From Rufibacter roseolus (GTDB lineage: Bacteria; Bacteroidota; Bacteroidia; Cytophagales; Hymenobacteraceae), in NCBI RefSeq assembly GCF_017916365.1, contig NZ_JAFMSU010000003.1:1240001-1304000 (forward strand): a DNA stretch of 64,000 nt, in the 5' to 3' direction. The position numbers were made by a program, and so were the translations under genes. Each line of letters opens with the position of its first letter. The first letter of the stretch is position 1. The notes under the pieces are model-generated. The model was not told the DNA's origin. It was given only the letters and a program-made list of their open reading frames with translations, and ran no database searches. This document shows, one piece after another, positions 1 through 64,000 of this stretch.

Positions 1-470
1 AAGACAACGACTACTTCCAAATAGAGCGCAGCATGGACGGCAGGAACTTCAGCGCCATCGGGCAGGTGAAGGGCAACGGCAACAGCAACGTGCGGGTGGA
101 ATACAGCTTCTTAGACGGCAAGGCCCCAGTGGGCACCGCCTACTACCGCCTCAAGCAGGTGGACTATGACGGCAAGTTCGAGTACAGCAAGACCGTAGCG
201 GTTCAGACTAAGGCCTCTTCCGCCGCACAAGTAACGGTGAATGCTTACCCCAACCCAACTCCTGATGAGGTGAACCTGGATCTGACGCAAGTTACTTCAT
301 CTGAGGTGAAAGTAGCAGTGTTTGCCCTGAATGGCCGGTTGGTGAAAACGTTGACCCTCACAGGAGGCAAGCTGCAGCGTCTGGACCTTACCGATGTAGC
401 GGTAGGCACGTACCTAGTGAAGGTAGCCGGAGATAATATCGAGACCGTTATTCGGGTGGTGAGACAGTAA
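1..470 (+). CDS. C-terminal part of a T9SS-secreted protein
   Basis: Partial gene; the reading frame is open from the left edge and its start lies outside the window. What remains is about 156 residues. The first half resembles the beta-sandwich segment (DGRNFS...YYRLKQVDYDG) that often precedes the sorting tail. The last 75 or so residues are a type IX secretion C-terminal sorting domain: an AYPNPTPDEVNLDL start, a central VFALNGRLVKTL strand and a GTYLVKV end. Proteins with this tail cross the outer membrane of Bacteroidota by the Por/Spr machinery, and the tail is cleaved on export. The catalytic or adhesive part is not in the window, so the function is unknown. Confidence 0.9.
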   Translation, partial: DNDYFQIERSMDGRNFSAIGQVKGNGNSNVRVEYSFLDGKAPVGTAYYRLKQVDYDGKFEYSKTVAVQTKASSAAQVTVNAYPNPTPDEVNLDLTQVTSSEVKVAVFALNGRLVKTLTLTGGKLQRLDLTDVAVGTYLVKVAGDNIETVIRVVRQ

Positions 471-491
471 CCTGGACGAACACAACAAGCA

Positions 492-528
492 AAAGAAAGG
501 GCGCCCACGAAGCGCCCTTTCTTTTTAA
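492..528 (+). terminator. Intrinsic terminator after the T9SS gene
   Basis: An inverted repeat (AAGAAAGGGCGC / GCGCCCTTTCTT) with a short loop is followed by a T run, 22 bp after the stop codon. An A run on the other side may let it work on both strands. Confidence 0.8.
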
Positions 529-555
529 GGCCGTTTTCTGCAAAACCGCCCTAAT
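526..555. repeat. Short copy of the dispersed intergenic palindrome
   Basis: A reduced copy of the about 40-bp palindrome family (GGCCGTTTTCTGCAAAACCGCCC core). It sits directly behind the terminator of the T9SS gene. Confidence 0.5.
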
Positions 556-628
556 TCAGATTGATGCTTTAGAAACATAGCTTTACTTCTCTTAACATAA
601 AAGGCTTGCACACTTCCAGCAATAAATA

Positions 629-668
629 AAAAAAGGTGGCTCCTAACGCCAGGAGCCACCTTTTTTTT
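629..668 (-). terminator. Intrinsic terminator of the acidic-protein gene
   Basis: AAAAGGTGGCTCCT / AGGAGCCACCTTTT forms a 14-bp stem with a 6-nt loop and T/A runs on both sides. It lies 27 bp beyond the stop codon of the minus-strand gene at 695-1171. Confidence 0.85.
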
Positions 669-694
669 ATAATGCAACCGTTAAGCAATGGTTT

Positions 695-1171
695 TTACTC
701 CTCGTCATCCAGGTAGTAATCGCCTACGTGGCCCTCGGCCGAGTCGTCGCTGAAACGGGTGATGTCTTTCATAAAGTTGTCGTGGATCTGCTTGATCTTG
801 GGTGACTCGCCCACGTGCTTTTTCAGGATTTTGGCAATGTTGCTGGCTTCTTCCAGGTAGAACATGTCATCAGTGGCGGTACCCAGTTTGTCGGCGTCCA
901 CCTGCAGCAGTTCGGTCTGGAGATCCATCAGTTTGGGGTCGTCCTCGCCGTACATGATGAGCGTACCGTGCAGTTTGCTCAGCATCTCGTTGAAAAGCTC
1001 ACCCTCGTACGGAAGGTTCACTTCCTCGTCATCATCTGCGCCAAAGCCGCCTCTGCCCCCTAAAACGTCATCATCGTCGTCGTCAAAGGAGAACTCATCA
1101 TCAAAATGGCTGTTGTTGAAATCCTCGTCATCGTAGCCATACTCGTCATCGTAACTGCCGCGTGGTGCCAT
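695..1171 (-). CDS. Acidic conserved hypothetical protein
   Basis: 158 residues of unknown function. The N-terminal 50 residues are extremely acidic and low-complexity, with repeated DDEYGYDDED and DDDDDD runs and Gly/Phe/Asn interruptions, so this part is probably disordered. Residues of roughly 52-145 look like a compact helical domain (LPYEGELFNEMLSKLHGTLIMYGEDDPKLMDLQTELLQVDADK). A second short acidic tail closes the protein. There is no signal peptide or membrane segment, so it should be cytosolic. It is a single gene with its own terminator, divergent from the aldehyde dehydrogenase. The acidic tails suggest a nucleic-acid mimic or a partner of a basic protein, but that is speculation. 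Confidence 0.75.
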   Translation of the reverse strand: MAPRGSYDDEYGYDDEDFNNSHFDDEFSFDDDDDDVLGGRGGFGADDDEEVNLPYEGELFNEMLSKLHGTLIMYGEDDPKLMDLQTELLQVDADKLGTATDDMFYLEEASNIAKILKKHVGESPKIKQIHDNFMKDITRFSDDSAEGHVGDYYLDDEE

Positions 1172-1288
1172 ATCAGTTTGTTTTAAATGCTGTCAAAAAT
1201 GTTGTTTGCCTGTTTTGGGTTGGTCTCCTTTTTACGAGTGCGTTTTAAAAAGTATCCGCCAATTGGGTAAAACTTTCTTTATTATTTG

Positions 1289-1326
1289 CGTTTTGGAGCC
1301 GCTTCCGCAAAAATAGCCCAAAATCG
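1289..1326. repeat. Dispersed intergenic palindrome, degenerate copy
   Basis: GCGTTTTGGAGCCGC...AAAATAGCCCAAAATCG pairs imperfectly around a CTTCCGC loop, as in the better copies at 2931 and 21810. It lies in the divergent promoter region between 695-1171 and the aldehyde dehydrogenase. Confidence 0.5.
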
Positions 1327-1452
1327 TATTTATGCTATTTTTTGCCTTGGACCTGCGGCTATGGCCTAAATTTTTATTTTCACTTCCTGTACCGTCTGCA
1401 GCCATTTTGCGGGGAGCAGAGTATATGCAGGTAATCCCAAGGACTTAAAACT

Positions 1453-2838
1453 ATGACCTCGCCACAGGAACCGGAGACGCTGGTGCAACGCCAGAAGGAA
1501 TTTTTCAACAGCGGGCAGACCCGCCCGCTCGCTTTCCGGACAAAGATGCTGCGCCGTCTGCAGAAAGCCATCCAGAAAGAAGAAAAAGCCATCATCGCGG
1601 CACTTTCCGCCGATTTCAGGAAGCCGCCTTTTGAGACTTTCGCCACGGAGATTGCCATTCTGGAGGCCGAGATCAAGTTCCTGCTCAAGCACCTGCGCCG
1701 CTGGATACAGCCGTACCGGGTGAAATCCAGCTTTCTGAATTTCCCGTCCAAAGACTATATCTACCCCGAGCCCTACGGCGTTTCGCTGGTCATTGGCGCC
1801 TGGAACTATCCGTTCCAACTCACCCTGTCGCCGGTGTTGGGGGCCATTGCCGCAGGTTGCTGCGCCATCCTGAAACCCTCAGAACTCACACCCGCCACAA
1901 GCCAACTCCTGGCCCGCCTGATCAAAGAGCATTTTCCGCCGGAGTATCTGACGGTGGTGCAGGGCGGCCCCGAGGTAAGCCAGGCCTTGCTGGAGCAGCC
2001 TTTTGACAAGATATTCTTCACGGGCAGCGTGCCGGTGGGCAGGATTGTGGCGCAGGCGGCGGCCAGACAATTGATTCCGGTCACCTTGGAACTGGGTGGT
2101 AAGAGCCCCTGCCTCATAGACGAAACCGCTGATCTAGCAGTAGCGGCCAAACGCATCATTTGGGGCAAATTCATCAACGCGGGCCAGACCTGCGTGGCCC
2201 CCGATTACCTCTTGGTGCAGGAGAAAGTAAAAGAACCGCTGCTGAAGGAACTGGCCTCTACCATCCAGGAGTTCTACGGTACCAATCCGGCCCAAAGCCC
2301 CGATTTCGCCCGCATTATCAACGAACGTCATTTCCAGCGGCTGAAAGGCTTGCTGGACAGTTCTCCCGTTTACGCTGGCGGCCAATCCGATGCCAGTTCC
2401 CTGTACATTGCCCCTACCCTGCTCGCCAACGTCACCTGGGACCAGCCCATCATGCAGGAAGAAATCTTCGGACCGCTGTTGCCGGTGCTCACCTACAAAA
2501 CGCTGCCCGAGGCCATCCGGCAGGTGAACGCGCGCCCTAAGCCGCTGGCACTTTATCTGTTTTCCAAAAGCAAAAAAGCCAAAGAGATGGTCTTGACGCA
2601 GACTTCCTCGGGCGGGGCTTGTGTCAATGACACCGTTTCGCACTTGGCCAACCCGTTTCTGCCGTTCGGGGGCGTGGGTACCAGCGGTCAGGGCAATTAC
2701 CACGGAAAAGCCAGCTTCGAGGCTTTCTCGCACCAGAAAAGCGTACTCATGAAGCCCTCCAAACCCGATGTGCCGCTCAGATATCCGCCGTACCAGAACA
2801 AATTCAGCTGGATGCGGAAAGCGTTCAAATGGCTGTAG
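1453..2838 (+). CDS. Aldehyde dehydrogenase, class-3-like
   Basis: 461 residues, the length of the compact NAD(P)-dependent class 3 aldehyde dehydrogenases (AlkH/ALDH3 type), which oxidise medium- or long-chain aldehydes to acids. The general base Glu213 lies in VTLELGGKSPC and the nucleophile Cys247 in INAGQTCVAPDYL. The oxyanion and cofactor region EEIFGPLLPVL and the C-terminal PFGGVGTSGQGNYHGK motif are present. It has no signal peptide. The last 35 residues end in an aromatic/basic stretch (FSWMRKAFKWL) like the tails that anchor ALDH3 enzymes to membranes. It stands alone in its orientation, followed by a strong hairpin. The substrate cannot be told from sequence. Confidence 0.92.
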   Translation: MTSPQEPETLVQRQKEFFNSGQTRPLAFRTKMLRRLQKAIQKEEKAIIAALSADFRKPPFETFATEIAILEAEIKFLLKHLRRWIQPYRVKSSFLNFPSKDYIYPEPYGVSLVIGAWNYPFQLTLSPVLGAIAAGCCAILKPSELTPATSQLLARLIKEHFPPEYLTVVQGGPEVSQALLEQPFDKIFFTGSVPVGRIVAQAAARQLIPVTLELGGKSPCLIDETADLAVAAKRIIWGKFINAGQTCVAPDYLLVQEKVKEPLLKELASTIQEFYGTNPAQSPDFARIINERHFQRLKGLLDSSPVYAGGQSDASSLYIAPTLLANVTWDQPIMQEEIFGPLLPVLTYKTLPEAIRQVNARPKPLALYLFSKSKKAKEMVLTQTSSGGACVNDTVSHLANPFLPFGGVGTSGQGNYHGKASFEAFSHQKSVLMKPSKPDVPLRYPPYQNKFSWMRKAFKWL

Positions 2839-2930
2839 CGGATTGCGTTGGCGAACCCCGTTTCAATCTCCATTTTAGAAAGCAGGCCCAAAATCAGGCA
2901 AAGGATTAACCTGATGGATGAAAAAAGCCG

Positions 2931-2978
2931 AAAGCCGTTTCGGGGCTGCTTTCTGTAAAGCAGCCCCGAAACGGCTTT
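2931..2978. repeat. Perfect copy of the intergenic palindrome, probable two-way terminator
   Basis: Two 22-bp arms (2931-2952 and 2957-2978) are exact reverse complements around a CTGT loop. This is the best-preserved member of the family, with the C-for-T change at CTGCTTT matched by AAAGCAG on the other arm. It lies between the convergent aldehyde dehydrogenase and acetyltransferase genes, with an A run on the left and TTTCTGTT on the right, so it could terminate both. Confidence 0.8.
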
Positions 2979-3000
2979 CTGTTCAACTACGCGGGGTCGC

Positions 3001-3456
3001 TTAAACCACGGCAGGCTTTATCATCTTGATGTGGTCAATGCCGTCCTCGTCATAGACCTCGCTGGACTGCACAAACCCAAACCGCTCATAGAATTTCTTT
3101 GCGTACAGTTGCGCCCCAATCTTGATAGGGCCATTGCCGAAGAGCCGGTACGTTTCGTCAATGGCTTTCTGCACCAACTGCTGGCCTACGCCGGAACCGC
3201 GTACGGCAGCGCTGGTGATGATCCGGCCAATGGAAAGCTCGGGGTAAGAGACGCCGGCCGGTAGCAGCCGGGCATAGGCCTCCAGCGTGGTGCCGCGGTA
3301 GAAAAGCAGGTGATGGCATTGGTCATCCAAGCCATCGGGGTCCAGGAAAACGCAGTTCTGCTCCACCACAAACACGGCACTGCGCAGTTGCAACAGATCA
3401 TAAAGTTCTTTTGGAGACAGGTTTGCAAAAGCTTTGGTAATAGTAGTAAACTCCAT
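3001..3456 (-). CDS. GNAT acetyltransferase, ElaA-like
   Basis: 151 residues covering one GNAT fold. The start, FANLSPKELYDLLQLRSAVFVVEQNC, and the DPDGLDDQCHHLLFY segment are typical of the ElaA branch. The acetyl-CoA loop is seen as R-x-x-G-x-G in AAVRGSGVGQQLVQKA, and the C-terminal YERFGFVQSSEVYDEDGIDHIKM strand closes the fold. GNAT proteins move the acetyl group of acetyl-CoA to an amine; ElaA substrates are not established. Cytosolic and monocistronic, converging on the aldehyde dehydrogenase gene. Confidence 0.88.
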   Translation of the reverse strand: MEFTTITKAFANLSPKELYDLLQLRSAVFVVEQNCVFLDPDGLDDQCHHLLFYRGTTLEAYARLLPAGVSYPELSIGRIITSAAVRGSGVGQQLVQKAIDETYRLFGNGPIKIGAQLYAKKFYERFGFVQSSEVYDEDGIDHIKMIKPAVV

Positions 3457-3559
3457 AATGCTGCGAAACTACCTTTTCCCTGCCAGAACCGCCAATTATT
3501 CTTCGCTGGCGCCCATTTTCTGCTTCGGCTCAAGACAAAACCTCTTTTTTATGCCAACG

Positions 3560-3588
3560 TTTGCATAAAAGTCTATATATTTATTTTG
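3560..3588 (+). promoter_or_regulatory. Candidate promoter of the transketolase genes
   Basis: TTTG (3560-3563), an 18-bp gap and TATTTTG (3582-3588) resemble the Bacteroidota -33 TTTG / -7 TAnnTTTG promoter. It would leave a leader of about 120 nt before the start codon at 3714. Inferred from pattern only. Confidence 0.4.
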
Positions 3589-3713
3589 CGAACAAGAATC
3601 TGAATGGCTAAATTAATTGTTAATTTTACACTTATTATCCGTTAAGACCTTATCGGTAGCCTGCGCTCTCCTTCAGGAACCAGGCTTTTGAAAGCAACAG
3701 ACTATTAATCTAT

Positions 3714-4577
3714 ATGCAAACAGAAGAAAAAGAGACATTACAGCTAGAGGAGCTGGAGCAGGTGGCCAAGCAAGTGCGCCGCGATATTGTGAGAATGGTG
3801 CATGGTTGCCAGTCGGGGCACCCGGGCGGTTCTTTGGGCTGCACCGATTTTCTGGTGGCCCTCTATTTCAAGGTCATGACCCACTCCCCGGAGTTTAACA
3901 TGGACGGCGAAGGCGAAGACCTGTTCTTCCTTTCCAACGGCCATATCTCGCCGGTTTGGTACAGCGTGCTGGCCAGAGCCGGTTATTTTGACGTGAGCGA
4001 GCTGAAGACTTTCCGCAAGCTGGATTCGCGTCTGCAGGGTCACCCTACCACCCACGAGGAACTGCCGGGCGTGCGCATCGCCTCCGGTTCTCTGGGGCAG
4101 GGCTTGTCGGTAGCTATCGGGGCCGCATTGACCAAGAAACTGAACAATGATCCCGGCCTGGTGTTCACGCTCCACGGCGACGGCGAACTGCAGGAAGGCC
4201 AGATCTGGGAAGCGGCCCTGTTCGCGCCGCACAACAAAGTAGACAACCTCATCTCTACCATTGACGTGAACGGCCAGCAAATTGACGGCCCTACCAACAA
4301 AGTCCTGGATTTAGGGAATCTGCGCGCCAAATGGGAAGCCTTCGGCTGGGATGTTATGGAAATGAACGGCAATGACCTGGGCAACGTGATCCAGACTTTG
4401 GAACTGGCCAAGGCCAAAACGCGCAAAGGCAAGCCAATCATGATTCTGATGCAAACCAACATGGGCCACGGCGTGGATTTCATGATGGGCTCGCACAAGT
4501 GGCACGGCGTGGCACCTAATGATGAGCAGCTTTCCCTGGCGCTCAACCAGTTGACCAGCAACATGCAGGATTACTAG
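3714..4577 (+). CDS. Transketolase, N-terminal (TPP-binding) subunit
   Basis: 287 residues corresponding to the first third of a full-length transketolase. The thiamine diphosphate motif starts at Gly155-Asp156-Gly157 (HGDGELQEGQIWEAA) and runs to DVNGQQIDG. HxxGHPGGSLG near the N terminus and SGSLGQGLSVAIGAA are also diagnostic. With the next gene it forms a two-polypeptide transketolase that moves C2 units between pentose and hexose phosphates. Here it would take up xylulose-5-phosphate made by the arabinose pathway 8-12 kb downstream. Split transketolases are common in archaea and many bacteria, so this is not a frameshift. It is separated from its partner by 155 bp that hold a palindrome copy. 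Confidence 0.93.
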   Translation: MQTEEKETLQLEELEQVAKQVRRDIVRMVHGCQSGHPGGSLGCTDFLVALYFKVMTHSPEFNMDGEGEDLFFLSNGHISPVWYSVLARAGYFDVSELKTFRKLDSRLQGHPTTHEELPGVRIASGSLGQGLSVAIGAALTKKLNNDPGLVFTLHGDGELQEGQIWEAALFAPHNKVDNLISTIDVNGQQIDGPTNKVLDLGNLRAKWEAFGWDVMEMNGNDLGNVIQTLELAKAKTRKGKPIMILMQTNMGHGVDFMMGSHKWHGVAPNDEQLSLALNQLTSNMQDY

Positions 4578-4651
4578 CAGCAGGCGGCAAGTCTCCAGGA
4601 TTTCACCTACACAGCACTTGTCACCTTAAGCTTAATCCAATCAAAAGCCCA

Positions 4652-4694
4652 GCTGTTTAGAGGCCATTTTCTACAAAACAGGCCTAAAACGCCG
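4652..4694. repeat. Dispersed intergenic palindrome between transketolase subunits
   Basis: CTGTTTAGAGGCC...AGGCCTAAAACGCC with the usual TTTTCTACAAAA centre. It lies in the 155-bp gap between the two transketolase genes, so it is probably transcribed. Confidence 0.65.
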
Positions 4695-4732
4695 AGGCTA
4701 AAAATCATCCATAACCGTTGAGAATCATTCAA

Positions 4733-5701
4733 ATGAAAAAATATACCTATACAGAATCTAAAGACACCCGCTCTGGTTTCGGGGCGGGGCTGGTAGAGGC
4801 CGGCAGAAAAAACAAAGACGTAGTGGCCTTGTGCGCCGACCTGGTGGGCTCCCTGAAAATGGGCGATTTCATCAAGGAATTTCCTGAGCGCTTTGTGCAG
4901 GTGGGCATTGCCGAGGCCAACATGATGGGCATTGCGGCGGGTATGACCATAGGCGGCAAGATCCCGTTCACCGGCACGTTCGCCAACTTCTCCACTGGCC
5001 GCGTGTATGACCAAATCCGTCAGTCTATTGCCTACTCAGACAAAAACGTGAAGATCTGCGCTTCGCATGCGGGCTTGACCTTGGGTGAGGACGGAGCTAC
5101 GCACCAGATCCTGGAAGACATCGGCATGATGAAAATGCTGCCTGGCATGACCGTCATCAACCCCTGCGATTACAACCAGACCAAAGCCGCTACTGTGGCC
5201 ATCGCTGAGTACGAAGGCCCGGTGTACCTGCGTTTCGGGCGGCCGGTGATTCCGGTGTTCACGCCGGCAGATCAGGAATTCGTGATCGGGAAAGCCTGGA
5301 TGGTGAACGAAGGAACCGACGTGAGCATCTTCGCGACGGGTCACCTGGTGTGGGAAGCCATCAAAGCCGGCGAGAAACTGGCTGAGTTGGGCATCTCCGC
5401 CGAGATCATCAACATCCACACCATTAAACCGCTGGACGAGGAAGCCATCCTGAAATCAGTGGCCAAAACCGGCTGTGTGGTAAGTGCCGAAGAGCACAAC
5501 CGCCTGGGCGGTCTGGGCGACAGCATCGCGCAGTTGCTGGCCAAAAACACGCCGCTGCCTATGGAGTACGTGGCCGTGAACGACTCCTTCGGGGAGAGCG
5601 GCACGCCGGAGCAGCTCATGAAAAAGTACGGTTTGGATGATGAGCACATTGTGGCTGCCGTGCAGAAAGTATTGGAGCGCAAGAAGGCCCTGGCCAAATA
5701 A
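4733..5701 (+). CDS. Transketolase, C-terminal (pyrimidine-binding) subunit
   Basis: 322 residues from the ATG at 4733 (MKKYTYTES). An in-frame TTG five codons earlier is less likely. The pyrimidine-binding domain contains the conserved Glu61 (QVGIAEANMMGIAAGM) that activates the thiamine ring, and GGLGDSIAQLL and ESGTPEQLMKKYGL mark the C-terminal transketolase domain. It partners the preceding subunit, and both lie on one transcript that ends at the hairpin at 5757-5782. The pair belongs to the non-oxidative pentose phosphate pathway and is cytosolic. It could be mistaken for a DXP synthase or pyruvate dehydrogenase E1-beta fragment, but the paired N-terminal gene argues for transketolase. 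Confidence 0.92.
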   Translation: MKKYTYTESKDTRSGFGAGLVEAGRKNKDVVALCADLVGSLKMGDFIKEFPERFVQVGIAEANMMGIAAGMTIGGKIPFTGTFANFSTGRVYDQIRQSIAYSDKNVKICASHAGLTLGEDGATHQILEDIGMMKMLPGMTVINPCDYNQTKAATVAIAEYEGPVYLRFGRPVIPVFTPADQEFVIGKAWMVNEGTDVSIFATGHLVWEAIKAGEKLAELGISAEIINIHTIKPLDEEAILKSVAKTGCVVSAEEHNRLGGLGDSIAQLLAKNTPLPMEYVAVNDSFGESGTPEQLMKKYGLDDEHIVAAVQKVLERKKALAK

Positions 5702-5756
5702 ATTGATCAGCCTCGGCTTTGCCGATAGAAGAAAATAAATAGGATATAGGGAAAGG

Positions 5757-5782
5757 CGGGCTCTTTTGGAGCCCGTTTTTTT
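5757..5782 (+). terminator. Terminator of the transketolase operon
   Basis: CGGGCTC-TTTT-GGAGCCCG followed by seven T residues, 55 bp after the stop codon. Confidence 0.9.
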
Positions 5783-5826
5783 GTTTTCCCCGTATGCCTT
5801 TACTTACCCCTAACCCTTACGCGTAC

Positions 5827-6504
5827 ATGAATACCCCCAAATACAAAGCCTTTCTGTTTGACATGAACGGCACCATGATTGACGACATGGATTACCACAC
5901 CACCGCGTGGCAGAAGATCCTGAAGGAGGAACTGCAGACGTCCCTTTCCTGGGACGAGGTGAAGGCCCAGATGTACGGCAAGAACAGCGAAGTGCTGGCC
6001 CGGTTCTTCGGGGAGGACCGCTTCTCCCAGGAAGAAGCCGACCGGCTCTCCATTGAGAAAGAGAAAATCTATCAGAAGGAATACATCTCGCAGCTGCGGC
6101 TCATCAACGGTTTAGACAACTTTCTTAAAAAGGCCGCCGAAAACGACATCAAGATGGCCATTGCCACCGCGGCCATTATGTTCAACATTGACTTTGTGGT
6201 GGATAACCTAAACCTGAGGCACTACTTCCAGGCCCTGATCTCTGCGGATGAAGTGTCCAAAAGCAAACCGCACCCCGAGACTTTCCTGAAATCTGCAGAG
6301 GAACTGGGCGTAGACCCCAAAGATTGCCTGGTGTTTGAAGACGCGCCCAAAGGCGTGGAAGCCGCCCAGAATGCCGGCATGGACTGCCTGGTCATCACCA
6401 CCATGCACGGCCCTGAAGAGTTCTCCCAGTACAAAAACATCATCGGGTTTGTGAAAGATTACACAGATCCTATGCTGGAGCAACTTTTCACCGGACAGAA
6501 GTAA
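5827..6504 (+). CDS. HAD-family hydrolase, beta-phosphoglucomutase-like
   Basis: 225 residues from the ATG at 5827. An in-frame ATG at 5794 is only 11 bp past the previous terminator and adds a non-conserved MPLLTPNPYAY leader. Rossmann-like HAD core: motif I FLFDMNGTMIDD, a four-helix cap inserted at about residues 17-85, motif II IATAA, motif III KPHPETF and motif IV VFEDAPKGVEAAQNAG. Motif I is DxNGT where the second Asp (the general acid/base of phosphatases and phosphomutases) is usual. Substrate unknown; likely a small sugar phosphate. It follows the transketolase operon but has its own transcription unit. Confidence 0.85.
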   Translation: MNTPKYKAFLFDMNGTMIDDMDYHTTAWQKILKEELQTSLSWDEVKAQMYGKNSEVLARFFGEDRFSQEEADRLSIEKEKIYQKEYISQLRLINGLDNFLKKAAENDIKMAIATAAIMFNIDFVVDNLNLRHYFQALISADEVSKSKPHPETFLKSAEELGVDPKDCLVFEDAPKGVEAAQNAGMDCLVITTMHGPEEFSQYKNIIGFVKDYTDPMLEQLFTGQK

Positions 6505-6506
6505 AA

Positions 6507-6547
6507 CCTGTTTTGGGCCTGTTTTTAGGAAAACAGGTTTGAAGCAG
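6507..6547. repeat. Dispersed intergenic palindrome
   Basis: CCTGTTTTGGGCCTG...GAAAACAGGTTTGAAGCAG, starting 3 bp after the stop of the HAD gene; the right arm has diverged. Confidence 0.65.
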
Positions 6548-6775
6548 ATGTGACTTCCGCGCCATAATATCTCATGAGCCGCTCTCCCCCTCCTTTTGTC
6601 ATTTTGGAAAGATCTTGTGGGCTAATTAGAAAGGCTCTTACTAAACGCTACTACTGTCCGCTACCAAGATCCTTACCAAGAGGACAAATAGGAGGTGAAT
6701 GACTGGCAAATGCATTGGTTAACGGCCTACTGAAAGCGCATTAGCCTATTGAAAGGATTCTTGAGCAACATTCCT

Positions 6776-6899
6776 CCGCTGGCGCGAGCGTCCCGCTCGT
6801 GTCCGCACGCATGCCTTCCCTTGCTGAATACACATTGCAAAACTCATCAAAGAGGATCAGAAATGCGTGCGAACACGAGCGGGACGCTCGCGCCAGCGG
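6776..6899. repeat. Long inverted repeat with GAGCGGGACGCTCG core
   Basis: Arms 6776-6812 and 6863-6899 (37 bp each) are reverse complements with one mismatch around a 50-bp spacer. Each arm is itself a near-palindrome, CGCGAGCGTCCCGCTCGTG. This type of unit is known from REP-like intergenic repeats mobilised by RAYT (Y1-type) transposases. No transposase gene lies nearby. The 473-bp gap around it (6505-6977) holds this element and two copies of the other palindrome and no gene. Confidence 0.8.
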
Positions 6900-6924
6900 T
6901 GGTTTACACCAACAAATAGCCTTT

Positions 6925-6965
6925 CCTGTTTTAGGGCCGTTTTTGTAAAAACAGGCCTAAAACAG
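6925..6965. repeat. Dispersed intergenic palindrome
   Basis: CCTGTTTTAGGGCCG-TTTTTGTAAAA-ACAGGCCTAAAACAG; nearly full symmetry. It ends 13 bp before the stop codon of the minus-strand DUF294 gene, where it may act as its terminator hairpin. Confidence 0.75.
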
Positions 6966-6977
6966 ATGACGCTTATT

Positions 6978-8885
6978 TTACCCGAACAGGTTATTGGTGA
7001 ACTGTACTTTGATGCCCAGTTGGAAGTCGCTGATGGTTTTGAAGATTTCCTTAAGAGTGACCTGCTCTATTTTGGTGAGGCTCTGGATATCCAGGTAGTT
7101 GTCTGGCTCGCTCTTGTCATGCATGATCTGGCTGGCCTGTTTGCGCAACCTAAGTCCCATGAGGTAGTAGTAAGACTGCATGAGTTCCTGGCTTTGTTTC
7201 TCGCTGAAGACGCCCATCTCCGTCAGGGCTTCAATCCGCTCGCCGGTATTGGTCTTGAAGATACGGTTCTTGAGGGCGTACACCCGCACCAGGTCCACAA
7301 TGGGCGTCATGGCTTTCTTGATGTCAAACACCTGCTGCGAGCCTACCGTGAACGTTCTGATGTTCTTGAAAAACGTGAGCGGCGGCTCGTACTGCAGGGC
7401 GTTGTTGGCCATGTGGAAGAACAGGCGCGGCATGGGTTTCTGCAGTTCCTCGTCCAGGAAAGCCACCAGCTCTTTCATGATGGCGCCGTCACCGTAGATG
7501 AAGCGGCAGTCAAAGAAGGTGGAAAACTGAATGGCGGTCTCGGGCACGATCTCCTGCATCCACTCGTGGTAGTTGCGTTTCCAGTGCGAGAGCGAGTGCG
7601 TCCATTTGGGGTTCTTGGCCATGTAGCCGCCGGTGCAGAAACTGAACCCGATGAAATCCAGCTTCTCGGAAACCATATCGGCGAACTTCAGGAAATACTC
7701 GCGCACCAGTTCACGCTGTTCGTTGGCTTTGTCCTCGTAGACGATGGCGTTGTCCTGATCGGTTTTGAGGGTCTGCTCTTTGCGGCCCTCGCTGCCCAGC
7801 ACCATGAACACAAACTTGGCCGGCGCCGGTCCGCAGATGGCAATGACTTCCTCAATGACTTTCTGCGCGATGGTATCGGCCACGGTGGTAACCACCTGGT
7901 TGATGATCTCGGGCTTAGCGCCGCGCAGCAACAGTTGCATCACAATCTCAGGCACCCGCTTCCACTTATCACGCAGCTCATGGCCCGAGCGCGCCAGCTT
8001 CACACTCTGGATGAACACGAACGGAGACTGGGCCTGGTCACTCAACAGCTTGCTCCGGCTGATCATGCCAATGTACTGCCCCTGGTCTTCAATAAGCAGG
8101 TAGCGGGTTTTGGTGCGGAACATGAGCAGGATGGCCTCATACACGTAAGCGTCTTTCCGGATGGAAACGATGGGGTTGTCCATGATTTCCTTCGCCTGGC
8201 CGCGCACGTCTTCCTGGGCCGCCACCACGTTGTCGCGGAGCGTGATATCGGTGATGTAGCCGGAGATCTGCCCCACCTCATTCTTCACGAAAAGACAGCT
8301 GGTCTTGTGCTCGGCCATGATGCGGGCCGCCGTGTAGATGGGCGTGGTGCTGCTGCAGGTGACAATGTCACGGTACTCCACGCTCTCAATGCGCCGGGAA
8401 TAGAGTTGGTCCGTGGCGATGTAGTTTTCCTCAAAAGAGGTGGGCCGCTTCACAAAATGGGCGAACTCCTCGTTGAGCATCCGCATACCAAACTCCTGCG
8501 AGAAGTAGTGCAGAAACCCTTCGTTGGCTTTGGCCAGGGCCCGGAAATGTCTTCGGTGCAGAAAATACACCACCGTTCCTTTCTTAGCGATGACCGTGCG
8601 CAGCGATTTCTTACGGTTGAGCAGCATGGAGATGCCGCCATAGCAATAGCCCGGCCCATGGCGCTCCAGCACCCGTTTGTTTTGGGCCGAATCATAGAAA
8701 AACGACTCATATTCGCCGGCGGCGATGAGGTCCACGCCCCGGAGTTTGGTGGCTTCCTGGTGGTAGATGAGCGTGTCTTTGGAATAGGAAACTTCCTCCA
8801 GCAGGTCCAGGACCTCCAACAGCACATCGTCTCCTAACAAATGGAACGGCTTTACGCTTTTCAGGAATTGCAGACGGTCGTTCAT
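6978..8885 (-). CDS. cNMP-binding/CBS/DUF294 nucleotidyltransferase-like protein
   Basis: 635 residues from the ATG at 8885, which overlaps the stop of the upstream exonuclease gene as ATGA; this fixes the start and implies coupled translation. Domain order: cyclic-nucleotide-binding-like fold (about 10-130), paired CBS domains (about 155-275; RDIVTCSSTTPIYTAARIM and MDNPIVSIRKDAYVYEAIL), and a DUF294 nucleotidyltransferase-like domain with GSEGRKEQTLKTDQDNA holding the GS and DxD metal/NTP residues, then a helical C-terminal domain. The architecture resembles GlnD-type sensors: a nucleotide-sensing input on a possible protein-nucleotidylating output. Known from established families: such proteins are repeatedly found next to a DnaQ-like exonuclease and a sodium:solute symporter, as here. 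The target is unknown. Confidence 0.88.
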   Translation of the reverse strand: MNDRLQFLKSVKPFHLLGDDVLLEVLDLLEEVSYSKDTLIYHQEATKLRGVDLIAAGEYESFFYDSAQNKRVLERHGPGYCYGGISMLLNRKKSLRTVIAKKGTVVYFLHRRHFRALAKANEGFLHYFSQEFGMRMLNEEFAHFVKRPTSFEENYIATDQLYSRRIESVEYRDIVTCSSTTPIYTAARIMAEHKTSCLFVKNEVGQISGYITDITLRDNVVAAQEDVRGQAKEIMDNPIVSIRKDAYVYEAILLMFRTKTRYLLIEDQGQYIGMISRSKLLSDQAQSPFVFIQSVKLARSGHELRDKWKRVPEIVMQLLLRGAKPEIINQVVTTVADTIAQKVIEEVIAICGPAPAKFVFMVLGSEGRKEQTLKTDQDNAIVYEDKANEQRELVREYFLKFADMVSEKLDFIGFSFCTGGYMAKNPKWTHSLSHWKRNYHEWMQEIVPETAIQFSTFFDCRFIYGDGAIMKELVAFLDEELQKPMPRLFFHMANNALQYEPPLTFFKNIRTFTVGSQQVFDIKKAMTPIVDLVRVYALKNRIFKTNTGERIEALTEMGVFSEKQSQELMQSYYYLMGLRLRKQASQIMHDKSEPDNYLDIQSLTKIEQVTLKEIFKTISDFQLGIKVQFTNNLFG

Positions 8886-9601
8886 AGCCAAAAGAAAAGT
8901 AAGAATATTAAAAATAAAGCACCCAGCGCCAGCAACAGCCACAGGGGGAGGTGCAGGCGCGTAGGCTTGGGCTGCGGTTGCTTCTGGGTGTTATACCGGT
9001 TTTCCTGCTGCCGGGATATGGTGCTGTCTGTGATCACGCGGCGCTTGCGCAACTCAAAGTAACTCTCGGCGGCGGCCCGCGCATCAACCACGGCGTTGTG
9101 CTGGTTCTCCAGCGATTGGTGGAATAGGTGACTGTAGAGCTCGCCCAGGCGCAAGTATTTCTTGCGCGGCAAATGGGTAAGTCCCGAGGAAGCGATCATG
9201 GTGCAGAAAACCGGCAGGTTGTCAAACGGACTGGGCAGGTTCTCACGGTAGAAATCCGCGGAGAGCACGTGGAAGTCAAACTGCATGAAATGCCCGATGA
9301 CCATGGGCGTGTAGCGTTGCAGGTCTTCCTGCAGGTGCAGCAGCACTTCGCGGCTGCTTTGGCCGTGCGCATGCAGGAACTCGGGCGTAAGCCGGTGGAC
9401 CTCTATGGAAGAGGGGCTCACCTCGAAACCCTCGGGCCGGATGTAGTGGTTCGCAGCCTTTACCTCATGCCCTTCTTTGGTATAGACAAACCAGGCCACC
9501 TGCACCGTGTGCGGCCAGTTGGCATCCTGAGAATAAGGCACGTCCCATTGCAGGGGCAGCCCCGAGGCCTCTATGTCTATGAACAGCAGGTGGTCTTTCA
9601 C
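8882..9601 (-). CDS. Membrane-anchored DnaQ-like 3'-5' exonuclease
   Basis: 239 residues. DEDDh exonuclease motifs: ExoI FIDIEASGLP (D-x-E), ExoII MVIGHFMQFDFHVL (Asp) and ExoIII HNAVVDA (His and Asp). The C terminus is one hydrophobic helix (LPLWLLLALGALFLIFLLFF), so the nuclease is tethered to the inner membrane with the catalytic domain in the cytosol, which is unusual for DnaQ proteins. The stop overlaps the start of the DUF294 gene by ATGA. The pairing with DUF294/CBS proteins recurs in other bacteria, and the substrate (DNA, RNA or a nucleotide) is not known. It is not the polymerase III epsilon chain, since it lacks the polymerase-binding tail. Confidence 0.88.
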   Translation of the reverse strand: MKDHLLFIDIEASGLPLQWDVPYSQDANWPHTVQVAWFVYTKEGHEVKAANHYIRPEGFEVSPSSIEVHRLTPEFLHAHGQSSREVLLHLQEDLQRYTPMVIGHFMQFDFHVLSADFYRENLPSPFDNLPVFCTMIASSGLTHLPRKKYLRLGELYSHLFHQSLENQHNAVVDARAAAESYFELRKRRVITDSTISRQQENRYNTQKQPQPKPTRLHLPLWLLLALGALFLIFLLFFWL

Positions 9602-9799
9602 TTGGTTGGGTATACTTTGGTAAAGGCGGGTCTGTTACGCCTGGCGTTTAAGGGCTGCTTTTAGATAATTGGCTTTAAAACGAGAAGCGGGTAACTACCA
9701 GATCTCTAGGCATACATCAACAGCAAAGCAAATAAGTACACGAGAACTCCCGCCAACCCGCTTCGGCTTAAAGGCCAAAAGGTACTGCAACAGACGGTA

Positions 9800-9842
9800 A
9801 AAACATAAAAAGCGGACGTTTCAGGCCCGCTTCTTATGTTCT
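9800..9842 (-). terminator. Weak terminator after the sodium/sugar symporter
   Basis: AACATAAAAAGCGG and CCCGCTTCTTATGTT pair imperfectly, 18 bp beyond the symporter stop codon. The remaining gap to the exonuclease start (9602-9800) shows no further gene. Confidence 0.5.
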
Positions 9843-9860
9843 ATAAGGTTTTATCTTGTA

Positions 9861-11558
9861 CTACCAGAACCGCACATATAGGGCTGTTACAAGTAAGAGC
9901 GTTACCACAATAAGAGCCAAAGTAGAGTTTGACACTCTGAACATGGTAGTATCCAGCTCAAATGCTTTAGGGTTCACTCTAGGGCCGGCAAGGCTTAACA
10001 AGATCATCACAATCATGGTGAACATGAAGGCCAATCCCATACAGATCAGGAACGGAATCTCATAACCGCCTTTGCCGTTAGGGTACGCTGTGTACAGGAA
10101 GGTCTCATTCCCGAACCAGGTTGGCGCGTAGTTGTTGAATACTACAGACAGGATGAAACCGGTGAAAAGACCCGCAATAGCGGCTGTACCGGTGGTGCGC
10201 TTCCAGAACATACCCAGGAAGAACATGGCAAACACACCCGGACTAATAAAACCGGTGTATTTCTGGATGAAGGTAAATCCACCCTCGCCACCTATACCCA
10301 GCAAGTCATCCCAGGTAAGGAAGATAGAGAACAACATGGCCGCCACAATGGTGATTTTACCCACCCAGATAAGCTTCTTCTCATCGGCACCTTTGTTGAT
10401 GTATTTCTGGTAAATATCCAGGGTGAAGATGGTGGAGATACTGTTGGCTTTACCGGCCAAAGAAGCTACAATGGCCGCAGTCAAAGCTGCCAGAGAAAGA
10501 CCTTTCATCCCGGTCGGCAAGAAGCCCAGAATAGCGGAGTAAGCGTTATCAGCGTTGAAATGTCCGCCCGGAGCCATTTCTTCCTGCAAAGCGCCGTTCT
10601 TGTACAGCACATACGCGGCAATACCCGGCAACATTACAATGATTGGCATCATCAGTTTCAGGATACCGGCGAACAGGATACCCGTACGAGCAGTGTGCAG
10701 GTCGGCGCCCAAGGCACGCTGGGTGATGTACTGGTTACAGCCCCAGTAATTCAGGTTCACAATCCACATACCGCCAAAGTACATGGCAATGCCCGGCACC
10801 ATGAGGTATTTATTGATTTCCTGCTGGGTTGCTCCCGGACCCGGTTTGTCAAAGATCAGGTGGAAGTGATCCGGTGAATCCTGCAGCAGTTTGTTGAAAC
10901 CGGCAATCATGTCGTTGCCCAGGCCAAAGTGGTTACTCACCAGGGTTAACGCGGTGTACGTAGTAGCCAAACCACCCAAAATCAGAACGGTTACCTGGAT
11001 CACGTCAGTAAACCCGATTACCTTCATACCGCCCAGGGTAATGATTACCGCGAAAATAGCCAGCAACACCATGATCAGGTGGAAGTTCTCGCCCCCGGCC
11101 AGGTTACTGATGGCCAGTGCCCCCAGGAACAGGATAGAGGTAAGGTTCACGAACACGTACAAAAACAGCCAGAAGATAGCCATGATCAAACTGGTGGTCT
11201 GGTTGTACCGATTCTGCAGGAACTGCGGCATGGTGAAGATCTTATTCTTCAGGTACACCGGAATAAACCAGACAGCCACAATGATCAACGCAACGGCGGC
11301 AATCCACTCGTAGGCTGCCACGGCTACCCCTACCACAAAGCCGTTCCCGCTCATACCTATAAACTGCTCGGCGGAGATGTTGGAGGCGATAAGCGAGGCC
11401 CCGATGGCCCACCAGGTAAGGGACCCTTCGGCTAAGAAGTAATCTTTACTATCTGACTCAACGGTTTTCTTTTTGCGGTAAATCCAGTATCCGTACCCAG
11501 ATACAATGATGAAGTAGACTATAAAGATGGTATAGTCAATGGTGGTAAATTTGTTCAT
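9861..11558 (-). CDS. Sodium:solute symporter, sugar (SGLT-type)
   Basis: 565 residues with about 14 membrane helices. The SSS family signature region IASNISAEQFIGMSGNGFVVG in helix 1 and the sodium-site region of the later helices are clear, and a Gly-rich FALLGIGGEGG-like loop (DDLLGIGGEGGFTFIQKY) follows. Members move sugars into the cytosol with sodium. Lying directly behind araBDA on the same strand, it is the probable L-arabinose importer of the pathway (inference). A hairpin at 11604-11644 separates it from araA, so its level may be lower than that of the enzymes. The neighbouring exonuclease/DUF294 pair is also typically found near SSS transporters. Confidence 0.88.
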   Translation of the reverse strand: MNKFTTIDYTIFIVYFIIVSGYGYWIYRKKKTVESDSKDYFLAEGSLTWWAIGASLIASNISAEQFIGMSGNGFVVGVAVAAYEWIAAVALIIVAVWFIPVYLKNKIFTMPQFLQNRYNQTTSLIMAIFWLFLYVFVNLTSILFLGALAISNLAGGENFHLIMVLLAIFAVIITLGGMKVIGFTDVIQVTVLILGGLATTYTALTLVSNHFGLGNDMIAGFNKLLQDSPDHFHLIFDKPGPGATQQEINKYLMVPGIAMYFGGMWIVNLNYWGCNQYITQRALGADLHTARTGILFAGILKLMMPIIVMLPGIAAYVLYKNGALQEEMAPGGHFNADNAYSAILGFLPTGMKGLSLAALTAAIVASLAGKANSISTIFTLDIYQKYINKGADEKKLIWVGKITIVAAMLFSIFLTWDDLLGIGGEGGFTFIQKYTGFISPGVFAMFFLGMFWKRTTGTAAIAGLFTGFILSVVFNNYAPTWFGNETFLYTAYPNGKGGYEIPFLICMGLAFMFTMIVMILLSLAGPRVNPKAFELDTTMFRVSNSTLALIVVTLLLVTALYVRFW

Positions 11559-11603
11559 GGAAAGGGGTTAGCCTGAAAGTGAAAGTTTGTCTGTTTGGAA
11601 AAG

Positions 11604-11644
11604 AAAAGGCCCCAATGCCAACGATAGCATTGAGGCCCTTAAAA
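11604..11644 (-). terminator. Hairpin between araA and the symporter
   Basis: AAGGGCCTCAATGC / GCATTGGGGCCTT (minus strand) with an 8-nt loop, followed by TTTTCTTTT, begins right at the araA stop codon. It is an intrinsic terminator or attenuator that should reduce transcription into the symporter gene. Confidence 0.8.
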
Positions 11645-13144
11645 TTAGCAATTCTTCTGATAATACATCTCACTCCAGCGAAGTTCGTTCTTCAGCTGGC
11701 TCAGTTTGGTGTCGCGGCCAATGACCACGCACTCAATGCCGGCCATTTCTGCAAAGTCCTGCAGCTGCTCTGCGCTGATGTTCTGGCTGTAGCAGGTATG
11801 GTGGGCGCCACCGGCCAGAATCCAGGCGGCACAGCCTGTTTTCATATCTGGAAGCGGTTTCCACAGCACACGGGCTACTGGTAGGTTAGGCAGTTCGTTC
11901 TGCGGCTCCACGGCCTCCACTTCGTTCACGATAAGTCTGAAGCGGTTACCCATGTCTACTACCGAGGCGTTCAGGGCCGGACCAGAGCCAGCGTTGAACA
12001 CCAGACGTACCGGATCGGCTTTGCCGCCGATTCCCAGCGGGTGGATCTCGCAGGAAGGTTTGTCTACGGCTAGGGATTCATCTACCTCCAGCATGTGCGA
12101 ACCAAGCACCAAGGCGTTGTTCGGGTCAAAGTGGTAAGTGTAGTCTTCCATGAAGGCGTTGGCGCCCGGCAGACCGCTGCCCATCACTTTCATGGCGCGC
12201 ACCAAAGCAGCCGTTTTCCAGTCGCCTTCGCCGGCGAAACCGTAACCGTCTGCCATGAGCCGCTGCACCGCAATACCCGGTAACTGCACCATGCCGTGCA
12301 GGTCTTCAAACGTATCTGAGAAGCCTTTATAGCCTCCTTTTTCCAAAAAGGTGCGTAAACCGATTTCGATTTTGGCCGCCTCTCTAAGAGAAGCGCGCAG
12401 GGCACCACCTTCGCGCAGGCCTTCGGCTACGTTGTACTTTGTTTCGTATTCCTGCACCAGTTGGTCAATGGCTTGCTCAGAAACCTCGTTGATCACCGCT
12501 ACCAGGTCTCCTATGCCGTGGGTGTTCACTGCGAAACCGAACTTCAGCTCGGCCTCCACTTTGTCACCCTCGGTTACGGCTACGTAGCGCATGTTATCGC
12601 CAAAACGCACGAACTTGGCGCCTTGCCAGTCATACCAGCCGGCGGCCACGCGGCACCAGTTGTTGATCTCCTGGATCACCTCTGGGTCCTGCCAGTGACC
12701 CACCACCACTTTGCGCTCAATGCGCATGCGCGACACCATAAATCCGAACTCACGGTCACCGTGGGCACTCTGGTTCAGGTTCATGAAATCCATGTCAATA
12801 GAGTTCCACGGAATATCGCGGTTGAACTGGGTGTGCAGGTGCAGCAAAGGCTTCTGCAATACCTTCAGCCCTCTGATCCACATTTTAGCGGGTGAGAACG
12901 TGTGCATCCAGGTGATCACGCCAATACAGTTTTCGGCCACATTGGCTTCCTGGCAAACCTTGAAGATTTCTTCCGTGGTTTTAACGGTTGGTTTGAACAC
13001 AATGCGCACCGGAATCTGGTCAGCACCGTCTAAACCTTTTACAATTTCCTGCGAGTGGGCGGCCACCTGGTTTAGGGTTTCCTCGCCGTATAGATGCTGG
13101 CTTCCGGTGAGGAACCAGACTTCAAATTGTTTTAAATCAATCAT
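11645..13144 (-). CDS. araA: L-arabinose isomerase
   Basis: 499 residues, the family's normal length (E. coli 500). Converts L-arabinose to L-ribulose with a Mn ion. Metal ligands are visible as Glu in [11 protein letters not shown], Glu in [11 protein letters not shown], His in [11 protein letters not shown] and His in GGAHHTCYS. The N terminus [17 protein letters not shown] is diagnostic. Last enzyme gene of the minus-strand araB-araD-araA operon, 73 bp behind araD. Cytosolic. Expression is expected from the araB promoter, which carries the candidate AraR operator. Confidence 0.97.
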
Positions 13145-13217
13145 GGATGTGAGGGTTAAGGGCGGAACCCGCTGGTAATACAGCCAGATCCGTTGTTATC
13201 TGCTATTGTTTTATTTG

Positions 13218-13916
13218 TTATTGGCCGTAATAAGAATCAGGTCCGTGCTTTCTTTCAAAGTGTTTCTTGATGAGCGAGTCCTGCAAGCGGGGTACCTGCG
13301 GCCTGATCTGCTCGGTTAGGAACGCCATGCGGGCAATCTCCTCCACCACGGCGCTGTTGTACACCGCTTTCTTGGCGTCTTTGCCCCAGGTAAACGGCGC
13401 GTGATTGCCTACCAACACCATCTCCACCTCCTCGTAGCTCATGCCTTTCTCCTGCAGGTAGTTCATGATCTGGAAGCCGGTCTCGTACTCGTAGTTTCCC
13501 TGGATCATGGCATCGTCCATGGGCGGGGCGCAAGGCACATCGGTAGTGAGGTGATCGGCGTGGGTAGTACCGTAGATGGGAATATCGCGTTGAGCCTGGG
13601 CCCAGGCGGTGGCGTAGGTAGAGTGCGTGTGCACAATGCCGCCGATGTTTTCCCAGTGTTTGTACAGCACAGCATGCGTTTTGGTGTCTGACGACGGCCG
13701 CAGAGAACCCTCCACGGTGTTGCCGTCAAAATCCACGATCACCATTTTCTCCGGCGATAGGTCCTCGTAAGGCACGCCGCTGGGTTTGATAGCAAAAACG
13801 CCCTGCGACCGATCCACGGCGCTCACGTTCCCGAAGGTGAATAATACCAGCCCTAACTTGGGCAACTGCATATTGGCCTGGTAGGCCTCTTCTTTGATGT
13901 GTTGAAAAGAACTCAT
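13218..13916 (-). CDS. araD: L-ribulose-5-phosphate 4-epimerase
   Basis: 232 residues, class II aldolase fold. Converts L-ribulose-5-phosphate to D-xylulose-5-phosphate by retro-aldol cleavage with a zinc ion. Zinc ligands are the two His of GGIVHTHSTYATAWA and His of LVGNHAPFTWG. GNVSAVDR and IKPSGVPY bind the phosphate. Starts 6 bp after the araB stop, so the two are surely co-transcribed. The xylulose-5-phosphate product feeds the transketolase at 3714-5701. Confidence 0.96.
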   Translation of the reverse strand: MSSFQHIKEEAYQANMQLPKLGLVLFTFGNVSAVDRSQGVFAIKPSGVPYEDLSPEKMVIVDFDGNTVEGSLRPSSDTKTHAVLYKHWENIGGIVHTHSTYATAWAQAQRDIPIYGTTHADHLTTDVPCAPPMDDAMIQGNYEYETGFQIMNYLQEKGMSYEEVEMVLVGNHAPFTWGKDAKKAVYNSAVVEEIARMAFLTEQIRPQVPRLQDSLIKKHFERKHGPDSYYGQ

Positions 13917-13922
13917 GAATGC

Positions 13923-15710
13923 TTATCTGGTAAGGCCCTGCAGCTCCGTCTGCGCTGAAGTAACAGGTCTGGTTTGGCCCTCCTGGGCCGGGCTGCCGGT
14001 TTCGGGCAGGTCAGACAGAGTAGTAAGTTTAGCCGGCGCACTGTGGATTTCCAGGAAGCCGCCCAGCTCGGTGTATTTCTGGTAACGCTTGGCATACAAG
14101 GCAACCCGCTCCTGGTTAGGGAAATACTCCAGGTCAAAACCCTGCCCCATAGCTTCCATGGCATCTTCTACTTTGGCGTAAATACCGGCCGCAGTGGCCG
14201 CGAACATTGCTGCCCCAATGGCGCAGGTTTGCTCTGACTTATGGATCCGGATGGGCATGTTCATGACATCGGCCATCATCTGCATGATGAACGGCGATTT
14301 TCTGGCCACGCCGCCCAGACCGATGAGGCCTTTTACCGGAACGCCCTGCTCATTGAAACGGTCCACGATTTTCTTTGCCCCGAAGCAGGTAGCCTCTACC
14401 AAGGCCCGGAAAACGCGCGGTGCATCACTGCCCAGGCCTAAACCGGAGATGGCGCCTTTCAGTACCTGGTTCGCATCTGGCGTACGGCGACCGTTGAACC
14501 AGTCAATGGCGAACTCGTTATTCTCTGATAATGGAATCTGGTCTGCGGCTTTGCTCAGCTCAGGTATGATTCTGTTAGACACCTCTTCTACCAGTGCCTC
14601 GGCGGTAGCGGCATCAATGACCTGTGAATTGGCCAGCAGGTTCTGCAAAGGCCATAGTAAGATTCTTTTGAACCAGGCGTAGGTATCCCCGAAGGCAGAT
14701 TGACCGGCCTCCAGACCCATCATGCCCGGGATGATGGAACCAGGCACCTGACCGCAGATTCCGTTCACCAAGGTATCCCCGAATTCCTCAACAGGGGCTA
14801 CCAGCATGTCGCAGGTAGAGGTTCCCATCACTTTGCTCAGATGATACGGCTCAATTTGGCCGCCTACGGCGCCCATATGGCAATCGAAGGCACCTACGCC
14901 CACCACTACATCGGTAGACAAGCCCAGACGCTCAGCCCACTCGGCGCTTAACTGGCCAGCGGCTTGGTCTGAGGTATAGGTATCCTGGAACAGGCGGGAA
15001 GTGAATCCGTCCAGCACCGGGTCCAGGGAAGCGAAGAAATCATTGGGAGGCAGTCCGCCGAACTCAGCGGCCCAGAGAGATTTATGGCCTGCCGAGCAGA
15101 CGCTACGTTTCATTTGGTCTACGTTGGAGCCGCCGGTAAGCAGGAACGGAATCCAGTCGCAGTGCTCTACCCAAGAGTAGCAGGCCTCCCGCACTTGGGC
15201 GTCTTCGCGCAGCACGTGCAGCAGTTTGGCCCAGAACCACTCAGAGGAGTAGATGCCGCCCACAAACTGCAGGTAATTAGTCTCGAACTTAGTGGCATGC
15301 TCGTTGATCTCGGCGGCTTCCTGCACGCCGGTGTGGTCTTTCCAGAGCACGAACATGGCATTGGGGTTTTCCGCGAACTCAGGCAACAAGGCCAAAGGCG
15401 TGCCCTGCTGGTTCACGGCCACCGGCGTAGAACCGGTAGTATCCACGGAGATACCTTTCACCGCGCCCGCAATGGCCGCGCCGCCCGCTTTCTGCAGACA
15501 GTCTTTGATGGTTTTCTCCAGACCCTCAATGTAGTCCAGAGGGTGCTGCCGGAATTGGTTTTCCGCGGGTACGCAGTAAGCCCCTTTGTTCCAGCGGGGA
15601 TAGTTGAAAACAGAAGAAGCTACTTCCTCACCGTTTAAGGCATTAACCAGGACAGACCGCACAGAGTCAGAGCCATAGTCCACGCCAATCACATATACAT
15701 CTTGTGCCAT
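13923..15710 (-). CDS. araB: Ribulokinase
   Basis: 595 residues, FGGY kinase family; slightly longer than the E. coli enzyme (566) owing to a Thr/Pro-rich C-terminal tail (PETGSPAQEGQTRPVTSAQTE, split here only by end). Phosphorylates L-ribulose at O5. ATPase-fold motifs: GVDYGSDSVRSVLV (phosphate 1), GVGAFDCHMGAVGG (phosphate 2 and catalytic Asp) and LGGVARKSPFIMQMMADV (adenosine). First gene of the ara operon; its 367-bp upstream gap holds a promoter, an AraR-type dyad and the terminator of araR. Confidence 0.96.
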   Translation of the reverse strand: MAQDVYVIGVDYGSDSVRSVLVNALNGEEVASSVFNYPRWNKGAYCVPAENQFRQHPLDYIEGLEKTIKDCLQKAGGAAIAGAVKGISVDTTGSTPVAVNQQGTPLALLPEFAENPNAMFVLWKDHTGVQEAAEINEHATKFETNYLQFVGGIYSSEWFWAKLLHVLREDAQVREACYSWVEHCDWIPFLLTGGSNVDQMKRSVCSAGHKSLWAAEFGGLPPNDFFASLDPVLDGFTSRLFQDTYTSDQAAGQLSAEWAERLGLSTDVVVGVGAFDCHMGAVGGQIEPYHLSKVMGTSTCDMLVAPVEEFGDTLVNGICGQVPGSIIPGMMGLEAGQSAFGDTYAWFKRILLWPLQNLLANSQVIDAATAEALVEEVSNRIIPELSKAADQIPLSENNEFAIDWFNGRRTPDANQVLKGAISGLGLGSDAPRVFRALVEATCFGAKKIVDRFNEQGVPVKGLIGLGGVARKSPFIMQMMADVMNMPIRIHKSEQTCAIGAAMFAATAAGIYAKVEDAMEAMGQGFDLEYFPNQERVALYAKRYQKYTELGGFLEIHSAPAKLTTLSDLPETGSPAQEGQTRPVTSAQTELQGLTR

Positions 15711-15818
15711 AGTCGACTTATTGTTGTCAAATTAACGTTTATTCCCACTATCACCAAAATTTGGCCTCCAACTTTTACAGATTTAAAAATTAAAGCTTCG
15801 TCTCAGCGTATTCTATTA

Positions 15819-15859
15819 CAAGTATAGCAAAAAGTTTCTAAAAATGTTGTTTTGACACT
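15819..15859 (-). promoter_or_regulatory. araB promoter with candidate AraR operator
   Basis: On the minus strand a TATACTTG box (15819-15826) fits the Bacteroidota -7 element. The dyad AATGT-TGTTTTG-ACACT (15843-15859, written on the plus strand) covers the -33 position. It matches the dyad in front of susC (32828-32844) at 16 of 17 bases. An operator over -33 suggests repression relieved by arabinose (inference). Confidence 0.6.
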
Positions 15860-15940
15860 TAATTTTTTAGGAGAATACTCCTGCTTTCCTGCCTATGACT
15901 GTAGGCGTGCTTCTCCCCTACTCTAAATCACACCTAAACC

Positions 15941-16004
15941 AAAAGGAGCTCCCGCTTCAAGGCTGGTTTCGTAAAATCAGTCAAGAAACGGGAGCTCCCT
16001 TTTA
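15941..16004 (-). terminator. araR terminator, built on a palindrome copy
   Basis: A long hairpin: outer arms AAAAGGAGCTCCCG / CGGGAGCTCCCTTTT, inner part CTTCAAGGCTGGTTTCGTAAAATCAGTC resembling a degenerate member of the dispersed palindrome. On the minus strand it ends in CCTTTTGGTTT, 75 bp beyond the araR stop. Confidence 0.75.
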
Positions 16005-16077
16005 CACCTATCAAACTGCAGCTGCAGCGTCACTTACCAACCTGCTTTCTATCTCCGGTTTGGCAGAAAGAACTGGT

Positions 16078-16785
16078 TTAAACCAGGAACTTCTCGGGCT
16101 TGGGGATAAACTTCAGGAAGGCCTCAAAGTTGTCATAGTACTTCTCCCTGTCCAGCTTGAAGTAGAAGGCGCCTTTGCGGGAGCTCTCTTTGTCTTTCTC
16201 TTCCTGGCGTACCAGCAGGCCCGTGGAAAGAACCTTACGGCTGAAGTTCCGCTTGTCAAAGGTGGTGTCGTAGAGTTTCTCGTAGAGGGTCTGGAGTTTG
16301 GGCAGGGTGAACTTCTCGGGCAACAGCTCAAACAGGATGGGGTGCAGGGCGGCTTTGTAGCGCAGGCGCATCTTGGCCATTTCCACCATCTCCTCGTGGT
16401 CAAAGATCAGGCTGGGCATCTCGCTTAAGAGGAACCACTCGGCGTGGTACTCAGAGCTCAGCTGGGCCTCATATTTCTGGATATCGATTAGGGCGAAATA
16501 CGGCACCGCGATGGTCCGCTCCACGGGGTCACGATTGGGTTCACTGAACGCCGGGATCTGCTCCAGGTACACGCCCTCCAGGCCGGTGAGCTGTTTCAGA
16601 ACGCGTTGGGCACCCGCTTCCAGGCTCTCCTGCGGCTGCACGAAACCGCCCATGAGGCTCCACTTCTGCTTCTGGGGCGCGAAGCCCCGCTGAATCAGCA
16701 GCAGCTTGAAGTTCTCTCCGTCAAAACCAAATATGATACAATCCACCGCAACAAGAATTCTTGTCTGGCCCGAATACTTCATCAT
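16078..16785 (-). CDS. araR: NUDIX-type arabinose regulator (AraR)
   Basis: 235 residues: an N-terminal NUDIX fold (about 8-140) and a C-terminal winged-helix domain (about 155-230; LPKLQTLYEKLYDTTFDKRNFSRKVLSTGLL). The Nudix box at residues 47-69 keeps Glu53 and Arg61, but the catalytic Glu positions are Val62, Gln65 and Leu66, so it should not hydrolyse nucleotides. This is the pattern of NrtR-like regulators that use the fold to sense a ligand. A NUDIX-family AraR is the established L-arabinose regulator in Bacteroides; this gene sits just upstream of araBDA in the same orientation. The ligand (arabinose) and the operator it binds here are inferred. The start could equally be the second ATG. 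Confidence 0.88.
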   Translation of the reverse strand: MMKYSGQTRILVAVDCIIFGFDGENFKLLLIQRGFAPQKQKWSLMGGFVQPQESLEAGAQRVLKQLTGLEGVYLEQIPAFSEPNRDPVERTIAVPYFALIDIQKYEAQLSSEYHAEWFLLSEMPSLIFDHEEMVEMAKMRLRYKAALHPILFELLPEKFTLPKLQTLYEKLYDTTFDKRNFSRKVLSTGLLVRQEEKDKESSRKGAFYFKLDREKYYDNFEAFLKFIPKPEKFLV

Positions 16786-16896
16786 TCCGCTGATATATTT
16801 AGTAATCCTGCTGCCAACGATGGCTTAACAAGAACCAAGATTATTTTGAGTTCAAAGGCGCTCCTTTGGCTTTTGCTTTGACCCGCTTTTAAGTCA

Positions 16897-16938
16897 AGTG
16901 TTTAAACAGGTCCGAAGAAAAATATAAACCGGCCTAAA
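16897..16938. repeat. Degenerate palindrome copy upstream of araR
   Basis: GTGTTTAAACAGGTCC...AAACCGGCCTAAAGAC keeps the family's outline with several mismatches. It and the copy at 17029 fill the 362-bp gap (16786-17147); a 61-codon reading frame there overlaps both repeats and is not a convincing gene. Confidence 0.4.
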
Positions 16939-17028
16939 GACAAAGCAAATAAAGGAATACAAATCCATTTTAAAACAATTGGATGGCAGCGCCACAGGAA
17001 AAATTTAGGCTTTGATATAGCCAATCCC

Positions 17029-17069
17029 GCGTTTAGGACCAGGTTTAACCAAATCAGCCCCGAAACGCC
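17029..17069. repeat. Dispersed intergenic palindrome
   Basis: GCGTTTAGGACCAGGTTT...AAATCAGCCCCGAAACGCC, with a wider loop than the others; next to the terminator at 17078-17132. Confidence 0.5.
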
Positions 17070-17077
17070 TAACACAG

Positions 17078-17132
17078 GAAAAAGCATCCCCGGAAACTGA
17101 TCTTGCCAAACGTTCCCGAAGATGCTTTTTCC
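17078..17132 (-). terminator. Terminator of the arabinan operon
   Basis: GGAAAAAGCATC and GATGCTTTTTCC are exact reverse complements around a 31-nt loop, 16 bp past the epimerase stop codon. It ends the long minus-strand operon that begins with susC. Confidence 0.75.
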
Positions 17133-17147
17133 CGATGCGGCTAGCGC

Positions 17148-18347
17148 CTACTTTGCAGAGAATTTGTACACTGTGGTGGTGGCGTACGTCTGCCCTGGCT
17201 TCAGGGTAGTGCTAGGGAAAGCAGGTTGGTTAGGAGAATCCGGGAAGTGCTGGGTCTCCAGGCAGAAGGCCGTTCTGTAGGCATCTTTGCTTCCGTTTTT
17301 CAGGGTGTGGCCGGCCTCCATGAAGTTACCGCTGTAGAACTGCAGGCCTGGCTCCATGGTGAGCACATCCATGGCAATACCGCTCTTGTCGCCCACCGCG
17401 GTGGCAACTTTCTTCAATTCTTTTCCGCCGCCGCCAGTCAGTACGAAGTTGTGGTCGTAGCCGCCGCCGTACTTCAATTGCTGATGCTCATCTTTAATTC
17501 TGGCTCCGATGGCGGTAGACTGGTTGAAGTCAAAAGGCGTACCTTTCACGGGCTCAATGCCGGTAGGGATCAGGGTAGAGTCAACCGGGTTGTATCTGTC
17601 GGCGCTCACCTGCAGTTGGTGGCCCAGGATGTCGCCGCTGCCCTCGCCGTTCAGGTTGAAGAACGTGTGGTTTGTGAGGTTCACGATGGTGGTTTTATCT
17701 GTGGTGGCCTCGTACCCGATTCTCAACTCATTATCATCGGTGAGGGTGTAGGTCACCTTTACGTTCAGGTTGCCGGGGTAGCCTTCTTCCATGTCTTTAG
17801 ACACGTAAGTCAACTCCAGGGTTTTGTCGTCCACCTGTTTGGCATCCCATACCACGCGTGAGAAACCTTTGTTTCCGCCGTGCAGGTGGTTGGCGCCGTT
17901 ATTGGTGACCAAGGTGTACTCCTTGCCTTCCAGCTTGAACTTGCCCTTAGCAATACGGTTGCCGTAGCGCCCGATGGTGGCCCCGAAGAAGGTGTCTGAT
18001 CCTTTGGTATAATCCTCTACGTTCCCAAACCCGATGGAGACATCGGTGAGTTTACCGTTTTTGTCCGGCACCAGCAGGCTCACCAGACGGCCGCCGTAGT
18101 TGGTAATGGCCGCCTGCACGTTGTTCTTGTTCTTGAGTACGAACAGGTCGGTTTGCTTGCCGTCAATAGTCTTCTGGAAACTGGCGCGGGCCGGTAACTT
18201 CGCCTCAGCAGAAGCAGTGTTGCCCTCAGAGGCGTTCTCGGTTTGGGTGGTGGTGTTTTCCTGGTTACCAGAGTTCTGGCTGCAGGAGCTGGCTAACATC
18301 ATAGAGCTCATCAATAAGGTACAAACAGGCCTAAATACGTATTTCAT
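17148..18347 (-). CDS. Aldose 1-epimerase, lipoprotein
   Basis: 399 residues. The N terminus is a lipoprotein signal ending in MLASSCSQNSG, so the mature enzyme is lipidated at that Cys, followed by a Glu/Thr-rich linker to about residue 50. The rest is a galactose-mutarotase fold: GRYGNRIAKGKF, the first catalytic His in LTNHTFFNLNGEGSG, and the catalytic Glu in FCLETQHFPDSPNQ. It would interconvert alpha and beta anomers of released arabinose in the periplasm or at the outer membrane, which helps uptake by an anomer-specific symporter. It is the last gene of the susC operon. Confidence 0.92.
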   Translation of the reverse strand: MKYVFRPVCTLLMSSMMLASSCSQNSGNQENTTTQTENASEGNTASAEAKLPARASFQKTIDGKQTDLFVLKNKNNVQAAITNYGGRLVSLLVPDKNGKLTDVSIGFGNVEDYTKGSDTFFGATIGRYGNRIAKGKFKLEGKEYTLVTNNGANHLHGGNKGFSRVVWDAKQVDDKTLELTYVSKDMEEGYPGNLNVKVTYTLTDDNELRIGYEATTDKTTIVNLTNHTFFNLNGEGSGDILGHQLQVSADRYNPVDSTLIPTGIEPVKGTPFDFNQSTAIGARIKDEHQQLKYGGGYDHNFVLTGGGGKELKKVATAVGDKSGIAMDVLTMEPGLQFYSGNFMEAGHTLKNGSKDAYRTAFCLETQHFPDSPNQPAFPSTTLKPGQTYATTTVYKFSAK

Positions 18348-18426
18348 GGACAGGTTATTAGTTTTTAACTGAATATTTTAGGTTACTCCTTTTCTGCTGC
18401 GCAACGCTACTCTTTCTTTCCTGGGT

Positions 18427-19485
18427 TTACTGGGCCACTGCCACCACCGGCCACTGGTCTTTGTCCCAGGTCAGTTTCTCCAGGCGCAACTTAGGGCGTC
18501 CGTTCTCCGCCGCGTCATAGCCATGGAAAATAATGTAATCAGTTTTGTCAAAGGTGTAGACCGCATTGTGGCCCACACCATTCCATTTTTCATTGCCCTC
18601 CAGCAGAATGGTGCCGCCGCCGGCGTCCATGGCGACCCCGTTCTTGTCCAGGTAAGGTCCCTGCACGTTTTTGGCGCGACCCACAATCATCTTGTAATCA
18701 CTTTTGGCCCCTTTGCAGCAATAATCAATGGAAGCGAACAGGTAATAATAACCGTTTTTTTTGAAAACAAAAGGCGCCTCTATCGCATTTCCTCCGGCCT
18801 CGGCCGGATTGCCCGGCAAGGGCTCCGGATTGGTCTTGATGGTAAGGCCTTTTTTGCGGCTGGCGATGGTGGAAAGTTTGTTGATGTCCTGGGCTACCGA
18901 CAGACGGTCTTTGCTCAGTTTCACCAGTTGCAGTCCGCCCCAGAAAGACCCGAAGGCCATCCACGGCGTCCCGTTTTTGTCCGTTACCAAGTTGGGGTCA
19001 ATGGCGTTCCAGTTGGTGACGCCCGGCACTGAGCCGATGATCTTGCCGTGGTCCACCCACTTGAAGTCTTTGCTGTTAGGGTCCAGCGTGGCGTTGGTGG
19101 CTAGGCCGATGGCCGAGGTGTTTTTCCCAAAGGCCGAGATAGAGTAATACAGGTAATACTTCCCTTTATAGAAGCTGATATCCGGGGCCCAGATGTGGTT
19201 GTCTTTGAAGCCGGCTACGTCCTTCCCCGCCCACTCCGGCGCGGTAGCGAACACCGGCTTTTCCTTTTTCCAGTTCTGCATATCCGTGGAAGACCACACT
19301 GAGATGCCATGGCCCGTGCTGAACAGGTAGTACGTGTTGCCTTGCCTGGCCATCACCGGATCATGCACCGTTATGTTACTCATCGGCCGTACCTCCCCTA
19401 CCTGTTGCCCCTGTGGTTGCTGCGCCTGCACAAAACCAATGCCCGTGAGCAAGAGTATACCTAAGATGAAGCTTCTTACCATCAT
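18427..19485 (-). CDS. GH43 endo-1,5-alpha-L-arabinanase-like enzyme
   Basis: 353 residues from the ATG at 19485 (or 19482); an upstream extension would run through a palindrome copy and lacks a signal. The signal peptide RSFILGILLLTGIGFVQAQ is cut after AQA/Q. Five-bladed beta-propeller of family GH43: base Asp in VHDPVMARQG, pKa-modulating Asp in AIDPNLVTDKNG, acid Glu in AIEAPFVFKKNGYYYLF. GSFWGGLQL is typical of the arabinanase group. It cleaves alpha-1,5 bonds in arabinan or its oligosaccharides, by inversion. Periplasmic or surface-exposed; in the susC operon between GH97 and the epimerase. Confidence 0.88.
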   Translation of the reverse strand: MMVRSFILGILLLTGIGFVQAQQPQGQQVGEVRPMSNITVHDPVMARQGNTYYLFSTGHGISVWSSTDMQNWKKEKPVFATAPEWAGKDVAGFKDNHIWAPDISFYKGKYYLYYSISAFGKNTSAIGLATNATLDPNSKDFKWVDHGKIIGSVPGVTNWNAIDPNLVTDKNGTPWMAFGSFWGGLQLVKLSKDRLSVAQDINKLSTIASRKKGLTIKTNPEPLPGNPAEAGGNAIEAPFVFKKNGYYYLFASIDYCCKGAKSDYKMIVGRAKNVQGPYLDKNGVAMDAGGGTILLEGNEKWNGVGHNAVYTFDKTDYIIFHGYDAAENGRPKLRLEKLTWDKDQWPVVAVAQ

Positions 19486-19502
19486 ATCAATCTTTATAGT
19501 CT

Positions 19503-19542
19503 TTCGTTTTGTAGCCGTTTTGGCCAAAATGAACCTGAAACA
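19503..19542. repeat. Dispersed intergenic palindrome between GH97 and GH43
   Basis: TCGTTTTGTAGCCGTTTTGGCCAAAATGAACCTGAAACAG; arms imperfect. It lies in the 97-bp gap between genes of one operon and supports the downstream start at 19485. Confidence 0.5.
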
Positions 19543-19582
19543 GAGCGGCCCAGCCAAAGGCTAGAAACCTGGCCCCAGGGTT

Positions 19583-21583
19583 CTAGAACACCATCACAAA
19601 CCCGCCGTTGGGTTTCAGCTCCACCGTGGTCTTGCCGCCTTTGGCCGGGTCAATGGTCTGATGCTGCATGCCTGCGGCATCAGTGCCGTCTGTGATGTAA
19701 GCGCCTTTTTTACCATCAAGGAAGGAAAGGTCCAGTTGCAGGGTTTTGGCGGTTTTCTCGCCGTTGATGCCGGCCACGTACCATTTGCCGTTCGCCTTGC
19801 GGGCCATCACCACTTCTTTGCCCGGGTAGCCGTCTATGAACTTAACCTCTTCCCACACGCTGGGCACCTCCTTCAGGAAATCCTGCACGTAGGCCGGCAT
19901 TTTGGCCATGCCCGAAGGAATCTCCACGTAATGCTGCACCCCTGAGGTAAACAGCACTGACAAGGCTAACTCAAACGCTGGCGTGGTTCTCCGGGTGATT
20001 CTGGGGATCTTGGTCAGGTTTACAGGCGTGAAGTCCATGGGGTCGAAGACGTTGCGGGTGAACGGGATCACCGTGGCGTGGGCAGGCTCCTCATCGGCGT
20101 TCTGCTGCTCAAAGGTGATGAACTCAAAACCCTTGATAGACTCCATGGTCATGAGGTTGGGATAAGTCCTTTGCCAGCCGCGCGGCAAGGTACAGCCGTG
20201 GAAGTTCACCAGCAGTTTGTGCTCAGCGGCGTCTTTCAGGATGTCATTGTAGTACTGCATCACGCTCTGGCCATCGCCCCCGAAGAAATCTATCTTCACG
20301 CCTTTGATGCCCATGTCATGCAGGCGCTTGAACTCCTGCATGCGGCTTTCGTGGGTGAGCATTTTGTCTCTGGGCGTGTAAGGCGCACCGTTCCAGGGAC
20401 CAGCCGAGTTGTACCACAGCAGCAGCCCTACGTTCTTGGTTTTGGCGTAGTCTGCCAGCTCCTTCACTTTCTCGTACCCGATCTTCTTGTCCCAGTCGGC
20501 GTCAATGAGGGTGTAGCTCCATTTCATGCGGGAGGCGTAGTCAATGAACCGCTTCTGCACATCGTACACCGTGGAATCGTCTTTGAGAATAGCCCAGCTC
20601 CACGACGATTTACCCGGCTTGATGAAGCCTTTGTCCATGTCAACGGCAGGTTTGGCCAGGTCAATACCCAAGGTTGACTCCGCGATAGTTTTAAGGGGGC
20701 CCACGGCCACCAGGCGCCAAGGCGAGTAGAAAGGCAATTCTGAGGTTGGGTTCACGCCGCCGCCGGGATTATGCTCCACGTCCTGCGGAAACGCGAGACT
20801 GTATTCTCCGCCCGGCGAGTTCTGCCCCAGGCGCGAGGCGCAGTAATCGCCGTAAGACGCGGTCTCGGAGAGCAGCACCCAGTTGTCGCCCGTGGTCTGG
20901 AACAAAGCCGGGAAAACCCAGCCTGCTTTGATGGGTGAAGGCGTACCTACCGGGATGCCTTTGAGGTAGTATTCTTCATACGAAGGATTGGTGCGCTCCC
21001 AACCGGTTTTGGCATCAGACATGGGCTGCATCCAACCTTTGGTGCCCTCGGGCAATTTGAAGGAAGTCACTTCCCGGGTAATGGCCTTCTTCCCCGACGC
21101 CTGCCCCGGGAAATAGTACCGGAAAGCCACCCCGTCATTAGACACCTGGAAAATAACGTCCAACTGTTGCCCCTGGGCATTCTTGAGGTGGAAAGTGCGC
21201 TTGTTTGCACGGTAGGTATTCTCCTTGCGCTTGGCTGTAAGGATTTCGTAGCTGTCTTTCACCGACTCCACGCCAGAAACAGACGCCAGCGTCAAACCCT
21301 GCGAAAGGTCCGCGTCTTCCATGATCACGCCCAAGCGGGAATCCTGCAGCACGGTGGTTCCGCCTCGGGAAACGGCATATGTGGCGCTTTGCCCCGGCGT
21401 GAGGCTGAACCGCACCTTGATGCTTTGATCGGGGCTTTCAACGGTATACTCTTTTTCCATAGCAGAACTGCTGCTGACTTTGGTTTTCTGGGCGCAGGCA
21501 CCCAAACCCAAGATTCCTACCATAAAGATGAGGGACCGGTAAACCCCAGTCCGCAGATTGCTTTGTTTAGAAAGTGATGGCAT
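19583..21583 (-). CDS. GH97 glycoside hydrolase
   Basis: 666 residues with a lipoprotein-type signal (GILGLGACAQ). The N-terminal beta-super-sandwich (about 45-290) and the catalytic barrel (about 300-570) are those of GH97, the SusB family; an all-beta C-terminal domain ends in GGFVMVF. In the barrel, GVKIDFFGGDGQ carries an Asp at the place of the nucleophile of retaining GH97 enzymes, and MTMESIKGFE offers the Glu acid/base. Retaining members are alpha-galactosidases and beta-L-arabinopyranosidases, the inverting ones alpha-glucosidases. Within an arabinan locus, removal of terminal galactose or arabinopyranose is the best guess (inference). Confidence 0.88.
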   Translation of the reverse strand: MPSLSKQSNLRTGVYRSLIFMVGILGLGACAQKTKVSSSSAMEKEYTVESPDQSIKVRFSLTPGQSATYAVSRGGTTVLQDSRLGVIMEDADLSQGLTLASVSGVESVKDSYEILTAKRKENTYRANKRTFHLKNAQGQQLDVIFQVSNDGVAFRYYFPGQASGKKAITREVTSFKLPEGTKGWMQPMSDAKTGWERTNPSYEEYYLKGIPVGTPSPIKAGWVFPALFQTTGDNWVLLSETASYGDYCASRLGQNSPGGEYSLAFPQDVEHNPGGGVNPTSELPFYSPWRLVAVGPLKTIAESTLGIDLAKPAVDMDKGFIKPGKSSWSWAILKDDSTVYDVQKRFIDYASRMKWSYTLIDADWDKKIGYEKVKELADYAKTKNVGLLLWYNSAGPWNGAPYTPRDKMLTHESRMQEFKRLHDMGIKGVKIDFFGGDGQSVMQYYNDILKDAAEHKLLVNFHGCTLPRGWQRTYPNLMTMESIKGFEFITFEQQNADEEPAHATVIPFTRNVFDPMDFTPVNLTKIPRITRRTTPAFELALSVLFTSGVQHYVEIPSGMAKMPAYVQDFLKEVPSVWEEVKFIDGYPGKEVVMARKANGKWYVAGINGEKTAKTLQLDLSFLDGKKGAYITDGTDAAGMQHQTIDPAKGGKTTVELKPNGGFVMVF

Positions 21584-21613
21584 GTTGGTTAGTTAAGCGA
21601 TTTTCTGCGTCAG

Positions 21614-21654
21614 GCATTTGGGGGCTGTTTTCAGGAAAACGGCTTTGAAACACG
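21614..21654. repeat. Dispersed intergenic palindrome upstream of GH97
   Basis: CATTTGGGGGCTGTTTTCAGGAAAACGGCTTTGAAACACG, one of two copies in the 286-bp gap between GH97 and GH51. Confidence 0.6.
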
Positions 21655-21809
21655 CACCGCAGAAGTTGTATAACATTGATTGAGACCGGATGCGCGCCTG
21701 AACGGAGCAACCCGGCAATTTTATTCAAACCGACAAACAGGAAAGAACTACCCCACAAACCAACATATTCTTCCTGGGCAAACTTTCCTCCTGAGGGAAA
21801 AGCAGGAAA

Positions 21810-21847
21810 CGTTTTGGGGCTGTTTCTGTAAAAACAACCCCGAAACG
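21810..21847. repeat. Dispersed intergenic palindrome downstream of GH51
   Basis: CGTTTTGGGGCTGTTT-CTGT-AAAAACAACCCCGAAACG, almost fully self-complementary, 23 bp beyond the stop of the minus-strand GH51 gene. Confidence 0.75.
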
Positions 21848-21869
21848 ACCTACCCCTTACTATCCCTGA

Positions 21870-23906
21870 TTATTTTCCTGGGTTGGCTGCGTACTTAGAC
21901 ACCACAGAACCCAAGGAAGAAGCCTTCACCTTGATAACGTTCACAGAATAAGGCTCCAAAGACAGTTTCACGCGGTTGTTCTTCACCGAGATAGACTGCT
22001 GCACCGGGGTCAACGCCATGGGTTCTTTGAAGGAGTTCATCTGCTCCAGGTTGTTGCTTCTCATTTTCTGCAGGGTGCCTTTGCCTTGCACGCTCTTCAC
22101 GCCTTCCAGCACAAACTCGCCGTCCTGTGCCTTGCCTGAGGTGTTCACCACTTTCAGGATCAGCTCATTGGTTTTCTGGTTAATGCTGGCCGAGGCGAAC
22201 AGGTTATCCTGTCCGGTCACCTTGGTATTGTTACGCTCGATCGGCACCAGGTGCGTTCCCACGTTGGTGGAGAACAGTTTCTGCACGTAGTAGTTAGGCG
22301 TGCCGTAAGACTGCAGGTTGTTAACCCAGATCATGTCTGGGGTCCACTGCCAGCCTTCCTCGTGGGCGAACAAAGGCGCGTAAGAAGCCATGGCCACTAC
22401 GTCGGCGTTGCGCTCCAGACCGGTCATGAAAGCGGCCTCAGAAAGGGCGCCTTTCCAGTTGTTCTTGTTCTCAGGGCTGGCGATGGCTACCGTCTGGGCG
22501 GCATATTCACCGGCGAAGATCTTTGGTCCTTTGCGGTCATAGTTGTCATAGCGGGTGGCATTCTCCTGGAACCACTCAGGCGCACGGTAGTAGTGCTCAT
22601 CAATGATATCGGCATTGAGGCTGCGCATGGTTTTGTTCAGGTAATCGAACTCAGGGCCATCGGGGAAAGGACCGGTGGTAGTGATCAGTTTCAGGTCTGG
22701 GTATTTGCTGCGTAGCGCTTTCTCGAAAATCTTGTAACGCTCCACGTACTGTTCGCCCCACTGCTCGTTGCCCACGCCCAGATACTTGAGGTTGAACGGT
22801 GCAGGGTGGCCCATCTCTGCCCTTATTTTACCCCACTCAGAAGTAACCGGACCATTCGCAAACTCCACCAGGTCCAACGCATCCTGGATGTACGGGTCCA
22901 ATTGGTCCAGCGGCACTACCTCACCGGTGTTGAACTGGCAAGCCATGCCACAGTTCAGGATAGGAAGCGGCGCGGCCCCAATGTCCTCGGCTAACTGGAA
23001 GTACTCAAAGAAGCCCAACCCGAAGGTCTGGAAGTAATCTGGGGTATGACGATGCTTGAATTCGGTGTTCCAGCGGTTCACCAGGGTAGCCCGGTTGGCC
23101 ACGTCGCCAATGGTTTTCTTCCACTGGAAACGCTCATCCAGGGTACGGCCCTCCACAATACAGCCGCCCGGGAAACGCAGGAAGCCGGGTTTCATATCGG
23201 CGAGCAACTGTACCATATCGGCGCGCAGGCCGTTGGGGCGCTGCTTCCAGGTGTTTTTAGGGAACAGGGAAATCATGTCCAAATCCACCACGCCTTTGCC
23301 CTGGGCCAGCACCCGCAGGCGGGCTTTGGGGTCAGTTGCATTGGCGGTGAGGCTTACCTCGTACTTTTTCCATTCTTGGCCGGACGGGGTAAAAGTAGCC
23401 GAACCCAGCTTCTCCCCTTTAACGGTGACCAGTTCCACCACCAGTGGCAGGTTACTACCGGCTCCTTGACGCGCTAACACAGAGAAGTTGTACTGCTCGC
23501 CTTTCTTGATGCCCATGCCGCGGAAGCCCTCGTTGAGCAAGCCGTAGCCCGCGTCTACTTTGGAGGTGAGGCGCAGGTACCGGCGGTTGGGGCTACTGGT
23601 CACGCTGGATTGGTTGATCACCAGCAGGCTGCCCTGCTCATTGTTCTGCTTCTGCTCTACCCAGCCCATCATAGGCGTATCGAACTCAAAAGAGCGGTTT
23701 TTCACCAGTTCGGCGTAGATACCGCCATCGGCGCCCAGGTTGATGTCTTCAAAGAAGACGCCGTACATGGTGGGGGCAATCTCGCCGTAGATTTTATCTG
23801 CTTTTACCGTAAAGGTCTTGGTGGAGGCAGCCGTCTGCCCAGATACGTTCCAGGACAGGAGGCATCCTGCAACCAACGCAGCAAAGGAAAAGGGTTTGTG
23901 TGTCAT
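21870..23906 (-). CDS. GH51 alpha-L-arabinofuranosidase (long form)
   Basis: 678 residues with a signal peptide (AALVAGCLLSWNVSGQT). An N-terminal beta-sandwich, carbohydrate-binding-like (about 75-220), is inserted after the first GH51 strand (GEIAPTMYGVFFEDINLGADGG). The acid/base is Glu381 in GVGNEQWGEQY and the nucleophile Glu467 in IFAGEYAAQT. A beta-sandwich C-terminal domain follows. It is a retaining enzyme releasing alpha-L-arabinofuranose from side chains and oligosaccharides. Periplasmic. It differs from the shorter GH51 at 33377-34918, so the two probably divide linkages between them. Confidence 0.93.
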   Translation of the reverse strand: MTHKPFSFAALVAGCLLSWNVSGQTAASTKTFTVKADKIYGEIAPTMYGVFFEDINLGADGGIYAELVKNRSFEFDTPMMGWVEQKQNNEQGSLLVINQSSVTSSPNRRYLRLTSKVDAGYGLLNEGFRGMGIKKGEQYNFSVLARQGAGSNLPLVVELVTVKGEKLGSATFTPSGQEWKKYEVSLTANATDPKARLRVLAQGKGVVDLDMISLFPKNTWKQRPNGLRADMVQLLADMKPGFLRFPGGCIVEGRTLDERFQWKKTIGDVANRATLVNRWNTEFKHRHTPDYFQTFGLGFFEYFQLAEDIGAAPLPILNCGMACQFNTGEVVPLDQLDPYIQDALDLVEFANGPVTSEWGKIRAEMGHPAPFNLKYLGVGNEQWGEQYVERYKIFEKALRSKYPDLKLITTTGPFPDGPEFDYLNKTMRSLNADIIDEHYYRAPEWFQENATRYDNYDRKGPKIFAGEYAAQTVAIASPENKNNWKGALSEAAFMTGLERNADVVAMASYAPLFAHEEGWQWTPDMIWVNNLQSYGTPNYYVQKLFSTNVGTHLVPIERNNTKVTGQDNLFASASINQKTNELILKVVNTSGKAQDGEFVLEGVKSVQGKGTLQKMRSNNLEQMNSFKEPMALTPVQQSISVKNNRVKLSLEPYSVNVIKVKASSLGSVVSKYAANPGK

Positions 23907-23978
23907 GGGTTCTACAAAAAATCAGGTACTACAAATGGTTATCTCAAAACCGGATTGGTAGGCCGGCCGTTTGCTTTT

Positions 23979-26342
23979 CTATTTCAGGAGGCGCACGTAA
24001 TAGATGCCCGCCGTGGAGGAGTTCTCCAGTGCCGTGAAGGTAAGTTTCAGAGTGTTGTCTTTCGCTTTTGCCAGCACCGCCGCGGGTATCTCATAGTCTA
24101 CCTCCACGAATTTATCTCCCAGACTGCCGTCCTGTCGCACGGTCTGCAGCACGGTGCCGTTCACGGAGATGGTGAAGTTCCGGTCGCGGTCAGCACCGAA
24201 GTAAGTGAGGCGCAGTTTGCGGGGGCCTTGCCCTTTGTTTTTGAGGTTATAGCTGAACCAGCCGCGGGCCAGCCGCCAGTGCCGGTCTCTGTGCACGCCG
24301 GTCTCGGTCTTCTCACCCGCAAAACCGTGGTCCGATTCTGGTTGCTGTTCACCGGGCGCTACCTGGTCCACCGTCTGAGCTTCCAAGGCCAGTTTCGCTT
24401 TTTCCATTTCCTTGAGAGCGGCATTTCTCGCCTCCAGGCCTTCGGGCGTAGTCACGGGCCAGTAAACCATGTAGCGCGCATCGTGGATCTGGTAAAAAGG
24501 CACGAGCTGCACCCCCTTGTATTTCTGCGGCTGGATCAAACCCGAGGCTGTAAAGGTAAACGGCTTGCCGGCCACCGGCTGCAGGCCACTCACCACGTCT
24601 TTACTGGTTGACACCAGCACCGGCGCCTCGTCCAAAGAATAGAGCGGCCCGTTGGCGACGTGCCCCATCCGGCTTCCATCGGCTAGGAGGCCGGTGAGAT
24701 CAGTGGAATCCGTTACGGCGGCCAGCACAATAGGGCCCCGCACAAAAGAAACCCAGGGCGAGCCATCGGGCAGGGACTCGGCTTTGGTAGTCATGGGCAA
24801 TGACACGGTCACTACGTCCCCTGATTTCCATTTCCGATTGATGCCCATGTAGCCATTGGCCGCGGTGGTTTCTACCTCTTTGCCGTTTACCTGCACAGTG
24901 AACTTGCCTTGCTGCACCCATTTTGGCTGACGGATGTAGAGGGTGAATTTCTGCGCTTTTTTCAATTTCAGGCTTATAGCCGAGGTTTCCTCAAAAGGGA
25001 ATTTGGTATTCTGCGTTACGGTCAGGCCTTTCTCCTGCCAGTCCAGGGTGGAGGGCAGAAACAGGTTCACGTACAGGTCTTTGTCTGAATGGGCGTACAC
25101 CAACTCGCCGTACTTGCCGTGGTTTTCTAACCCCGAACCCACACAGCACCAGAAATCTTCCTGGGGCTGGGAGTACACGCGATAGTGCCGCGGCCGCATG
25201 GAGGTGAAATACACAAAACCGCCTTTCTCGGGGTGCTGCGAAGAGAGGATGTGGTTGTACATGGCCCGCTCATAGTAATTGAGGTAATCTGCCGAGGCGC
25301 TGGACAGGTACAACTGCTTCGTGAGTTTGAGCATGTTGTAGGTATTACAGGTCTCGGGCCCCTCCTTGCTTTCCAGCATGGACGTGAAATTGTTGGCCGG
25401 ATGGAAGTGCTCGCTCACGCTGTTGCCGCCAATGGACACCGTGCGGTTATCCACCACCGTTTTCCAGAAGAAAGCCGCCGCGTTGCTCCAGGTCTGGTCC
25501 TTAGTGAGTTCCGCCACCCGTTGGTAACCTATCACCTTTGGGATCTGGGTATTGGCGTGCATGCCGTTCAAGGCATCCTTGCCCTGCAGCAAAGGATTGA
25601 GCACCGAGGTCTGGGAGAACCGCTTGGCCAGCGTCAGATATTTGGCATCACCGGTGATTTCCGCCACATCCGCGAAGACCTCGTTCATGCCGCCGTGCTC
25701 GCTGCGCAGCATATCCTGAATCTGAGCATCGGAGAGGTTGGCGGTCAGGTCCACTGCCCAATCAGAAAGCTTGATGAGCATTTGCTTCGCCTTCTCGTTT
25801 CCGGCAAACAGGTAAGCATCCCGCAGCCCCGAATAGGTTTTATGGATGTTGTAAAGAGGAACCCATTTCTTGTTCAGGGAGAAACTGCCGGCCTCTATCT
25901 TGCCGGCCTTGATGTCCTGCCACATCTGCCTGCCGCCGGGCGTGCCGCCCAGGTAACCATCACCGCTTTTTTGTTGGCAGGCCTCCAGCGCATCTACCAT
26001 GTAGTTGAGGCGCTGCAAGACTTCCTGGTTTCCGGTGGCCGCGTACATGAGCGCCAGCGCCGACAGGTAGTGCCCCCCGATGTGCCCGTCTAAGCCAGTG
26101 TTTTCCCAGTTGCCGTAGTTCTGTGCCTTGGGCTGGATTCCGGCCTCTTTTTGAAAAGGGGCCAATAAACGGTCTGGGTTCAGAGACAGCATATACGCCA
26201 GATCGGTCTGTTGCGCTTGCCGGAAAGGACTTTCCAGCAGCCGCACAGAAGACAATGGGAAGCTTTGCAGTTTACCAGCCTGGGCAAACGTCACCGCCGG
26301 AACCAGAGCCAATACCAGAACTTTTAACGCCTTTGAAATCAT
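23979..26342 (-). CDS. GH127 beta-L-arabinofuranosidase
   Basis: 787 residues from the ATG at 26342, followed by a signal peptide (ALKVLVLALVPAVTFAQ). A longer frame upstream would cross a palindrome copy. Alpha/alpha toroid of the HypBA1 type with the unusual zinc-thiolate active site: Glu330 and Cys332 in GPETCNTYNML, and the pair Cys399-Cys400 in DFWCCVGSGLE, one of which is the nucleophile. C-terminal beta-sandwiches and a region near residues 620-780 close the protein. It removes beta-L-arabinofuranose, a linkage found in plant extensin, pectin and arabinogalactan glycans, so the locus targets more than plain alpha-arabinan. Confidence 0.92.
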   Translation of the reverse strand: MISKALKVLVLALVPAVTFAQAGKLQSFPLSSVRLLESPFRQAQQTDLAYMLSLNPDRLLAPFQKEAGIQPKAQNYGNWENTGLDGHIGGHYLSALALMYAATGNQEVLQRLNYMVDALEACQQKSGDGYLGGTPGGRQMWQDIKAGKIEAGSFSLNKKWVPLYNIHKTYSGLRDAYLFAGNEKAKQMLIKLSDWAVDLTANLSDAQIQDMLRSEHGGMNEVFADVAEITGDAKYLTLAKRFSQTSVLNPLLQGKDALNGMHANTQIPKVIGYQRVAELTKDQTWSNAAAFFWKTVVDNRTVSIGGNSVSEHFHPANNFTSMLESKEGPETCNTYNMLKLTKQLYLSSASADYLNYYERAMYNHILSSQHPEKGGFVYFTSMRPRHYRVYSQPQEDFWCCVGSGLENHGKYGELVYAHSDKDLYVNLFLPSTLDWQEKGLTVTQNTKFPFEETSAISLKLKKAQKFTLYIRQPKWVQQGKFTVQVNGKEVETTAANGYMGINRKWKSGDVVTVSLPMTTKAESLPDGSPWVSFVRGPIVLAAVTDSTDLTGLLADGSRMGHVANGPLYSLDEAPVLVSTSKDVVSGLQPVAGKPFTFTASGLIQPQKYKGVQLVPFYQIHDARYMVYWPVTTPEGLEARNAALKEMEKAKLALEAQTVDQVAPGEQQPESDHGFAGEKTETGVHRDRHWRLARGWFSYNLKNKGQGPRKLRLTYFGADRDRNFTISVNGTVLQTVRQDGSLGDKFVEVDYEIPAAVLAKAKDNTLKLTFTALENSSTAGIYYVRLLK

Positions 26343-26392
26343 CAGAACTCGTTTTTTTAATCTCGGGCCACTTGGCCTGCTTAATCTTACAA

Positions 26393-26434
26393 GTTGTTTT
26401 AGCCCTCTTTTTTCTAAAATACGGCTAAAACGGG
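26393..26434. repeat. Dispersed intergenic palindrome between GH43 and GH127
   Basis: GTTGTTTTAGCCCTC...CTAAAATACGGCTAAAACGGG; arms partly mismatched. It lies in the 157-bp gap between two genes of one operon. Confidence 0.55.
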
Positions 26435-26499
26435 GTTTGCCCAGAGACACCATCCAGAAGTTTTTCTTCTTTGTGTCTCTGGGCAATTCCCTGTTTTGA

Positions 26500-27981
26500 C
26501 TATTGTTTCTTTTTCATCCAGATCGCCAAGCCACCGCCGTTAAGACCGGTCATCACGATGGTGGATGGTTTCTTATTCTCCCAGTCCCGTTCCCTGGACA
26601 CGTGCATTTTATCAAGGAACATGCCGCCGGCCCATCTTAAAGTCAGCCACGGCGCATCATAGACCCAGGTATTGTTAGGATCACCGTTGATGGTTCCGTT
26701 GGCCATTAAGGTGGTGTTGAAAGCCACAGAGAAGTTAGGATCAGTTTGCTCGTTCCCAAAACCAGGCACCACGGTTTGGGTAAGCACGATCTGCTCGTAT
26801 TCGCCGGCCAGTTGCTCAGTAGTGATTGGGGTCTGCTCCACGTTGGCGAAACGCTCGGGAGAAACCATGGGCCATCCTTCCGGGGTCCAGAAAATCTCAC
26901 GCACGTGCATCACCATAAAGCCGGGGTTCACGCCTGGTCTGCCCTGGTGTGCCATGAAAAACTTACCGGTGCTCTGGAACACCGATGGGTGTGCCACTCC
27001 TTGCCAGCCGCCATGGTTTTGGAATTTGTAAGGGGATAAGATCATCGGGCCATTGTCAGCAAGGTTATCCACGTCCACGCCATTCCAGTCCAGGAAAGGA
27101 CCGTTGGGGCTGGAAGACCGGAATACCCGCACGTTGTACTTCGTGGAAAGCCAGTCATAGGAGGCAAACAGGTAGTACATATTGGTTTGCGCATTGTAGA
27201 CAATCTCGGCGCCTTCCAGGTTACCGTTGGGCTGGCCGCCGGTGTTTCCTCTCCTGGCAATGCGGGCTCCTTTGTCACCAGAGTTCAGGGGCAGACCAGT
27301 GGCAGGATTCAGCTGCAACTCAAACAGACCGTCCCAGGAAGATCCGTACACCATCCAGTGCTGCCCTGCCGGGGTCACTACCACCGATGGGTCGATGGCA
27401 TTGGTTCCGGGGCCTTCGTTCACCGAGGTGACCACCAGGCCTTTCTCGGTCCAGGGCCCTTCAGGAGAGCTGGAGGTCAGCAACCCGATGGCGCTCACCC
27501 GGCCCTGGGTAGCCGCCAGGGAATAATAAAGCCTGAACTCGCTGCCTACTTTCATGATGTAAGGAGCCCAAAGACCCTGTACCGGGGTACCTCCGTTAGA
27601 GGTGATGTGCTGCGCGCCCAAAGCAGGCAGGCTATTCACGGCCCAGCCCACGTACTGCCAGTCTACCAGGTCTCTGGACCGGCGCACCATGATTCCTACC
27701 CGGGCGGTTCCGCCGTAAGCCACATCCGTGCTGTAGCAGTAATACCAATCCCCGTCCTTCACAATAGAAGGATCATGGAGGTTATAGGGGCCCCACTGCA
27801 GCGCGAAGGCGTTGGAGGCCAGCTGCGGATAAGTATCATTGAGCGCATCAAGACTGAACGGCTTGGGCGCGAAAATCTCCGGGTCTATTTCTGTCAATGG
27901 CTCATCATCCTCTTGGCAGGAGGTGAGCAGGGTCGCTGACAGCAGCGTAAAGGTTAAAACTCTTCTGAAGATGTTCATCAT
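26500..27981 (-). CDS. GH43 endo-arabinanase, two-domain lipoprotein
   Basis: 493 residues from the ATG at 27981 (or 27978). Lipoprotein signal FTLLSATLLTSCQEDDEP: Cys followed by acidic residues, the export-to-surface context seen in Bacteroidota lipoproteins. Beta-propeller with base Asp in NLHDPSIVKDGDWYY, Asp in AIDPSVVVTPAG and acid Glu in LEGAEIVYNAQT. An extra C-terminal beta-barrel domain (about 375-493) is as in the large endo-arabinanases such as BtGH43A/AbnB. Probably at the cell surface, cutting arabinan into pieces for SusC/SusD uptake. Directly follows susD. Confidence 0.9.
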   Translation of the reverse strand: MMNIFRRVLTFTLLSATLLTSCQEDDEPLTEIDPEIFAPKPFSLDALNDTYPQLASNAFALQWGPYNLHDPSIVKDGDWYYCYSTDVAYGGTARVGIMVRRSRDLVDWQYVGWAVNSLPALGAQHITSNGGTPVQGLWAPYIMKVGSEFRLYYSLAATQGRVSAIGLLTSSSPEGPWTEKGLVVTSVNEGPGTNAIDPSVVVTPAGQHWMVYGSSWDGLFELQLNPATGLPLNSGDKGARIARRGNTGGQPNGNLEGAEIVYNAQTNMYYLFASYDWLSTKYNVRVFRSSSPNGPFLDWNGVDVDNLADNGPMILSPYKFQNHGGWQGVAHPSVFQSTGKFFMAHQGRPGVNPGFMVMHVREIFWTPEGWPMVSPERFANVEQTPITTEQLAGEYEQIVLTQTVVPGFGNEQTDPNFSVAFNTTLMANGTINGDPNNTWVYDAPWLTLRWAGGMFLDKMHVSRERDWENKKPSTIVMTGLNGGGLAIWMKKKQ

Positions 27982-28074
27982 AATACCAGTTTTTAAACTG
28001 TTTTTTTTCAACCAAGCTTCAATCCGCTGCCGCAGGAGCTTCTTTTGCAAAGCCCCTGCGGCGGCGGAATTAAT

Positions 28075-29640
28075 TTATTTATTAGCAGAATTTGGAAGCA
28101 GGTTCGCGTTGTTATCCAACTCAGACTGCGGAATAGGCAGGTACTCGTTGCCCGGGGTCCAAGTGTTGAAGTCACTGTCATGCTCTTTCAACATGGCCAG
28201 TTTGGCCGGATCATACAACCAACCCCAACGGATGATGTCATGGATTCGCTGACCTTCAATGGCAAACTCCAGGGCCCGCTCGTGGGCAATCTGGTCGCGC
28301 ATCTGCTCTTTGCTCATGTTAGGCTTCACGGTGGCCAGATCTGGAAGCTTGGCTCTTGATCTCACCTGCTGGATGTAAGGGTAAGCCTCGGCTGTGCGGT
28401 TCAATTCGTTCAGCGTTTCGGCGTACATCAACAGGATATCGGCGTAGCGCAACACTCGATAGTTATTACCACCCGTTTCTGGGGTCTCAAACGGCACGCC
28501 CTGGCCTTCCATGGTGTATTTTCTTGGATAGATCTGGTCGCGGATATTGTCTGGCCAGGCCACGCCGTAAGCGGTGGTATTGCCTTCGGCCGGGTTGTAG
28601 TACAGAATGGTGGCGGGCAGTCTTGGGTCTACTTGGTTGTCAGTGGTTCTTTCCTGTCTGTACTCATTGTAGATCCATTGGGTAGGCTGGTAATCTGACC
28701 AGGCTTTCCCCTGCATGCCGTAGGCTACCGGCAGCGCGTTGAACTGCCTCCAGTTGGCGGTTGGCTCTCCGGTCCAGTTTCCTACCGAACCTCCGGTGGC
28801 GCTGAACTGCACCTCAAACAAAGACTCAGCATTGTTCTCGTTGGTGGTTGTGAAGTTGTCTCTGTAGTTAGGCACCAAAGAATAAACCCCTTGCAAAGGA
28901 CCGGTGAAGAACTTGGCAAACTGCGCCTCGGCCTCGGTGTACATTTTGCGGTAGAGGTAGGCTTTGCCCAGCAGACCAGTAGCGGCTCCTTTGGTGGCAC
29001 GGCCTTTCTGCCCTCTGTCCGGACCAACTACTGCGTCATAGTTGACAGGCAGTGACCCCTCCGCGTTTTTCAGATCACTGAATACCTGGTTCCAAAGCTC
29101 TTCTTCGGTGGCTGTGGCTGGGTAGTAATCATTCTGGTCTGCCGGCGGGGTGGTGATTACCGGAACCTGCTTATAAGTGATGGCCAGGTTGTAATAAGCC
29201 AATCCGCGCAGGAAGTAGGCCTGGCCAATGATCCGCTGTTTGGCTTCTTCACTGATGATGTCAGTGCCCATCTTGCCTACGTTTTGAATCACCTGGTTGG
29301 CCCGGAAAATAACCATGTAATGGTCTCTCCAGATCCACTGGGTTTCCCCGGCGTTGGTAGGCAGTGTAAACTGACCACCCAGCTCCAGGTACACCGCCGG
29401 GCTGTCGCCATACATATCGTCTCCCCGGCTGTCACTGAAGCTGGGAAAAGTTCTCTGGTAGGTTCCGTCGGTAGTTAAGGCGTTGTATACCGCGGTTACC
29501 CCGGCAAAGGCCTGCGCCTCGGTGGTCCAGTAGGTGGCCGCTGTTTCCTGGTTAGGGTTGGTGATATCTAATTCATCATCGCAGCTACTCAAAAACAGCA
29601 TTGCGATTACATAATATGCGATCTTTTTCATCTTAAACAT
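28075..29640 (-). CDS. SusD-like glycan-binding lipoprotein
   Basis: 521 residues (or 518 from a second ATG at 29631). Lipoprotein signal YVIAMLFLSSCDDELD with a cluster of acidic residues behind Cys that favours surface display. RagB/SusD fold: TPR-like helices, an N-terminal NPNQETAATYWTTEAQAFAGVTAVYNAL segment, and the C-terminal LRYADILLMYAETLNE and ALEFAIEGQRIHDIIRWG motifs. It forms the lid on the SusC channel encoded 32 bp upstream and binds the arabino-oligosaccharide. Ligand deduced from the enzymes around it. Confidence 0.95.
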   Translation of the reverse strand: MFKMKKIAYYVIAMLFLSSCDDELDITNPNQETAATYWTTEAQAFAGVTAVYNALTTDGTYQRTFPSFSDSRGDDMYGDSPAVYLELGGQFTLPTNAGETQWIWRDHYMVIFRANQVIQNVGKMGTDIISEEAKQRIIGQAYFLRGLAYYNLAITYKQVPVITTPPADQNDYYPATATEEELWNQVFSDLKNAEGSLPVNYDAVVGPDRGQKGRATKGAATGLLGKAYLYRKMYTEAEAQFAKFFTGPLQGVYSLVPNYRDNFTTTNENNAESLFEVQFSATGGSVGNWTGEPTANWRQFNALPVAYGMQGKAWSDYQPTQWIYNEYRQERTTDNQVDPRLPATILYYNPAEGNTTAYGVAWPDNIRDQIYPRKYTMEGQGVPFETPETGGNNYRVLRYADILLMYAETLNELNRTAEAYPYIQQVRSRAKLPDLATVKPNMSKEQMRDQIAHERALEFAIEGQRIHDIIRWGWLYDPAKLAMLKEHDSDFNTWTPGNEYLPIPQSELDNNANLLPNSANK

Positions 29641-29672
29641 CTTTTATGTTTGTCTAATTCTCAACTAACAGG

Positions 29673-32600
29673 TTAGAAACCAACCTGTACTCCCAACATC
29701 ACGGTTCTTGGTTTAGGAAAAGAACCGTTATCAAAACCAGGCTCAAACACGCCAGCGGTGAAATCAGGATTGTATCCTTTGTATTTCTGGAAAGTGTAAA
29801 GATTTTGGGCGGTTACATACACCCGTGCCTTGTTTATTCCTTTGACCAGGCCTTCTTTGAAGTTGTAACCCAGAGACACCGTGTTGATGCGCAGGTGGGT
29901 TCCGCTTTGCAACCAGCCTTCTCTGTTAGAATCTCTGCCGTTCTCGTTAGGGTCGGTCCAGATCAAACGTGGGATGTCTGTGTCGGTGTTGGTGGAGGTC
30001 CACCGGTCCAGGATATCCTCGTGCCAGTTGTCATCGCCACCGGTGTGCATGAGGGTTCTGTACAGACGGCTGTTGATAAGGTAACCACCTTTTCCGGAGG
30101 CGAAGATGGTGAAATCGAAGCCTTTGTAAGAGGCGTTGAGGTTCAAGCCGTAGGTGTATTTAGGAATACCGCTGCCCAGGTAAGTACGGTCATAAGTATC
30201 GATCACGCCGTCTGGGGTACCTTCGGGACCGCTTATGTCTCTGAAGATAAGGTCACCCGGAGCGGTGCCTGGTTTCTGGAAGGCGTGCTGGTCAATCTCT
30301 TCCTGTGACTGGAAGATACCGTCTACAACCCAGCCGTAATGACGGCCAACCTCACCGCCTAGCTCAGTGATGGACCCAACACCCAGTCTTGACTTCACGT
30401 TGGTTCCCAGATCCAGTACTTCGTTCTTCAGGGTAGTGAAGTTCCCTGATACCCCAAAGGTGAAGTCGCCGATGGTTTTGTTGTAACCGGCTGTTACTTC
30501 AAACCCGGTGTTTTTCAAGGTTCCGCCGTTTACCACCGGGCTGGAGTTCACAGACCCTACTGAGGCCGGGATTGGAATGTTCACCAGAACGTCCTCGCTC
30601 TTGCTGTAATAGTATTCAGCAGACAGGTCAATCATACCATCGAACAAGACGGCGTCAAAACCTACGTTAGAGGTGGTTTTCTCTTCCCACTTGATGGTCT
30701 CAGACACCACGTTCGTTTGCAAGCCACCTAACACCCTTTCGCCGTTGTTGAAAGTGTACACCACGTTGGAGTTGATAGCGGGCGAGTAGAGGTAGTTACC
30801 AATGTTCTCGTTACCTAACTTACCCCAGCTGGCTCTGAATTTCAGGTCAGACACAATGGATTTCGGCACGGTAAAAAACTCCTCATTAGAGATTTTCCAG
30901 CCCAGGGCCAGAGAAGGGAAGTAACCGTATCTGTTCACCGGAGAGAAGCGGGACGACCCGTCTCTTCTGAGTGTGGCCGTTAACAGGTATCTGTCATCAA
31001 AGCTGTAGTTCACCCTTCCCAGGAAAGAGGCCAGTACGTGGGCATCCTCGGTTCCGGAAGAAGTACTGGTAGCACCATTGTTCAGGACAGGGAAATACGG
31101 TTTGGTGAACCCCTCGGCGTATCCTTGTCTGAAAATACCTTTCTCTCTCTGGAACATCTGACCTACCAGCACCGCCAGGGAGCTTTTGCCAAAGGTAGCC
31201 TCGTAGTTCAGGGTGTTCTCAATCAGAGAGGTCTCGTATCTTCTTGAGTTGTCATTTAAGCGGGCGATGGCGTTAGGAAAGAAATATCCCAGATTGAAGG
31301 TTGGGATGAAAGTCTTGTCACGCGCTGTTACCACGTCATAGCTCAGGTTCAGTCTATACTTAAGGCTATGGTTGGTTCTTTTCAGCAACTGCAGCTCACC
31401 GTAACCGCTACCAAAGATGCGGTCTACATCTGTAGTGCTGTTGATGAGGCTGTTGTATCCAATCCCGTTGAGAGAGATCGCATCTTCTCTTTCCTGCAGG
31501 GTTCCGCCAAAACCACCTTCTTTGGTAGGGTCATACACGGGCATGGTAGGGATGGCAATCACCAGGTCATTGATCAAAGGCGGGCGGCCACCGGCCAGTA
31601 CCCCGTCTCCTGTTACAAGGCCGTTTTCATGAGAACGGGCATAAAACAGAGACTGCCCGAATTTGAAGATGCCTTTCTCCACCGATGAGTTCACACGGGC
31701 GGTATAACGCTCATAAGATGGGCCGTTGCCTTTGTAAGTACCCTCGTTGCCAAAATAATCAAGGGAGATGTTGTACGTGCTGCTGGTACCGCCCCCTGAA
31801 AGGTTGATGTTATGGTTCTGACGGTTTCCGGTCTTCAGGCCTTCTTCCTGCCAGTCGGTATCAATGTTGTTCACGTATCTAGGATTCTCAGGGTCGTTGG
31901 CCGGCGCAAGCGGCTTGGTGCCTGATCTTAGGCGGGACTCGTTGTTCAAAGTCTGGTAGTTGGCGCGGTTGGTTACCGGCATTTTCTGCCAAACCTCATC
32001 TATTCCGTAATACCCGTTGTATTCAATCTGCAGCGGGGTCTCTTTTCTACCTTGTCTGGTGGTAATGATCACTACCCCGTTAGCGGCCCGGGAACCGTAG
32101 ATAGCCCCGGCAGAAGCATCTTTCAACACCTGCATAGACTCAATATCATTAGGGTTAAAATCGCGCGGCACCCCGCTGATAGGCACTCCGTCTATCACGT
32201 ACAAGGGGTCTGAGTTCCCGAAAGTACCTATCCCTCTGATTCTTACCTGCGGAAACGCCCCTGGCTGACCATCGGTATTCACACTTACCCCTGAAACGCG
32301 GCCCTGAAGCATGGACCCTACATCATTGGTAGAAACTTTCTTCATATCGGCTACGTTTACCACCGCCACCGATCCGGTGATGTCTGATCTGCGTTGGGTA
32401 CCGTAACCCACCACTACTACTTCATCAATGGCCTTGGCGTCTGTCTCCAGCACAACATTAATAGAGGTCTGGTTGTTGAAAGCGACTTCTTTAGACAGGT
32501 ATCCGATATAAGAAACCACCAGGGTTCCGCTAGGGCTGGGCGCTGTTAAGGTAAAATTACCGTCTACGTCTGTAGAGGTGGCCGTGGTGGTACCTTTCAG

Positions 32601-32750
32601 CACAACGGAAGCACCTGGTAAACCGGCTCCACTGGCATCCGTCACTTTTCCTTTAATGGCAAGGCCTTGCGCCACTGCACTTATTATTGAACCATATATT
32701 AGAAAGAGGACCAGCATCCAACCTTTCTTACTAAGTAATCTTTGCTGCAT
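29673..32750 (-). CDS. SusC-like TonB-dependent oligosaccharide transporter
   Basis: 1025 residues with a signal peptide (FLIYGSIISAVAQG). Order: carboxypeptidase-regulatory-like beta-sandwich (about 31-115), the SusC signature DEVVVVGYGTQRRSDITGSV, the plug (about 125-235; GTFGNSDPLYVIDGVPI), then a 22-strand barrel ending in an aromatic residue (VQVGF). Energised by TonB to bring glycans across the outer membrane together with SusD. First gene of the long arabinan operon; its promoter region carries two AraR-type dyads. It has no N-terminal anti-sigma-signalling extension, which agrees with control by a cytosolic regulator. Confidence 0.95.
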   Translation of the reverse strand: MQQRLLSKKGWMLVLFLIYGSIISAVAQGLAIKGKVTDASGAGLPGASVVLKGTTTATSTDVDGNFTLTAPSPSGTLVVSYIGYLSKEVAFNNQTSINVVLETDAKAIDEVVVVGYGTQRRSDITGSVAVVNVADMKKVSTNDVGSMLQGRVSGVSVNTDGQPGAFPQVRIRGIGTFGNSDPLYVIDGVPISGVPRDFNPNDIESMQVLKDASAGAIYGSRAANGVVIITTRQGRKETPLQIEYNGYYGIDEVWQKMPVTNRANYQTLNNESRLRSGTKPLAPANDPENPRYVNNIDTDWQEEGLKTGNRQNHNINLSGGGTSSTYNISLDYFGNEGTYKGNGPSYERYTARVNSSVEKGIFKFGQSLFYARSHENGLVTGDGVLAGGRPPLINDLVIAIPTMPVYDPTKEGGFGGTLQEREDAISLNGIGYNSLINSTTDVDRIFGSGYGELQLLKRTNHSLKYRLNLSYDVVTARDKTFIPTFNLGYFFPNAIARLNDNSRRYETSLIENTLNYEATFGKSSLAVLVGQMFQREKGIFRQGYAEGFTKPYFPVLNNGATSTSSGTEDAHVLASFLGRVNYSFDDRYLLTATLRRDGSSRFSPVNRYGYFPSLALGWKISNEEFFTVPKSIVSDLKFRASWGKLGNENIGNYLYSPAINSNVVYTFNNGERVLGGLQTNVVSETIKWEEKTTSNVGFDAVLFDGMIDLSAEYYYSKSEDVLVNIPIPASVGSVNSSPVVNGGTLKNTGFEVTAGYNKTIGDFTFGVSGNFTTLKNEVLDLGTNVKSRLGVGSITELGGEVGRHYGWVVDGIFQSQEEIDQHAFQKPGTAPGDLIFRDISGPEGTPDGVIDTYDRTYLGSGIPKYTYGLNLNASYKGFDFTIFASGKGGYLINSRLYRTLMHTGGDDNWHEDILDRWTSTNTDTDIPRLIWTDPNENGRDSNREGWLQSGTHLRINTVSLGYNFKEGLVKGINKARVYVTAQNLYTFQKYKGYNPDFTAGVFEPGFDNGSFPKPRTVMLGVQVGF

Positions 32751-32805
32751 AGGATTATGAAAATGGGTAGGGATTGTGAAACAAATCAGACTCGCGGGAC
32801 TCTAA

Positions 32806-32844
32806 CAGAGGTAAGTTTCAGATGTTAAATGTTGTTTTGACATT
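32806..32844 (-). promoter_or_regulatory. susC promoter with candidate AraR operator
   Basis: A TACCTCTG box (32806-32813, minus strand) could be the -7 element, about 55 bp upstream of the susC start. The dyad AATGT-TGTTTTG-ACATT (32828-32844) lies over -33, at nearly the same spacing as in front of araB. Confidence 0.6.
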
Positions 32845-32913
32845 TATTAAATTTCCATAAAAGTAGCCTTGGTTTATATTTTTAACAACAAAAAGAGATA
32901 AATTATTTTTTAA

Positions 32914-32930
32914 AGTGCCATTTTGACAAT
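32914..32930. promoter_or_regulatory. Second AraR-type dyad upstream of susC
   Basis: AGTGC-CATTTTG-ACAAT keeps TTTTGACA and the 17-bp spacing of the copies at 15843 and 32828; centre-to-centre distance to the latter is 86 bp, near eight helical turns. Confidence 0.45.
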
Positions 32931-33277
32931 TAAAGCACTTTTCTATATGGAAGGCATTGTTGAGACCATTTCTGCAAGGGCTTATGCCTCCCATATTTTT
33001 CCGCCGCATAGCAACCCTGCTCTCTCCGCTAGCTCCAACTATCTCATTCCAGGCTTCTGGCACCTACACATTATATATATGGCTGAAATTTATACTTTGC
33101 AGAACCCTGTGGTTTACCAGGAGTAGGTAACCGCTCCTAACTGCTGTTCCTGTTGCGCCAACCCAATTCTTTATGGCGGGTCTGGACAATCTCTATCCTT
33201 AGTTTTTAGCACCCGGCGCCAACTTTTTCGGCCATGGGTTAAGTTTGTGGATTCAAACTTAAAAAAATGGTTGTATA

Positions 33278-33294
33278 AATGTAATAAATACACT
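33278..33294. promoter_or_regulatory. AraR-type dyad in front of the GH51/GH43 operon
   Basis: AATGT-AATAAAT-ACACT has the same outer half-sites and 7-bp gap as the araB copy. A possible TATATTTA -7 box follows at once, about 80 bp before the GH51 start codon. Confidence 0.45.
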
Positions 33295-33376
33295 TATATT
33301 TATTGCAAATTTTACGAATAAAAATCAGCTAGCTTTAAAATTTAACAGAGAACCCCTACCAAAACAGCCCTAAAGT

Positions 33377-34918
33377 ATGAAGTACGCAATCCTGAGTTTT
33401 CTTCTCCTGCTGAGCTCCTTAGGCTCTTACGGACAAAACACGGCCACTCTTACCGTTCCTGCCAAGCCAGACAGAACCATAAGCCGCCACATCTATGGGC
33501 ATTTTGCCGAGCACCTGGGCCGATGCATCTACGGCGGGTTTTATGTGGGCGAAAACAACACCAAAATCCCTAACACCGCCGGGGTGCGGAACGATGTGGT
33601 GGATGCCCTGAAGAAACTGAAGATTCCTAACCTGCGCTGGCCAGGCGGCTGCTTCGCCGATACCTACCACTGGAAAGACGGCATCGGGCCCAAAGACCAA
33701 CGCCCTACCATTGTGAATACCTGGTGGGGAGGCGTAACCGAGAACAACAGCTTCGGAACGCACGACTTCCTGAATATGTGCGAACTGCTGGGCACCGAGC
33801 CTTACCTGGCCGGCAACATGGGCAGCGGCGCCGTGCAGGAACTGGCCGACTGGGTACAGTACGTGAACTTTGGAGGCGTAAGCCCTATGTCTGCCCTGCG
33901 CAAGAAGAACGGCCGTGAGCAACCCTGGAAAGTGAAGTACTGGGGAATCGGGAACGAGGCCTGGGGCTGCGGCGGCAACATGACCGCTGAGTACTATGCC
34001 AACGAGTACCGCAAGTACGCCACCTTCGTATCTGACTGGAACAACTCCGGCGGCCTGACCCGCATTGCCTCCGGCGCTAACTCGGCTGACTACAACTGGA
34101 CCGAGACGTTGATGAAGGTAATCCCTAAAAACCTCATTGAGGGCGTGGCCCTGCACCACTACTCGGTGATCAACTGGGACAAGAAAGGCCCGGCCGTGAA
34201 TTTTAATGAGCAGCAGTACTTCACCACCATGAAACAGGCGCTGTTCATGGACGAGCTTATCCAGAAGCACTCTGCCATCATGGACAAGTATGACCCAGAG
34301 AAAAAAGTAGCCCTGGTAGTAGACGAGTGGGGTGGTTGGTACGAAGTGGAACCAGGTACCAACCCAGGCTTCCTGTACCAGCAGAACACCATGCGTGATG
34401 CCATGATCGCGGGTTCTACCCTCAACATCTTCAACAACCACTCTGACCGCGTGCGTATGGCCAACCTAGCGCAGGCCATCAACGTGCTGCAGGCCGTAAT
34501 CCTCACCGATGAGGAGAAAATGATCCTGACGCCTACTTACCACGTGATGGAGATGTACAACGTGCACCAGGATGCCACTTACCTGCCCCTCACGGTGAAA
34601 AGCACTGACTACACCCTGGGTGACCAGAAACTGACTGCGGTGAACGGATCGGCCTCCCGTGACAAGAACGGCGTTACCCACGTGTCTCTGGTGAACATTG
34701 ACCCTAAAAAGAAGCAGGAAATTTCCATTGATATTGACGGAGCCACCTACAAGTCCGTTTCCGGCCGCTTGCTGGCCTCCAAAAACCTGCAGGACCATAA
34801 CACCTTTGCCAAACCAGACCTGATCAAACCAACTGCCTTCAAAGGCGCCAAGCTGAAAGGCAAAACCTTGCAGGTAGAGCTTCCGCCATTCTCGGTGGTG
34901 GTGCTGGAGATGAAGTAA
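33377..34918 (+). CDS. GH51 alpha-L-arabinofuranosidase (short form)
   Basis: 513 residues with a signal peptide (YAILSFLLLLSSLGSYGQ), so exported. Classic GH51 TIM barrel and C-terminal beta-sandwich: ISRHIYGHFAEHLGRCIYGG, NLRWPGGCFAD, acid/base Glu194 in GIGNEAWGCGG and nucleophile Glu317 in LVVDEWGGWYE. It releases terminal alpha-L-arabinofuranose from arabino-oligosaccharides with retention. First gene of the plus-strand operon divergent from susC; the GH43 gene follows after 226 bp that contain two palindrome copies. Confidence 0.95.
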   Translation: MKYAILSFLLLLSSLGSYGQNTATLTVPAKPDRTISRHIYGHFAEHLGRCIYGGFYVGENNTKIPNTAGVRNDVVDALKKLKIPNLRWPGGCFADTYHWKDGIGPKDQRPTIVNTWWGGVTENNSFGTHDFLNMCELLGTEPYLAGNMGSGAVQELADWVQYVNFGGVSPMSALRKKNGREQPWKVKYWGIGNEAWGCGGNMTAEYYANEYRKYATFVSDWNNSGGLTRIASGANSADYNWTETLMKVIPKNLIEGVALHHYSVINWDKKGPAVNFNEQQYFTTMKQALFMDELIQKHSAIMDKYDPEKKVALVVDEWGGWYEVEPGTNPGFLYQQNTMRDAMIAGSTLNIFNNHSDRVRMANLAQAINVLQAVILTDEEKMILTPTYHVMEMYNVHQDATYLPLTVKSTDYTLGDQKLTAVNGSASRDKNGVTHVSLVNIDPKKKQEISIDIDGATYKSVSGRLLASKNLQDHNTFAKPDLIKPTAFKGAKLKGKTLQVELPPFSVVVLEMK

Positions 34919-35010
34919 TCTTTCCAAAGCGTGGTCAGTAGCAAGATTATGCGCTCTGGCCACGCTTTTTCTTTTGAGTTTCCCAAGATCAGCCATCAGG
35001 TATCCAATTT

Positions 35011-35050
35011 CTGTTTTAAGCCTGATTTTCTAAAAATAACCCCCAAACAA
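35011..35050. repeat. Dispersed intergenic palindrome
   Basis: CTGTTTTAAGCCTGATTTTCTAAAAATAACCCCCAAACAA between the GH51 and GH43 genes; a moderately decayed copy. Confidence 0.55.
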
Positions 35051-35071
35051 ATTACCCAAGTTTCCACTTGT

Positions 35072-35103
35072 GACCTGTTTTCTAGAAAGAAGGCCCGAAA
35101 CGC
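35072..35103. repeat. Partial palindrome copy
   Basis: TGACCTGTTTTCTAGAAAGAAGGCCCGAAACGC, lacking the outer left arm, 21 bp after the copy at 35011. Confidence 0.45.
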
Positions 35104-35144
35104 ATCGGGCACCTGACTATCTGTTCACCCACTCCTCAATAAGC

Positions 35145-36140
35145 ATGAAAAATATAGTTACAACACTTGGCAAAGCCACTGTTGCGGCGGCGCTCATGGG
35201 CTGCTTTACAGGTGCGGCCTCGGCTTCAACTCTTGCAGGCTCAGATACCACTTTCAAAGCTACCAGCAACCCCATTATTACCCACAAATACACCGCAGAT
35301 CCGGCGGCCCTGGTGTACAAAGACAAGGTGTACCTGTACGCCGGTTTTGATGAGGCCCAGCGCGAGGGGTATTTCATGAACGATTGGCTTGTTTTCTCCT
35401 CCCCGGATATGGTGACCTGGACCGAGCACAAGGTGCCGTTGCGGGCCAAAGACTTCAACTGGGCCAAAGGCGAAGCCTGGGCCTCGCACGTAGTGGAGCG
35501 GGACGGTAAATTCTACTGGTTCTCCACCGTGGAGCACGCCACCATTCCCGGGAAAGCCATCGGAGTAGCCGTTTCAGACAGCCCTATCGGACCATTCAAG
35601 GATGCCCGCGGCTCTGCCCTCATCACCAATGACATGACCACCGACATCAAGATTGGCTGGGATGACATTGACCCGGCGGTGTTTATTGATGACAATGGCC
35701 AGGCCTACATTTTCTGGGGCAACACCACCCTGCATTACGCCAAGCTCAAGAAGAACATGACCGAGTTGGACGGCCCTATTAAAACCATCAAGCTCCCGCA
35801 CTTCACCGAAGCGCCCTGGGTGCACAAGAAAAATGGCCTGTATTACCTGTCCTACGCCTACCAGTTCCCCGAGAAAACCGCCTACGCCACGAGCAAAAGC
35901 ATTGAAGGCCCCTGGGAGTACAAAGGCATACTGAACGAACTGGCGGGTAACTCCAATACCAACCACCAGGCCATCATAGACTTCAAAGGCAAAAGCTACT
36001 TCATTTATCACAACGGTGGCATCCAGCCGGGGGGTGGCAGTTTCCGGCGCTCCGTCTGCATTGATTACCTGAACTACAACAAAGACGGCTCCCTGAAACG
36101 AGTGGTCATGACCTCAGAGGGAGTGAAACCAGCCAAGTAA
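35145..36140 (+). CDS. GH43 family glycosidase
   Basis: 331 residues from the ATG at 35145; this start gives a signal peptide (GKATVAAALMGCFTGAASAS), and the longer frame would run over a palindrome copy. GH43 propeller: base Asp in YTADPAALVYKDKVYLY, Asp in DDIDPAVFIDDNGQAYIF, acid Glu in HFTEAPWVHKKNGLYYL. The ending HNGGIQPGGGSFRRSVCIDYL is typical of the exo-acting arabinofuranosidase/xylosidase-like subfamilies. Exo-arabinofuranosidase is the best guess here. Co-transcribed with the upstream GH51. Confidence 0.88.
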   Translation: MKNIVTTLGKATVAAALMGCFTGAASASTLAGSDTTFKATSNPIITHKYTADPAALVYKDKVYLYAGFDEAQREGYFMNDWLVFSSPDMVTWTEHKVPLRAKDFNWAKGEAWASHVVERDGKFYWFSTVEHATIPGKAIGVAVSDSPIGPFKDARGSALITNDMTTDIKIGWDDIDPAVFIDDNGQAYIFWGNTTLHYAKLKKNMTELDGPIKTIKLPHFTEAPWVHKKNGLYYLSYAYQFPEKTAYATSKSIEGPWEYKGILNELAGNSNTNHQAIIDFKGKSYFIYHNGGIQPGGGSFRRSVCIDYLNYNKDGSLKRVVMTSEGVKPAK

Positions 36141-36170
36141 GCACCTGACCACAGCCCTAAAAAGCAGCTT

Positions 36171-36210
36171 CTGTTTAGAAGCTGATTTCGTAAAAAAGCA
36201 TAAAAAAGCG
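36171..36210. repeat. Degenerate palindrome copy
   Basis: CTGTTTAGAAGCTGATTTCGTAAAAAAGCATAAAAAAGCG, directly before a terminator hairpin. Confidence 0.45.
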
Positions 36211-36243
36211 CCTCGCGAGTCTGACTAGCGAGGCGCTTTTTCT
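36203..36243. terminator. Bidirectional terminator between GH43 and the hydroxylase
   Basis: AAAAAGCGCCTCGC / GCGAGGCGCTTTTT around a 13-nt loop (AGTCTGACTA inside), with A and T runs on either side; it lies between convergent genes. Confidence 0.9.
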
Positions 36244-36290
36244 ATTTACCAGAGGAGAACTGGCTCATGACGTAAAACCGGCCGTCTGAA

Positions 36291-37049
36291 TTACTGCAGT
36301 TTGCCTGAGCTCACCAGCTTGGACAGGGTTTCTTTGTATTTCGCATGGGTGGTGCCCAGCCATTCGTCCCAGAACCGGAAGTAGAGCCCGTAGTTGCCCT
36401 TGAAGAACTTGTGGTGCATGTTATGGTTGGTGGAGGTGTTCAGCCATTTGCCCACCGGGCTGTCCACTAGCCAAGCGGGGTAAATCTCATAGCCCAGGTG
36501 ACCATACACGTTGTACACGGTCATCAGGAGCAGAAACAGGGCAATGGCCAGCGGATGGATGGAAATGAGCAAAGCCACCACAAAGATGATCCCGCCTTCC
36601 ACCACTGCCTCCAGCGGACTAAACGAGAAAGCCGCCCATGGCGAGGGGTTCACCGATTTATGGTGCGTTAGATGGAACAGCTTAAACAGGCGGGGATGGT
36701 GCATGAGCCGGTGGGTCCAGTAGAAGTAGGTATCATGGATCACCAGCGCCAGCACCACGCTCAAGGCAAAATAAGCCCAGCCATACGCGGAAATATTGGT
36801 ATAGATCTGCGTGTGCGGCAGGACGTACTTTGAAGACAGCAACACCCCATATAGCGCAAACACCAGAAAAGTAAAGAACGAATACCCCACTTCGCGCGCG
36901 TAGTCTTTGCGGCGGGGAAATAAGGCCTGTATCTTACGGCCTGCGAATTTCTTAGGTAAGAAAATATAGAACAACACAAAAGCCAATCCCGCAATAACCA
37001 GGTACCGGGCGGCTAACACTGCATAGAAAAACCAGAATTGTGCATCCAT
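36291..37049 (-). CDS. Sterol desaturase/fatty acid hydroxylase family protein
   Basis: 252 residues with about four or five membrane helices. The di-iron histidine clusters of the fatty acid hydroxylase superfamily are complete: HDTYFYWTHRLMHH, FHLTHHKSVNPSPW and NHNMHHKFFKGNYG. It introduces a hydroxyl group or double bond into a membrane lipid with oxygen; targets in Bacteroidota include sphingolipid or carotenoid-like molecules, but none can be assigned from sequence. It lies alone between the arabinan locus and the histidine kinase. Confidence 0.9.
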   Translation of the reverse strand: MDAQFWFFYAVLAARYLVIAGLAFVLFYIFLPKKFAGRKIQALFPRRKDYAREVGYSFFTFLVFALYGVLLSSKYVLPHTQIYTNISAYGWAYFALSVVLALVIHDTYFYWTHRLMHHPRLFKLFHLTHHKSVNPSPWAAFSFSPLEAVVEGGIIFVVALLISIHPLAIALFLLLMTVYNVYGHLGYEIYPAWLVDSPVGKWLNTSTNHNMHHKFFKGNYGLYFRFWDEWLGTTHAKYKETLSKLVSSGKLQ

Positions 37050-37401
37050 TTCAGATGGCAGATGAATTTGATTGATTGGCTAACATTGACTCTCTCCCTC
37101 GGAACATTTCTGGCGCTTTGATTAGTTTACCCCCAAGTCAGAAAATATGGATTAGGTAGTCTGCAGCTATCATTTTTCCCCACCAGAGATAATATTTTAT
37201 ACAATAAATCTAGAATTTGCGTTGACACTGGGACTATTTTACCAAAACTAAGCCTTAAATTCGCAGAAACATACGCCAACCCTCCCCTTTCCCCGAGATT
37301 TGGTTTCTGCTGCAATCTGCCCCGGAAGCCAAATTTACAGACCCACCTTCAAATATTTATTCTATCATATTCCATATTAAATTTCATTACGCTTTCTGGT
37401 C
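37050..37401. other. Intergenic region upstream of the histidine kinase
   Basis: 352 bp of AT-rich DNA between divergent genes. No gene, repeat copy or clear hairpin was seen; it must hold both promoters. Confidence 0.5.
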
Positions 37402-40323
37402 ATGCATATTCAACGTACCCTGTTTGGTGTTTTCCTGGTAGCTTTCCTGAGCCTGCTGTTCTTCACCGTACTTGCTTATTTCAACCTGAAGGAGAATGAT
37501 TCCATAGACCGCCAGGAGAAAGTCTCCCTGCGGGTTCTCAAATCAATTGAAAGCCTGTACAACAACCTGCAGGACATAGAAGAAGGTACCACCACCTTTT
37601 TGGCATCTGGGCAGCAGAACTCACTTGCGCAGTACCAGGCAGGCGCTTCGCTTTACCCACGGCACCTGCAGGCCCTGCAGCAGGCTGGCGTCACAGACAG
37701 TCAGGAAACCGCCCAGATCAGGAATATTACCGCCCGTGCAGAAGTCTTCACCCGCCAGGCGGCATCCTTGGTTTCTCAGGCTAAGCACCATCCGATAAAA
37801 CCAGGCGCCTCTGCCCTGCACCTGAAAAGCCAGTTGGCCCAGATAAAAGCCCTGGTGCACATGGTAGAGGAAAAAGAACGGAGCATGCTCCATTTCGCTG
37901 ATGCGGACGCCACGGAAAGAACGCAACGTATGTTTGCCACCTTCGCGGCTTTCTCGGCCATCATGTTTATCTTTTTCATTGCCACTTACTGGCTCATCAA
38001 CAAGCACCTGGTAAACCGCAGCCGCACCGCCAAGGCGCTCAGGGAAAAAGAGCAGATCTTCTCCAGCCTTTTCTACAAAAGTCCCACCATGCTTTCACTG
38101 GTAGATGCCACCACCGGAAACATCCTGGACACTAACAACAACGCCCTCGGTTTCTTCGGCCATACCCGGGAACAGGTTATTGGCAAAACTGCGGAGAGCG
38201 CCGGTATCTTTGTTGACAATTCGGCCAGGAAAGCCCTCATGGAGCGGTTAACCCAGGATCAGAAAGTAAATGGCTTTGAGATGCAGGTAAAGGCCAAAGG
38301 CCGCACAAGAGACGTTCTCTACAACATTGAAAAAGTGTTGCTCAACAACCAGGAGTGCCTGCTTCTGGCTTTTGAAGACATCACCGACCGCAAGATAGCC
38401 GAGCAGAAACTGAAGGACAGCGAGGCCCTTTTCTCGCAAATCTTCTACAAGAGCCCTATCATGAAGTGCATCTCAGAGGCCGAAACGGGTGTTTACCTGG
38501 AAGTGAACGACAACTACGCGCAGTTCTTTGGCTACGAAAAGGAAGAATTTATAGGCAAAAACAGCGCTGAGTTGAACATCTGGAAACGGATTGAGGACCG
38601 CCCCATGCTGATCAAGGAACTGCGCGAAAAGGGTCCGTTACGGTCCCTGGAACTGGAGGCCAGAACCAAAAACGGGGAAATCCGCCACATCTCCGCCCAC
38701 GCCGACCTGGTGCACCTGGACGGCCGTGAATGCCTGGTGACGGCGTTCGTAGACATCAATGAGCAGAAAGAAGCCGATGAACTCCTGAAAAGCCTTAACG
38801 TTTCGCTGGAGAAGAACCTGGCGGCGAGAATCAAAGAGATTTCTGACTACAAGTACGCCTTGGATCAATCTTCCATTGTAGCCATCGCGGACAAGAACAA
38901 AAACCTCATCTACGCCAACGACAACTTCTGCGCACTGTCTGGCTTCAGCAAAGACGAGCTCATAGGTAAGAGCCACCGCATCAATGATGCAGTTTACCAC
39001 TCAGAGGAGTTTTATGAAAAGATGTGGGAAACGCTCTACAGCGGCAATATCTGGAAGGGCGAAATAAAAAACATGTCTAAAAGCGGAGCCACCTACTGGA
39101 CAGCCAACACCATTGTCCCCATCAAAGACGACACAGGCGCTCCGCACCAATTCCTGGTCATCAGGTGGGACATTACCGCAGAAAAAGACGCCGAGGCCGC
39201 TTTGCTCCAGGCTTTCAAGGAACTGGAGAAAAGCGAATCCCGCCTGAAAGAAGCCCAGGCCCTGTCTCACCTGGGAAGCTGGGAATATAACCTAGTAACC
39301 GGGGAAACCATCTGGTCAGAGGAGATTTACCGGATTCTGGACACCACACCTGCCCAGACGGAGCCCACCTTTCTCGCCTTCATGCAGTTCATCCACCCCG
39401 AGGATGTAGACCGGGTGAAAGAATTGGTGAGAAACACGCTGGCTTCTACCACGGCCAAATCCTGCCACTTTGATTGCCGCATAGTGCGCAGGAATGGCGA
39501 TATCAGGTACCTCTTCCATGAGTTTGAGAAGGAAACAAACCAACTGGGCCAGCGGGAAAAGCTGCTGGGCATTGTGCAGGACGTGACCCAGGAAAGACTG
39601 ACCCAGATTGAGAAAGAGCGCATCACCGCAGATTTGCTGCAGCGGAACAAAGACCTGGAGCAGTTTGCCTACATTGTGTCGCATAACCTCAGGGCGCCGG
39701 TGGCCAACATCATTGGGCTCTCAAACCTCATCAAGACGCTTGCCCCGGAAAATCCGCTCTTCCATAAATCCATGGAGGGACTGCGGACCTCGGTAGACAA
39801 ACTGGATGAGGTGATCATTGACTTGAACAACGTGCTGCAGGTGCGCCAGGAAGTAAACGAACGCAAAGAGCAGGTGGACCTGAACCAGTTGGTAGACGAT
39901 ATCCGGTCAATGACCTCCAGCGTCATGACCAAGGAAAAAGTGTCCATTAAAACGGACTTCTCTGATCTGGACAAGATTTACACCATCAAAAGCTATCTGC
40001 ACAGCATTTTCTCCAACCTTATCTCAAACAGCATTAAATACCGGCAGGCAAACCAAAAGCCGGCCATTGAGATCCAAGGCTGCAAAAAAGACGGCAAAAA
40101 CATCATCACCTTCCGCGATAATGGATTGGGCATCGACCTGAAGAGCCATCAGCATAAAATCTTTGGTCTCTACAAGCGGTTCCACTTCCACACCGATGGC
40201 AAAGGAATGGGCTTGTTCATGGTGAAAACGCAGGTAGAGGCTTTAGGCGGCAAAATTCATGTGCAGAGCGAACTCAACCAAGGCACGGAATTTTCTATTG
40301 AATTTGAAGAGGCCTACACGTAA
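37402..40323 (+). CDS. CHASE3/multi-PAS sensor histidine kinase
   Basis: 973 residues. One membrane helix at about 7-27, a periplasmic CHASE3-like helical domain (about 35-170), a second helix (FAAFSAIMFIFFIATYWLI, about 176-196), then four PAS domains (about 215-335, 345-455, 480-605 and 620-735). The phospho-accepting His761 lies in YIVSHNLRAPVANI. The ATPase domain has the N box FSNLISNSIKYRQ, RDNGLGID and GKGMGLFMVKTQVEALGG. No receiver domain and no response-regulator gene are adjacent, so it is an orphan kinase. It autophosphorylates in response to an unknown signal. Nothing ties it to the arabinan genes beyond position. Confidence 0.93.
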   Translation: MHIQRTLFGVFLVAFLSLLFFTVLAYFNLKENDSIDRQEKVSLRVLKSIESLYNNLQDIEEGTTTFLASGQQNSLAQYQAGASLYPRHLQALQQAGVTDSQETAQIRNITARAEVFTRQAASLVSQAKHHPIKPGASALHLKSQLAQIKALVHMVEEKERSMLHFADADATERTQRMFATFAAFSAIMFIFFIATYWLINKHLVNRSRTAKALREKEQIFSSLFYKSPTMLSLVDATTGNILDTNNNALGFFGHTREQVIGKTAESAGIFVDNSARKALMERLTQDQKVNGFEMQVKAKGRTRDVLYNIEKVLLNNQECLLLAFEDITDRKIAEQKLKDSEALFSQIFYKSPIMKCISEAETGVYLEVNDNYAQFFGYEKEEFIGKNSAELNIWKRIEDRPMLIKELREKGPLRSLELEARTKNGEIRHISAHADLVHLDGRECLVTAFVDINEQKEADELLKSLNVSLEKNLAARIKEISDYKYALDQSSIVAIADKNKNLIYANDNFCALSGFSKDELIGKSHRINDAVYHSEEFYEKMWETLYSGNIWKGEIKNMSKSGATYWTANTIVPIKDDTGAPHQFLVIRWDITAEKDAEAALLQAFKELEKSESRLKEAQALSHLGSWEYNLVTGETIWSEEIYRILDTTPAQTEPTFLAFMQFIHPEDVDRVKELVRNTLASTTAKSCHFDCRIVRRNGDIRYLFHEFEKETNQLGQREKLLGIVQDVTQERLTQIEKERITADLLQRNKDLEQFAYIVSHNLRAPVANIIGLSNLIKTLAPENPLFHKSMEGLRTSVDKLDEVIIDLNNVLQVRQEVNERKEQVDLNQLVDDIRSMTSSVMTKEKVSIKTDFSDLDKIYTIKSYLHSIFSNLISNSIKYRQANQKPAIEIQGCKKDGKNIITFRDNGLGIDLKSHQHKIFGLYKRFHFHTDGKGMGLFMVKTQVEALGGKIHVQSELNQGTEFSIEFEEAYT

Positions 40324-40768
40324 AAGGCTTTTTGGAAGGAGAAAACTCAAGCATCTTCCAGGAAGCCTATCTATGCTAATTTATCAAAAACAGCCCTAAA
40401 ATACAGACAGCCTGCTTCTAAGCAGAAACCCATTGTTTGGATGGGAATCCATGCTTCGCTATCTACCTGTTATTTAATTGGTCTGTATCTTCTGAATTCC
40501 TTTCTCCCTTTTGCTGAAGGCTCATTCCTTCTCTCTCCAAAAATTCAACAGAACAGATAGAACTATAAGCTTAATCCATTAATTTATTGGATTTCAGATT
40601 TTATAAATTAACTTACTCTTAAATCTAACGCTTTCTGGGAATCAAATAGACTTACGTCTTAAAGGCCTTTGTATGCCCTTAAGCCGGCCAGAAACTGTAA
40701 ACTTACGTCCCCCGCAAGTCTCCTCAATCAAAGTAAATCTTCCATATTCTTGCTTTAAAGGGATTCCT
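40324..40768. other. Intergenic region with a half palindrome
   Basis: 445 bp, AT-rich, no gene seen. A right half of the dispersed palindrome (AAAAACAGCCCTAAAATACAG) lies at 40381-40402. Confidence 0.45.
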
Positions 40769-41629
40769 ATGAAGACATACCTGCTGCTTGACTTTTTCTT
40801 TTCTTTGCTGCTGGGGCTAATGGGTTGCAGCAAATTGGAGGATACCACCAAGATCACCCCGGACCAAAACGAGGAACCCACCAAAACCCTGGTTGTTCCC
40901 ATCATCAATGAGGCCTCTGGCATTGCCGATAGCAAATCCGTACCGGGTCATCTTTGGGTGCAGGAAGACAGCGGAAATCCGGCCCAGTTGTACTTACTCA
41001 GCCACAAAGGGGCCGTTTTGAAAAAAATACCCCTGAAAGGCGCCAAAAACCGAGACTGGGAAGACATAGCTATCTTTGGGGACCAGATTTACCTGGCAGA
41101 TATTGGCGACAACAACAAAACCGCCCGGGAATATGCTTTCTACAGTTTTAAAGAACCTTCGGCCTCAACAGACACCATCAGGAACATCTCGGTGGTCAAA
41201 TTCAAATACCCCGATGGCTCGCATGATGCAGAGGCTTTCCTTATTGACCCAAAAACCAGGAACATTTTAATCATTACCAAAACAGACACGCTTTCCCGGG
41301 TCTACAAACTAAATTACCCCTTCTCCTCTACGACCATGAATACGGCAGAATTAGTGGGGAATCTACCCTACTCCTACGTGGTAAGCGCTTCCCTTTCTGG
41401 CAGCGGGAAGGAAGCAATTGTAAAAACCTACTCTGCCTTATACCATTACCAGCAAAAAGGCAACGAACCGCTGGAAGAATACCTTCTTAAGGAGTTCAAT
41501 ACTTTGCCTTACACCATTGAGCCCCAGGGAGAGGCTGTCACGTTTGCCGCCGCAGACTCTGGCTACTTCACCTTAAGCGAAAAAGGGTTGGCCTCGGCTG
41601 TAAATCTTTACTTTTACAAGAAAAAATAG
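40769..41629 (+). CDS. Lipoprotein with predicted beta-propeller
   Basis: 286 residues from the ATG at 40769, which gives a lipoprotein signal (FFFSLLLGLMGCSKLED); longer forms lack one. The body has repeated beta-strand units: INEASGIADSKSVPGHLWVQEDSGNPAQLYLL, NRDWEDIAIFGDQIYLADIGDN, HDAEAFLIDPKTRNILIITK and PQGEAVTFAAADSGYFTLSEK. These read like blades of a propeller related to phytase-like or SdiA-regulated proteins, with acidic residues that could bind calcium. The function is not known. Single gene. Confidence 0.75.
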   Translation: MKTYLLLDFFFSLLLGLMGCSKLEDTTKITPDQNEEPTKTLVVPIINEASGIADSKSVPGHLWVQEDSGNPAQLYLLSHKGAVLKKIPLKGAKNRDWEDIAIFGDQIYLADIGDNNKTAREYAFYSFKEPSASTDTIRNISVVKFKYPDGSHDAEAFLIDPKTRNILIITKTDTLSRVYKLNYPFSSTTMNTAELVGNLPYSYVVSASLSGSGKEAIVKTYSALYHYQQKGNEPLEEYLLKEFNTLPYTIEPQGEAVTFAAADSGYFTLSEKGLASAVNLYFYKKK

Positions 41630-42364
41630 CAGGTGATACACGCTGTAACTAAGCAAAAAGCTCTTCCGGATTTTCCTAAAAACACATTTCAACTTCGCCC
41701 AACCTATTAATAATTGAATTATTATCACCTTTAACTTCCGTTAGCTACTTCATTGTTTTAATCAGAACGGCACTTGGATGACCCATCTGCGAATATAAAC
41801 ACGCTACATACATGCCAGTAATACTATAACTTTTTTTAACATTATTGCATTTTTCATATCACCTCAATTTTATTAGTAAGCTTAGTGTATCTCATCTAGA
41901 TGTTTACAGATAAACTTTTCCAACAACCAAACTTTTAATAATCCTATTACTAAACAATTCTTCTGGGTTTGTTATTTGTAGTTTTGCCTTTATAAACGCC
42001 TAGGAAATAGACATTTACAAAACATATAATTGCATTTTATACGTATAAAATTTAACTTGACCCGCTCAATTGTATTACTTATCATATTAATCACTCCCAA
42101 ACTTATTAGTATGCGCCTCATCTTGAGCAGTTGAGCCGCCCTAAACCTTATTCTCATTATTGGCCTTCACTTTTGGACAGGATATGGCTGAAATATTTTA
42201 GAATCTTTAAGCAATAGCAATACCGCGCATGGCCCAAGCAGAGCAAATCCGCTCAATACCCGACCATCCTTACTTTGTAAGAATGGCAGCCGGCCCTTGT
42301 AGAAATTGAGAATGTTTTAGTTACCACCTGGTATCAGTCTTTAGAAAGACAAAGATTTTTTGGT
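41630..42364. other. AT-rich gap without a recognisable gene
   Basis: 735 bp, strongly AT-rich, no open frame of coding character and no hairpin that stands out. It is the second-longest gap in the window and may have lost a gene or may contain an unrecognised small RNA. Confidence 0.4.
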
Positions 42365-42898
42365 ATGTTCTCCCTAAGATTTACCCTGGTGCTTCTGGCT
42401 GTTTTGCTTATACCATACTTCCTGAGGTCTAAGTATGGAGTTGCTTTAGAGCCTTATCCGGCAGTGATGCTTCCATCCGGATCGGGCACAGTGGATGTAG
42501 ACCCAGACAAAACAAAGGTAAAATTCACCTCTTTATATGCCCTCAACACGGAGGGCACTTGGAGCAAGGTTGACAACGCACGCCTGCTTTACCCTATTCC
42601 TATTCAATACTTAAACCCTATCCTGGCGAAGGAATTTGGCCTCAAAGAAAATGCTGGAGCCATTAGGCCCGGTATACAATCTGAACTGGCCGGAAACCTA
42701 AGCATGGCCTGGGCTAAGCAAATTACGGAGCAGGACAAGAAGGAGGCAAGAGCGTGGCTAGGCAAAAAGCTGAAGCAACAGAATTTCCAGGAGTCCAGCC
42801 TCAAGGTGGTTCAAACGGTGAAAACTATCTCTATTCCGGATGGCCGAAAATTAAACAGCAGAGTAGCATATGAAAACACTTTACGCCTGGACCAATAA
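42365..42898 (+). CDS. Membrane-anchored hypothetical protein paired with HTTM protein
   Basis: 177 residues of unknown function. One N-terminal hydrophobic helix (LRFTLVLLAVLLIPYFL) anchors it, and the rest (about 30-177) appears to be a soluble extracytoplasmic domain rich in Lys and Gln. The 3' end overlaps the start of the HTTM gene by 29 bp in another frame, so the two are translated from one message and probably act together. No catalytic motif was recognised. Confidence 0.7.
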   Translation: MFSLRFTLVLLAVLLIPYFLRSKYGVALEPYPAVMLPSGSGTVDVDPDKTKVKFTSLYALNTEGTWSKVDNARLLYPIPIQYLNPILAKEFGLKENAGAIRPGIQSELAGNLSMAWAKQITEQDKKEARAWLGKKLKQQNFQESSLKVVQTVKTISIPDGRKLNSRVAYENTLRLDQ

Positions 42899-44018
42899 AG
42901 TAAATACGCTCTTTTGGGAAAGAGTCTGCTTGTCTACCACCCCTGAAAATGTAAAAGCCCTAAGTGCTTTCCGGATTGTGGTAGGCCTTTTTATGCTAGC
43001 CATCTACGTACCTAGTTTTAGTTGGATCGCAGGGGCTCCCCAGGCACTCTTCACTCCTCCTTTGCTCAGCTTAGCCAACCTCTTTGGCGGGTTTCCGGCA
43101 CCAACCTTTTTCTACCTGCTAGACGGCGTGGTCCTGCTCAGCTTGGTTTGCTTCACAATTGGAGTCAAGGCAAGAATCTCTACCCTGGTTTTTCTTCTTG
43201 CCTGCCTTATTGGGTTGAGTTTCAACTTCTCCTTCGGGAAAATAGACCACTCCATCCTGATCTATTCCTTACTGCTATGCATGTCTTTCTCCGGTTGGGG
43301 AAGACACTTAGCGGTGCTCCCAGACAAAGCATCAAGGTTTGACTCTCCTTCCAAAAGTCTCTCTTTGCTTAGCATCTTACTCTGCTTTGCTATGTTCTCG
43401 GCAGGTTTTGAAAAGGCACTCAGTTGGCTAGACTTTGATCCCACAAAAAACGGGTTTCTGGGATGGTTCAATGACGGATATTATACCCTTGACCGGCATT
43501 ATCTCTTAGCGGACTATGTCAACTACTTCCCGCCTTTGTTGCTAGAGGTCTTTGACTATACAGCCGTAGTTTTTGAATTGTCCCCGTTGTTCTTTCTTCT
43601 CCACTCCCGGAAAGCGTGGCGGCTGTGGCTCCTCATTGCCTGCACCTTTCATGTAACCAACACGTTTTTGCTCAACATCCCTTTCATCGCCAACAGCATG
43701 GTGTACCTCGCCTTCACCGATTTCACCTGGCTTTATGAAAAAATGAGCAATTTACTCAAACGGTCCTATGTAAAAGCCCTTGGGACCGGCGCCATTGTAC
43801 TTCTGCTCATCATGCGAGGAAAGGAAGCTTATTATCTGGACACTTCCGCTGCCCTCTTATCCCCAAGTGACAAGACAGAACTGAAACTTTATTTAGGCCT
43901 CCTGCTTTGGATCTTTGCCATCATTTTAATCGCCAGAAGCCTGCTCCACCGACGGCCCACCGCAACCATCAGAGAGCCTAACAAGGAGATAGTTCCTGTT
44001 TTGGAGCCACAGTTTTAA
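42870..44018 (+). CDS. HTTM-domain membrane protein, gamma-carboxylase-like
   Basis: 382 residues with about eight membrane helices. The N-terminal two thirds match the HTTM (horizontally transferred transmembrane) domain, related to vitamin K-dependent gamma-carboxylase: ALSAFRIVVGLFMLAIYV, LLDGVVLLSLVCFTIGVKAR and FSFGKIDHSILIYSLLLCMSFSGWG. Full carboxylases have a large extra lumenal domain that is absent here, so enzymatic activity is uncertain. Ends in a charged cytosolic tail. Coupled to the upstream anchored protein; terminated by a strong hairpin at the left border of the integrated element. Confidence 0.82.
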   Translation: MKTLYAWTNKVNTLFWERVCLSTTPENVKALSAFRIVVGLFMLAIYVPSFSWIAGAPQALFTPPLLSLANLFGGFPAPTFFYLLDGVVLLSLVCFTIGVKARISTLVFLLACLIGLSFNFSFGKIDHSILIYSLLLCMSFSGWGRHLAVLPDKASRFDSPSKSLSLLSILLCFAMFSAGFEKALSWLDFDPTKNGFLGWFNDGYYTLDRHYLLADYVNYFPPLLLEVFDYTAVVFELSPLFFLLHSRKAWRLWLLIACTFHVTNTFLLNIPFIANSMVYLAFTDFTWLYEKMSNLLKRSYVKALGTGAIVLLLIMRGKEAYYLDTSAALLSPSDKTELKLYLGLLLWIFAIILIARSLLHRRPTATIREPNKEIVPVLEPQF

Positions 44019-44065
44019 AGCAATGAGAAGAACTTTATACAATCCAGGCTTCCTTGAACTTAGCT

Positions 44066-44114
44066 AAAACAAAGAGGCCCCGTAAGCTTGAACTTACGGG
44101 GTCTCTTTGTTTTA
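44066..44114. terminator. Terminator of the HTTM gene at the element border
   Basis: AAAACAAAGAGGCCCCGTAAG / CTTACGGGGTCTCTTTGTTTT, 21-bp arms with one mismatch and a 6-nt loop. In the uninterrupted chromosome it would also have ended the leftward tRNA-Leu transcript. Confidence 0.85.
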
Positions 44115-44120
44115 GTGTTC

Positions 44121-44146
44121 GTACCAGGAGCGGGTACACAACCCGC
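44121..44146. other. attL of the integrated element
   Basis: Identical to the tRNA-Leu 3' end over GTACCAGGAGCGGG and over AACCCGC, with five differing bases between (TACAC against AATCG). Confidence 0.75.
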
Positions 44147-44169
44147 TAACATAGGAAAACAACAATAAA

Positions 44170-44207
44170 TAAAAACCGCTTTAAAATATGTTTTAAGGCG
44201 GTTTTTC
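44170..44207. terminator. Hairpin inside the left end of the element
   Basis: AAAAACCGCTTTAAAA / TTTTAAGGCGGTTTTT around TATG with one mismatch; T and A runs flank it. Confidence 0.65.
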
Positions 44208-44257
44208 ACTTTTCAGCTCCTTTCTATTTTCTCTTACTTTCCCTTGTTTTAGTAAAT

Positions 44258-44290
44258 TTTGTTACCAGTTTGTTACTCGTTTGTTACTCG
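44258..44290. repeat. Left arm-type integrase sites
   Basis: Three near-identical units in tandem: TTGTTACCAG, TTTGTTACTCG and TTTGTTACTCG. The same unit pair occurs at the right end of the element (50918-50939), as expected for integrase arm sites. Confidence 0.65.
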
Positions 44291-44342
44291 CTTCAATTCC
44301 TTTTATTATATTAGATAACAAAGGAAAACAAAGGGGTAAGAA

Positions 44343-45429
44343 GTGAAAAAAGCAGCTAACAAAGAACCTGTAAGGCTTAGGGAGAAAAAGCTAAGCAGCG
44401 GTAACATAAGCCTGTACTTAGATTATTACAAAGCAGGAGAAAGACAGTATGAGTTTTTAAAGCTCTATTTGATAGCAAAACCTAAGAACCCGCTAGATAA
44501 AGAGGCAAATCAGGCCAACTTAGAGCTAGCTCAACGCATCAAAGCTAAAAGAACAGAAGAGGCCCTGATGGGTACTTTTGACTTACAGGCAAAGAGCCTG
44601 AGCCATACAGATTTCATAAAGTTCTACCAGGCATACATTACCCATTACACCAAAAAAGATAACCGAGTACTGAGTGCCACCCTTAAGAAATTCCAAGCTT
44701 ACCTATTGGAAAGGTTTGATAAGGAAAAGCTAGCCTGTAAAGACCTTACCCAAAATCTGATTATTGGCTTCAAGGACTATTTGGAAACCCACCATACAGG
44801 AGAGGGGCCCCTCACCTACTTCAACCGGTTCAGGAAAGTAGTAAAGCATGGCATTAGGGAAAACCTATTCCCAAAGAATCCGCTGCCTGAAAACCTGAAA
44901 TTTAAAAGCGGGGGCATGACTAAAGGAGTGCTGAGCCTGGAAGAGATAAAGCTCCTATCAAATACACCATGCGGCAGCGATACCATCAAGCGGGCCTTTC
45001 TCTTTGCCTGCAATACCGGCCTGAGGTTTGGCGACATCAGAGCTCAAATGGCAGGATATAAGCAATACTGAGCTAACCCTAAGGCAAAGCAAAACCCAGG
45101 AGGTGAACAGGCTTAGGCTTAACCACAACGCCTTAAAACTCATAGGAGAGAAAGCCGGCCCTAAAGATCTAATTTTCCCTTTGCCCTCTTTTAATGGCTC
45201 AGCTAAAACTATCAAGAATTGGGCAACCAGGGCCGGTATAGAAAAACGCATTACATGGCACAGTGCCAGGCATTCCTTTGCTACCAATATCCTGCTGTTA
45301 GGCTATGACATCAAAACCCTTTCTCAGCTTTTAGGGCATACCTCTATTAAGCATACACAAAAGTACCTCAGCATTGCAGATGAGAGAAAGGGCCAGGCGG
45401 TTAACGCCTTACCTGACTTAAACTATTAG
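44343..45429 (+). pseudogene. Tyrosine integrase, frameshifted
   Basis: Phage-type integrase split into two frames. The first part (44343-45071) holds the N-terminal SAM-like core-binding domain and the catalytic-domain start with the first Arg (ACNTGLRFGDI). The second (to 45429) continues with SELKWQDI, the conserved Lys region (SKTQEVNRLRL), HSARHSFATNILLLG (His-x-x-Arg) and the nucleophile Tyr in LGHTSIKHTQKYLSI. Restoring D-I-S-E-L-K-W needs 2 nt at about 45037-45039 (ATC[TC]AGAG), so a 2-nt loss, perhaps of one TC unit, probably inactivated it. Sequencing error or recoding remain possible. It would recombine the att sites in tRNA-Leu. Confidence 0.85.
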
Positions 45430-45431
45430 AT

Positions 45432-46268
45432 ATGGAAGATAAAATCTCTCTTGAATTAAAGAATGTAGAGACTGGAGCAAAACTCATTGTCGATATCAAA
45501 TCTAGTGATGTTGCTTATAAGCTTCAACCTTTACTTGTAAGGTATAGCCAATGGTTTGAAGAGCAAGTGAGTAAGTTAAAACCAGAGTTTGAGGAAATCA
45601 AAGAAGGGATAAACCTGTGGCTTGTAGATAACTACAGAATCAATCCCACTACAAAAGATTTTGCTAATTGGTTTATACTCAACAAAGTGGGTAGTTATGA
45701 AATTGTTTTTGAAGGAACCAGCAACTTCAAAACAGGTGAATTATATCCCGAAGTGAAAATACATTTCAAATTTCCTGATCTTGACAAGATAGAGACTCCC
45801 TCAGTTCTTGAAAAAGATTTACACAGTTTCTGTTACTGGAAGCAGCAAAAGCAAGAAGCTTTAAATAAGGAAATATTAAGTAAGAATAGGTTGAAAACTC
45901 TTAAAGGGGTTACATATAAATGGAAAGGGAATCCTGAAGAATTAGTACCGCTTTACAGTCAACTTGTAAAAGGAGGATTTTTGCCAAATAATACTGATCA
46001 GGATAACTTTCAAGCTTTATTCACTGGGAAGCCCATGAATAGCATACAGCCTATTATATGGCTGGAGAACATAAACCTTCTGGCCTATCTGCTTAATCAA
46101 CTTCAAGGCAATAAGAAGATTCCACTTAGTGACAATCTTTGGAGTATTGCAGAGTCTTGTTTTAAAGACATAAAAAATTTAAAGCAAGCCAAGCAGAACT
46201 ATTTAAATAATAGCGTATCTAAGCCTGATGGTTTTGAGCTTATTGATAATATAATAAACTCCTTATAA
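45432..46268 (+). CDS. Mobile-element protein of unknown function, RteC-like C terminus
   Basis: 278 residues, starting 2 bp after the integrase stop, so likely on the same message. Unknown function. The N-terminal half is a mixed alpha/beta region (KNVETGAKLIVDIKSSDVAYKL). The C-terminal region, YKWKGNPEELVPLYSQLVKGGFLPNNTDQDNFQALFTGKPM followed by WLENINLLAYLLNQL, resembles in pattern a small C-terminal module found in RteC-type and other mobile-element proteins of Bacteroidota. Very AT-rich compared with the surrounding chromosome. A role in regulating excision is possible but not shown. Confidence 0.7.
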   Translation: MEDKISLELKNVETGAKLIVDIKSSDVAYKLQPLLVRYSQWFEEQVSKLKPEFEEIKEGINLWLVDNYRINPTTKDFANWFILNKVGSYEIVFEGTSNFKTGELYPEVKIHFKFPDLDKIETPSVLEKDLHSFCYWKQQKQEALNKEILSKNRLKTLKGVTYKWKGNPEELVPLYSQLVKGGFLPNNTDQDNFQALFTGKPMNSIQPIIWLENINLLAYLLNQLQGNKKIPLSDNLWSIAESCFKDIKNLKQAKQNYLNNSVSKPDGFELIDNIINSL

Positions 46269-46396
46269 GTTCTTTACCTATCCTTTACCGGTAAATAGCG
46301 GTCCATTCTTTTCCTTTACTTCTTTGCTGAACTTTACCCTCGTTAACAGCATAAGGATAGCGCTATCCATTTCTCTAACTTTTAATAAGGACAGAA

Positions 46397-46699
46397 ATGG
46401 ATCTACAACAATTAGATGCAAGGCTACAGAATATTGAGTCTTTACTCCTTGCCCAAAAAACAGTACTGACCTTTGAGGAGGTGTCAGCTTATACCGGATT
46501 GTCTAAAAGCTATCTGTATAAGCTAACCTCGGCAGCAGGCATTCCCCACTTTAAGCCCCAAGGCAAGCACATCTACTTCAGCAAGGCTGAGCTAGACCAA
46601 TGGCTGCAAAGAAACCTTAGCGGGCCCTTAGATGCTTCAAGCATAGAAGAGCAAGCAGAGACTTACATTACTCTAAAGAAAATGGGAGGTGTAAGATGA
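46397..46699 (+). CDS. Excisionase-like helix-turn-helix protein
   Basis: 100 residues. A short N-terminal helix (LDARLQNIESLLLAQ), then a winged-helix domain of the excisionase/MerR type: LTFEEVSAYTGLSKSYLYKLTSAAGIPHFKPQGKHIYFSKAELDQWL (given here as the family's usual HTH plus wing; about residues 23-70). These proteins bind DNA near attachment sites and direct the integrase to excise, or regulate element genes. The stop overlaps the next start by ATGA, so the two are translationally coupled. Confidence 0.85.
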   Translation: MDLQQLDARLQNIESLLLAQKTVLTFEEVSAYTGLSKSYLYKLTSAAGIPHFKPQGKHIYFSKAELDQWLQRNLSGPLDASSIEEQAETYITLKKMGGVR

Positions 46700-47229
46700 T
46701 AGCTGCATACTACCGGTTTGAGGTTCTGTCAGACAGACTAAAAGAATTAAACAAAATCAGGAGTAAGGCTAGATTAGACTGCATTGCCCATACTAATGTA
46801 AGAGGTTATACAGGATTGACAGATTTTGTCAATTGCAAAGGGCAAATAGCTTTCTATAAAACACCGGCAAAGGAGTTTGTAAAGGCAGACAAAAGAAGAA
46901 TAGCCGAGTGGAGCCTAACAAATGGTAACCTTAACTTCTCAAGTATTTATTTTGAGGATATTGATTATCCTGAATGCGGCTATGGTTACCCTAATGCCAA
47001 CAGACTGCTAGCCAATGGAAGCCCTAATCCCCTATTTTCATTTAGGAATGACTGTTACCTATTCCTTACCAATCCAGATCTAAGCCAAATAGAGATACTG
47101 GTTATTACTGGAGGGAGAAACCTAGTCAATCTATACTACCAACGATTGATAGATGGGGATATTGATCAAGAGGTGCAGACGCTTAGGCAACAAGCAAAGC
47201 CATTCTATGACTATGGAAGTGCTATATAG
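46696..47229 (+). CDS. Hypothetical protein of the integrative element
   Basis: 177 residues, no family recognised. Its start codon overlaps the stop of the HTH gene. It is rich in Tyr and Asn, has an even alpha/beta pattern with no signal peptide or membrane segment, and shows no nucleotide-binding or metal motif. Lying between the excisionase and the replication protein, it may support replication or copy control, but there is no direct evidence. Confidence 0.65.
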   Translation: MIAAYYRFEVLSDRLKELNKIRSKARLDCIAHTNVRGYTGLTDFVNCKGQIAFYKTPAKEFVKADKRRIAEWSLTNGNLNFSSIYFEDIDYPECGYGYPNANRLLANGSPNPLFSFRNDCYLFLTNPDLSQIEILVITGGRNLVNLYYQRLIDGDIDQEVQTLRQQAKPFYDYGSAI

Positions 47230-47264
47230 CAAGTGGTACACTACTACATTTTTTGTCAAGAGAG

Positions 47265-48188
47265 ATGCTGGATACAGTACACCTTAGACTAAGCCAGGAA
47301 CAGGCGGGCAGTAACCTAAGGGACTGCCTGCCCTACCTTACCGAGCTCTCAGAAACCTGCAAAGAAGATGGGCAGGTATACTTCACCGGCCACCTAAACA
47401 ACTGCAGAGCCTACCTGTCAGAAAGCGGGCTCTTTATCAAAGGCAGCCTGCCCAAGTTCTACTTAGGCGACAACCTGCATACCCTGAACAGGAGCGACAG
47501 CAGAAGGGCATTTGAAATGATGGAAGATACCCTGCACTTGCCAGTCAGGAAGGCAACCGTTACCAGGGTAGATGCAGGCTTGAATCTGATGACTGATTAT
47601 AAGCCAGAGCTCTACTATCCTTATCTAGGCCCCAGCAGCTACTACCAGCGCCTAACCCAGCCCAAAAGCATAAGCTATAAGAACGGGTTAAGGCTAAAGC
47701 AATTCTACAATAAGATAGCTGAGAGCAAAAGCAAGGGCGGGCCTATACCTGCCATTTACCAAGGCAGAAACGTGCTGAGGTATGAGGTAAGCTATATGCA
47801 ACGCCTACCTAAGCAGTTTAACCAAGCCCTGATCACACCGGCCACCCTGACAGAGGAAGGCTTCTACATGGGCTTGATTGATAAAGTATTGCAGGAGTAT
47901 GAGGTAATTCAAAAAGTAGGACTGATAAACATGGACACATCTAAAATAAAATCACCCAAAGATTACCTAAAGCAGGTCTTAGCCTTAACCATACAAGAAA
48001 AGGGCTTGGATGCTTTCCTGCACCATGTAGACCTGCTCAGAGAACTGGACACCTTTGATAAGCCAGAATACTACTCTAGGCTAAGGACAGAGATAAAGAG
48101 GCTTTCCAAAGGCCCAGCAGCAGACACCCCTGAACTGATACAGGAGCTTAACAAGAAAGTAGCCAGAGTAAAGCAGAATTACAGGTAA
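47265..48188 (+). CDS. Phage/plasmid-type replication initiator
   Basis: 308 residues from the ATG at 47265; an in-frame TTG lies 12 bp upstream. The start MLDTVHLRL mirrors the MIDTIKLR-like start of Bacteroidota phage/plasmid replication proteins related to gene II protein of filamentous phages. Further matches are TVTRVDAGLNLMT, the short FYNKIAE element and LRYEVSYMQRL, which correspond to RxD, YDK-x-E and LRxEv motifs of that family. Such proteins nick one strand at an origin for rolling-circle replication. The catalytic Tyr cannot be fixed by eye. Suggests the element can replicate after excision (inference). Confidence 0.7.
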   Translation: MLDTVHLRLSQEQAGSNLRDCLPYLTELSETCKEDGQVYFTGHLNNCRAYLSESGLFIKGSLPKFYLGDNLHTLNRSDSRRAFEMMEDTLHLPVRKATVTRVDAGLNLMTDYKPELYYPYLGPSSYYQRLTQPKSISYKNGLRLKQFYNKIAESKSKGGPIPAIYQGRNVLRYEVSYMQRLPKQFNQALITPATLTEEGFYMGLIDKVLQEYEVIQKVGLINMDTSKIKSPKDYLKQVLALTIQEKGLDAFLHHVDLLRELDTFDKPEYYSRLRTEIKRLSKGPAADTPELIQELNKKVARVKQNYR

Positions 48189-48224
48189 TTGTTTATAAAC
48201 CGGATCCGCCTACTACATTAAACC

Positions 48225-48258
48225 TTCAATTATTCATTATATTAATTGAATGATTGAA
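48225..48258. repeat. Inverted repeat behind the replication gene
   Basis: TTCAATTATTCA and TGAATGATTGAA, 12-bp arms with one mismatch and a 10-bp AT spacer, 37 bp after the stop. It could be a terminator, an operator or part of an origin. Confidence 0.45.
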
Positions 48259-48291
48259 ACACTTAACTACTCCACCAACAATAAGTAGTCT

Positions 48292-48873
48292 ATGCCAAAT
48301 CTTGCAGACATAAAAGATCAATTCATTGGAGGAAGAATTCCCTATGCAGTTCTCCTTGGTTTAAAGGAATGGAAAAGTAAGAGAGAAGAAATTATTAGAA
48401 GAGAGCACAATACTTGTGAGAAGTGCAAAACCTATTGTATAGAAGAATGGATGCCTACTTTTAATGGGCTGGTTACCATATATCAACCTGTTATATGGGA
48501 AGAAGTAGAAATAGAATTGCCAATAACTTCTACTTCTGGTATAGAAGTAGATGATACTTATACAACTATTACCATCCAGCCGGTTACCCAAGAAGATCCT
48601 CACATTGCCCAAATCCATCATACTTACTATTTAAAGAATAGGCATCCTTGGCAATACCCTAATGAAAGCCTGATGCTTGTATGCCATAAGTGCCATTATG
48701 AAATACATAAGGAAGAAGTGATAAAGGTATATGAGAATGCAGACTTTGGTTTCTATACAAACCTGACACCTTGTAGTAAATGCTTAGGAACAGGATATCT
48801 ACCAGAATATGATTATCATAAAGATGGTGTATGTTTTGAATGCAATGGTTCCCGATTTACAGAATGGCAATAG
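48292..48873 (+). CDS. HNH-like protein with C-terminal zinc ribbon
   Basis: 193 residues. CEKCK at about 42-46 and CHKCHYEIH at about 130-138 supply metal-binding Cys; HIAQIHHTYYLKNRHPWQYPNESLMLVCHKCH has the His-Asn-like spacing of HNH nucleases, with the His pair and an Asn/Glu between. A second cysteine module, CSKCLGTGYLPEYD...CFECNGSRF, resembles a DnaJ-type zinc ribbon (CxxCxGxG). Probably a DNA-binding or nicking enzyme of the element; the first catalytic His is present, but activity is not certain. AT-rich. Confidence 0.7.
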   Translation: MPNLADIKDQFIGGRIPYAVLLGLKEWKSKREEIIRREHNTCEKCKTYCIEEWMPTFNGLVTIYQPVIWEEVEIELPITSTSGIEVDDTYTTITIQPVTQEDPHIAQIHHTYYLKNRHPWQYPNESLMLVCHKCHYEIHKEEVIKVYENADFGFYTNLTPCSKCLGTGYLPEYDYHKDGVCFECNGSRFTEWQ

Positions 48874-49002
48874 TCGTTATATAATTTATATTTACCCTGA
48901 TAACCAATGACTTATACCTCAAAAAGCGGTTATATTATAGCTTAATATAGTTCATATTCCTTAAGGATTTAGGTTTCAGATTTCACCCTTAACTCAGGCG
49001 AT

Positions 49003-49593
49003 ATGCCAAGACACTCCACATCACCAACCCTATTAGATGATGTTAAAACAATAACTATCACCAACCTCAAAAAATGGGAGTACCTAAAGCCCGACAGCCA
49101 CAGAAGCGGGGTTATTACCTGGAGTTGGAACGGCCAAAAGACTTCCAGCATAAGCATTGCAGTCAATATCATATCCAGCAGCCCCTACATGGAGCTCAGC
49201 TATACCTGCAATGGAACGCCCTATGATTATAAGGTGCAGCTAACCCAACGGCCGGCCAACATCGGGAGAGGGCATGTATGGTATTTCATTTGCCCACATA
49301 CCCAGAAGCTATGCAGAACCCTGTACATGGTAGGGAACAGGTTTCTGCACCGGCTCGCCTATACCGGCTGCCTGTATGAATCACAAACCCTGAGCCACAA
49401 TAACAGGAACCTGCACCGGCTGCTGGATAAAGTCTTTGGCACTGATAAGCTTTATGAACAGTTATACAGCAAACACTTTAAAAGCCACTATGCTGGCAAG
49501 CCTACTAAGCGGTTTCTAACAATCCAAGAGAAACTCAAGCAAGCAGAAGGAATAAACTATGCTGAAGTTGAAAAGCTGATTTCCTGTATATAG
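49003..49593 (+). CDS. Hypothetical mobile-element protein, zinc-ribbon remnant
   Basis: 196 residues. The central part, GRGHVWYFICPHTQKLCRTLYMVGNRFLHRLAYTGCLYESQ, follows the layout of a protein family of mobile elements with RxWFxCP-x-CGRR...YFxCRxCYxLxYESQ, but here several of the zinc-binding Cys are replaced. The N-terminal part is beta-rich (GVITWSWNGQKTSSISIAVNI), and the C-terminal 60 residues are helical. Function unknown. Last plus-strand gene of the element. Confidence 0.65.
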   Translation: MPRHSTSPTLLDDVKTITITNLKKWEYLKPDSHRSGVITWSWNGQKTSSISIAVNIISSSPYMELSYTCNGTPYDYKVQLTQRPANIGRGHVWYFICPHTQKLCRTLYMVGNRFLHRLAYTGCLYESQTLSHNNRNLHRLLDKVFGTDKLYEQLYSKHFKSHYAGKPTKRFLTIQEKLKQAEGINYAEVEKLISCI

Positions 49594-49750
49594 CGCTAGA
49601 CTTTCCTACACTAAGGTAGGGCATGGCAAATCTCTAGCAGACCTAGACAAGTAACCGCAAGGCTAGCAAAACTTTCATTATGCCATAATGGACTTAAAGG
49701 GGGTAAGTTCAATCCCTTAAAACGGGGGACTTGTTTACCTGATGAGCCCA

Positions 49751-50746
49751 CTATCCCATGCCAAACAGATACTTATTAATAAGCTTAATTCTCGTCATCT
49801 GCACCAATGCACCTGCAAAAATTAGCTCACATATGCAGAGAACTACATAAAAGCGAGTTAAATCTTCTGTTCCAACAAATAATCTCACAACAATTATTGG
49901 GACAACATGCCAAAGGTAAAACCCTAAAGAATTCACCCCAACCCATTCTATCCATCCAGAGCGGGGAAGCAGACCTTTCCTAGAAATTTTTATTGAGACC
50001 CTAAGTAAAACAAGGTTAAACAGGAAGAAAAGAGGAATACTGGCAATTTTGCTTGGGTAATAGAATAATAATAGGGTTCCTATAGCTCCAACCAAAGCCA
50101 TGCCTACATCTAGCCTCAGATAAGATAATAATGGCTTAGATCTAAGGTAAATCCCAAACACAAAGAACACATAGAAAAAAGGTCTAAAGGTATAAAGCAC
50201 AAGATCTATTACTTTTCCCAGGACAGGTATCTTGAAGTATAAAGCAGGATACTCTTTGAGCACCAAAGAAGCGATAGAAATGACACAACTCAAAACCAAA
50301 AGCTTTTCAACTGATACTCTTACCTTTCCTGCAATCCAGGTCACCAATATCCAACTTAGGAACCCGGGAATAAACCACAGATGGTAATATGGCTTTATGA
50401 ACGAATCAAAAGTAAGCTTAAGCAAATCCTCGCTTGGGAGGTTCACCAGGTTTACTAGAGGAATATAAACCAAGACAGCAACAACCCATGGAACAATAAC
50501 CCTGAAAAGATACTTTAAGATAATTTCTTTCAATGAGGCAAAGCCACACTTAGAGTAGTTGAACAGGTACCCACTGATGCCAATAAATAAAGGCATGTGG
50601 AAACTGTAGATGATATACCTACAAACATTGTCATAAAGGGTGCCCTGGAGCACATGGCCTATAATCACAAACAAGATCAAACCCCCTTTTAGCAAATCTA
50701 TATTACTTTGCCTTTGAGAGCCTTCTTTCAGTATAACCGTACTCAT
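49751..50746 (-). CDS. Acyltransferase family 3 membrane protein
   Basis: 331 residues from the ATG at 50746. Ten or so membrane helices; the N-terminal NIDLLKGGLILFVIIGHVL with its conserved His and SFHMPLFIGISGYLF are diagnostic of the OafA/NodX acyltransferase group, which adds acyl (often acetyl) groups to surface sugars. It is on the opposite strand to the other element genes, at the right end, and is probably cargo. Changing the cell surface could affect phage adsorption or host interaction (inference). Confidence 0.85.
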   Translation of the reverse strand: MSTVILKEGSQRQSNIDLLKGGLILFVIIGHVLQGTLYDNVCRYIIYSFHMPLFIGISGYLFNYSKCGFASLKEIILKYLFRVIVPWVVAVLVYIPLVNLVNLPSEDLLKLTFDSFIKPYYHLWFIPGFLSWILVTWIAGKVRVSVEKLLVLSCVISIASLVLKEYPALYFKIPVLGKVIDLVLYTFRPFFYVFFVFGIYLRSKPLLSYLRLDVGMALVGAIGTLLLFYYPSKIASIPLFFLFNLVLLRVSIKISRKGLLPRSGWIEWVGVNSLGFYLWHVVPIIVVRLFVGTEDLTRFYVVLCICELIFAGALVQMTRIKLINKYLFGMG

Positions 50747-50917
50747 AATGCATTGCAAAAATCAACCTTCTGGGAAGCAAAATATCCACATAAGAGGATG
50801 CAGGAAATTAAGTTATCCAAAAACAAAGTCTCTGTTACAGATAGGCAAATGGGAAACAGACACAGCACTTAGGAATAAACTTCCTTAAAGTTATCTACCC
50901 TTTAAATCCAAGTAAAA

Positions 50918-50939
50918 CTTGTTACTGGTTTGTTACTCG
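50918..50939. repeat. Right arm-type integrase sites
   Basis: CTTGTTACTGG and TTTGTTACTCG, matching the repeats at 44258-44290 in sequence and orientation. Confidence 0.65.
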
Positions 50940-50945
50940 CCAAAC

Positions 50946-50984
50946 AAAAAAGCCCTGTAAATAATTGATTTACAGGGCTTTATA
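50946..50984 (-). terminator. tRNA-Leu terminator inside the element
   Basis: AAAGCCCTGTAAAT / ATTTACAGGGCTTT around a short loop. On the minus strand it is followed by TTTTTTG, 13 bp beyond the mature tRNA 3' end. The element therefore supplies a new terminator for its target tRNA. Confidence 0.75.
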
Positions 50985-50995
50985 ATAATTAATAA

Positions 50996-51021
50996 GTACC
51001 AGGAGCGGGAATCGAACCCGC
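50996..51021. other. attR of the integrated element
   Basis: The tRNA-Leu 3' end (T arm and acceptor strand), repeated at 44121-44146 except for five bases. Confidence 0.75.
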
Positions 51022-51080
51022 ACGACCTAATGGTCACAAGATTTTAAGTCTTGCGTGTCTACCAGTTCCACCATCCCGGC
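50997..51080 (-). tRNA. tRNA-Leu (anticodon TAA)
   Basis: 84 nt without an encoded CCA. Acceptor strands GCCGGGA and TCCTGGT pair with two G-T wobbles; the anticodon loop CTTAAAA gives TAA. A long variable arm (GACCATTAGGTC type) marks a class II tRNA. The T loop reads GGTTCGATTCC. The gene is intact at the right end of the element. Confidence 0.95.
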
Positions 51081-51120
51081 GACCTCATTTCCCAAGCAGG
51101 AAACGAAATAGGCAGATAAA

Positions 51121-51150
51121 GAAAAGACGTTACCGAGGTAACGTCTTTTA
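51121..51150 (-). terminator. Hairpin between tRNA-Gly and tRNA-Leu
   Basis: AAAAGACGTTACC / GGTAACGTCTTTT with a 3-4 nt loop, just after the tRNA-Gly 3' end. Confidence 0.8.
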
Positions 51151-51156
51151 ACTTTG

Positions 51157-51229
51157 AGCGAAAGACGGGGTTCGAACCCGCGACCTCGACCTTGGCAAGG
51201 TCGCGCTCTACCAACTGAGCTACTTTCGC
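51157..51229 (-). tRNA. tRNA-Gly (anticodon GCC)
   Basis: 73 nt without an encoded CCA. Acceptor strands GCGAAAG and CTTTCGC pair perfectly; the anticodon loop TTGCCAA gives GCC; D loop AGTTGGTAGAGC and T arm GGTTCGAACCC are canonical. Confidence 0.96.
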
Positions 51230-51374
51230 GTTTTCTAATTCGCTGTTTGAATTAGTGATACAAAGGTAAGCACAAAAATCACGAAGTCAAGCCCTGACCC
51301 AAAAAAAATCTTTACAAATAGCCAATCCTACTGAAAATCAGGGAGAAAAATTTTACACTTTTTATTGCCCTATA

Positions 51375-51415
51375 CCTGTTTTAAGGCTGTTTTCCGGAAA
51401 ACGGGCCTGAAACAG
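51375..51415. repeat. Dispersed intergenic palindrome
   Basis: CCTGTTTTAAGGCTG-TTTTCCGGAAAA-CGGGCCTGAAACAG, near-complete symmetry. Confidence 0.75.
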
Positions 51416-51646
51416 ACCGGCATTTTCCGGGAGTGCAGCAGGAGAGTGCGCAAAAAACTGCTTCAATGATAAAAATCTGTCGTTCCGGCCCTGCTAAAGG
51501 ACTCTTTTTAGCCCTTCTTTTGGCTACATCAGGGGTTAAGCTGCTTCTGAGTTGATAAAAATTATTGCTTTTAACCTTCCACATCCGTAAGCCAAAGTCC
51601 CCTAGCTGCAAATGGTGGACCCAAGGCAAAGCCATGAAGCACAAAT

Positions 51647-51688
51647 GCCGTTTCGAGACTGTTTTGCTTAAAACAGCCCCGAAACGGC
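51647..51688. repeat. Dispersed intergenic palindrome behind mutS
   Basis: GCCGTTTCGAGACTG-TTTTGCTTAAAA-CAGCCCCGAAACGGC, 47 bp beyond the mutS stop codon; two mismatches between arms. Confidence 0.75.
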
Positions 51689-51735
51689 TTTCTCATCCCG
51701 AACTCAGGACTCAGGACTATTGACTCAGAACTCCT

Positions 51736-54375
51736 TTAGACCTTCTCCCTTTTGCCATCCACCAGCATCTTCAGCTCATTTAGTTTCAAAAGCGCTTCTA
51801 CCGGGGTGATGGTGTTGATGTCCAGCTTCTCGAAGACCTCCTTGATGCGCACCAGCTGCGGATCGTTGAGCTCAAACATGCTGAGCTGGTAAGGCTGCTT
51901 GGGCAGGCTTTTAAGGGTTTCCTGCGGGTCCTGGTGTGGGTGCGCGATTTTCTCCTGCTCCAGGTGGTGCATGATCTCGTTGGCCCGGATCACGACGCTG
52001 TTGGGCATGCCCGCCATCTGCGCCACCTGTATCCCGAAACTATGGGCGCTGCCGCCTTCCACTAGTTTGCGCATGAACAGGATCTTGCCGTTGCTCTCTT
52101 TCACGCTCACGTTGAAGTTGCGCACCCGCGGGAAATCCTCCGTAAGCTGGTTCAATTCATGGTAATGGGTTGCGAACAAGGTTTTGGCGCGACCTTTGGG
52201 CGCGTTGTGCAGGTGTTCCACAATGGCCCAGGCGATGGAAATGCCGTCATAAGTGCTGGTACCGCGTCCGATCTCGTCCATAAGCACCAGGCTGCGATCC
52301 GAGAGGTTGTTCAGGATGCTGGCCGTCTCGGTCATCTCCACCATGAACGTACTCTCGCCCCGGCTCAGGTTGTCTGAGGCGCCTACGCGGGTGAATATCT
52401 TGTCAATAACCCCAATCTGCGCAGCCTCAGCGGGCACAAACGATCCTATCTGCGCCATGAGCACAATCAAAGCCGTCTGCCGCAACAAGGCGCTTTTACC
52501 GGCCATGTTTGGTCCCGTGATAATGATCACCTGCTGGTCCTCGTTGTCCAGCCGGATATCATTAGGCACATAACGCTCCCCTAAAGGCAGTTGCTTTTCA
52601 ATTACCGGGTGACGGCCCTGCGTGATGTTGAGCACGGTGCTGTCGTTGACCTCGGGCTTCACGTAGTTGTTCTGGGTAGCCAGTTGCGCAAAGTTGGCCA
52701 GGCAGTCCAGCATACCCAAGGCTTTGGCATTCTGTTGAATCTGGGGCACAAACTCGGCGGCGCTCAGCACCAACTCATTGAAAATTCGCTGTTCAATTAC
52801 GTACAGGCGGTCCTCGGCATGCAGGATTTTCTCCTCGTAGGTTTTCAGCTCCTCGGTGATGTAGCGCTCGGCGTTCACCAGCGTCTGTTTCCGCATCCAG
52901 GAACTGGGCACCTTGTCTTTGTGCGCGTGCGTCACCTCTAGGTAATAACCGAACACTTTGTTGAAGGCGATCTTCAGCGAAGAGATACCGGTATTCTGGA
53001 TTTCGCGCTGCTGGATTTGCAAGAGGTAATCTTTCCCCGAGAAGGCGATGGCCCGCAGTTCGTCCAGCTCCGCATCAATGCCGGTCTGCACCATGTTGCC
53101 CTGGTTCGTGAGCATGGGCGCATCCGGCTTCAGGGTTTTCTGAATTTCATCCCGGATAGACTCACAGGGCAAGAGTTGGTCTGACAGTTTTTGTAATGCC
53201 GGTACACCGCTCACCGCCAGCAGTTCTTTGATGGGCAGCGTGGCCTCCAGCGCTCTTGCCAGTTGCAGCAGCTCGCGTGGGTTTACCCGGCGCACGGCCA
53301 CTTTGGAGATGAGGCGCTCCAGGTCATTGATCTGCTTCAGGTAATGATGGATATCCTGTAACAAATCCGGACGGGCCTGCAGGGCTTCCACCGTGTCTAA
53401 GCGGCGGCGGATCTGGGCGGCGTCTTTCAACGGCAACACCAGCCACTTGCGCAGCAGACGTCCGCCCATGGGCGTAATGGTGTGGTCCAGCACGTCAATC
53501 AGGGGCACGCCCTCGGGGTGCTGCGGGTAGATCAGCTCCAGGTTACGTACTGTGAAACGGTCCAGCCACACGTATTTGTCTTCCTCCAATCGGCCCAGGG
53601 TCGTGATGTGGCGCAGGTCGTGGTGCTGGGTCTCAGCGAGGTAATGAAGGATGGCGCCGGCGGCGGTGATGCCCTCGGTCAGGTTCTCCACCCCGAACCC
53701 TTTCAGGGAGGCGGTATTGAACTGCTTGGTGAGCGCCTCCAGCGCGAAATCATAGCTGTACACCCACTCATCCAAAGCATAATGGCAGAGATCAGATCCG
53801 AAGGTCTGGAAAAACGTCTCCTTTTTGCCTTTGCAGAAGAGCACCTCGGCGGGGCTGAAATTCTGGAGCAACTTGGCGGCGTACCCAACATCGCCCTGGG
53901 CCAGGAGGAACTCGCCGGTGGAGGCGTCCAGCAGGGCGATGCCCACCAAAGTCCCCTTCCCGAAGTGCAGTGAGGCCAGGTAGTTGTTGCGTTTCTGCTC
54001 CAGCACCTGGTCGTTGAAAGACACGCCGGGGGTCACCAGCTCGGTCACGCCGCGCTTCACAATGCCCTTCACGGTTTTGGGGTCTTCCAGCTGGTCACAG
54101 ATAGCCACGCGCTCCCCGGCCCGCACCAGTTTGGGCAGGTAGGTATCCAGCGAATGGTGCGGAAACCCGGCCAGCGCCGTCTCTGCGGCCGAGCCGTTGC
54201 CCCGCTTGGTGAGCATAATACCCAGGATCTTACTGGCCTTGATGGCATCCTCCCCGAAGGTCTCATAGAAGTCCCCTACCCTGAAGAGCAGCAGCGCCCC
54301 CGGGTATTTCGCCTTGATGGCGTTGTATTGTTTCATCAGCGGCGTGGCGCTGAACTCTGCGGTTGTCTTAGCCAA
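51736..54375 (-). CDS. mutS: DNA mismatch repair protein MutS
   Basis: 879 residues, within the usual range. N-terminal mismatch-recognition domain with the Phe-x-Glu wedge ([12 protein letters not shown]), connector, lever and clamp domains, and the C-terminal ATPase. Walker A GPNMAGKS at 621-628, Walker [14 protein letters not shown], and the composite-site signature [14 protein letters not shown] are intact. It recognises base mismatches and small loops after replication and recruits MutL. The Phe-x-Glu motif separates it from MutS2. Monocistronic; palindrome copies lie on both sides. Confidence 0.98.
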
Positions 54376-54455
54376 AGCGGTATAATGTGCTAATTATGTA
54401 ATGTGCTGATGTGCTAATTCTAGATTAGCCTCCACAACCTTCTGTTGTTTGGCGG

Positions 54456-54499
54456 CCTTGTTTCAGGCCTGATTTTTTTAATAACAACCCTAAAACAGG
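54456..54499. repeat. Dispersed intergenic palindrome
   Basis: CCTTGTTTCAGGCCTGATTTTTTTAATAACAACCCTAAAACAGG, one of two copies in the divergent gap between mutS and the methyltransferase. Confidence 0.6.
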
Positions 54500-54531
54500 G
54501 TCCTCTTCTCTTTGAGCCTTTCTCCAGAGCA

Positions 54532-54571
54532 CAGGTTTTCAGCCCGATTTTCCTGACACGGGGCAAAAACG
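54532..54571. repeat. Degenerate palindrome copy
   Basis: CAGGTTTTCAGCCCGATTTTCCTGACACGGGGCAAAAACG, 66 bp before the methyltransferase start. Confidence 0.5.
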
Positions 54572-54637
54572 TTCCTATGCCCACAATGTGTTACCTTTGC
54601 AGGACATTCCGGCCCACGGCCGATTACCTTTTCAACT

Positions 54638-55183
54638 ATGCGTAAACTAAGCATGGAAGATCTCCAGCGCGATTCGGTGGAGGACTTCAAAAATAAGCAA
54701 AAAAATCCGTTGGTGTTGGTTCTGGACAACGTGCGCAGCCTGCATAACGTGGGCTCGGCTTTCCGGACCGCCGATGCCTTTGCGGTGGAGAAGATTTATC
54801 TGTGCGGCATTACGGGCACGCCGCCCAACAAAGAAATCCACAAAACTGCGCTGGGGGCCACAGAATCGGTGGAATGGATACATGTACCCTCTACCCTGGA
54901 GGCGGTGGAAGGCCTGAAAAGCAGCGGTTACCAGGTGTGGGCCGTGGAACAGGCCGAGGGGAGCACCTCGCTGGCAGATTTCCGGCCGTGGGCCGAGGGC
55001 AAATACGCGTTTGTTTTCGGGAACGAGGTGTTTGGCGTAGAGGAAGAGGTGATCAGAGCCGCAGATGGCGTGCTGGAGATTCCGCAGTTCGGCACGAAGC
55101 ACTCTTTGAATATTTCCGTGACCGTAGGTGTAGTTGTATGGGATGTCTTGAGCAAGACCTTGGCCCAGAAACCGCAGTCTTAA
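54638..55183 (+). CDS. TrmH/SpoU family RNA methyltransferase
   Basis: 181 residues; SPOUT fold with the deep knot. Motif 1 is LDNVRSLHNVGSAFRTADAF, motif 2 YAFVFGNEVFGV, motif 3 IPQFGTKHSLNISVTVGVVVWD. It lacks the N-terminal substrate-binding domain of larger members, as in TrmL/TrmH-like small proteins. It would 2'-O-methylate a ribose in tRNA or rRNA with S-adenosylmethionine. The exact target cannot be read from sequence. Divergent from mutS, with its own terminator. Confidence 0.92.
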   Translation: MRKLSMEDLQRDSVEDFKNKQKNPLVLVLDNVRSLHNVGSAFRTADAFAVEKIYLCGITGTPPNKEIHKTALGATESVEWIHVPSTLEAVEGLKSSGYQVWAVEQAEGSTSLADFRPWAEGKYAFVFGNEVFGVEEEVIRAADGVLEIPQFGTKHSLNISVTVGVVVWDVLSKTLAQKPQS

Positions 55184-55217
55184 GGGAGAATCTCAGGGTA
55201 AACCTTACCCCTACTTA

Positions 55218-55265
55218 CATAAAAAGAGAGGCCTGCTCCGGGGGAGCAGGCCTCTCTTTTTATGA
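55218..55265. terminator. Bidirectional terminator after the methyltransferase
   Basis: CATAAAAAGAGAGGCCTGCTCC / GGAGCAGGCCTCTCTTTTTATG, 22-bp arms and a GGG-centred loop; it lies between convergent genes. Confidence 0.92.
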
Positions 55266-55277
55266 TCTGGCTGACAG

Positions 55278-55670
55278 CTAGTTCTTGCCGGCTTTGCTTA
55301 CTTCTTTCACCATAGACAGGAAATTGCCTTCTGGCTTGGCTTTGAATTCTGTGTAAGCTTCTACCTGGCGGCTGTTGAGCAGTTTGAACAATTCGGTTTC
55401 AAAAGTGGTCTCAATTTCTTTCAGGCGGGCATCGCGCATGTCGGCATCGTTGCTGTACATTTTGGCAACCTCAGCGGCTTTCACCAGGCGCTGCTGGTTC
55501 AGAACTCTCAGATGCAGGTATTCACTCTCGTTCAGACCTATGGATTGCACCATCAGGCGAGTCACCGAGTTGCAGGTTTTCTCTACGGCTGGGTTAGCAG
55601 GGCCAGTCTGGGCCACGGCGTTCATCACCAACACGAATAAAAAGCAAAAAGTAAGTAAAGCGTTTTTCAT
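55278..55670 (-). CDS. Small secreted helical protein
   Basis: 130 residues. Signal peptide ALLTFCFLFVLVMNAVAQ, mature part of about 110 residues that is almost wholly helical (NESEYLHLRVLNQQRLVKAAEVAKMY, RDARLKEIETTFETELFKLLNSRQVEAYTEF). The pattern recalls Spy/CpxP-like periplasmic proteins with a LNxxQ turn, but the LTxxQ motif itself is not clear. One Cys. Function unknown; probably periplasmic. Monocistronic. Confidence 0.78.
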   Translation of the reverse strand: MKNALLTFCFLFVLVMNAVAQTGPANPAVEKTCNSVTRLMVQSIGLNESEYLHLRVLNQQRLVKAAEVAKMYSNDADMRDARLKEIETTFETELFKLLNSRQVEAYTEFKAKPEGNFLSMVKEVSKAGKN

Positions 55671-55783
55671 AATTGTAAGTTTTTTGTTTGATTGTTGTTT
55701 TACGATATGGTAGAAAGCAGCACCCTCAAAGGTGTCAGGTAAGGATTCTGGTAAGTAAAGTGCCTTTAAACAGCCGCTAAAGG

Positions 55784-56401
55784 TCAGCGCTTGGCGGTAC
55801 GCCGCTGCAATTTGCTTTTTGCCACCTGCAGCGCATAGGTAGCCTCCTGGTGGTCTGGATAATGCGTCAGAAAAAGCGTCAAATCCGTGACAGAGTCCTC
55901 TAACTGGTTAAGCTCCAACTTCACAATTCCACGGTTGCACAGCGCCTTTGAGTGCTGGGGGGCAACCGCCACTACTTCATCCAAGTCCCTGATTGCTCCA
56001 AAGAAATCATCCAGGTAATACTTGCCTACCGCCCGGCCGTACAAAGCATCGGTAGAGTTTCCATTCATCAGAATGGCGTCAAAGTCTCGCAAGGCCTCTT
56101 TGTAGGCACCTATCTCCAGATAAGCGTTTCCCCGGCCCAGCAGATATGTCTGGTTATCTACTTCAGACAGTGTAAGAGCGAAGGTGTAATCTTTGATAGC
56201 CCCGTAAACATCCCTGGCCTCCATGCGAGCCGCAGCTCGCTCGCCATAGGCCTGGACATTGCCCGGTTGCTGCTTAATAAGCTGCGTAAGCTCTTTGATT
56301 CTAGCTCCAGCCCCGGAAGAAAGCTGAAGATTAAAGGCAGAAGTCTGCAAAGAAGCCATTACCAGAACCAACATGCTCACCACAACCTTTATCCGTTGCA
56401 T
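55784..56401 (-). CDS. Secreted TPR-repeat protein
   Basis: 205 residues with a signal peptide (VVVSMLVLVMASLQTSAF). At least four tetratricopeptide repeats follow (about 35-195): NVQAYGERAAARMEARDVYGAIKDY, TYLLGRGNAYLEIGAYKEALRDFD, ALYGRAVGKYYLDDFFGAIRDLDE, and HSKALCNRGIVKLELNQLEDSVTDL. It offers a protein-binding scaffold in the periplasm or at the outer membrane. The partner is unknown. Confidence 0.85.
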   Translation of the reverse strand: MQRIKVVVSMLVLVMASLQTSAFNLQLSSGAGARIKELTQLIKQQPGNVQAYGERAAARMEARDVYGAIKDYTFALTLSEVDNQTYLLGRGNAYLEIGAYKEALRDFDAILMNGNSTDALYGRAVGKYYLDDFFGAIRDLDEVVAVAPQHSKALCNRGIVKLELNQLEDSVTDLTLFLTHYPDHQEATYALQVAKSKLQRRTAKR

Positions 56402-57171
56402 CTTTCCCCTTAAACCTTAAATGAAACCGTAATTTTAACCTGATTTCCCGGTAAGGCTGACAGCTATTTCACTGGATTAAAATACTACAATTCCTTACTA
56501 GAATGAGACAAATATAGGGGATCAATTATACGCAAAGCAAGAGTTTATATGAAAAAATATATAAAAAAAGGAACTTTTTTACAAAAACAGCCTCTAAACG
56601 ATTTAAATGAGGTTTTTGAAGGAAAACTTTTTGTGAAAAATTTTCGATTTCGTACCAGAACTACCCTATACAGCAGTAAAAAAGGCTAAAATCGCAGCGG
56701 GAAAATCATATCATTTTTAAGTGCTTATGATTAAACCTTTAAAACTTATGTTTTTCCAATCAAAATCAATTTAAACTTAAGCCAAAAACCTTTGACTCAA
56801 ACTTTTAACAATACCAATATTTATTTTCATCACACTGAATAGCAGCATCTTAAACAAACAGTTTCATTCCGAACCATTCAAACCTCACCTTCCCAAAAAA
56901 TTGGATAAATCCAGAAACAATCTAGCTAAAATCGTCTACAGCACTTTACAGCAAGAAGCACCAGTAAACAACCATGAATTTGAGCTAGAAAAGCTCCACT
57001 CTTACCCCCTCCAGAGAGGAAGTTTTCTTTCACATGCTAGCCTTCTGCTTTACCAGTATTGCAATTACCTAGTGGCTTGACACTGCTACCGTCAGTTGTT
57101 TAGAGCCCCAAAAACGGAAAGGCCCGACTAAACAGCCGGGCCTTTCCAAAAGCATCGTGAAGATTAAGTGG
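56402..57171. other. AT-rich gap upstream of the TPR gene
   Basis: 770 bp, the longest gap in the window. No gene of coding character. Half copies of the dispersed palindrome lie at 56581-56600 (ACAAAAACAGCCTCTAAACG) and 57094-57117; the terminator of the next gene is at 57117-57147. Confidence 0.5.
57108..57147 (-). terminator. Terminator of the ABC/M1 gene
   Basis: GGAAAGGCCCG / CGGGCCTTTCC around a 9-10 nt loop, followed on the minus strand by GTTTTTGG, 25 bp beyond the stop. Confidence 0.88.
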
Positions 57172-60100
57172 TTATGATTTCACCGTCACCTCTTTGGTGT
57201 TGTCATTGGGGTTGCGGTCAATGAGCTTGTTCAGGGGATCCACACCGGCGCGCTCTGGTTTCTCCTTCACGATAACCTCAATCTTGTTCTGGCCGGCCTT
57301 GATGCGCTGCTTCTGCAGGTACAGCGGAAAATCCTGCCAGATGCCGGCAATCTTCTTGCGGGTGATCACCGCCACATCCACGTAGTCATTCAGTGGGGCG
57401 GGGCTTTCGTTCCCCAGGCTATCGGCGCGGAATTTCTTGGCGTCCACAGTGAGCGAAACTTTATAAGAACCGTCTTTCTGCTTCACCGCAGAGGCCTCGG
57501 TGGCTTTGTTTTCGTAGAGGGTAATGTTCTCAAACATATCGTCTACCAGGTATTGCAAAGAATCTGGCGTGGCTTTGCGGATGTAGCTCAAAAACTCCAC
57601 TGAGTTGGTATACGGCGCCTGCTGGAACGCTACTTTCTGCACGTACTCCTTCAGGGCCGCGTTCAGTTTGTCTTCGCCGATGTAATCCGCCAGGGCGTAC
57701 ATTACCACCGATCCTTTGCGGTAATGGATGTACTGCTGGTTTTCCACCAACGCCAGCGGCAGTTCTTTCTTCCGCTCGCCGGCCCGACCCAGCAGGTAAT
57801 TGTTCATCTCGTACTTCAGGAACTTCTTCATCCGCTCGGGGCCGTATTCCTTTTTCATGACCATTAAGGCGGAGTACTGGCTCATGGTCTCGGACATGAG
57901 CGTGGAGCCCTGCACATCGCCCCCGATGACCTGATGCGCCCACCACTGGTGCGCCACCTCGTGGGCGGTCACGTAGAACGGATAGTCAATGTCCTCGGGG
58001 TCTTTGTCATCCACATCGGCAATGAACCCAATGGACTCCGAGAACGGGATGGTGTTGGGGAACGCCTGCGCAAAGGCGCTGTAGCCCGGAAATTCCAAAA
58101 TGCGGACCTGCCGGTGCTGGTACGGGCTGAAATTGGCGGTGTAGTAATCCAGCGATTTCTTCACGCCCTTGATCATGCGGTCCAGGTTGTACTCGTGGCC
58201 TTTCTGGTAATAGACCTCAATGGCCACGTCGTTCCACTTGTCTTTCTTCACCTCGTAGTCAGCGGAAAGGAAGGAGTAGAAGTTCAGGATAGGCGAATCC
58301 ATCTTATAGTGGAAGTAGCGGCGGCCATTTTTGGTCCACTCCTTCTGCAGGTAACCGGGCGCCAGGGCAATCTGATCGGGCACGGTGCTTACCACGGTTT
58401 CAAAATTGATCCAGTCGGCGTCGTTGCTGATGTAGGTGTTCTGGCGGGCTTTCAGGTCATTGACCTTAGCCATGCGCTCCTTCGGCTTCAGGCCGTTTTC
58501 CTTGCGGGTATCATCATCGGCTAACTCCAACGCCTCCTGGTACCCGATGTGCGGCAGCAGCTGGCTGTTGATGAAAGTACCGTTGTACACGATGCCAGTG
58601 TTGTAGCTGCGCTGCTTGAAGCCTTTGGTCTGGTAGAGCAAATCCATGTTCAGCTTCACGGAGTCGCCGGGCGCCAGCGGCTGGGCCAACCGGAAAATGT
58701 GGTAGCCCATGGTCTTATCGAACAGCACCGTTTTGGCCGGACGGGCGAATTCCAGCTGTTTGATCACGGCGTTATCATCCAGCATAATATGCACCGAGTC
58801 AATGGCTACGTTGGTCTTGTTTTTGAGCCAGTAATAGCCTTTGAAGTGGAATTCGCGCTCCTTGGGGTACAGGTCGGTCTCCAGGTACACATCTACCACG
58901 CGGGGCTGCTGCAGGTGCTGGTATTTCTTGTACGTTTTCTCAAAAGTAGCCTGTAAACGCTCGTTGTCGTCTGCGTCGCGGTACTCGTTCAGGACGTTGG
59001 TATTGTAGAAGATGAAGCCGCCGCAAATGATGAACACCGTGGCCGCCCCACCCAAAACCACAAGCGTGGATCTGTTCAGTTGCAGCGCCGCCAGCTTGAA
59101 GCGCCCTTTGAGGCGGGCCTCAGTGCCGCGCACCCACAGCAGGTTAGACACCAGCGCCAGGATAATGGCAAACGCGCCCCAGTACACCTTGAACAGCAAA
59201 AACGGCCCCACAAAATGCCCGTAGCCGTTCATGGCCGAGTACGGAGCACCCGGATCTGAGCTATAGGAGTACAGCAGGTGCTCAAAGCCCAGCTGCCCCT
59301 TGAAGATGTTGGCCAGGTAATACACTACCATGATGAAGTGCCCCAGGTACTTGTTGTTCACCAGCACCTGCACCAGCATGGCCAGCGCGCACATCAAAAG
59401 GTAATCCACCAACTGCAGCCCGAACAAGGCTTTCACGTACAGCCCCAGCTCAAAGTTGAAATAGCCCTTCGCTGCCTGAATGATAATGCCACATACCAGC
59501 ACCACCGCCATCAAAACCACCTGAATACCCATCAGCGCCACTAGTTTGGACGTGAACGGCACCCAGTTGGGAATAGGCAAGGCATCATACAATTGGTTCA
59601 TGCGGGCATCGCGCTCGCGCCACACCAATTCACCGGAGTAAAATGTGATGATGATGAGCATGAACAGCGCAAACGTACCACCCAGAATCGCGACCACCTC
59701 CGAGGTCACCGGATACGTGTTGGTATCATAGATCTTCCCGATCTGCGAAGCGGTAGACAGCAGGAAAATAATTCCCGCCACCACAATGGCAATGAAATAG
59801 ACGCTGCGCACAATGCCCTTGAACTCCAGCTTGGTCAGCTTCCAGAACTGCCCGAAACTGCGCCCGAATGAGAACTCCTGGCTTACCTTGGGCAAAGAAA
59901 TCCGCTGCGCGGTGGCGATGATGCCCGGCGCTTCCTCCCGACGGAGTTTTCGCACCTTACCCTCCGAGGCGAAGAAAGAGAAGCTGAACCGCCAGAAACA
60001 GATAATCAGCAGCAAAACGGCAAGCCCGTCCCACAGCAAACGATTCCAAAGAATTTGCTGGCTCAAGGGCAGCACCAGCGTGTTCTGTTCAGCGGCCGTC

Positions 60101-60801
60101 CAGTAGCGGGTGGTCTGGTACACCGCCGAGGCCCCGAACGGGTCCACCAGGTTCGCGAGCAAGTCATTGTCCAGGTCATTGGTGAGGGCACTGGAAACGC
60201 CGTACAGCACCAGCACCAGCACGCTCCCAATGTACACCGCCAGCATGTTGCGGGTCAGCGTGCCCAGGGTGAAGAAGATGGCGCCCGTAAGCAGCAAATT
60301 AGGGATCACGATGAGCAGGAAAGGCTGCACGTAGGACATGACGTTGAACGGCCCGAACCTGGTCGCCTCCACCGAAGGGAACAGCGGGGCCACCGCCGAG
60401 GCGAAGATGTAACCGAACGCAATGCCGGAGAACACCAGCAGCGTCACCAGGAACGATCCCCAGAAACGCCCGCCCAGGTAGCTCCACTTGGAGATAGGCG
60501 TGGTGAAGAACAGCGAATGCGTTTTGTGCTCAAAATCACGGTACACGGGGTTACCCATCATGGCCGAGGTCACCAGCACGCCAAACCAGCTCAGGATGGT
60601 GATGACCCAGTTTATCTGGTAGGGCGAGTTGGCCTTCACTGAGACACTGCTGCCCCCGCCAATGATCACCGTGCCGCCAAAGACCCCGCTCACGCCAAAC
60701 ACGCACAGCAAAGCCATCAGGAAGAAGAGGAAGAAATAGATATAAGTAGCTGGCCGTTTCAGGCGGTACTTCAGCTCAAAGAGGAATATATTCAGGAACA
60801 T
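57172..60801 (-). CDS. ABC-2 permease fused to M1 metallopeptidase
   Basis: 1209 residues. The first half (about 1-590) has twelve or so membrane helices in two ABC-2 permease units (PVYRDFEHKTHSLFFTTPISKWSYLGGR; VWRERDARMNQLYDALPIPNW). The second half (about 620-1190) is an extracytoplasmic M1 aminopeptidase-like domain with His947-Glu948-x-x-His951 and a downstream Glu971 in STLMSETMSQY. The zinc site is complete, so it may cleave N-terminal residues or process an exported peptide. The gap between HEXXH and Glu is one residue longer than in classical M1 enzymes, as in other permease-linked members that I recall. It works with the ATPase encoded 48 bp upstream. The transported substrate is unknown. 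Confidence 0.9.
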   Translation of the reverse strand: MFLNIFLFELKYRLKRPATYIYFFLFFLMALLCVFGVSGVFGGTVIIGGGSSVSVKANSPYQINWVITILSWFGVLVTSAMMGNPVYRDFEHKTHSLFFTTPISKWSYLGGRFWGSFLVTLLVFSGIAFGYIFASAVAPLFPSVEATRFGPFNVMSYVQPFLLIVIPNLLLTGAIFFTLGTLTRNMLAVYIGSVLVLVLYGVSSALTNDLDNDLLANLVDPFGASAVYQTTRYWTAAEQNTLVLPLSQQILWNRLLWDGLAVLLLIICFWRFSFSFFASEGKVRKLRREEAPGIIATAQRISLPKVSQEFSFGRSFGQFWKLTKLEFKGIVRSVYFIAIVVAGIIFLLSTASQIGKIYDTNTYPVTSEVVAILGGTFALFMLIIITFYSGELVWRERDARMNQLYDALPIPNWVPFTSKLVALMGIQVVLMAVVLVCGIIIQAAKGYFNFELGLYVKALFGLQLVDYLLMCALAMLVQVLVNNKYLGHFIMVVYYLANIFKGQLGFEHLLYSYSSDPGAPYSAMNGYGHFVGPFLLFKVYWGAFAIILALVSNLLWVRGTEARLKGRFKLAALQLNRSTLVVLGGAATVFIICGGFIFYNTNVLNEYRDADDNERLQATFEKTYKKYQHLQQPRVVDVYLETDLYPKEREFHFKGYYWLKNKTNVAIDSVHIMLDDNAVIKQLEFARPAKTVLFDKTMGYHIFRLAQPLAPGDSVKLNMDLLYQTKGFKQRSYNTGIVYNGTFINSQLLPHIGYQEALELADDDTRKENGLKPKERMAKVNDLKARQNTYISNDADWINFETVVSTVPDQIALAPGYLQKEWTKNGRRYFHYKMDSPILNFYSFLSADYEVKKDKWNDVAIEVYYQKGHEYNLDRMIKGVKKSLDYYTANFSPYQHRQVRILEFPGYSAFAQAFPNTIPFSESIGFIADVDDKDPEDIDYPFYVTAHEVAHQWWAHQVIGGDVQGSTLMSETMSQYSALMVMKKEYGPERMKKFLKYEMNNYLLGRAGERKKELPLALVENQQYIHYRKGSVVMYALADYIGEDKLNAALKEYVQKVAFQQAPYTNSVEFLSYIRKATPDSLQYLVDDMFENITLYENKATEASAVKQKDGSYKVSLTVDAKKFRADSLGNESPAPLNDYVDVAVITRKKIAGIWQDFPLYLQKQRIKAGQNKIEVIVKEKPERAGVDPLNKLIDRNPNDNTKEVTVKS

Positions 60802-60809
60802 AGCTTCGT

Positions 60810-60848
60810 CGCTTTAGGTCTGATTTGTATAAAATAGCCTCAAAACGG
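60810..60848. repeat. Dispersed intergenic palindrome between ABC genes
   Basis: CGCTTTAGGTCTGATTTGTATAAAATAGCCTCAAAACGG fills nearly the whole 48-bp gap between the ATPase and the permease/peptidase gene, so it is transcribed and may affect translation of the second gene. Confidence 0.6.
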
Positions 60849-60849
60849 C

Positions 60850-61764
60850 CTATCCGATTACTTCTGCCTCGGGTCTCTGCTGCGGTGCATTCCGGGTCAC
60901 CCCGCTGATGGTCGCGAAGTACACATCCTCCAGATCGGGCTGCACCGGCTCAAACTCCAGACCGGGGCGGGCATCGGCGTAGACGTGGATGATGGTTTTG
61001 CCGGCGAACAGCCTGGACGAGATCACGGCGTGCTCAGCCTGGTGCTGCGCCAGTTCTTCTTTTTTGATGAACTTCCGCCAGATCTGCCCCTGCATCTGCT
61101 CAATGGCCTGCAGCGGCTCGCCGGTGGCCAGCACCTCGCCTTTGTTGATGATAGCCATGTTCCGGCACAGGTCGCTCACATCGTCCACAATGTGCGTGGA
61201 CAGAATCACAATAATGTTCTCCCCGATCTCGCTCAACAGGTTATGGAAACGGTTCCGCTCGGCGGGGTCCAGACCGGCAGTTGGCTCATCCACAATGATG
61301 ATCTTGGGGTTGCCCAACAAGGCCTGCGCAATCCCGAAGCGCTGTTTCATCCCACCGGAGTAGCCGCCCAGGTTCTTTTTGCGCACTTCGTAGAGGTTGG
61401 TCTGCTGCAGCAGCGAGGCCACGGTCTCTTTCCGCTCTTTGCTGTTGTGGATGCCCTTGAGCACCGCAAAATGGTCCAGCAACTCCTCGGCGCTCACCTT
61501 GGGGTACACCCCGAATTCCTGCGGCAGATAGCCCAACACCTTCCGCATCTCGTCCTTCTCCCGGAACACATCCAAATCCCCCAGCCTGATGCTGCCGCTG
61601 TCCGCCTCCTGCAGCGTGGCGATGGTACGCATGAGCGATGACTTCCCCGCCCCATTGGGTCCCAGCAACCCAAACATGCCGGTGGGGATGGTGAGGTTCA
61701 CATCTTTCAGCGCCTGCACGCCGTTGGGGTAGGTTTTGGAAAGGTTCTGGATGATGAGTTCCAT
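60850..61764 (-). CDS. ABC transporter ATP-binding protein
   Basis: 304 residues. Walker A GLLGPNGAGKSSLMRTI (about 33-49), Q-loop GYLPQEFGVYPKV, signature GYSGGMKQRFG, Walker B KIIIVDEPTAGLDP and switch His in VILSTHIVDD. About 80 further residues at the C terminus are a regulatory or partner domain of the ABC-2 exporter type. It powers the fused permease/peptidase downstream. A promoter must lie in 61765-62011. Confidence 0.95.
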   Translation of the reverse strand: MELIIQNLSKTYPNGVQALKDVNLTIPTGMFGLLGPNGAGKSSLMRTIATLQEADSGSIRLGDLDVFREKDEMRKVLGYLPQEFGVYPKVSAEELLDHFAVLKGIHNSKERKETVASLLQQTNLYEVRKKNLGGYSGGMKQRFGIAQALLGNPKIIIVDEPTAGLDPAERNRFHNLLSEIGENIIVILSTHIVDDVSDLCRNMAIINKGEVLATGEPLQAIEQMQGQIWRKFIKKEELAQHQAEHAVISSRLFAGKTIIHVYADARPGLEFEPVQPDLEDVYFATISGVTRNAPQQRPEAEVIG

Positions 61765-61871
61765 GGTGTGAAAGGGTTTGGTTAGGTAGAGCGATTGGTT
61801 TCTAGAGGATTAGTAGAAAGAAGTTAAGAAAAGTTACAGAGAACCCACCTTTCCATCCTATTTTCTTTCAC

Positions 61872-61912
61872 GCTGTTTAGAGCCCTTTTTACTGAATCGC
61901 GCAGAAAACAGG
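61872..61912. repeat. Degenerate palindrome copy
   Basis: GCTGTTTAGAGCCC...GCGCAGAAAACAGG, weakly symmetric; 33 bp before the terminator of the next gene. Confidence 0.4.
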
Positions 61913-61944
61913 CATAACCAAGTTTCTACCCTGACCTTCGCCAA

Positions 61945-61994
61945 ACAAAAAGCCGATGCCCTTTCTCCGTTGAAGAAAGGGCATCGGCTTTTCT
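61945..61994 (-). terminator. Terminator of the gene at 62012-62668
   Basis: AAAAAGCCGATGCCCTTTCT / AGAAAGGGCATCGGCTTTT with a short CCGTTGA loop; A and T runs flank the stem. Confidence 0.92.
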
Positions 61995-62011
61995 AAGTAT
62001 TTTGAGTTGCG

Positions 62012-62668
62012 CTATACGTAGCGCACTTGCTCCTGGAAAGCACCTTTCCAGAAAGCTGATCTACTTTTCTCTACGGCTTGCACCTTCTGGATCATGGGCA
62101 GCACCTGCGCATCGCCGGTGGCGTAGGTAAAGGTCAGGTCAAAGGCGTAGTGCATCTCAATGCGGTTCTGGGACGCATCGCAAATCGGGAACATGTTCTC
62201 CAGGTCAAAAGTCTCCTGCGCCTCAGGCAGCAAGTTATACTTCTCCAGCACCGATTTGATGATAGCGTTGCATCTGGCTGGTTTAGGGGTTTTCACAATG
62301 CTTTGGCACATGATGAATTGACCGTGCAGGAAGTGCAGGCATTGCGTCACCTTCGCTGACCCAATGGAAGAGAAGTAGAAAAGAACTTCGTGGCCCACCA
62401 CATCCAAGTCTTGATGCACGTGGAATTCGGGTTTGCCCAACAGGCGCCTGGCATCCCGCAGAGAGGCCCCAAAAGCCAAGCCTCTGAAAGTAACCTCCCG
62501 CTTGGTATTGGTTTGTACTTGTTTAGGAGCAGACAAAGCGTTACGCAGCCCCGCAACGGTGCGCACATAATTCACCCTATCAAAATAATCCTTTTTAGAC
62601 AATCCTCCCACATCTAATCTGTTCTTAGATTTTCTCAACGCCAGTGTTTTCCAGACAGAATTAAACAT
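62012..62668 (-). CDS. Conserved hypothetical protein
   Basis: 218 residues of unknown function. Basic N terminus (about 1-60), then an alpha/beta region: TFRGLAFGASLRDARRLLGKPEFH, a segment with HEVLFYFSSIG, and FDLENMFPICDASQNRIEMHYAFDLTFTYATGD. The FGxSLxDARRLLGKP phrase looks like the repeat that pairs a small helix with a strand in BamE/SmpA-like or DUF-type folds, but the match is loose. It has no signal peptide or membrane segment. Monocistronic. Confidence 0.68.
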   Translation of the reverse strand: MFNSVWKTLALRKSKNRLDVGGLSKKDYFDRVNYVRTVAGLRNALSAPKQVQTNTKREVTFRGLAFGASLRDARRLLGKPEFHVHQDLDVVGHEVLFYFSSIGSAKVTQCLHFLHGQFIMCQSIVKTPKPARCNAIIKSVLEKYNLLPEAQETFDLENMFPICDASQNRIEMHYAFDLTFTYATGDAQVLPMIQKVQAVEKSRSAFWKGAFQEQVRYV

Positions 62669-62981
62669 CTTTAATAATTTTTAACAATATAGCCTTAAAT
62701 GAACTAAATCAGAGTTTACCATTGAATAAGTTCAATTTTGCGCTTTAGCTACTTTATTTCACTTATTCTTAAGCTATTTAAGATGGTTTTCCCAAGCCTC
62801 AAAGCACTTCTTTAAACTTTCCAATAAGTTCCTCTTTTATACTAAAACCTTGTCCTCAGTTTTAAGTAGTCTTCAATATAAAAAAGGATATATCCTATTC
62901 AGCTTTTCTCAAGATTTAGGGCTCTTATAAAGCTACTTTTCAGGTTCAAACAAGCCTTTTTGGCTTCTCATATTCTCTCAT

Positions 62982-63021
62982 CTGTTTAGCGCCTTTAAAC
63001 AAAAAAACAGCCCTGAAACGG
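62982..63021. repeat. Dispersed intergenic palindrome fused to a terminator
   Basis: CTGTTTAGCGCCTTTAAACAAAAAAACAGCCCTGAAACGG; its right arm also serves as one arm of the terminator at 63004-63041. Confidence 0.55.
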
Positions 63022-63041
63022 AAAGTTCCAGGGCTGTTTTG
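63004..63041 (-). terminator. Terminator of the outer-membrane barrel gene
   Basis: AAAACAGCCCTG(AA) / CCAGGGCTGTTTT around a short loop, 25 bp past the stop codon. Confidence 0.8.
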
Positions 63042-63065
63042 CGGCTGATTTCTGAGGACAAGGGT

Positions 63066-64000
63066 TTACCCAGCCCGGCGTTTCTCATCTTCGGCGCCAC
63101 CGGTGCGGCGGCGGGCCGGGGCTACTTGGGTACCGCCAAATCTGTAGGTGAAACTGAGGGTGGCTACACGGGTATCACGGCGTTGGTAGAACTTCTCATA
63201 ATATCCAGTCAAAGCGGTGGTGGCTCTTATCTTGTTTGAGTAGAAGACATCGGTGACGTTCAGCTTCACGTTAGCCTTTTTGTCTAGGAACTGTTTCTGC
63301 ACACCCAGGGTCAGGAACCGCACGGGCTGGATGTCCAGGAAAGCGTAGATCTCACGGCTCCGGTAGACCCCAATCAACTCCGCTGACCAGTTCTTGGGCA
63401 GCTGGAAAGAGTTGGTGGAGTTGATGGAGAAAGTAGGCCGGCCGTTTCTAAGGTTGGTATTGGCCAGGTTGCCCTGGTAGAGCCCATAGTATGCCTCAAT
63501 GTTGTTGGCACTGGTGAACCAACGCGCCACAGAAACCGGCACTGAGAAACTGGCCCCGTAGTAGTGGAACTTGGCAAGGTTACGGTCCTGCTGAATTACC
63601 ACCGGGATCTGGTTTGGATTAGGGTCTGGCACTGGGCGCGGCTCTGGTGACAACACCGAAATGATATTGTCAGTGGTGCGGCTGTAGCTGAGCTTGGTCA
63701 CGTACTTCTCCTTCAAGGTGTGGGTAAACTCAAAGGCGTACGTGGTTTGCGGCAACAGAAACGGGTTACCCGCCGATTTGGTGCTGGGGTCAATGAAGTA
63801 CACAAAGGGGTTCAACTGGTTATAGGTAGGCCGGTCAATGCGGCGGCTTACGGAGAGTCCCAGGTCATGCGTCTTGTTCAGCGTGTACCCTAAGAAAGCA
63901 CTGGGGAAAAGCTGGGTGTAGTTCCGGTCAAAGGAGCGCTCCCCTTCTACCTGGGCGTACTCCGCCACCTGCTCGCCTTTGGCAATGGTGTTCTCTAACC
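63066..64000 (-). CDS. Outer-membrane beta-barrel (TonB-receptor-like) protein, C-terminal part
   Basis: Partial gene; its reading frame is open to the right edge, and the start is outside. About 311 residues of a barrel of the outer-membrane beta-barrel family: YTLNKTHDLGLSVSRRIDRPTYNQLNPFVYFIDP and NPFLLPQTTYAFEFTHTLKEKY are characteristic, and alternating strands follow to SFTYRFGG. A basic, Arg-rich tail (ARRRTGGAEDEKRRAG) extends past the last strand. These proteins resemble TonB-dependent receptors with a carboxypeptidase-like N-terminal domain. Substrate unknown. Confidence 0.88.
   Translation of the reverse strand, partial: LENTIAKGEQVAEYAQVEGERSFDRNYTQLFPSAFLGYTLNKTHDLGLSVSRRIDRPTYNQLNPFVYFIDPSTKSAGNPFLLPQTTYAFEFTHTLKEKYVTKLSYSRTTDNIISVLSPEPRPVPDPNPNQIPVVIQQDRNLAKFHYYGASFSVPVSVARWFTSANNIEAYYGLYQGNLANTNLRNGRPTFSINSTNSFQLPKNWSAELIGVYRSREIYAFLDIQPVRFLTLGVQKQFLDKKANVKLNVTDVFYSNKIRATTALTGYYEKFYQRRDTRVATLSFTYRFGGTQVAPARRRTGGAEDEKRRAG

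Follow-up and report, generated by a model that had tools for sequence, protein, structure and literature searches.

Genomes of Rufibacter carry a very large set of intergenic palindromes that hold their places genus-wide and are under constraint as DNA, including at sites where a transcript would have no need of a hairpin. Judging from sequence, we give a probability of about 0.58 to the reading that these palindromes are recognition sites for a dimeric or tetrameric nucleoid or boundary protein, reused as RNA hairpins at gene 3′ ends. Intergenic palindromes are often regarded as selfish or relic repeats; because this DNA is constrained without need for a transcript hairpin, its function is directly testable, and the family is a natural example of a consensus change shared by a great many sites. 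Among the titles listed by literature searches, none deals with sites of this kind in Rufibacter or relatives; two of the papers, under titles on other matters, mention Rufibacter and "palindrom" once each, and a word search of the text of PMC12306157 found no mention of Rufibacter or Hymenobacter.

Sites in the window and across the genus

The window is the whole 64,000-nucleotide stretch of Rufibacter roseolus DNA that was analyzed. Sites were scored with a symmetric 36-bp profile built from 10 of 11 exact copies, all ten lying outside the window. Because the 11 copies were found with a pattern taken from the consensus in a preliminary description of the window, that consensus partly shapes the column values. 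Palindromes scoring at least 10 numbered 26 in the window and 0 in each of six Markov-3 controls and in the reversed window; at scores of at least 6, there were 28, against 2, 1, 0, 0, 0, 0, and 0 in the controls. The preliminary description had listed about 23 full intergenic copies and some half copies. The family is real, with 21 of the 23 full copies scoring at least 10; those at 16897 (absent at ≥6) and 61872 (score 5, with a site scoring 14 at this gap in the nearest species) were not recovered. Among the half copies, 40381 proved to be a weak full copy (40367-40402), and 33358, 56581, and 57094 were absent at ≥6. All 21 confirmed copies are intergenic by our own gene caller, as had been claimed of the whole list, and the tRNA-Leu element (44.1-51.0 kb), described as free of copies, is without a site at ≥6. 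Four sites were added (2860-2894, 9646-9681, 26136-26170, and 31612-31647), the last two of which fall inside called genes. Among known RNA families, only two tRNAs reach gathering scores. The sites scoring at least 10, none assigned to a strand, are as follows.

522-557: site, convergent gap; score 20
1290-1325: site, divergent gap; score 21
2860-2894: weak site, 3-nt center, convergent gap; score 15; newly added
2937-2972: best copy, convergent gap, perfect stem extending to 2930-2979; score 53
4655-4690: site, codirectional gap between transketolase halves; score 34
6510-6545: site, convergent gap; score 38
6928-6963: site, convergent gap; score 45
9646-9681: site, codirectional gap; score 17; newly added
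15954-15989: site, codirectional gap; score 23
17031-17066: site, codirectional gap; score 34
19506-19541: site, codirectional gap; score 17
21616-21651: site, codirectional gap; score 31
21811-21846: site, codirectional gap; score 46
26136-26170: weak match in called gene, 3-nt center, function doubtful; score 11
26396-26431: site, codirectional gap; score 22
31612-31647: match within TonB-receptor-like gene, function doubtful; score 20
35013-35048: site, codirectional gap; score 32
35066-35101: site, codirectional gap; score 22
36173-36207: weak site, 3-nt center, convergent gap; score 13
40367-40402: weak site (formerly half copy 40381), codirectional gap; score 16
51378-51413: site adjoining tRNA-Gly; score 42
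51650-51685: site behind mutS stop codon; score 49
54460-54496: site, 5-nt center, mutS/spoU divergent gap; score 36
54535-54570: weak site, mutS/spoU divergent gap, upstream of TAnnTTTG box; score 10 (second profile, 8)
60811-60846: site filling 48-bp codirectional gap; score 31
62984-63019: site, codirectional gap; score 23

Beyond the window, copy number is likewise above chance: a 464-kb sample of this genome held 194 sites at ≥10 (Markov control, 0; reversed, 1), and 177 of them are intergenic. Extrapolation from this sample gives an estimated 2,300 sites in the genome, and a thousand or more copies are estimated per Rufibacter genome. The family was present in all 16 Rufibacter genomes examined (376 sites in G017). 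Five other genera of Hymenobacteraceae have practically none (1 or 2 sites in 5 of 134 genomes), and 360 kb from these five sister genera yielded no like palindromes by profile, skeleton, or dyad counts. Larger secondary contigs are poor in sites (G006 C2, 1 in 80 kb; G051 C2, 4 in 80 kb; G000 C4, 2 in 60 kb; G042 C4, 1 in 20 kb; G042 C5, 0 in 20 kb); two small contigs are not (3 in 7.5 kb and 3 in 7.3 kb). One exact copy lies on a viral contig, and 12 sites at ≥12 fall well inside called genes.

Of 339 codirectional sites, 125 follow the upstream stop by no more than 40 bp and 38 are equally close to the next start; only 7 of 95 divergent sites are that close to a start. Of 47 divergent gaps of 40 to 1,000 bp in this genome's sample, 20 carry a site; in this count, gaps of <40 bp were entered as empty, so no claim is made for them, and gaps of >1,000 bp were excluded.

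Site architecture and constraint in place

The element comprises four heptads over 40 bp, CYGTTTT-n4-CTGTTTT-n4-AAAACAG-n4-AAAACRG, two forward and two inverted, each half-site repeating CYGTTTT directly with an 11-bp period. Log-odds autocorrelation is 0.65 at 11 bp and 0.53 at 12 bp, with a heptad-heptad r of 0.905 (257 sites), the 11-bp self-likeness being partly due to T-runs. The outer TT/AA steps around 90 inner dyads were both kept in 74, one in 13, and none in 3, and lone half-sites numbered 1 to 3 depending on threshold (reversed control, 0). Species dialects, seen as consensus shifts, occur in G048 and G051. Copies in G048 share centers (TGGA in 13 and TCCA in 6 of 50 sites); in G051, the inner heptad is CTCATTT, heptad r falls to 0.42, and autocorrelation peaks at 12 (23 sites), which fits two different reading heads rather than four identical ones.

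Sites stay in the same gaps. Among Rufibacter species, orthologous gaps of at least 60 bp were occupied in 101 of 119 cases when the window gap was occupied and in 5 of 76 when it was empty. The mutS/spoU gap holds a site in 16 of 16 Rufibacter species; no position within 1.5 kb on either side of any of 10 outgroup mutS loci scores above 0.4. The comparison of orthologous gaps between the two nearest species found presence mostly constant, with little gain or loss: for 71 of 72 sites, some palindrome (score ≥4) occurs in the orthologous gap of G042 (R. hautae), and of 11 gaps with unequal site counts between G000 and G042, 7 reflect one site straddling the threshold and 4 hold a site without evident counterpart.

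Identity to G042 at TT/AA columns was.961 in convergent (13 sites),.960 in codirectional (41 sites), and.943 in divergent gaps (9 sites only), against.62 to.68 in flanks,.74 in other A/T runs near sites,.80 in A/T runs far off, and.61 to.62 in the central 4 nt. As read from these identities, constraint is strongest at the TT/AA steps and alike across all gap types; it is site specific and holds regardless of gap type and pairing, as a DNA-binding dyad should behave.

Arm pairing, mobility, and rival explanations

Pairing statistics rest on eight worn genomes, G042 not among them, which were preferred because dialects inflate the arm coupling seen when the four sharp genomes are pooled. Outer-stem pairing exceeded expectation in convergent (.43 versus.27; z, 7.1) and codirectional (.33 versus.26; z, 4.6) gaps and showed no excess in divergent ones (.22 versus.26; z, −1.6). 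The matched arm changes reported in the preliminary description are real and, in the worn genomes, hold for the first two gap types and fail for the third; they had been read as a maintained fold or recent copies, and we find that compensation varies with gap type whereas the TT/AA constraint does not. The four sharp genomes pooled did give a divergent excess at degenerate columns (.62 versus.46; z, 2.7; 22 sites), which pooled dialects could cause, and G060, even in its convergent gaps (19 sites), shows no excess of outer-stem pairing. Stems in convergent gaps are extended with compensated changes. Unsplit codirectional wobble counts (GU 126 and AC 109 in this genome; 97 and 98 in other species) had suggested no RNA structure, a view that changed when they were split by distance from the stop: oriented GU:AC was 173:120 within 60 nt (P = 0.002) and 150:177 farther off (P = 0.15), these counts including related, nonindependent sites from several species. 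Most sites lack a terminator T-run: the fraction followed by TTTT or six Ts within 12 nt is.19 for codirectional and.26 for convergent sites. Single gaps, e.g., 2839-3000, do have one.

As intergenic palindromes of 20 to 40 bp in high copy number, the sites answer to the description of REPs, and the preliminary description had raised a REP/MITE moved by a transposase elsewhere. Present mobility finds no support: presence/absence differences at orthologous places are scarce between G000 and G042 and genus-wide, and the GTAG/CGTC tag is absent, positions −4 to −1 fitting neither and positions 3 and 4 being T in 99% of 105 sites scoring ≥20. Y1_Tnp matches occur in 15 of 16 Rufibacter genomes (none in G017) and, across a draw of 41 genomes covering all six family genera, in 35. 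Around the 30 of 45 Y1 matches inspected, the suggested flanking of a Y1-type transposase by the palindrome was not evident as a regular pattern, 4 lacking a site at ≥10 in the stretch inspected and the others having sites at varied distances; the test is weak, the gene itself having been read in about half of the loci and on the plus strand only. With Y1 also common in genera practically without sites, RAYT/Y1 homing was provisionally set aside.

An old REP or MITE, spread by a transposase of Y1 type or another kind in a Rufibacter ancestor and now immobile, decaying, and functionless, is in our estimate unlikely. Size, copy number, intergenic place, behind-coding bias, and palindromy match REPs as portrayed in parts of PMC3733652; so many like sites make an origin by spread hard to avoid, and the common centers in G048, the near-universal Y1 matches, and the four sites without counterpart point the same way. 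Neutral decay, however, would erode columns equally, yet the TT/AA steps are exceptional in all gap classes; there is no tag or evident regular Y1 flanking, G017 has sites without a Y1 match, and larger secondary contigs are site poor. REP and BIME elements of E. coli, Pseudomonas, and others, according to sections of PMC3733652, PMC12306157, and PMC3686654, are also 20 to 40 bp, high copy, intergenic, and biased to positions behind coding regions, some plausibly acting as RNA; sections of PMC3733652 describe tagged superfamilies with an unpaired GTAG or CGTC at one end, and part of PMC2817692 records protein binding by REPs/BIMEs. The Rufibacter sites are unlike them in being untagged and symmetric, with four heptads at 11-bp pitch, and in occupying the same gaps genus-wide, divergent ones included, under site-specific constraint and with no evident transposase link.

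That the family consists of terminators or mRNA stabilizers acting as RNA, the shared sequence being merely a favored hairpin, seems to us quite improbable. The bias just behind stops, the extended compensated convergent stems, and the GU preference near stops argue for it, but divergent gaps are occupied too, with TT/AA identity of.943 and no pairing excess in worn genomes, and few sites are followed by a T-run. A DNA-uptake-like signal, maintained by biased uptake and with dialects as in Neisseriaceae, is highly improbable; many copies, the shifts in G048 and G051, and the exact copy in the viral contig would suit it. Uptake sequences are short and single, whereas these sites are strongly intergenic, 40 bp long, and four-part, with hardly any lone half-sites. 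Neisseriaceae uptake sequence dialects, as treated in part of PMC3630211, share with the Rufibacter sites thousands of copies and a consensus shifting by species; the latter differ in being much longer, palindromic, and almost only intergenic.

A putative two-headed binding protein

Of the interpretations first offered, a nucleoid-protein site fits best, and a 3′-end hairpin is right for a subset. Under the preferred reading of DNA recognition sites, the sites would have spread at the base of the genus or earlier, and inheritance in place would since have kept them in most intergenic gaps of 100 to 1,000 bp. Site-specific conservation argues for selection as DNA sites, presumably through a bound protein. 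The two direct repeats of a site lie one turn of the helix from each other and face two inverted ones; the protein would most likely be a dimer whose subunits each carry two reading heads, or else a tetramer, on one helix face. A genome-wide nucleoid or boundary protein marking or insulating transcription-unit edges is proposed because sites closely follow stop codons and sit midway between divergent genes. Where transcribed at a gene 3′ end, the palindrome, often extended, would be kept paired as a terminator or 3′-end protector; the pairing is statistically evident, its effect putative. More tentatively, the sites might form a genus-specific, chromosome-wide punctuation, in which one two-headed predicted protein on four-heptad sites in most longer gaps insulates neighboring units, the sites drifting with the protein as dialects (e.g., CTGTTTT to CTCATTT in G051); we regard this as possible but doubtful.

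Counts of HU and PhoB-type matches singled out no candidate for the binding protein. HU counts do not distinguish Rufibacter among 41 genomes drawn (including 8 of 16 Rufibacter), and a genus-specific HU paralog was rejected, each of the 41 having a strong match and further weak ones occurring beyond the genus too. PF00486 matches were not diagnostic (5 to 11 in 8 Rufibacter genomes versus 3 to 11 in 33 others), and an extra PhoB-type regulator was likewise rejected, since counts overlap those of other genera. The PhoP box of M. tuberculosis consists of 7-bp direct repeats with a 4-bp spacer, according to part of PMC4832192. Each half-site in Rufibacter likewise has two directly repeated 7-bp units with 4 bp between them, a pitch of 11 bp (not in G051), a likeness to PhoB/OmpR-type boxes in architecture only; unlike those, the Rufibacter sites set two boxes head to head and number about 2,300 copies in this genome.

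Abundance and taxonomic range

The genome around the window is a 5.52-Mb Rufibacter genome, and one window protein has its best named relatives in R. hautae (92% identity) and in R. sediminis and Rufibacter sp. XAAS-G3-1 (78% each). The ~40-bp palindromic site, built of four heptads, was scored with a symmetric profile built on ten exact copies, all from outside the window. The family proposed in the preliminary description lay well above random expectation: 26 window sites scored ≥10, and neither the reversed window nor any of six order-3 Markov sequences had a single one. A wider sample of 464 kb (the window plus 20 stretches of 20 kb) held 194 sites (Markov control, 0; reversed control, 1), extrapolating to ~2,300 sites per genome; 177 of the 194 were intergenic, despite 78% of bases being called coding. 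Three sites (scores 33, 15, and 34) fall within one called gene (stretch L064, 8579-10687), and this call may be wrong. Among 180 sites at ≥12, the centre was 4 nt long in 158, 3 nt in 21, and 5 nt in 1.

At ≤3 mismatches, 101 to 1,356 matches were found in each of 16/16 Rufibacter genomes (pattern control, 0), one or two in 5/134 genomes from five other genera of the same bacterial family, and, order-wide (194 genomes, 94 genera), matches only in the window's genome (409) and G008 (1). No such site family was detected in 360 kb of five sister genera by profile, skeleton, or de novo dyad counts. Profiles refitted per genome gave 320 to 725 sites per Mb in 16 species (samples of 14 to 480 kb; reversed controls, 0 to 24 matches per sample). 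The 16 Rufibacter genomes formed one fully supported branch in a mutS tree. The sites may have spread in the ancestor of the genus. A perfect site was seen on an IMG/VR contig (L180, 1275-1310), immediately after a terminator-like hairpin.

Placement and conservation of sites

Codirectional sites lie a median of 58 bp after the upstream stop and 128 bp ahead of the next start; divergent sites are mid-gap, with 7/95 at ≤40 bp from a start. Across the three gap classes, 127/208 gaps of 100 to 1000 bp were occupied.

Occupied gaps by class and length (100-200 bp; 200-400 bp; 400-1000 bp), sample of the window's genome
Codirectional: 30/48; 30/42; 20/32
Convergent: 12/19; 5/8; 10/13
Divergent: 0/5; 11/25; 9/16

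Sites keep their places. Orthologous gaps in other species were occupied in 101/119 cases where the window gap was occupied and in 5/76 where it was empty. The divergent mutS/spoU gap carried a site in 16/16 species, and outgroup mutS loci (n = 10) scored 0.4 or less within 1.5 kb. In the nearest species, taken to be R. hautae (101 gaps comparable), some palindrome at ≥4 occupied the corresponding gap for 71/72 sites, although its position did not always align (L066, 7848, is an example). Site counts differed in 11 gaps; 7 of these reflected a single site straddling the threshold, and the remaining 4 held a site without an evident counterpart. Larger secondary contigs were poor in sites, and two small ones were not. 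The profile scan agreed with the preliminary description in placing no site in the tRNA-Leu-linked stretch (window 44.1 to 51.0 kb). A gene caller trained on the codon usage of the window's genome misses most open frames there, the pattern expected of acquired DNA.

Constraint is site specific. Identity to R. hautae was.93 to 1.0 at columns 3-4, 14-15, 22-23, and 33-34, and elsewhere.54 to.65 (central four),.60 to.66 (several GC columns), and.68 (flanks). Over 58 sites, it was.95 at invariant columns,.74 at variable arm columns,.62 in the centre, and.67 in flanks. The TT/AA steps (near-invariant dinucleotide columns) were.961 identical in convergent (n = 13),.960 in codirectional (n = 41), and.943 in divergent gaps (n = 9); A/T runs outside sites were.74 to.80 identical.

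Four-part build, arm pairing, and possible function

The build is four-part: half-profile self-likeness was 0.65 at an 11-bp shift and 0.53 at 12, and outer CYGTTTY correlated with inner CTGTTTT at 0.905 (257 sites, window's genome plus R. hautae). This correlation was 0.79 in G012, G060, and G048 and 0.42 in G051 (inner heptad CTCATTT, 23 sites). Of 90 inner dyads (≤2 mismatches; reversed control, 1), 74 kept both outer steps, 13 one, and 3 none. Species-specific preferences were GTTTAGGGGCTGTTTT in G048 and GTTTTYGGGCTCATTT in G051. Sites were sharp in G012, G048, G060, and G051 and worn in the window's genome, R. hautae, G006, and G057; such strong differences within one genus would fit weaker selection on the sites in certain species.

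Pairing depends on gap type. Matched arm changes, as described preliminarily, held for convergent and codirectional sites and failed for divergent ones in eight worn genomes (254 sites at ≥14, expectation from shuffled arms). Observed versus expected pairing was.43 versus.27 in the outer stem and.61 versus.38 at degenerate columns for convergent sites (n = 66),.33 versus.26 and.52 versus.38 for codirectional sites (n = 145), and.22 versus.26 and.44 versus.42 for divergent sites (n = 43). In the convergent gap at 2839-3000, an extended stem with compensated changes is retained by most species, each having its own version. Two observations run counter to this dependence on gap type: outer-stem excess was absent in G060, and divergent sites pooled from sharp genomes had some excess at degenerate columns. 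Oriented GU:AC counts, which include related sites, were 173:120 at ≤60 nt from the stop (P = 0.002) and 150:177 beyond (P = 0.15).

A tagged repetitive extragenic palindrome was rejected on the absent tag and low present mobility; a transposase link may nonetheless exist. A general terminator was likewise rejected, as sites also occupy divergent gaps and T-runs are few. We favor a putative dimeric or tetrameric protein that would bind on one helix face and might serve a boundary or nucleoid role; at transcript ends the paired site would also form a hairpin, with a possible effect on the RNA. The 7-4-7 half-site resembles PhoB/OmpR boxes (PMC4832192), a likeness and not membership.

Besides this family, another intergenic repeat recurs, its arms resembling CGCTGGCGCGAGC...GCTCGTGTCCGCACGC. 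It forms an inverted pair at window 6773-6902, and similar stretches lie in gaps L066 7628-8241, L072 18199-18605, and one of G054. A third, around CATCCTGAAAGGATCTTGTGGG...TTTCAGGATGACA, lies in the mutS/spoU gap of G063 and G037 and in the same L072 gap.
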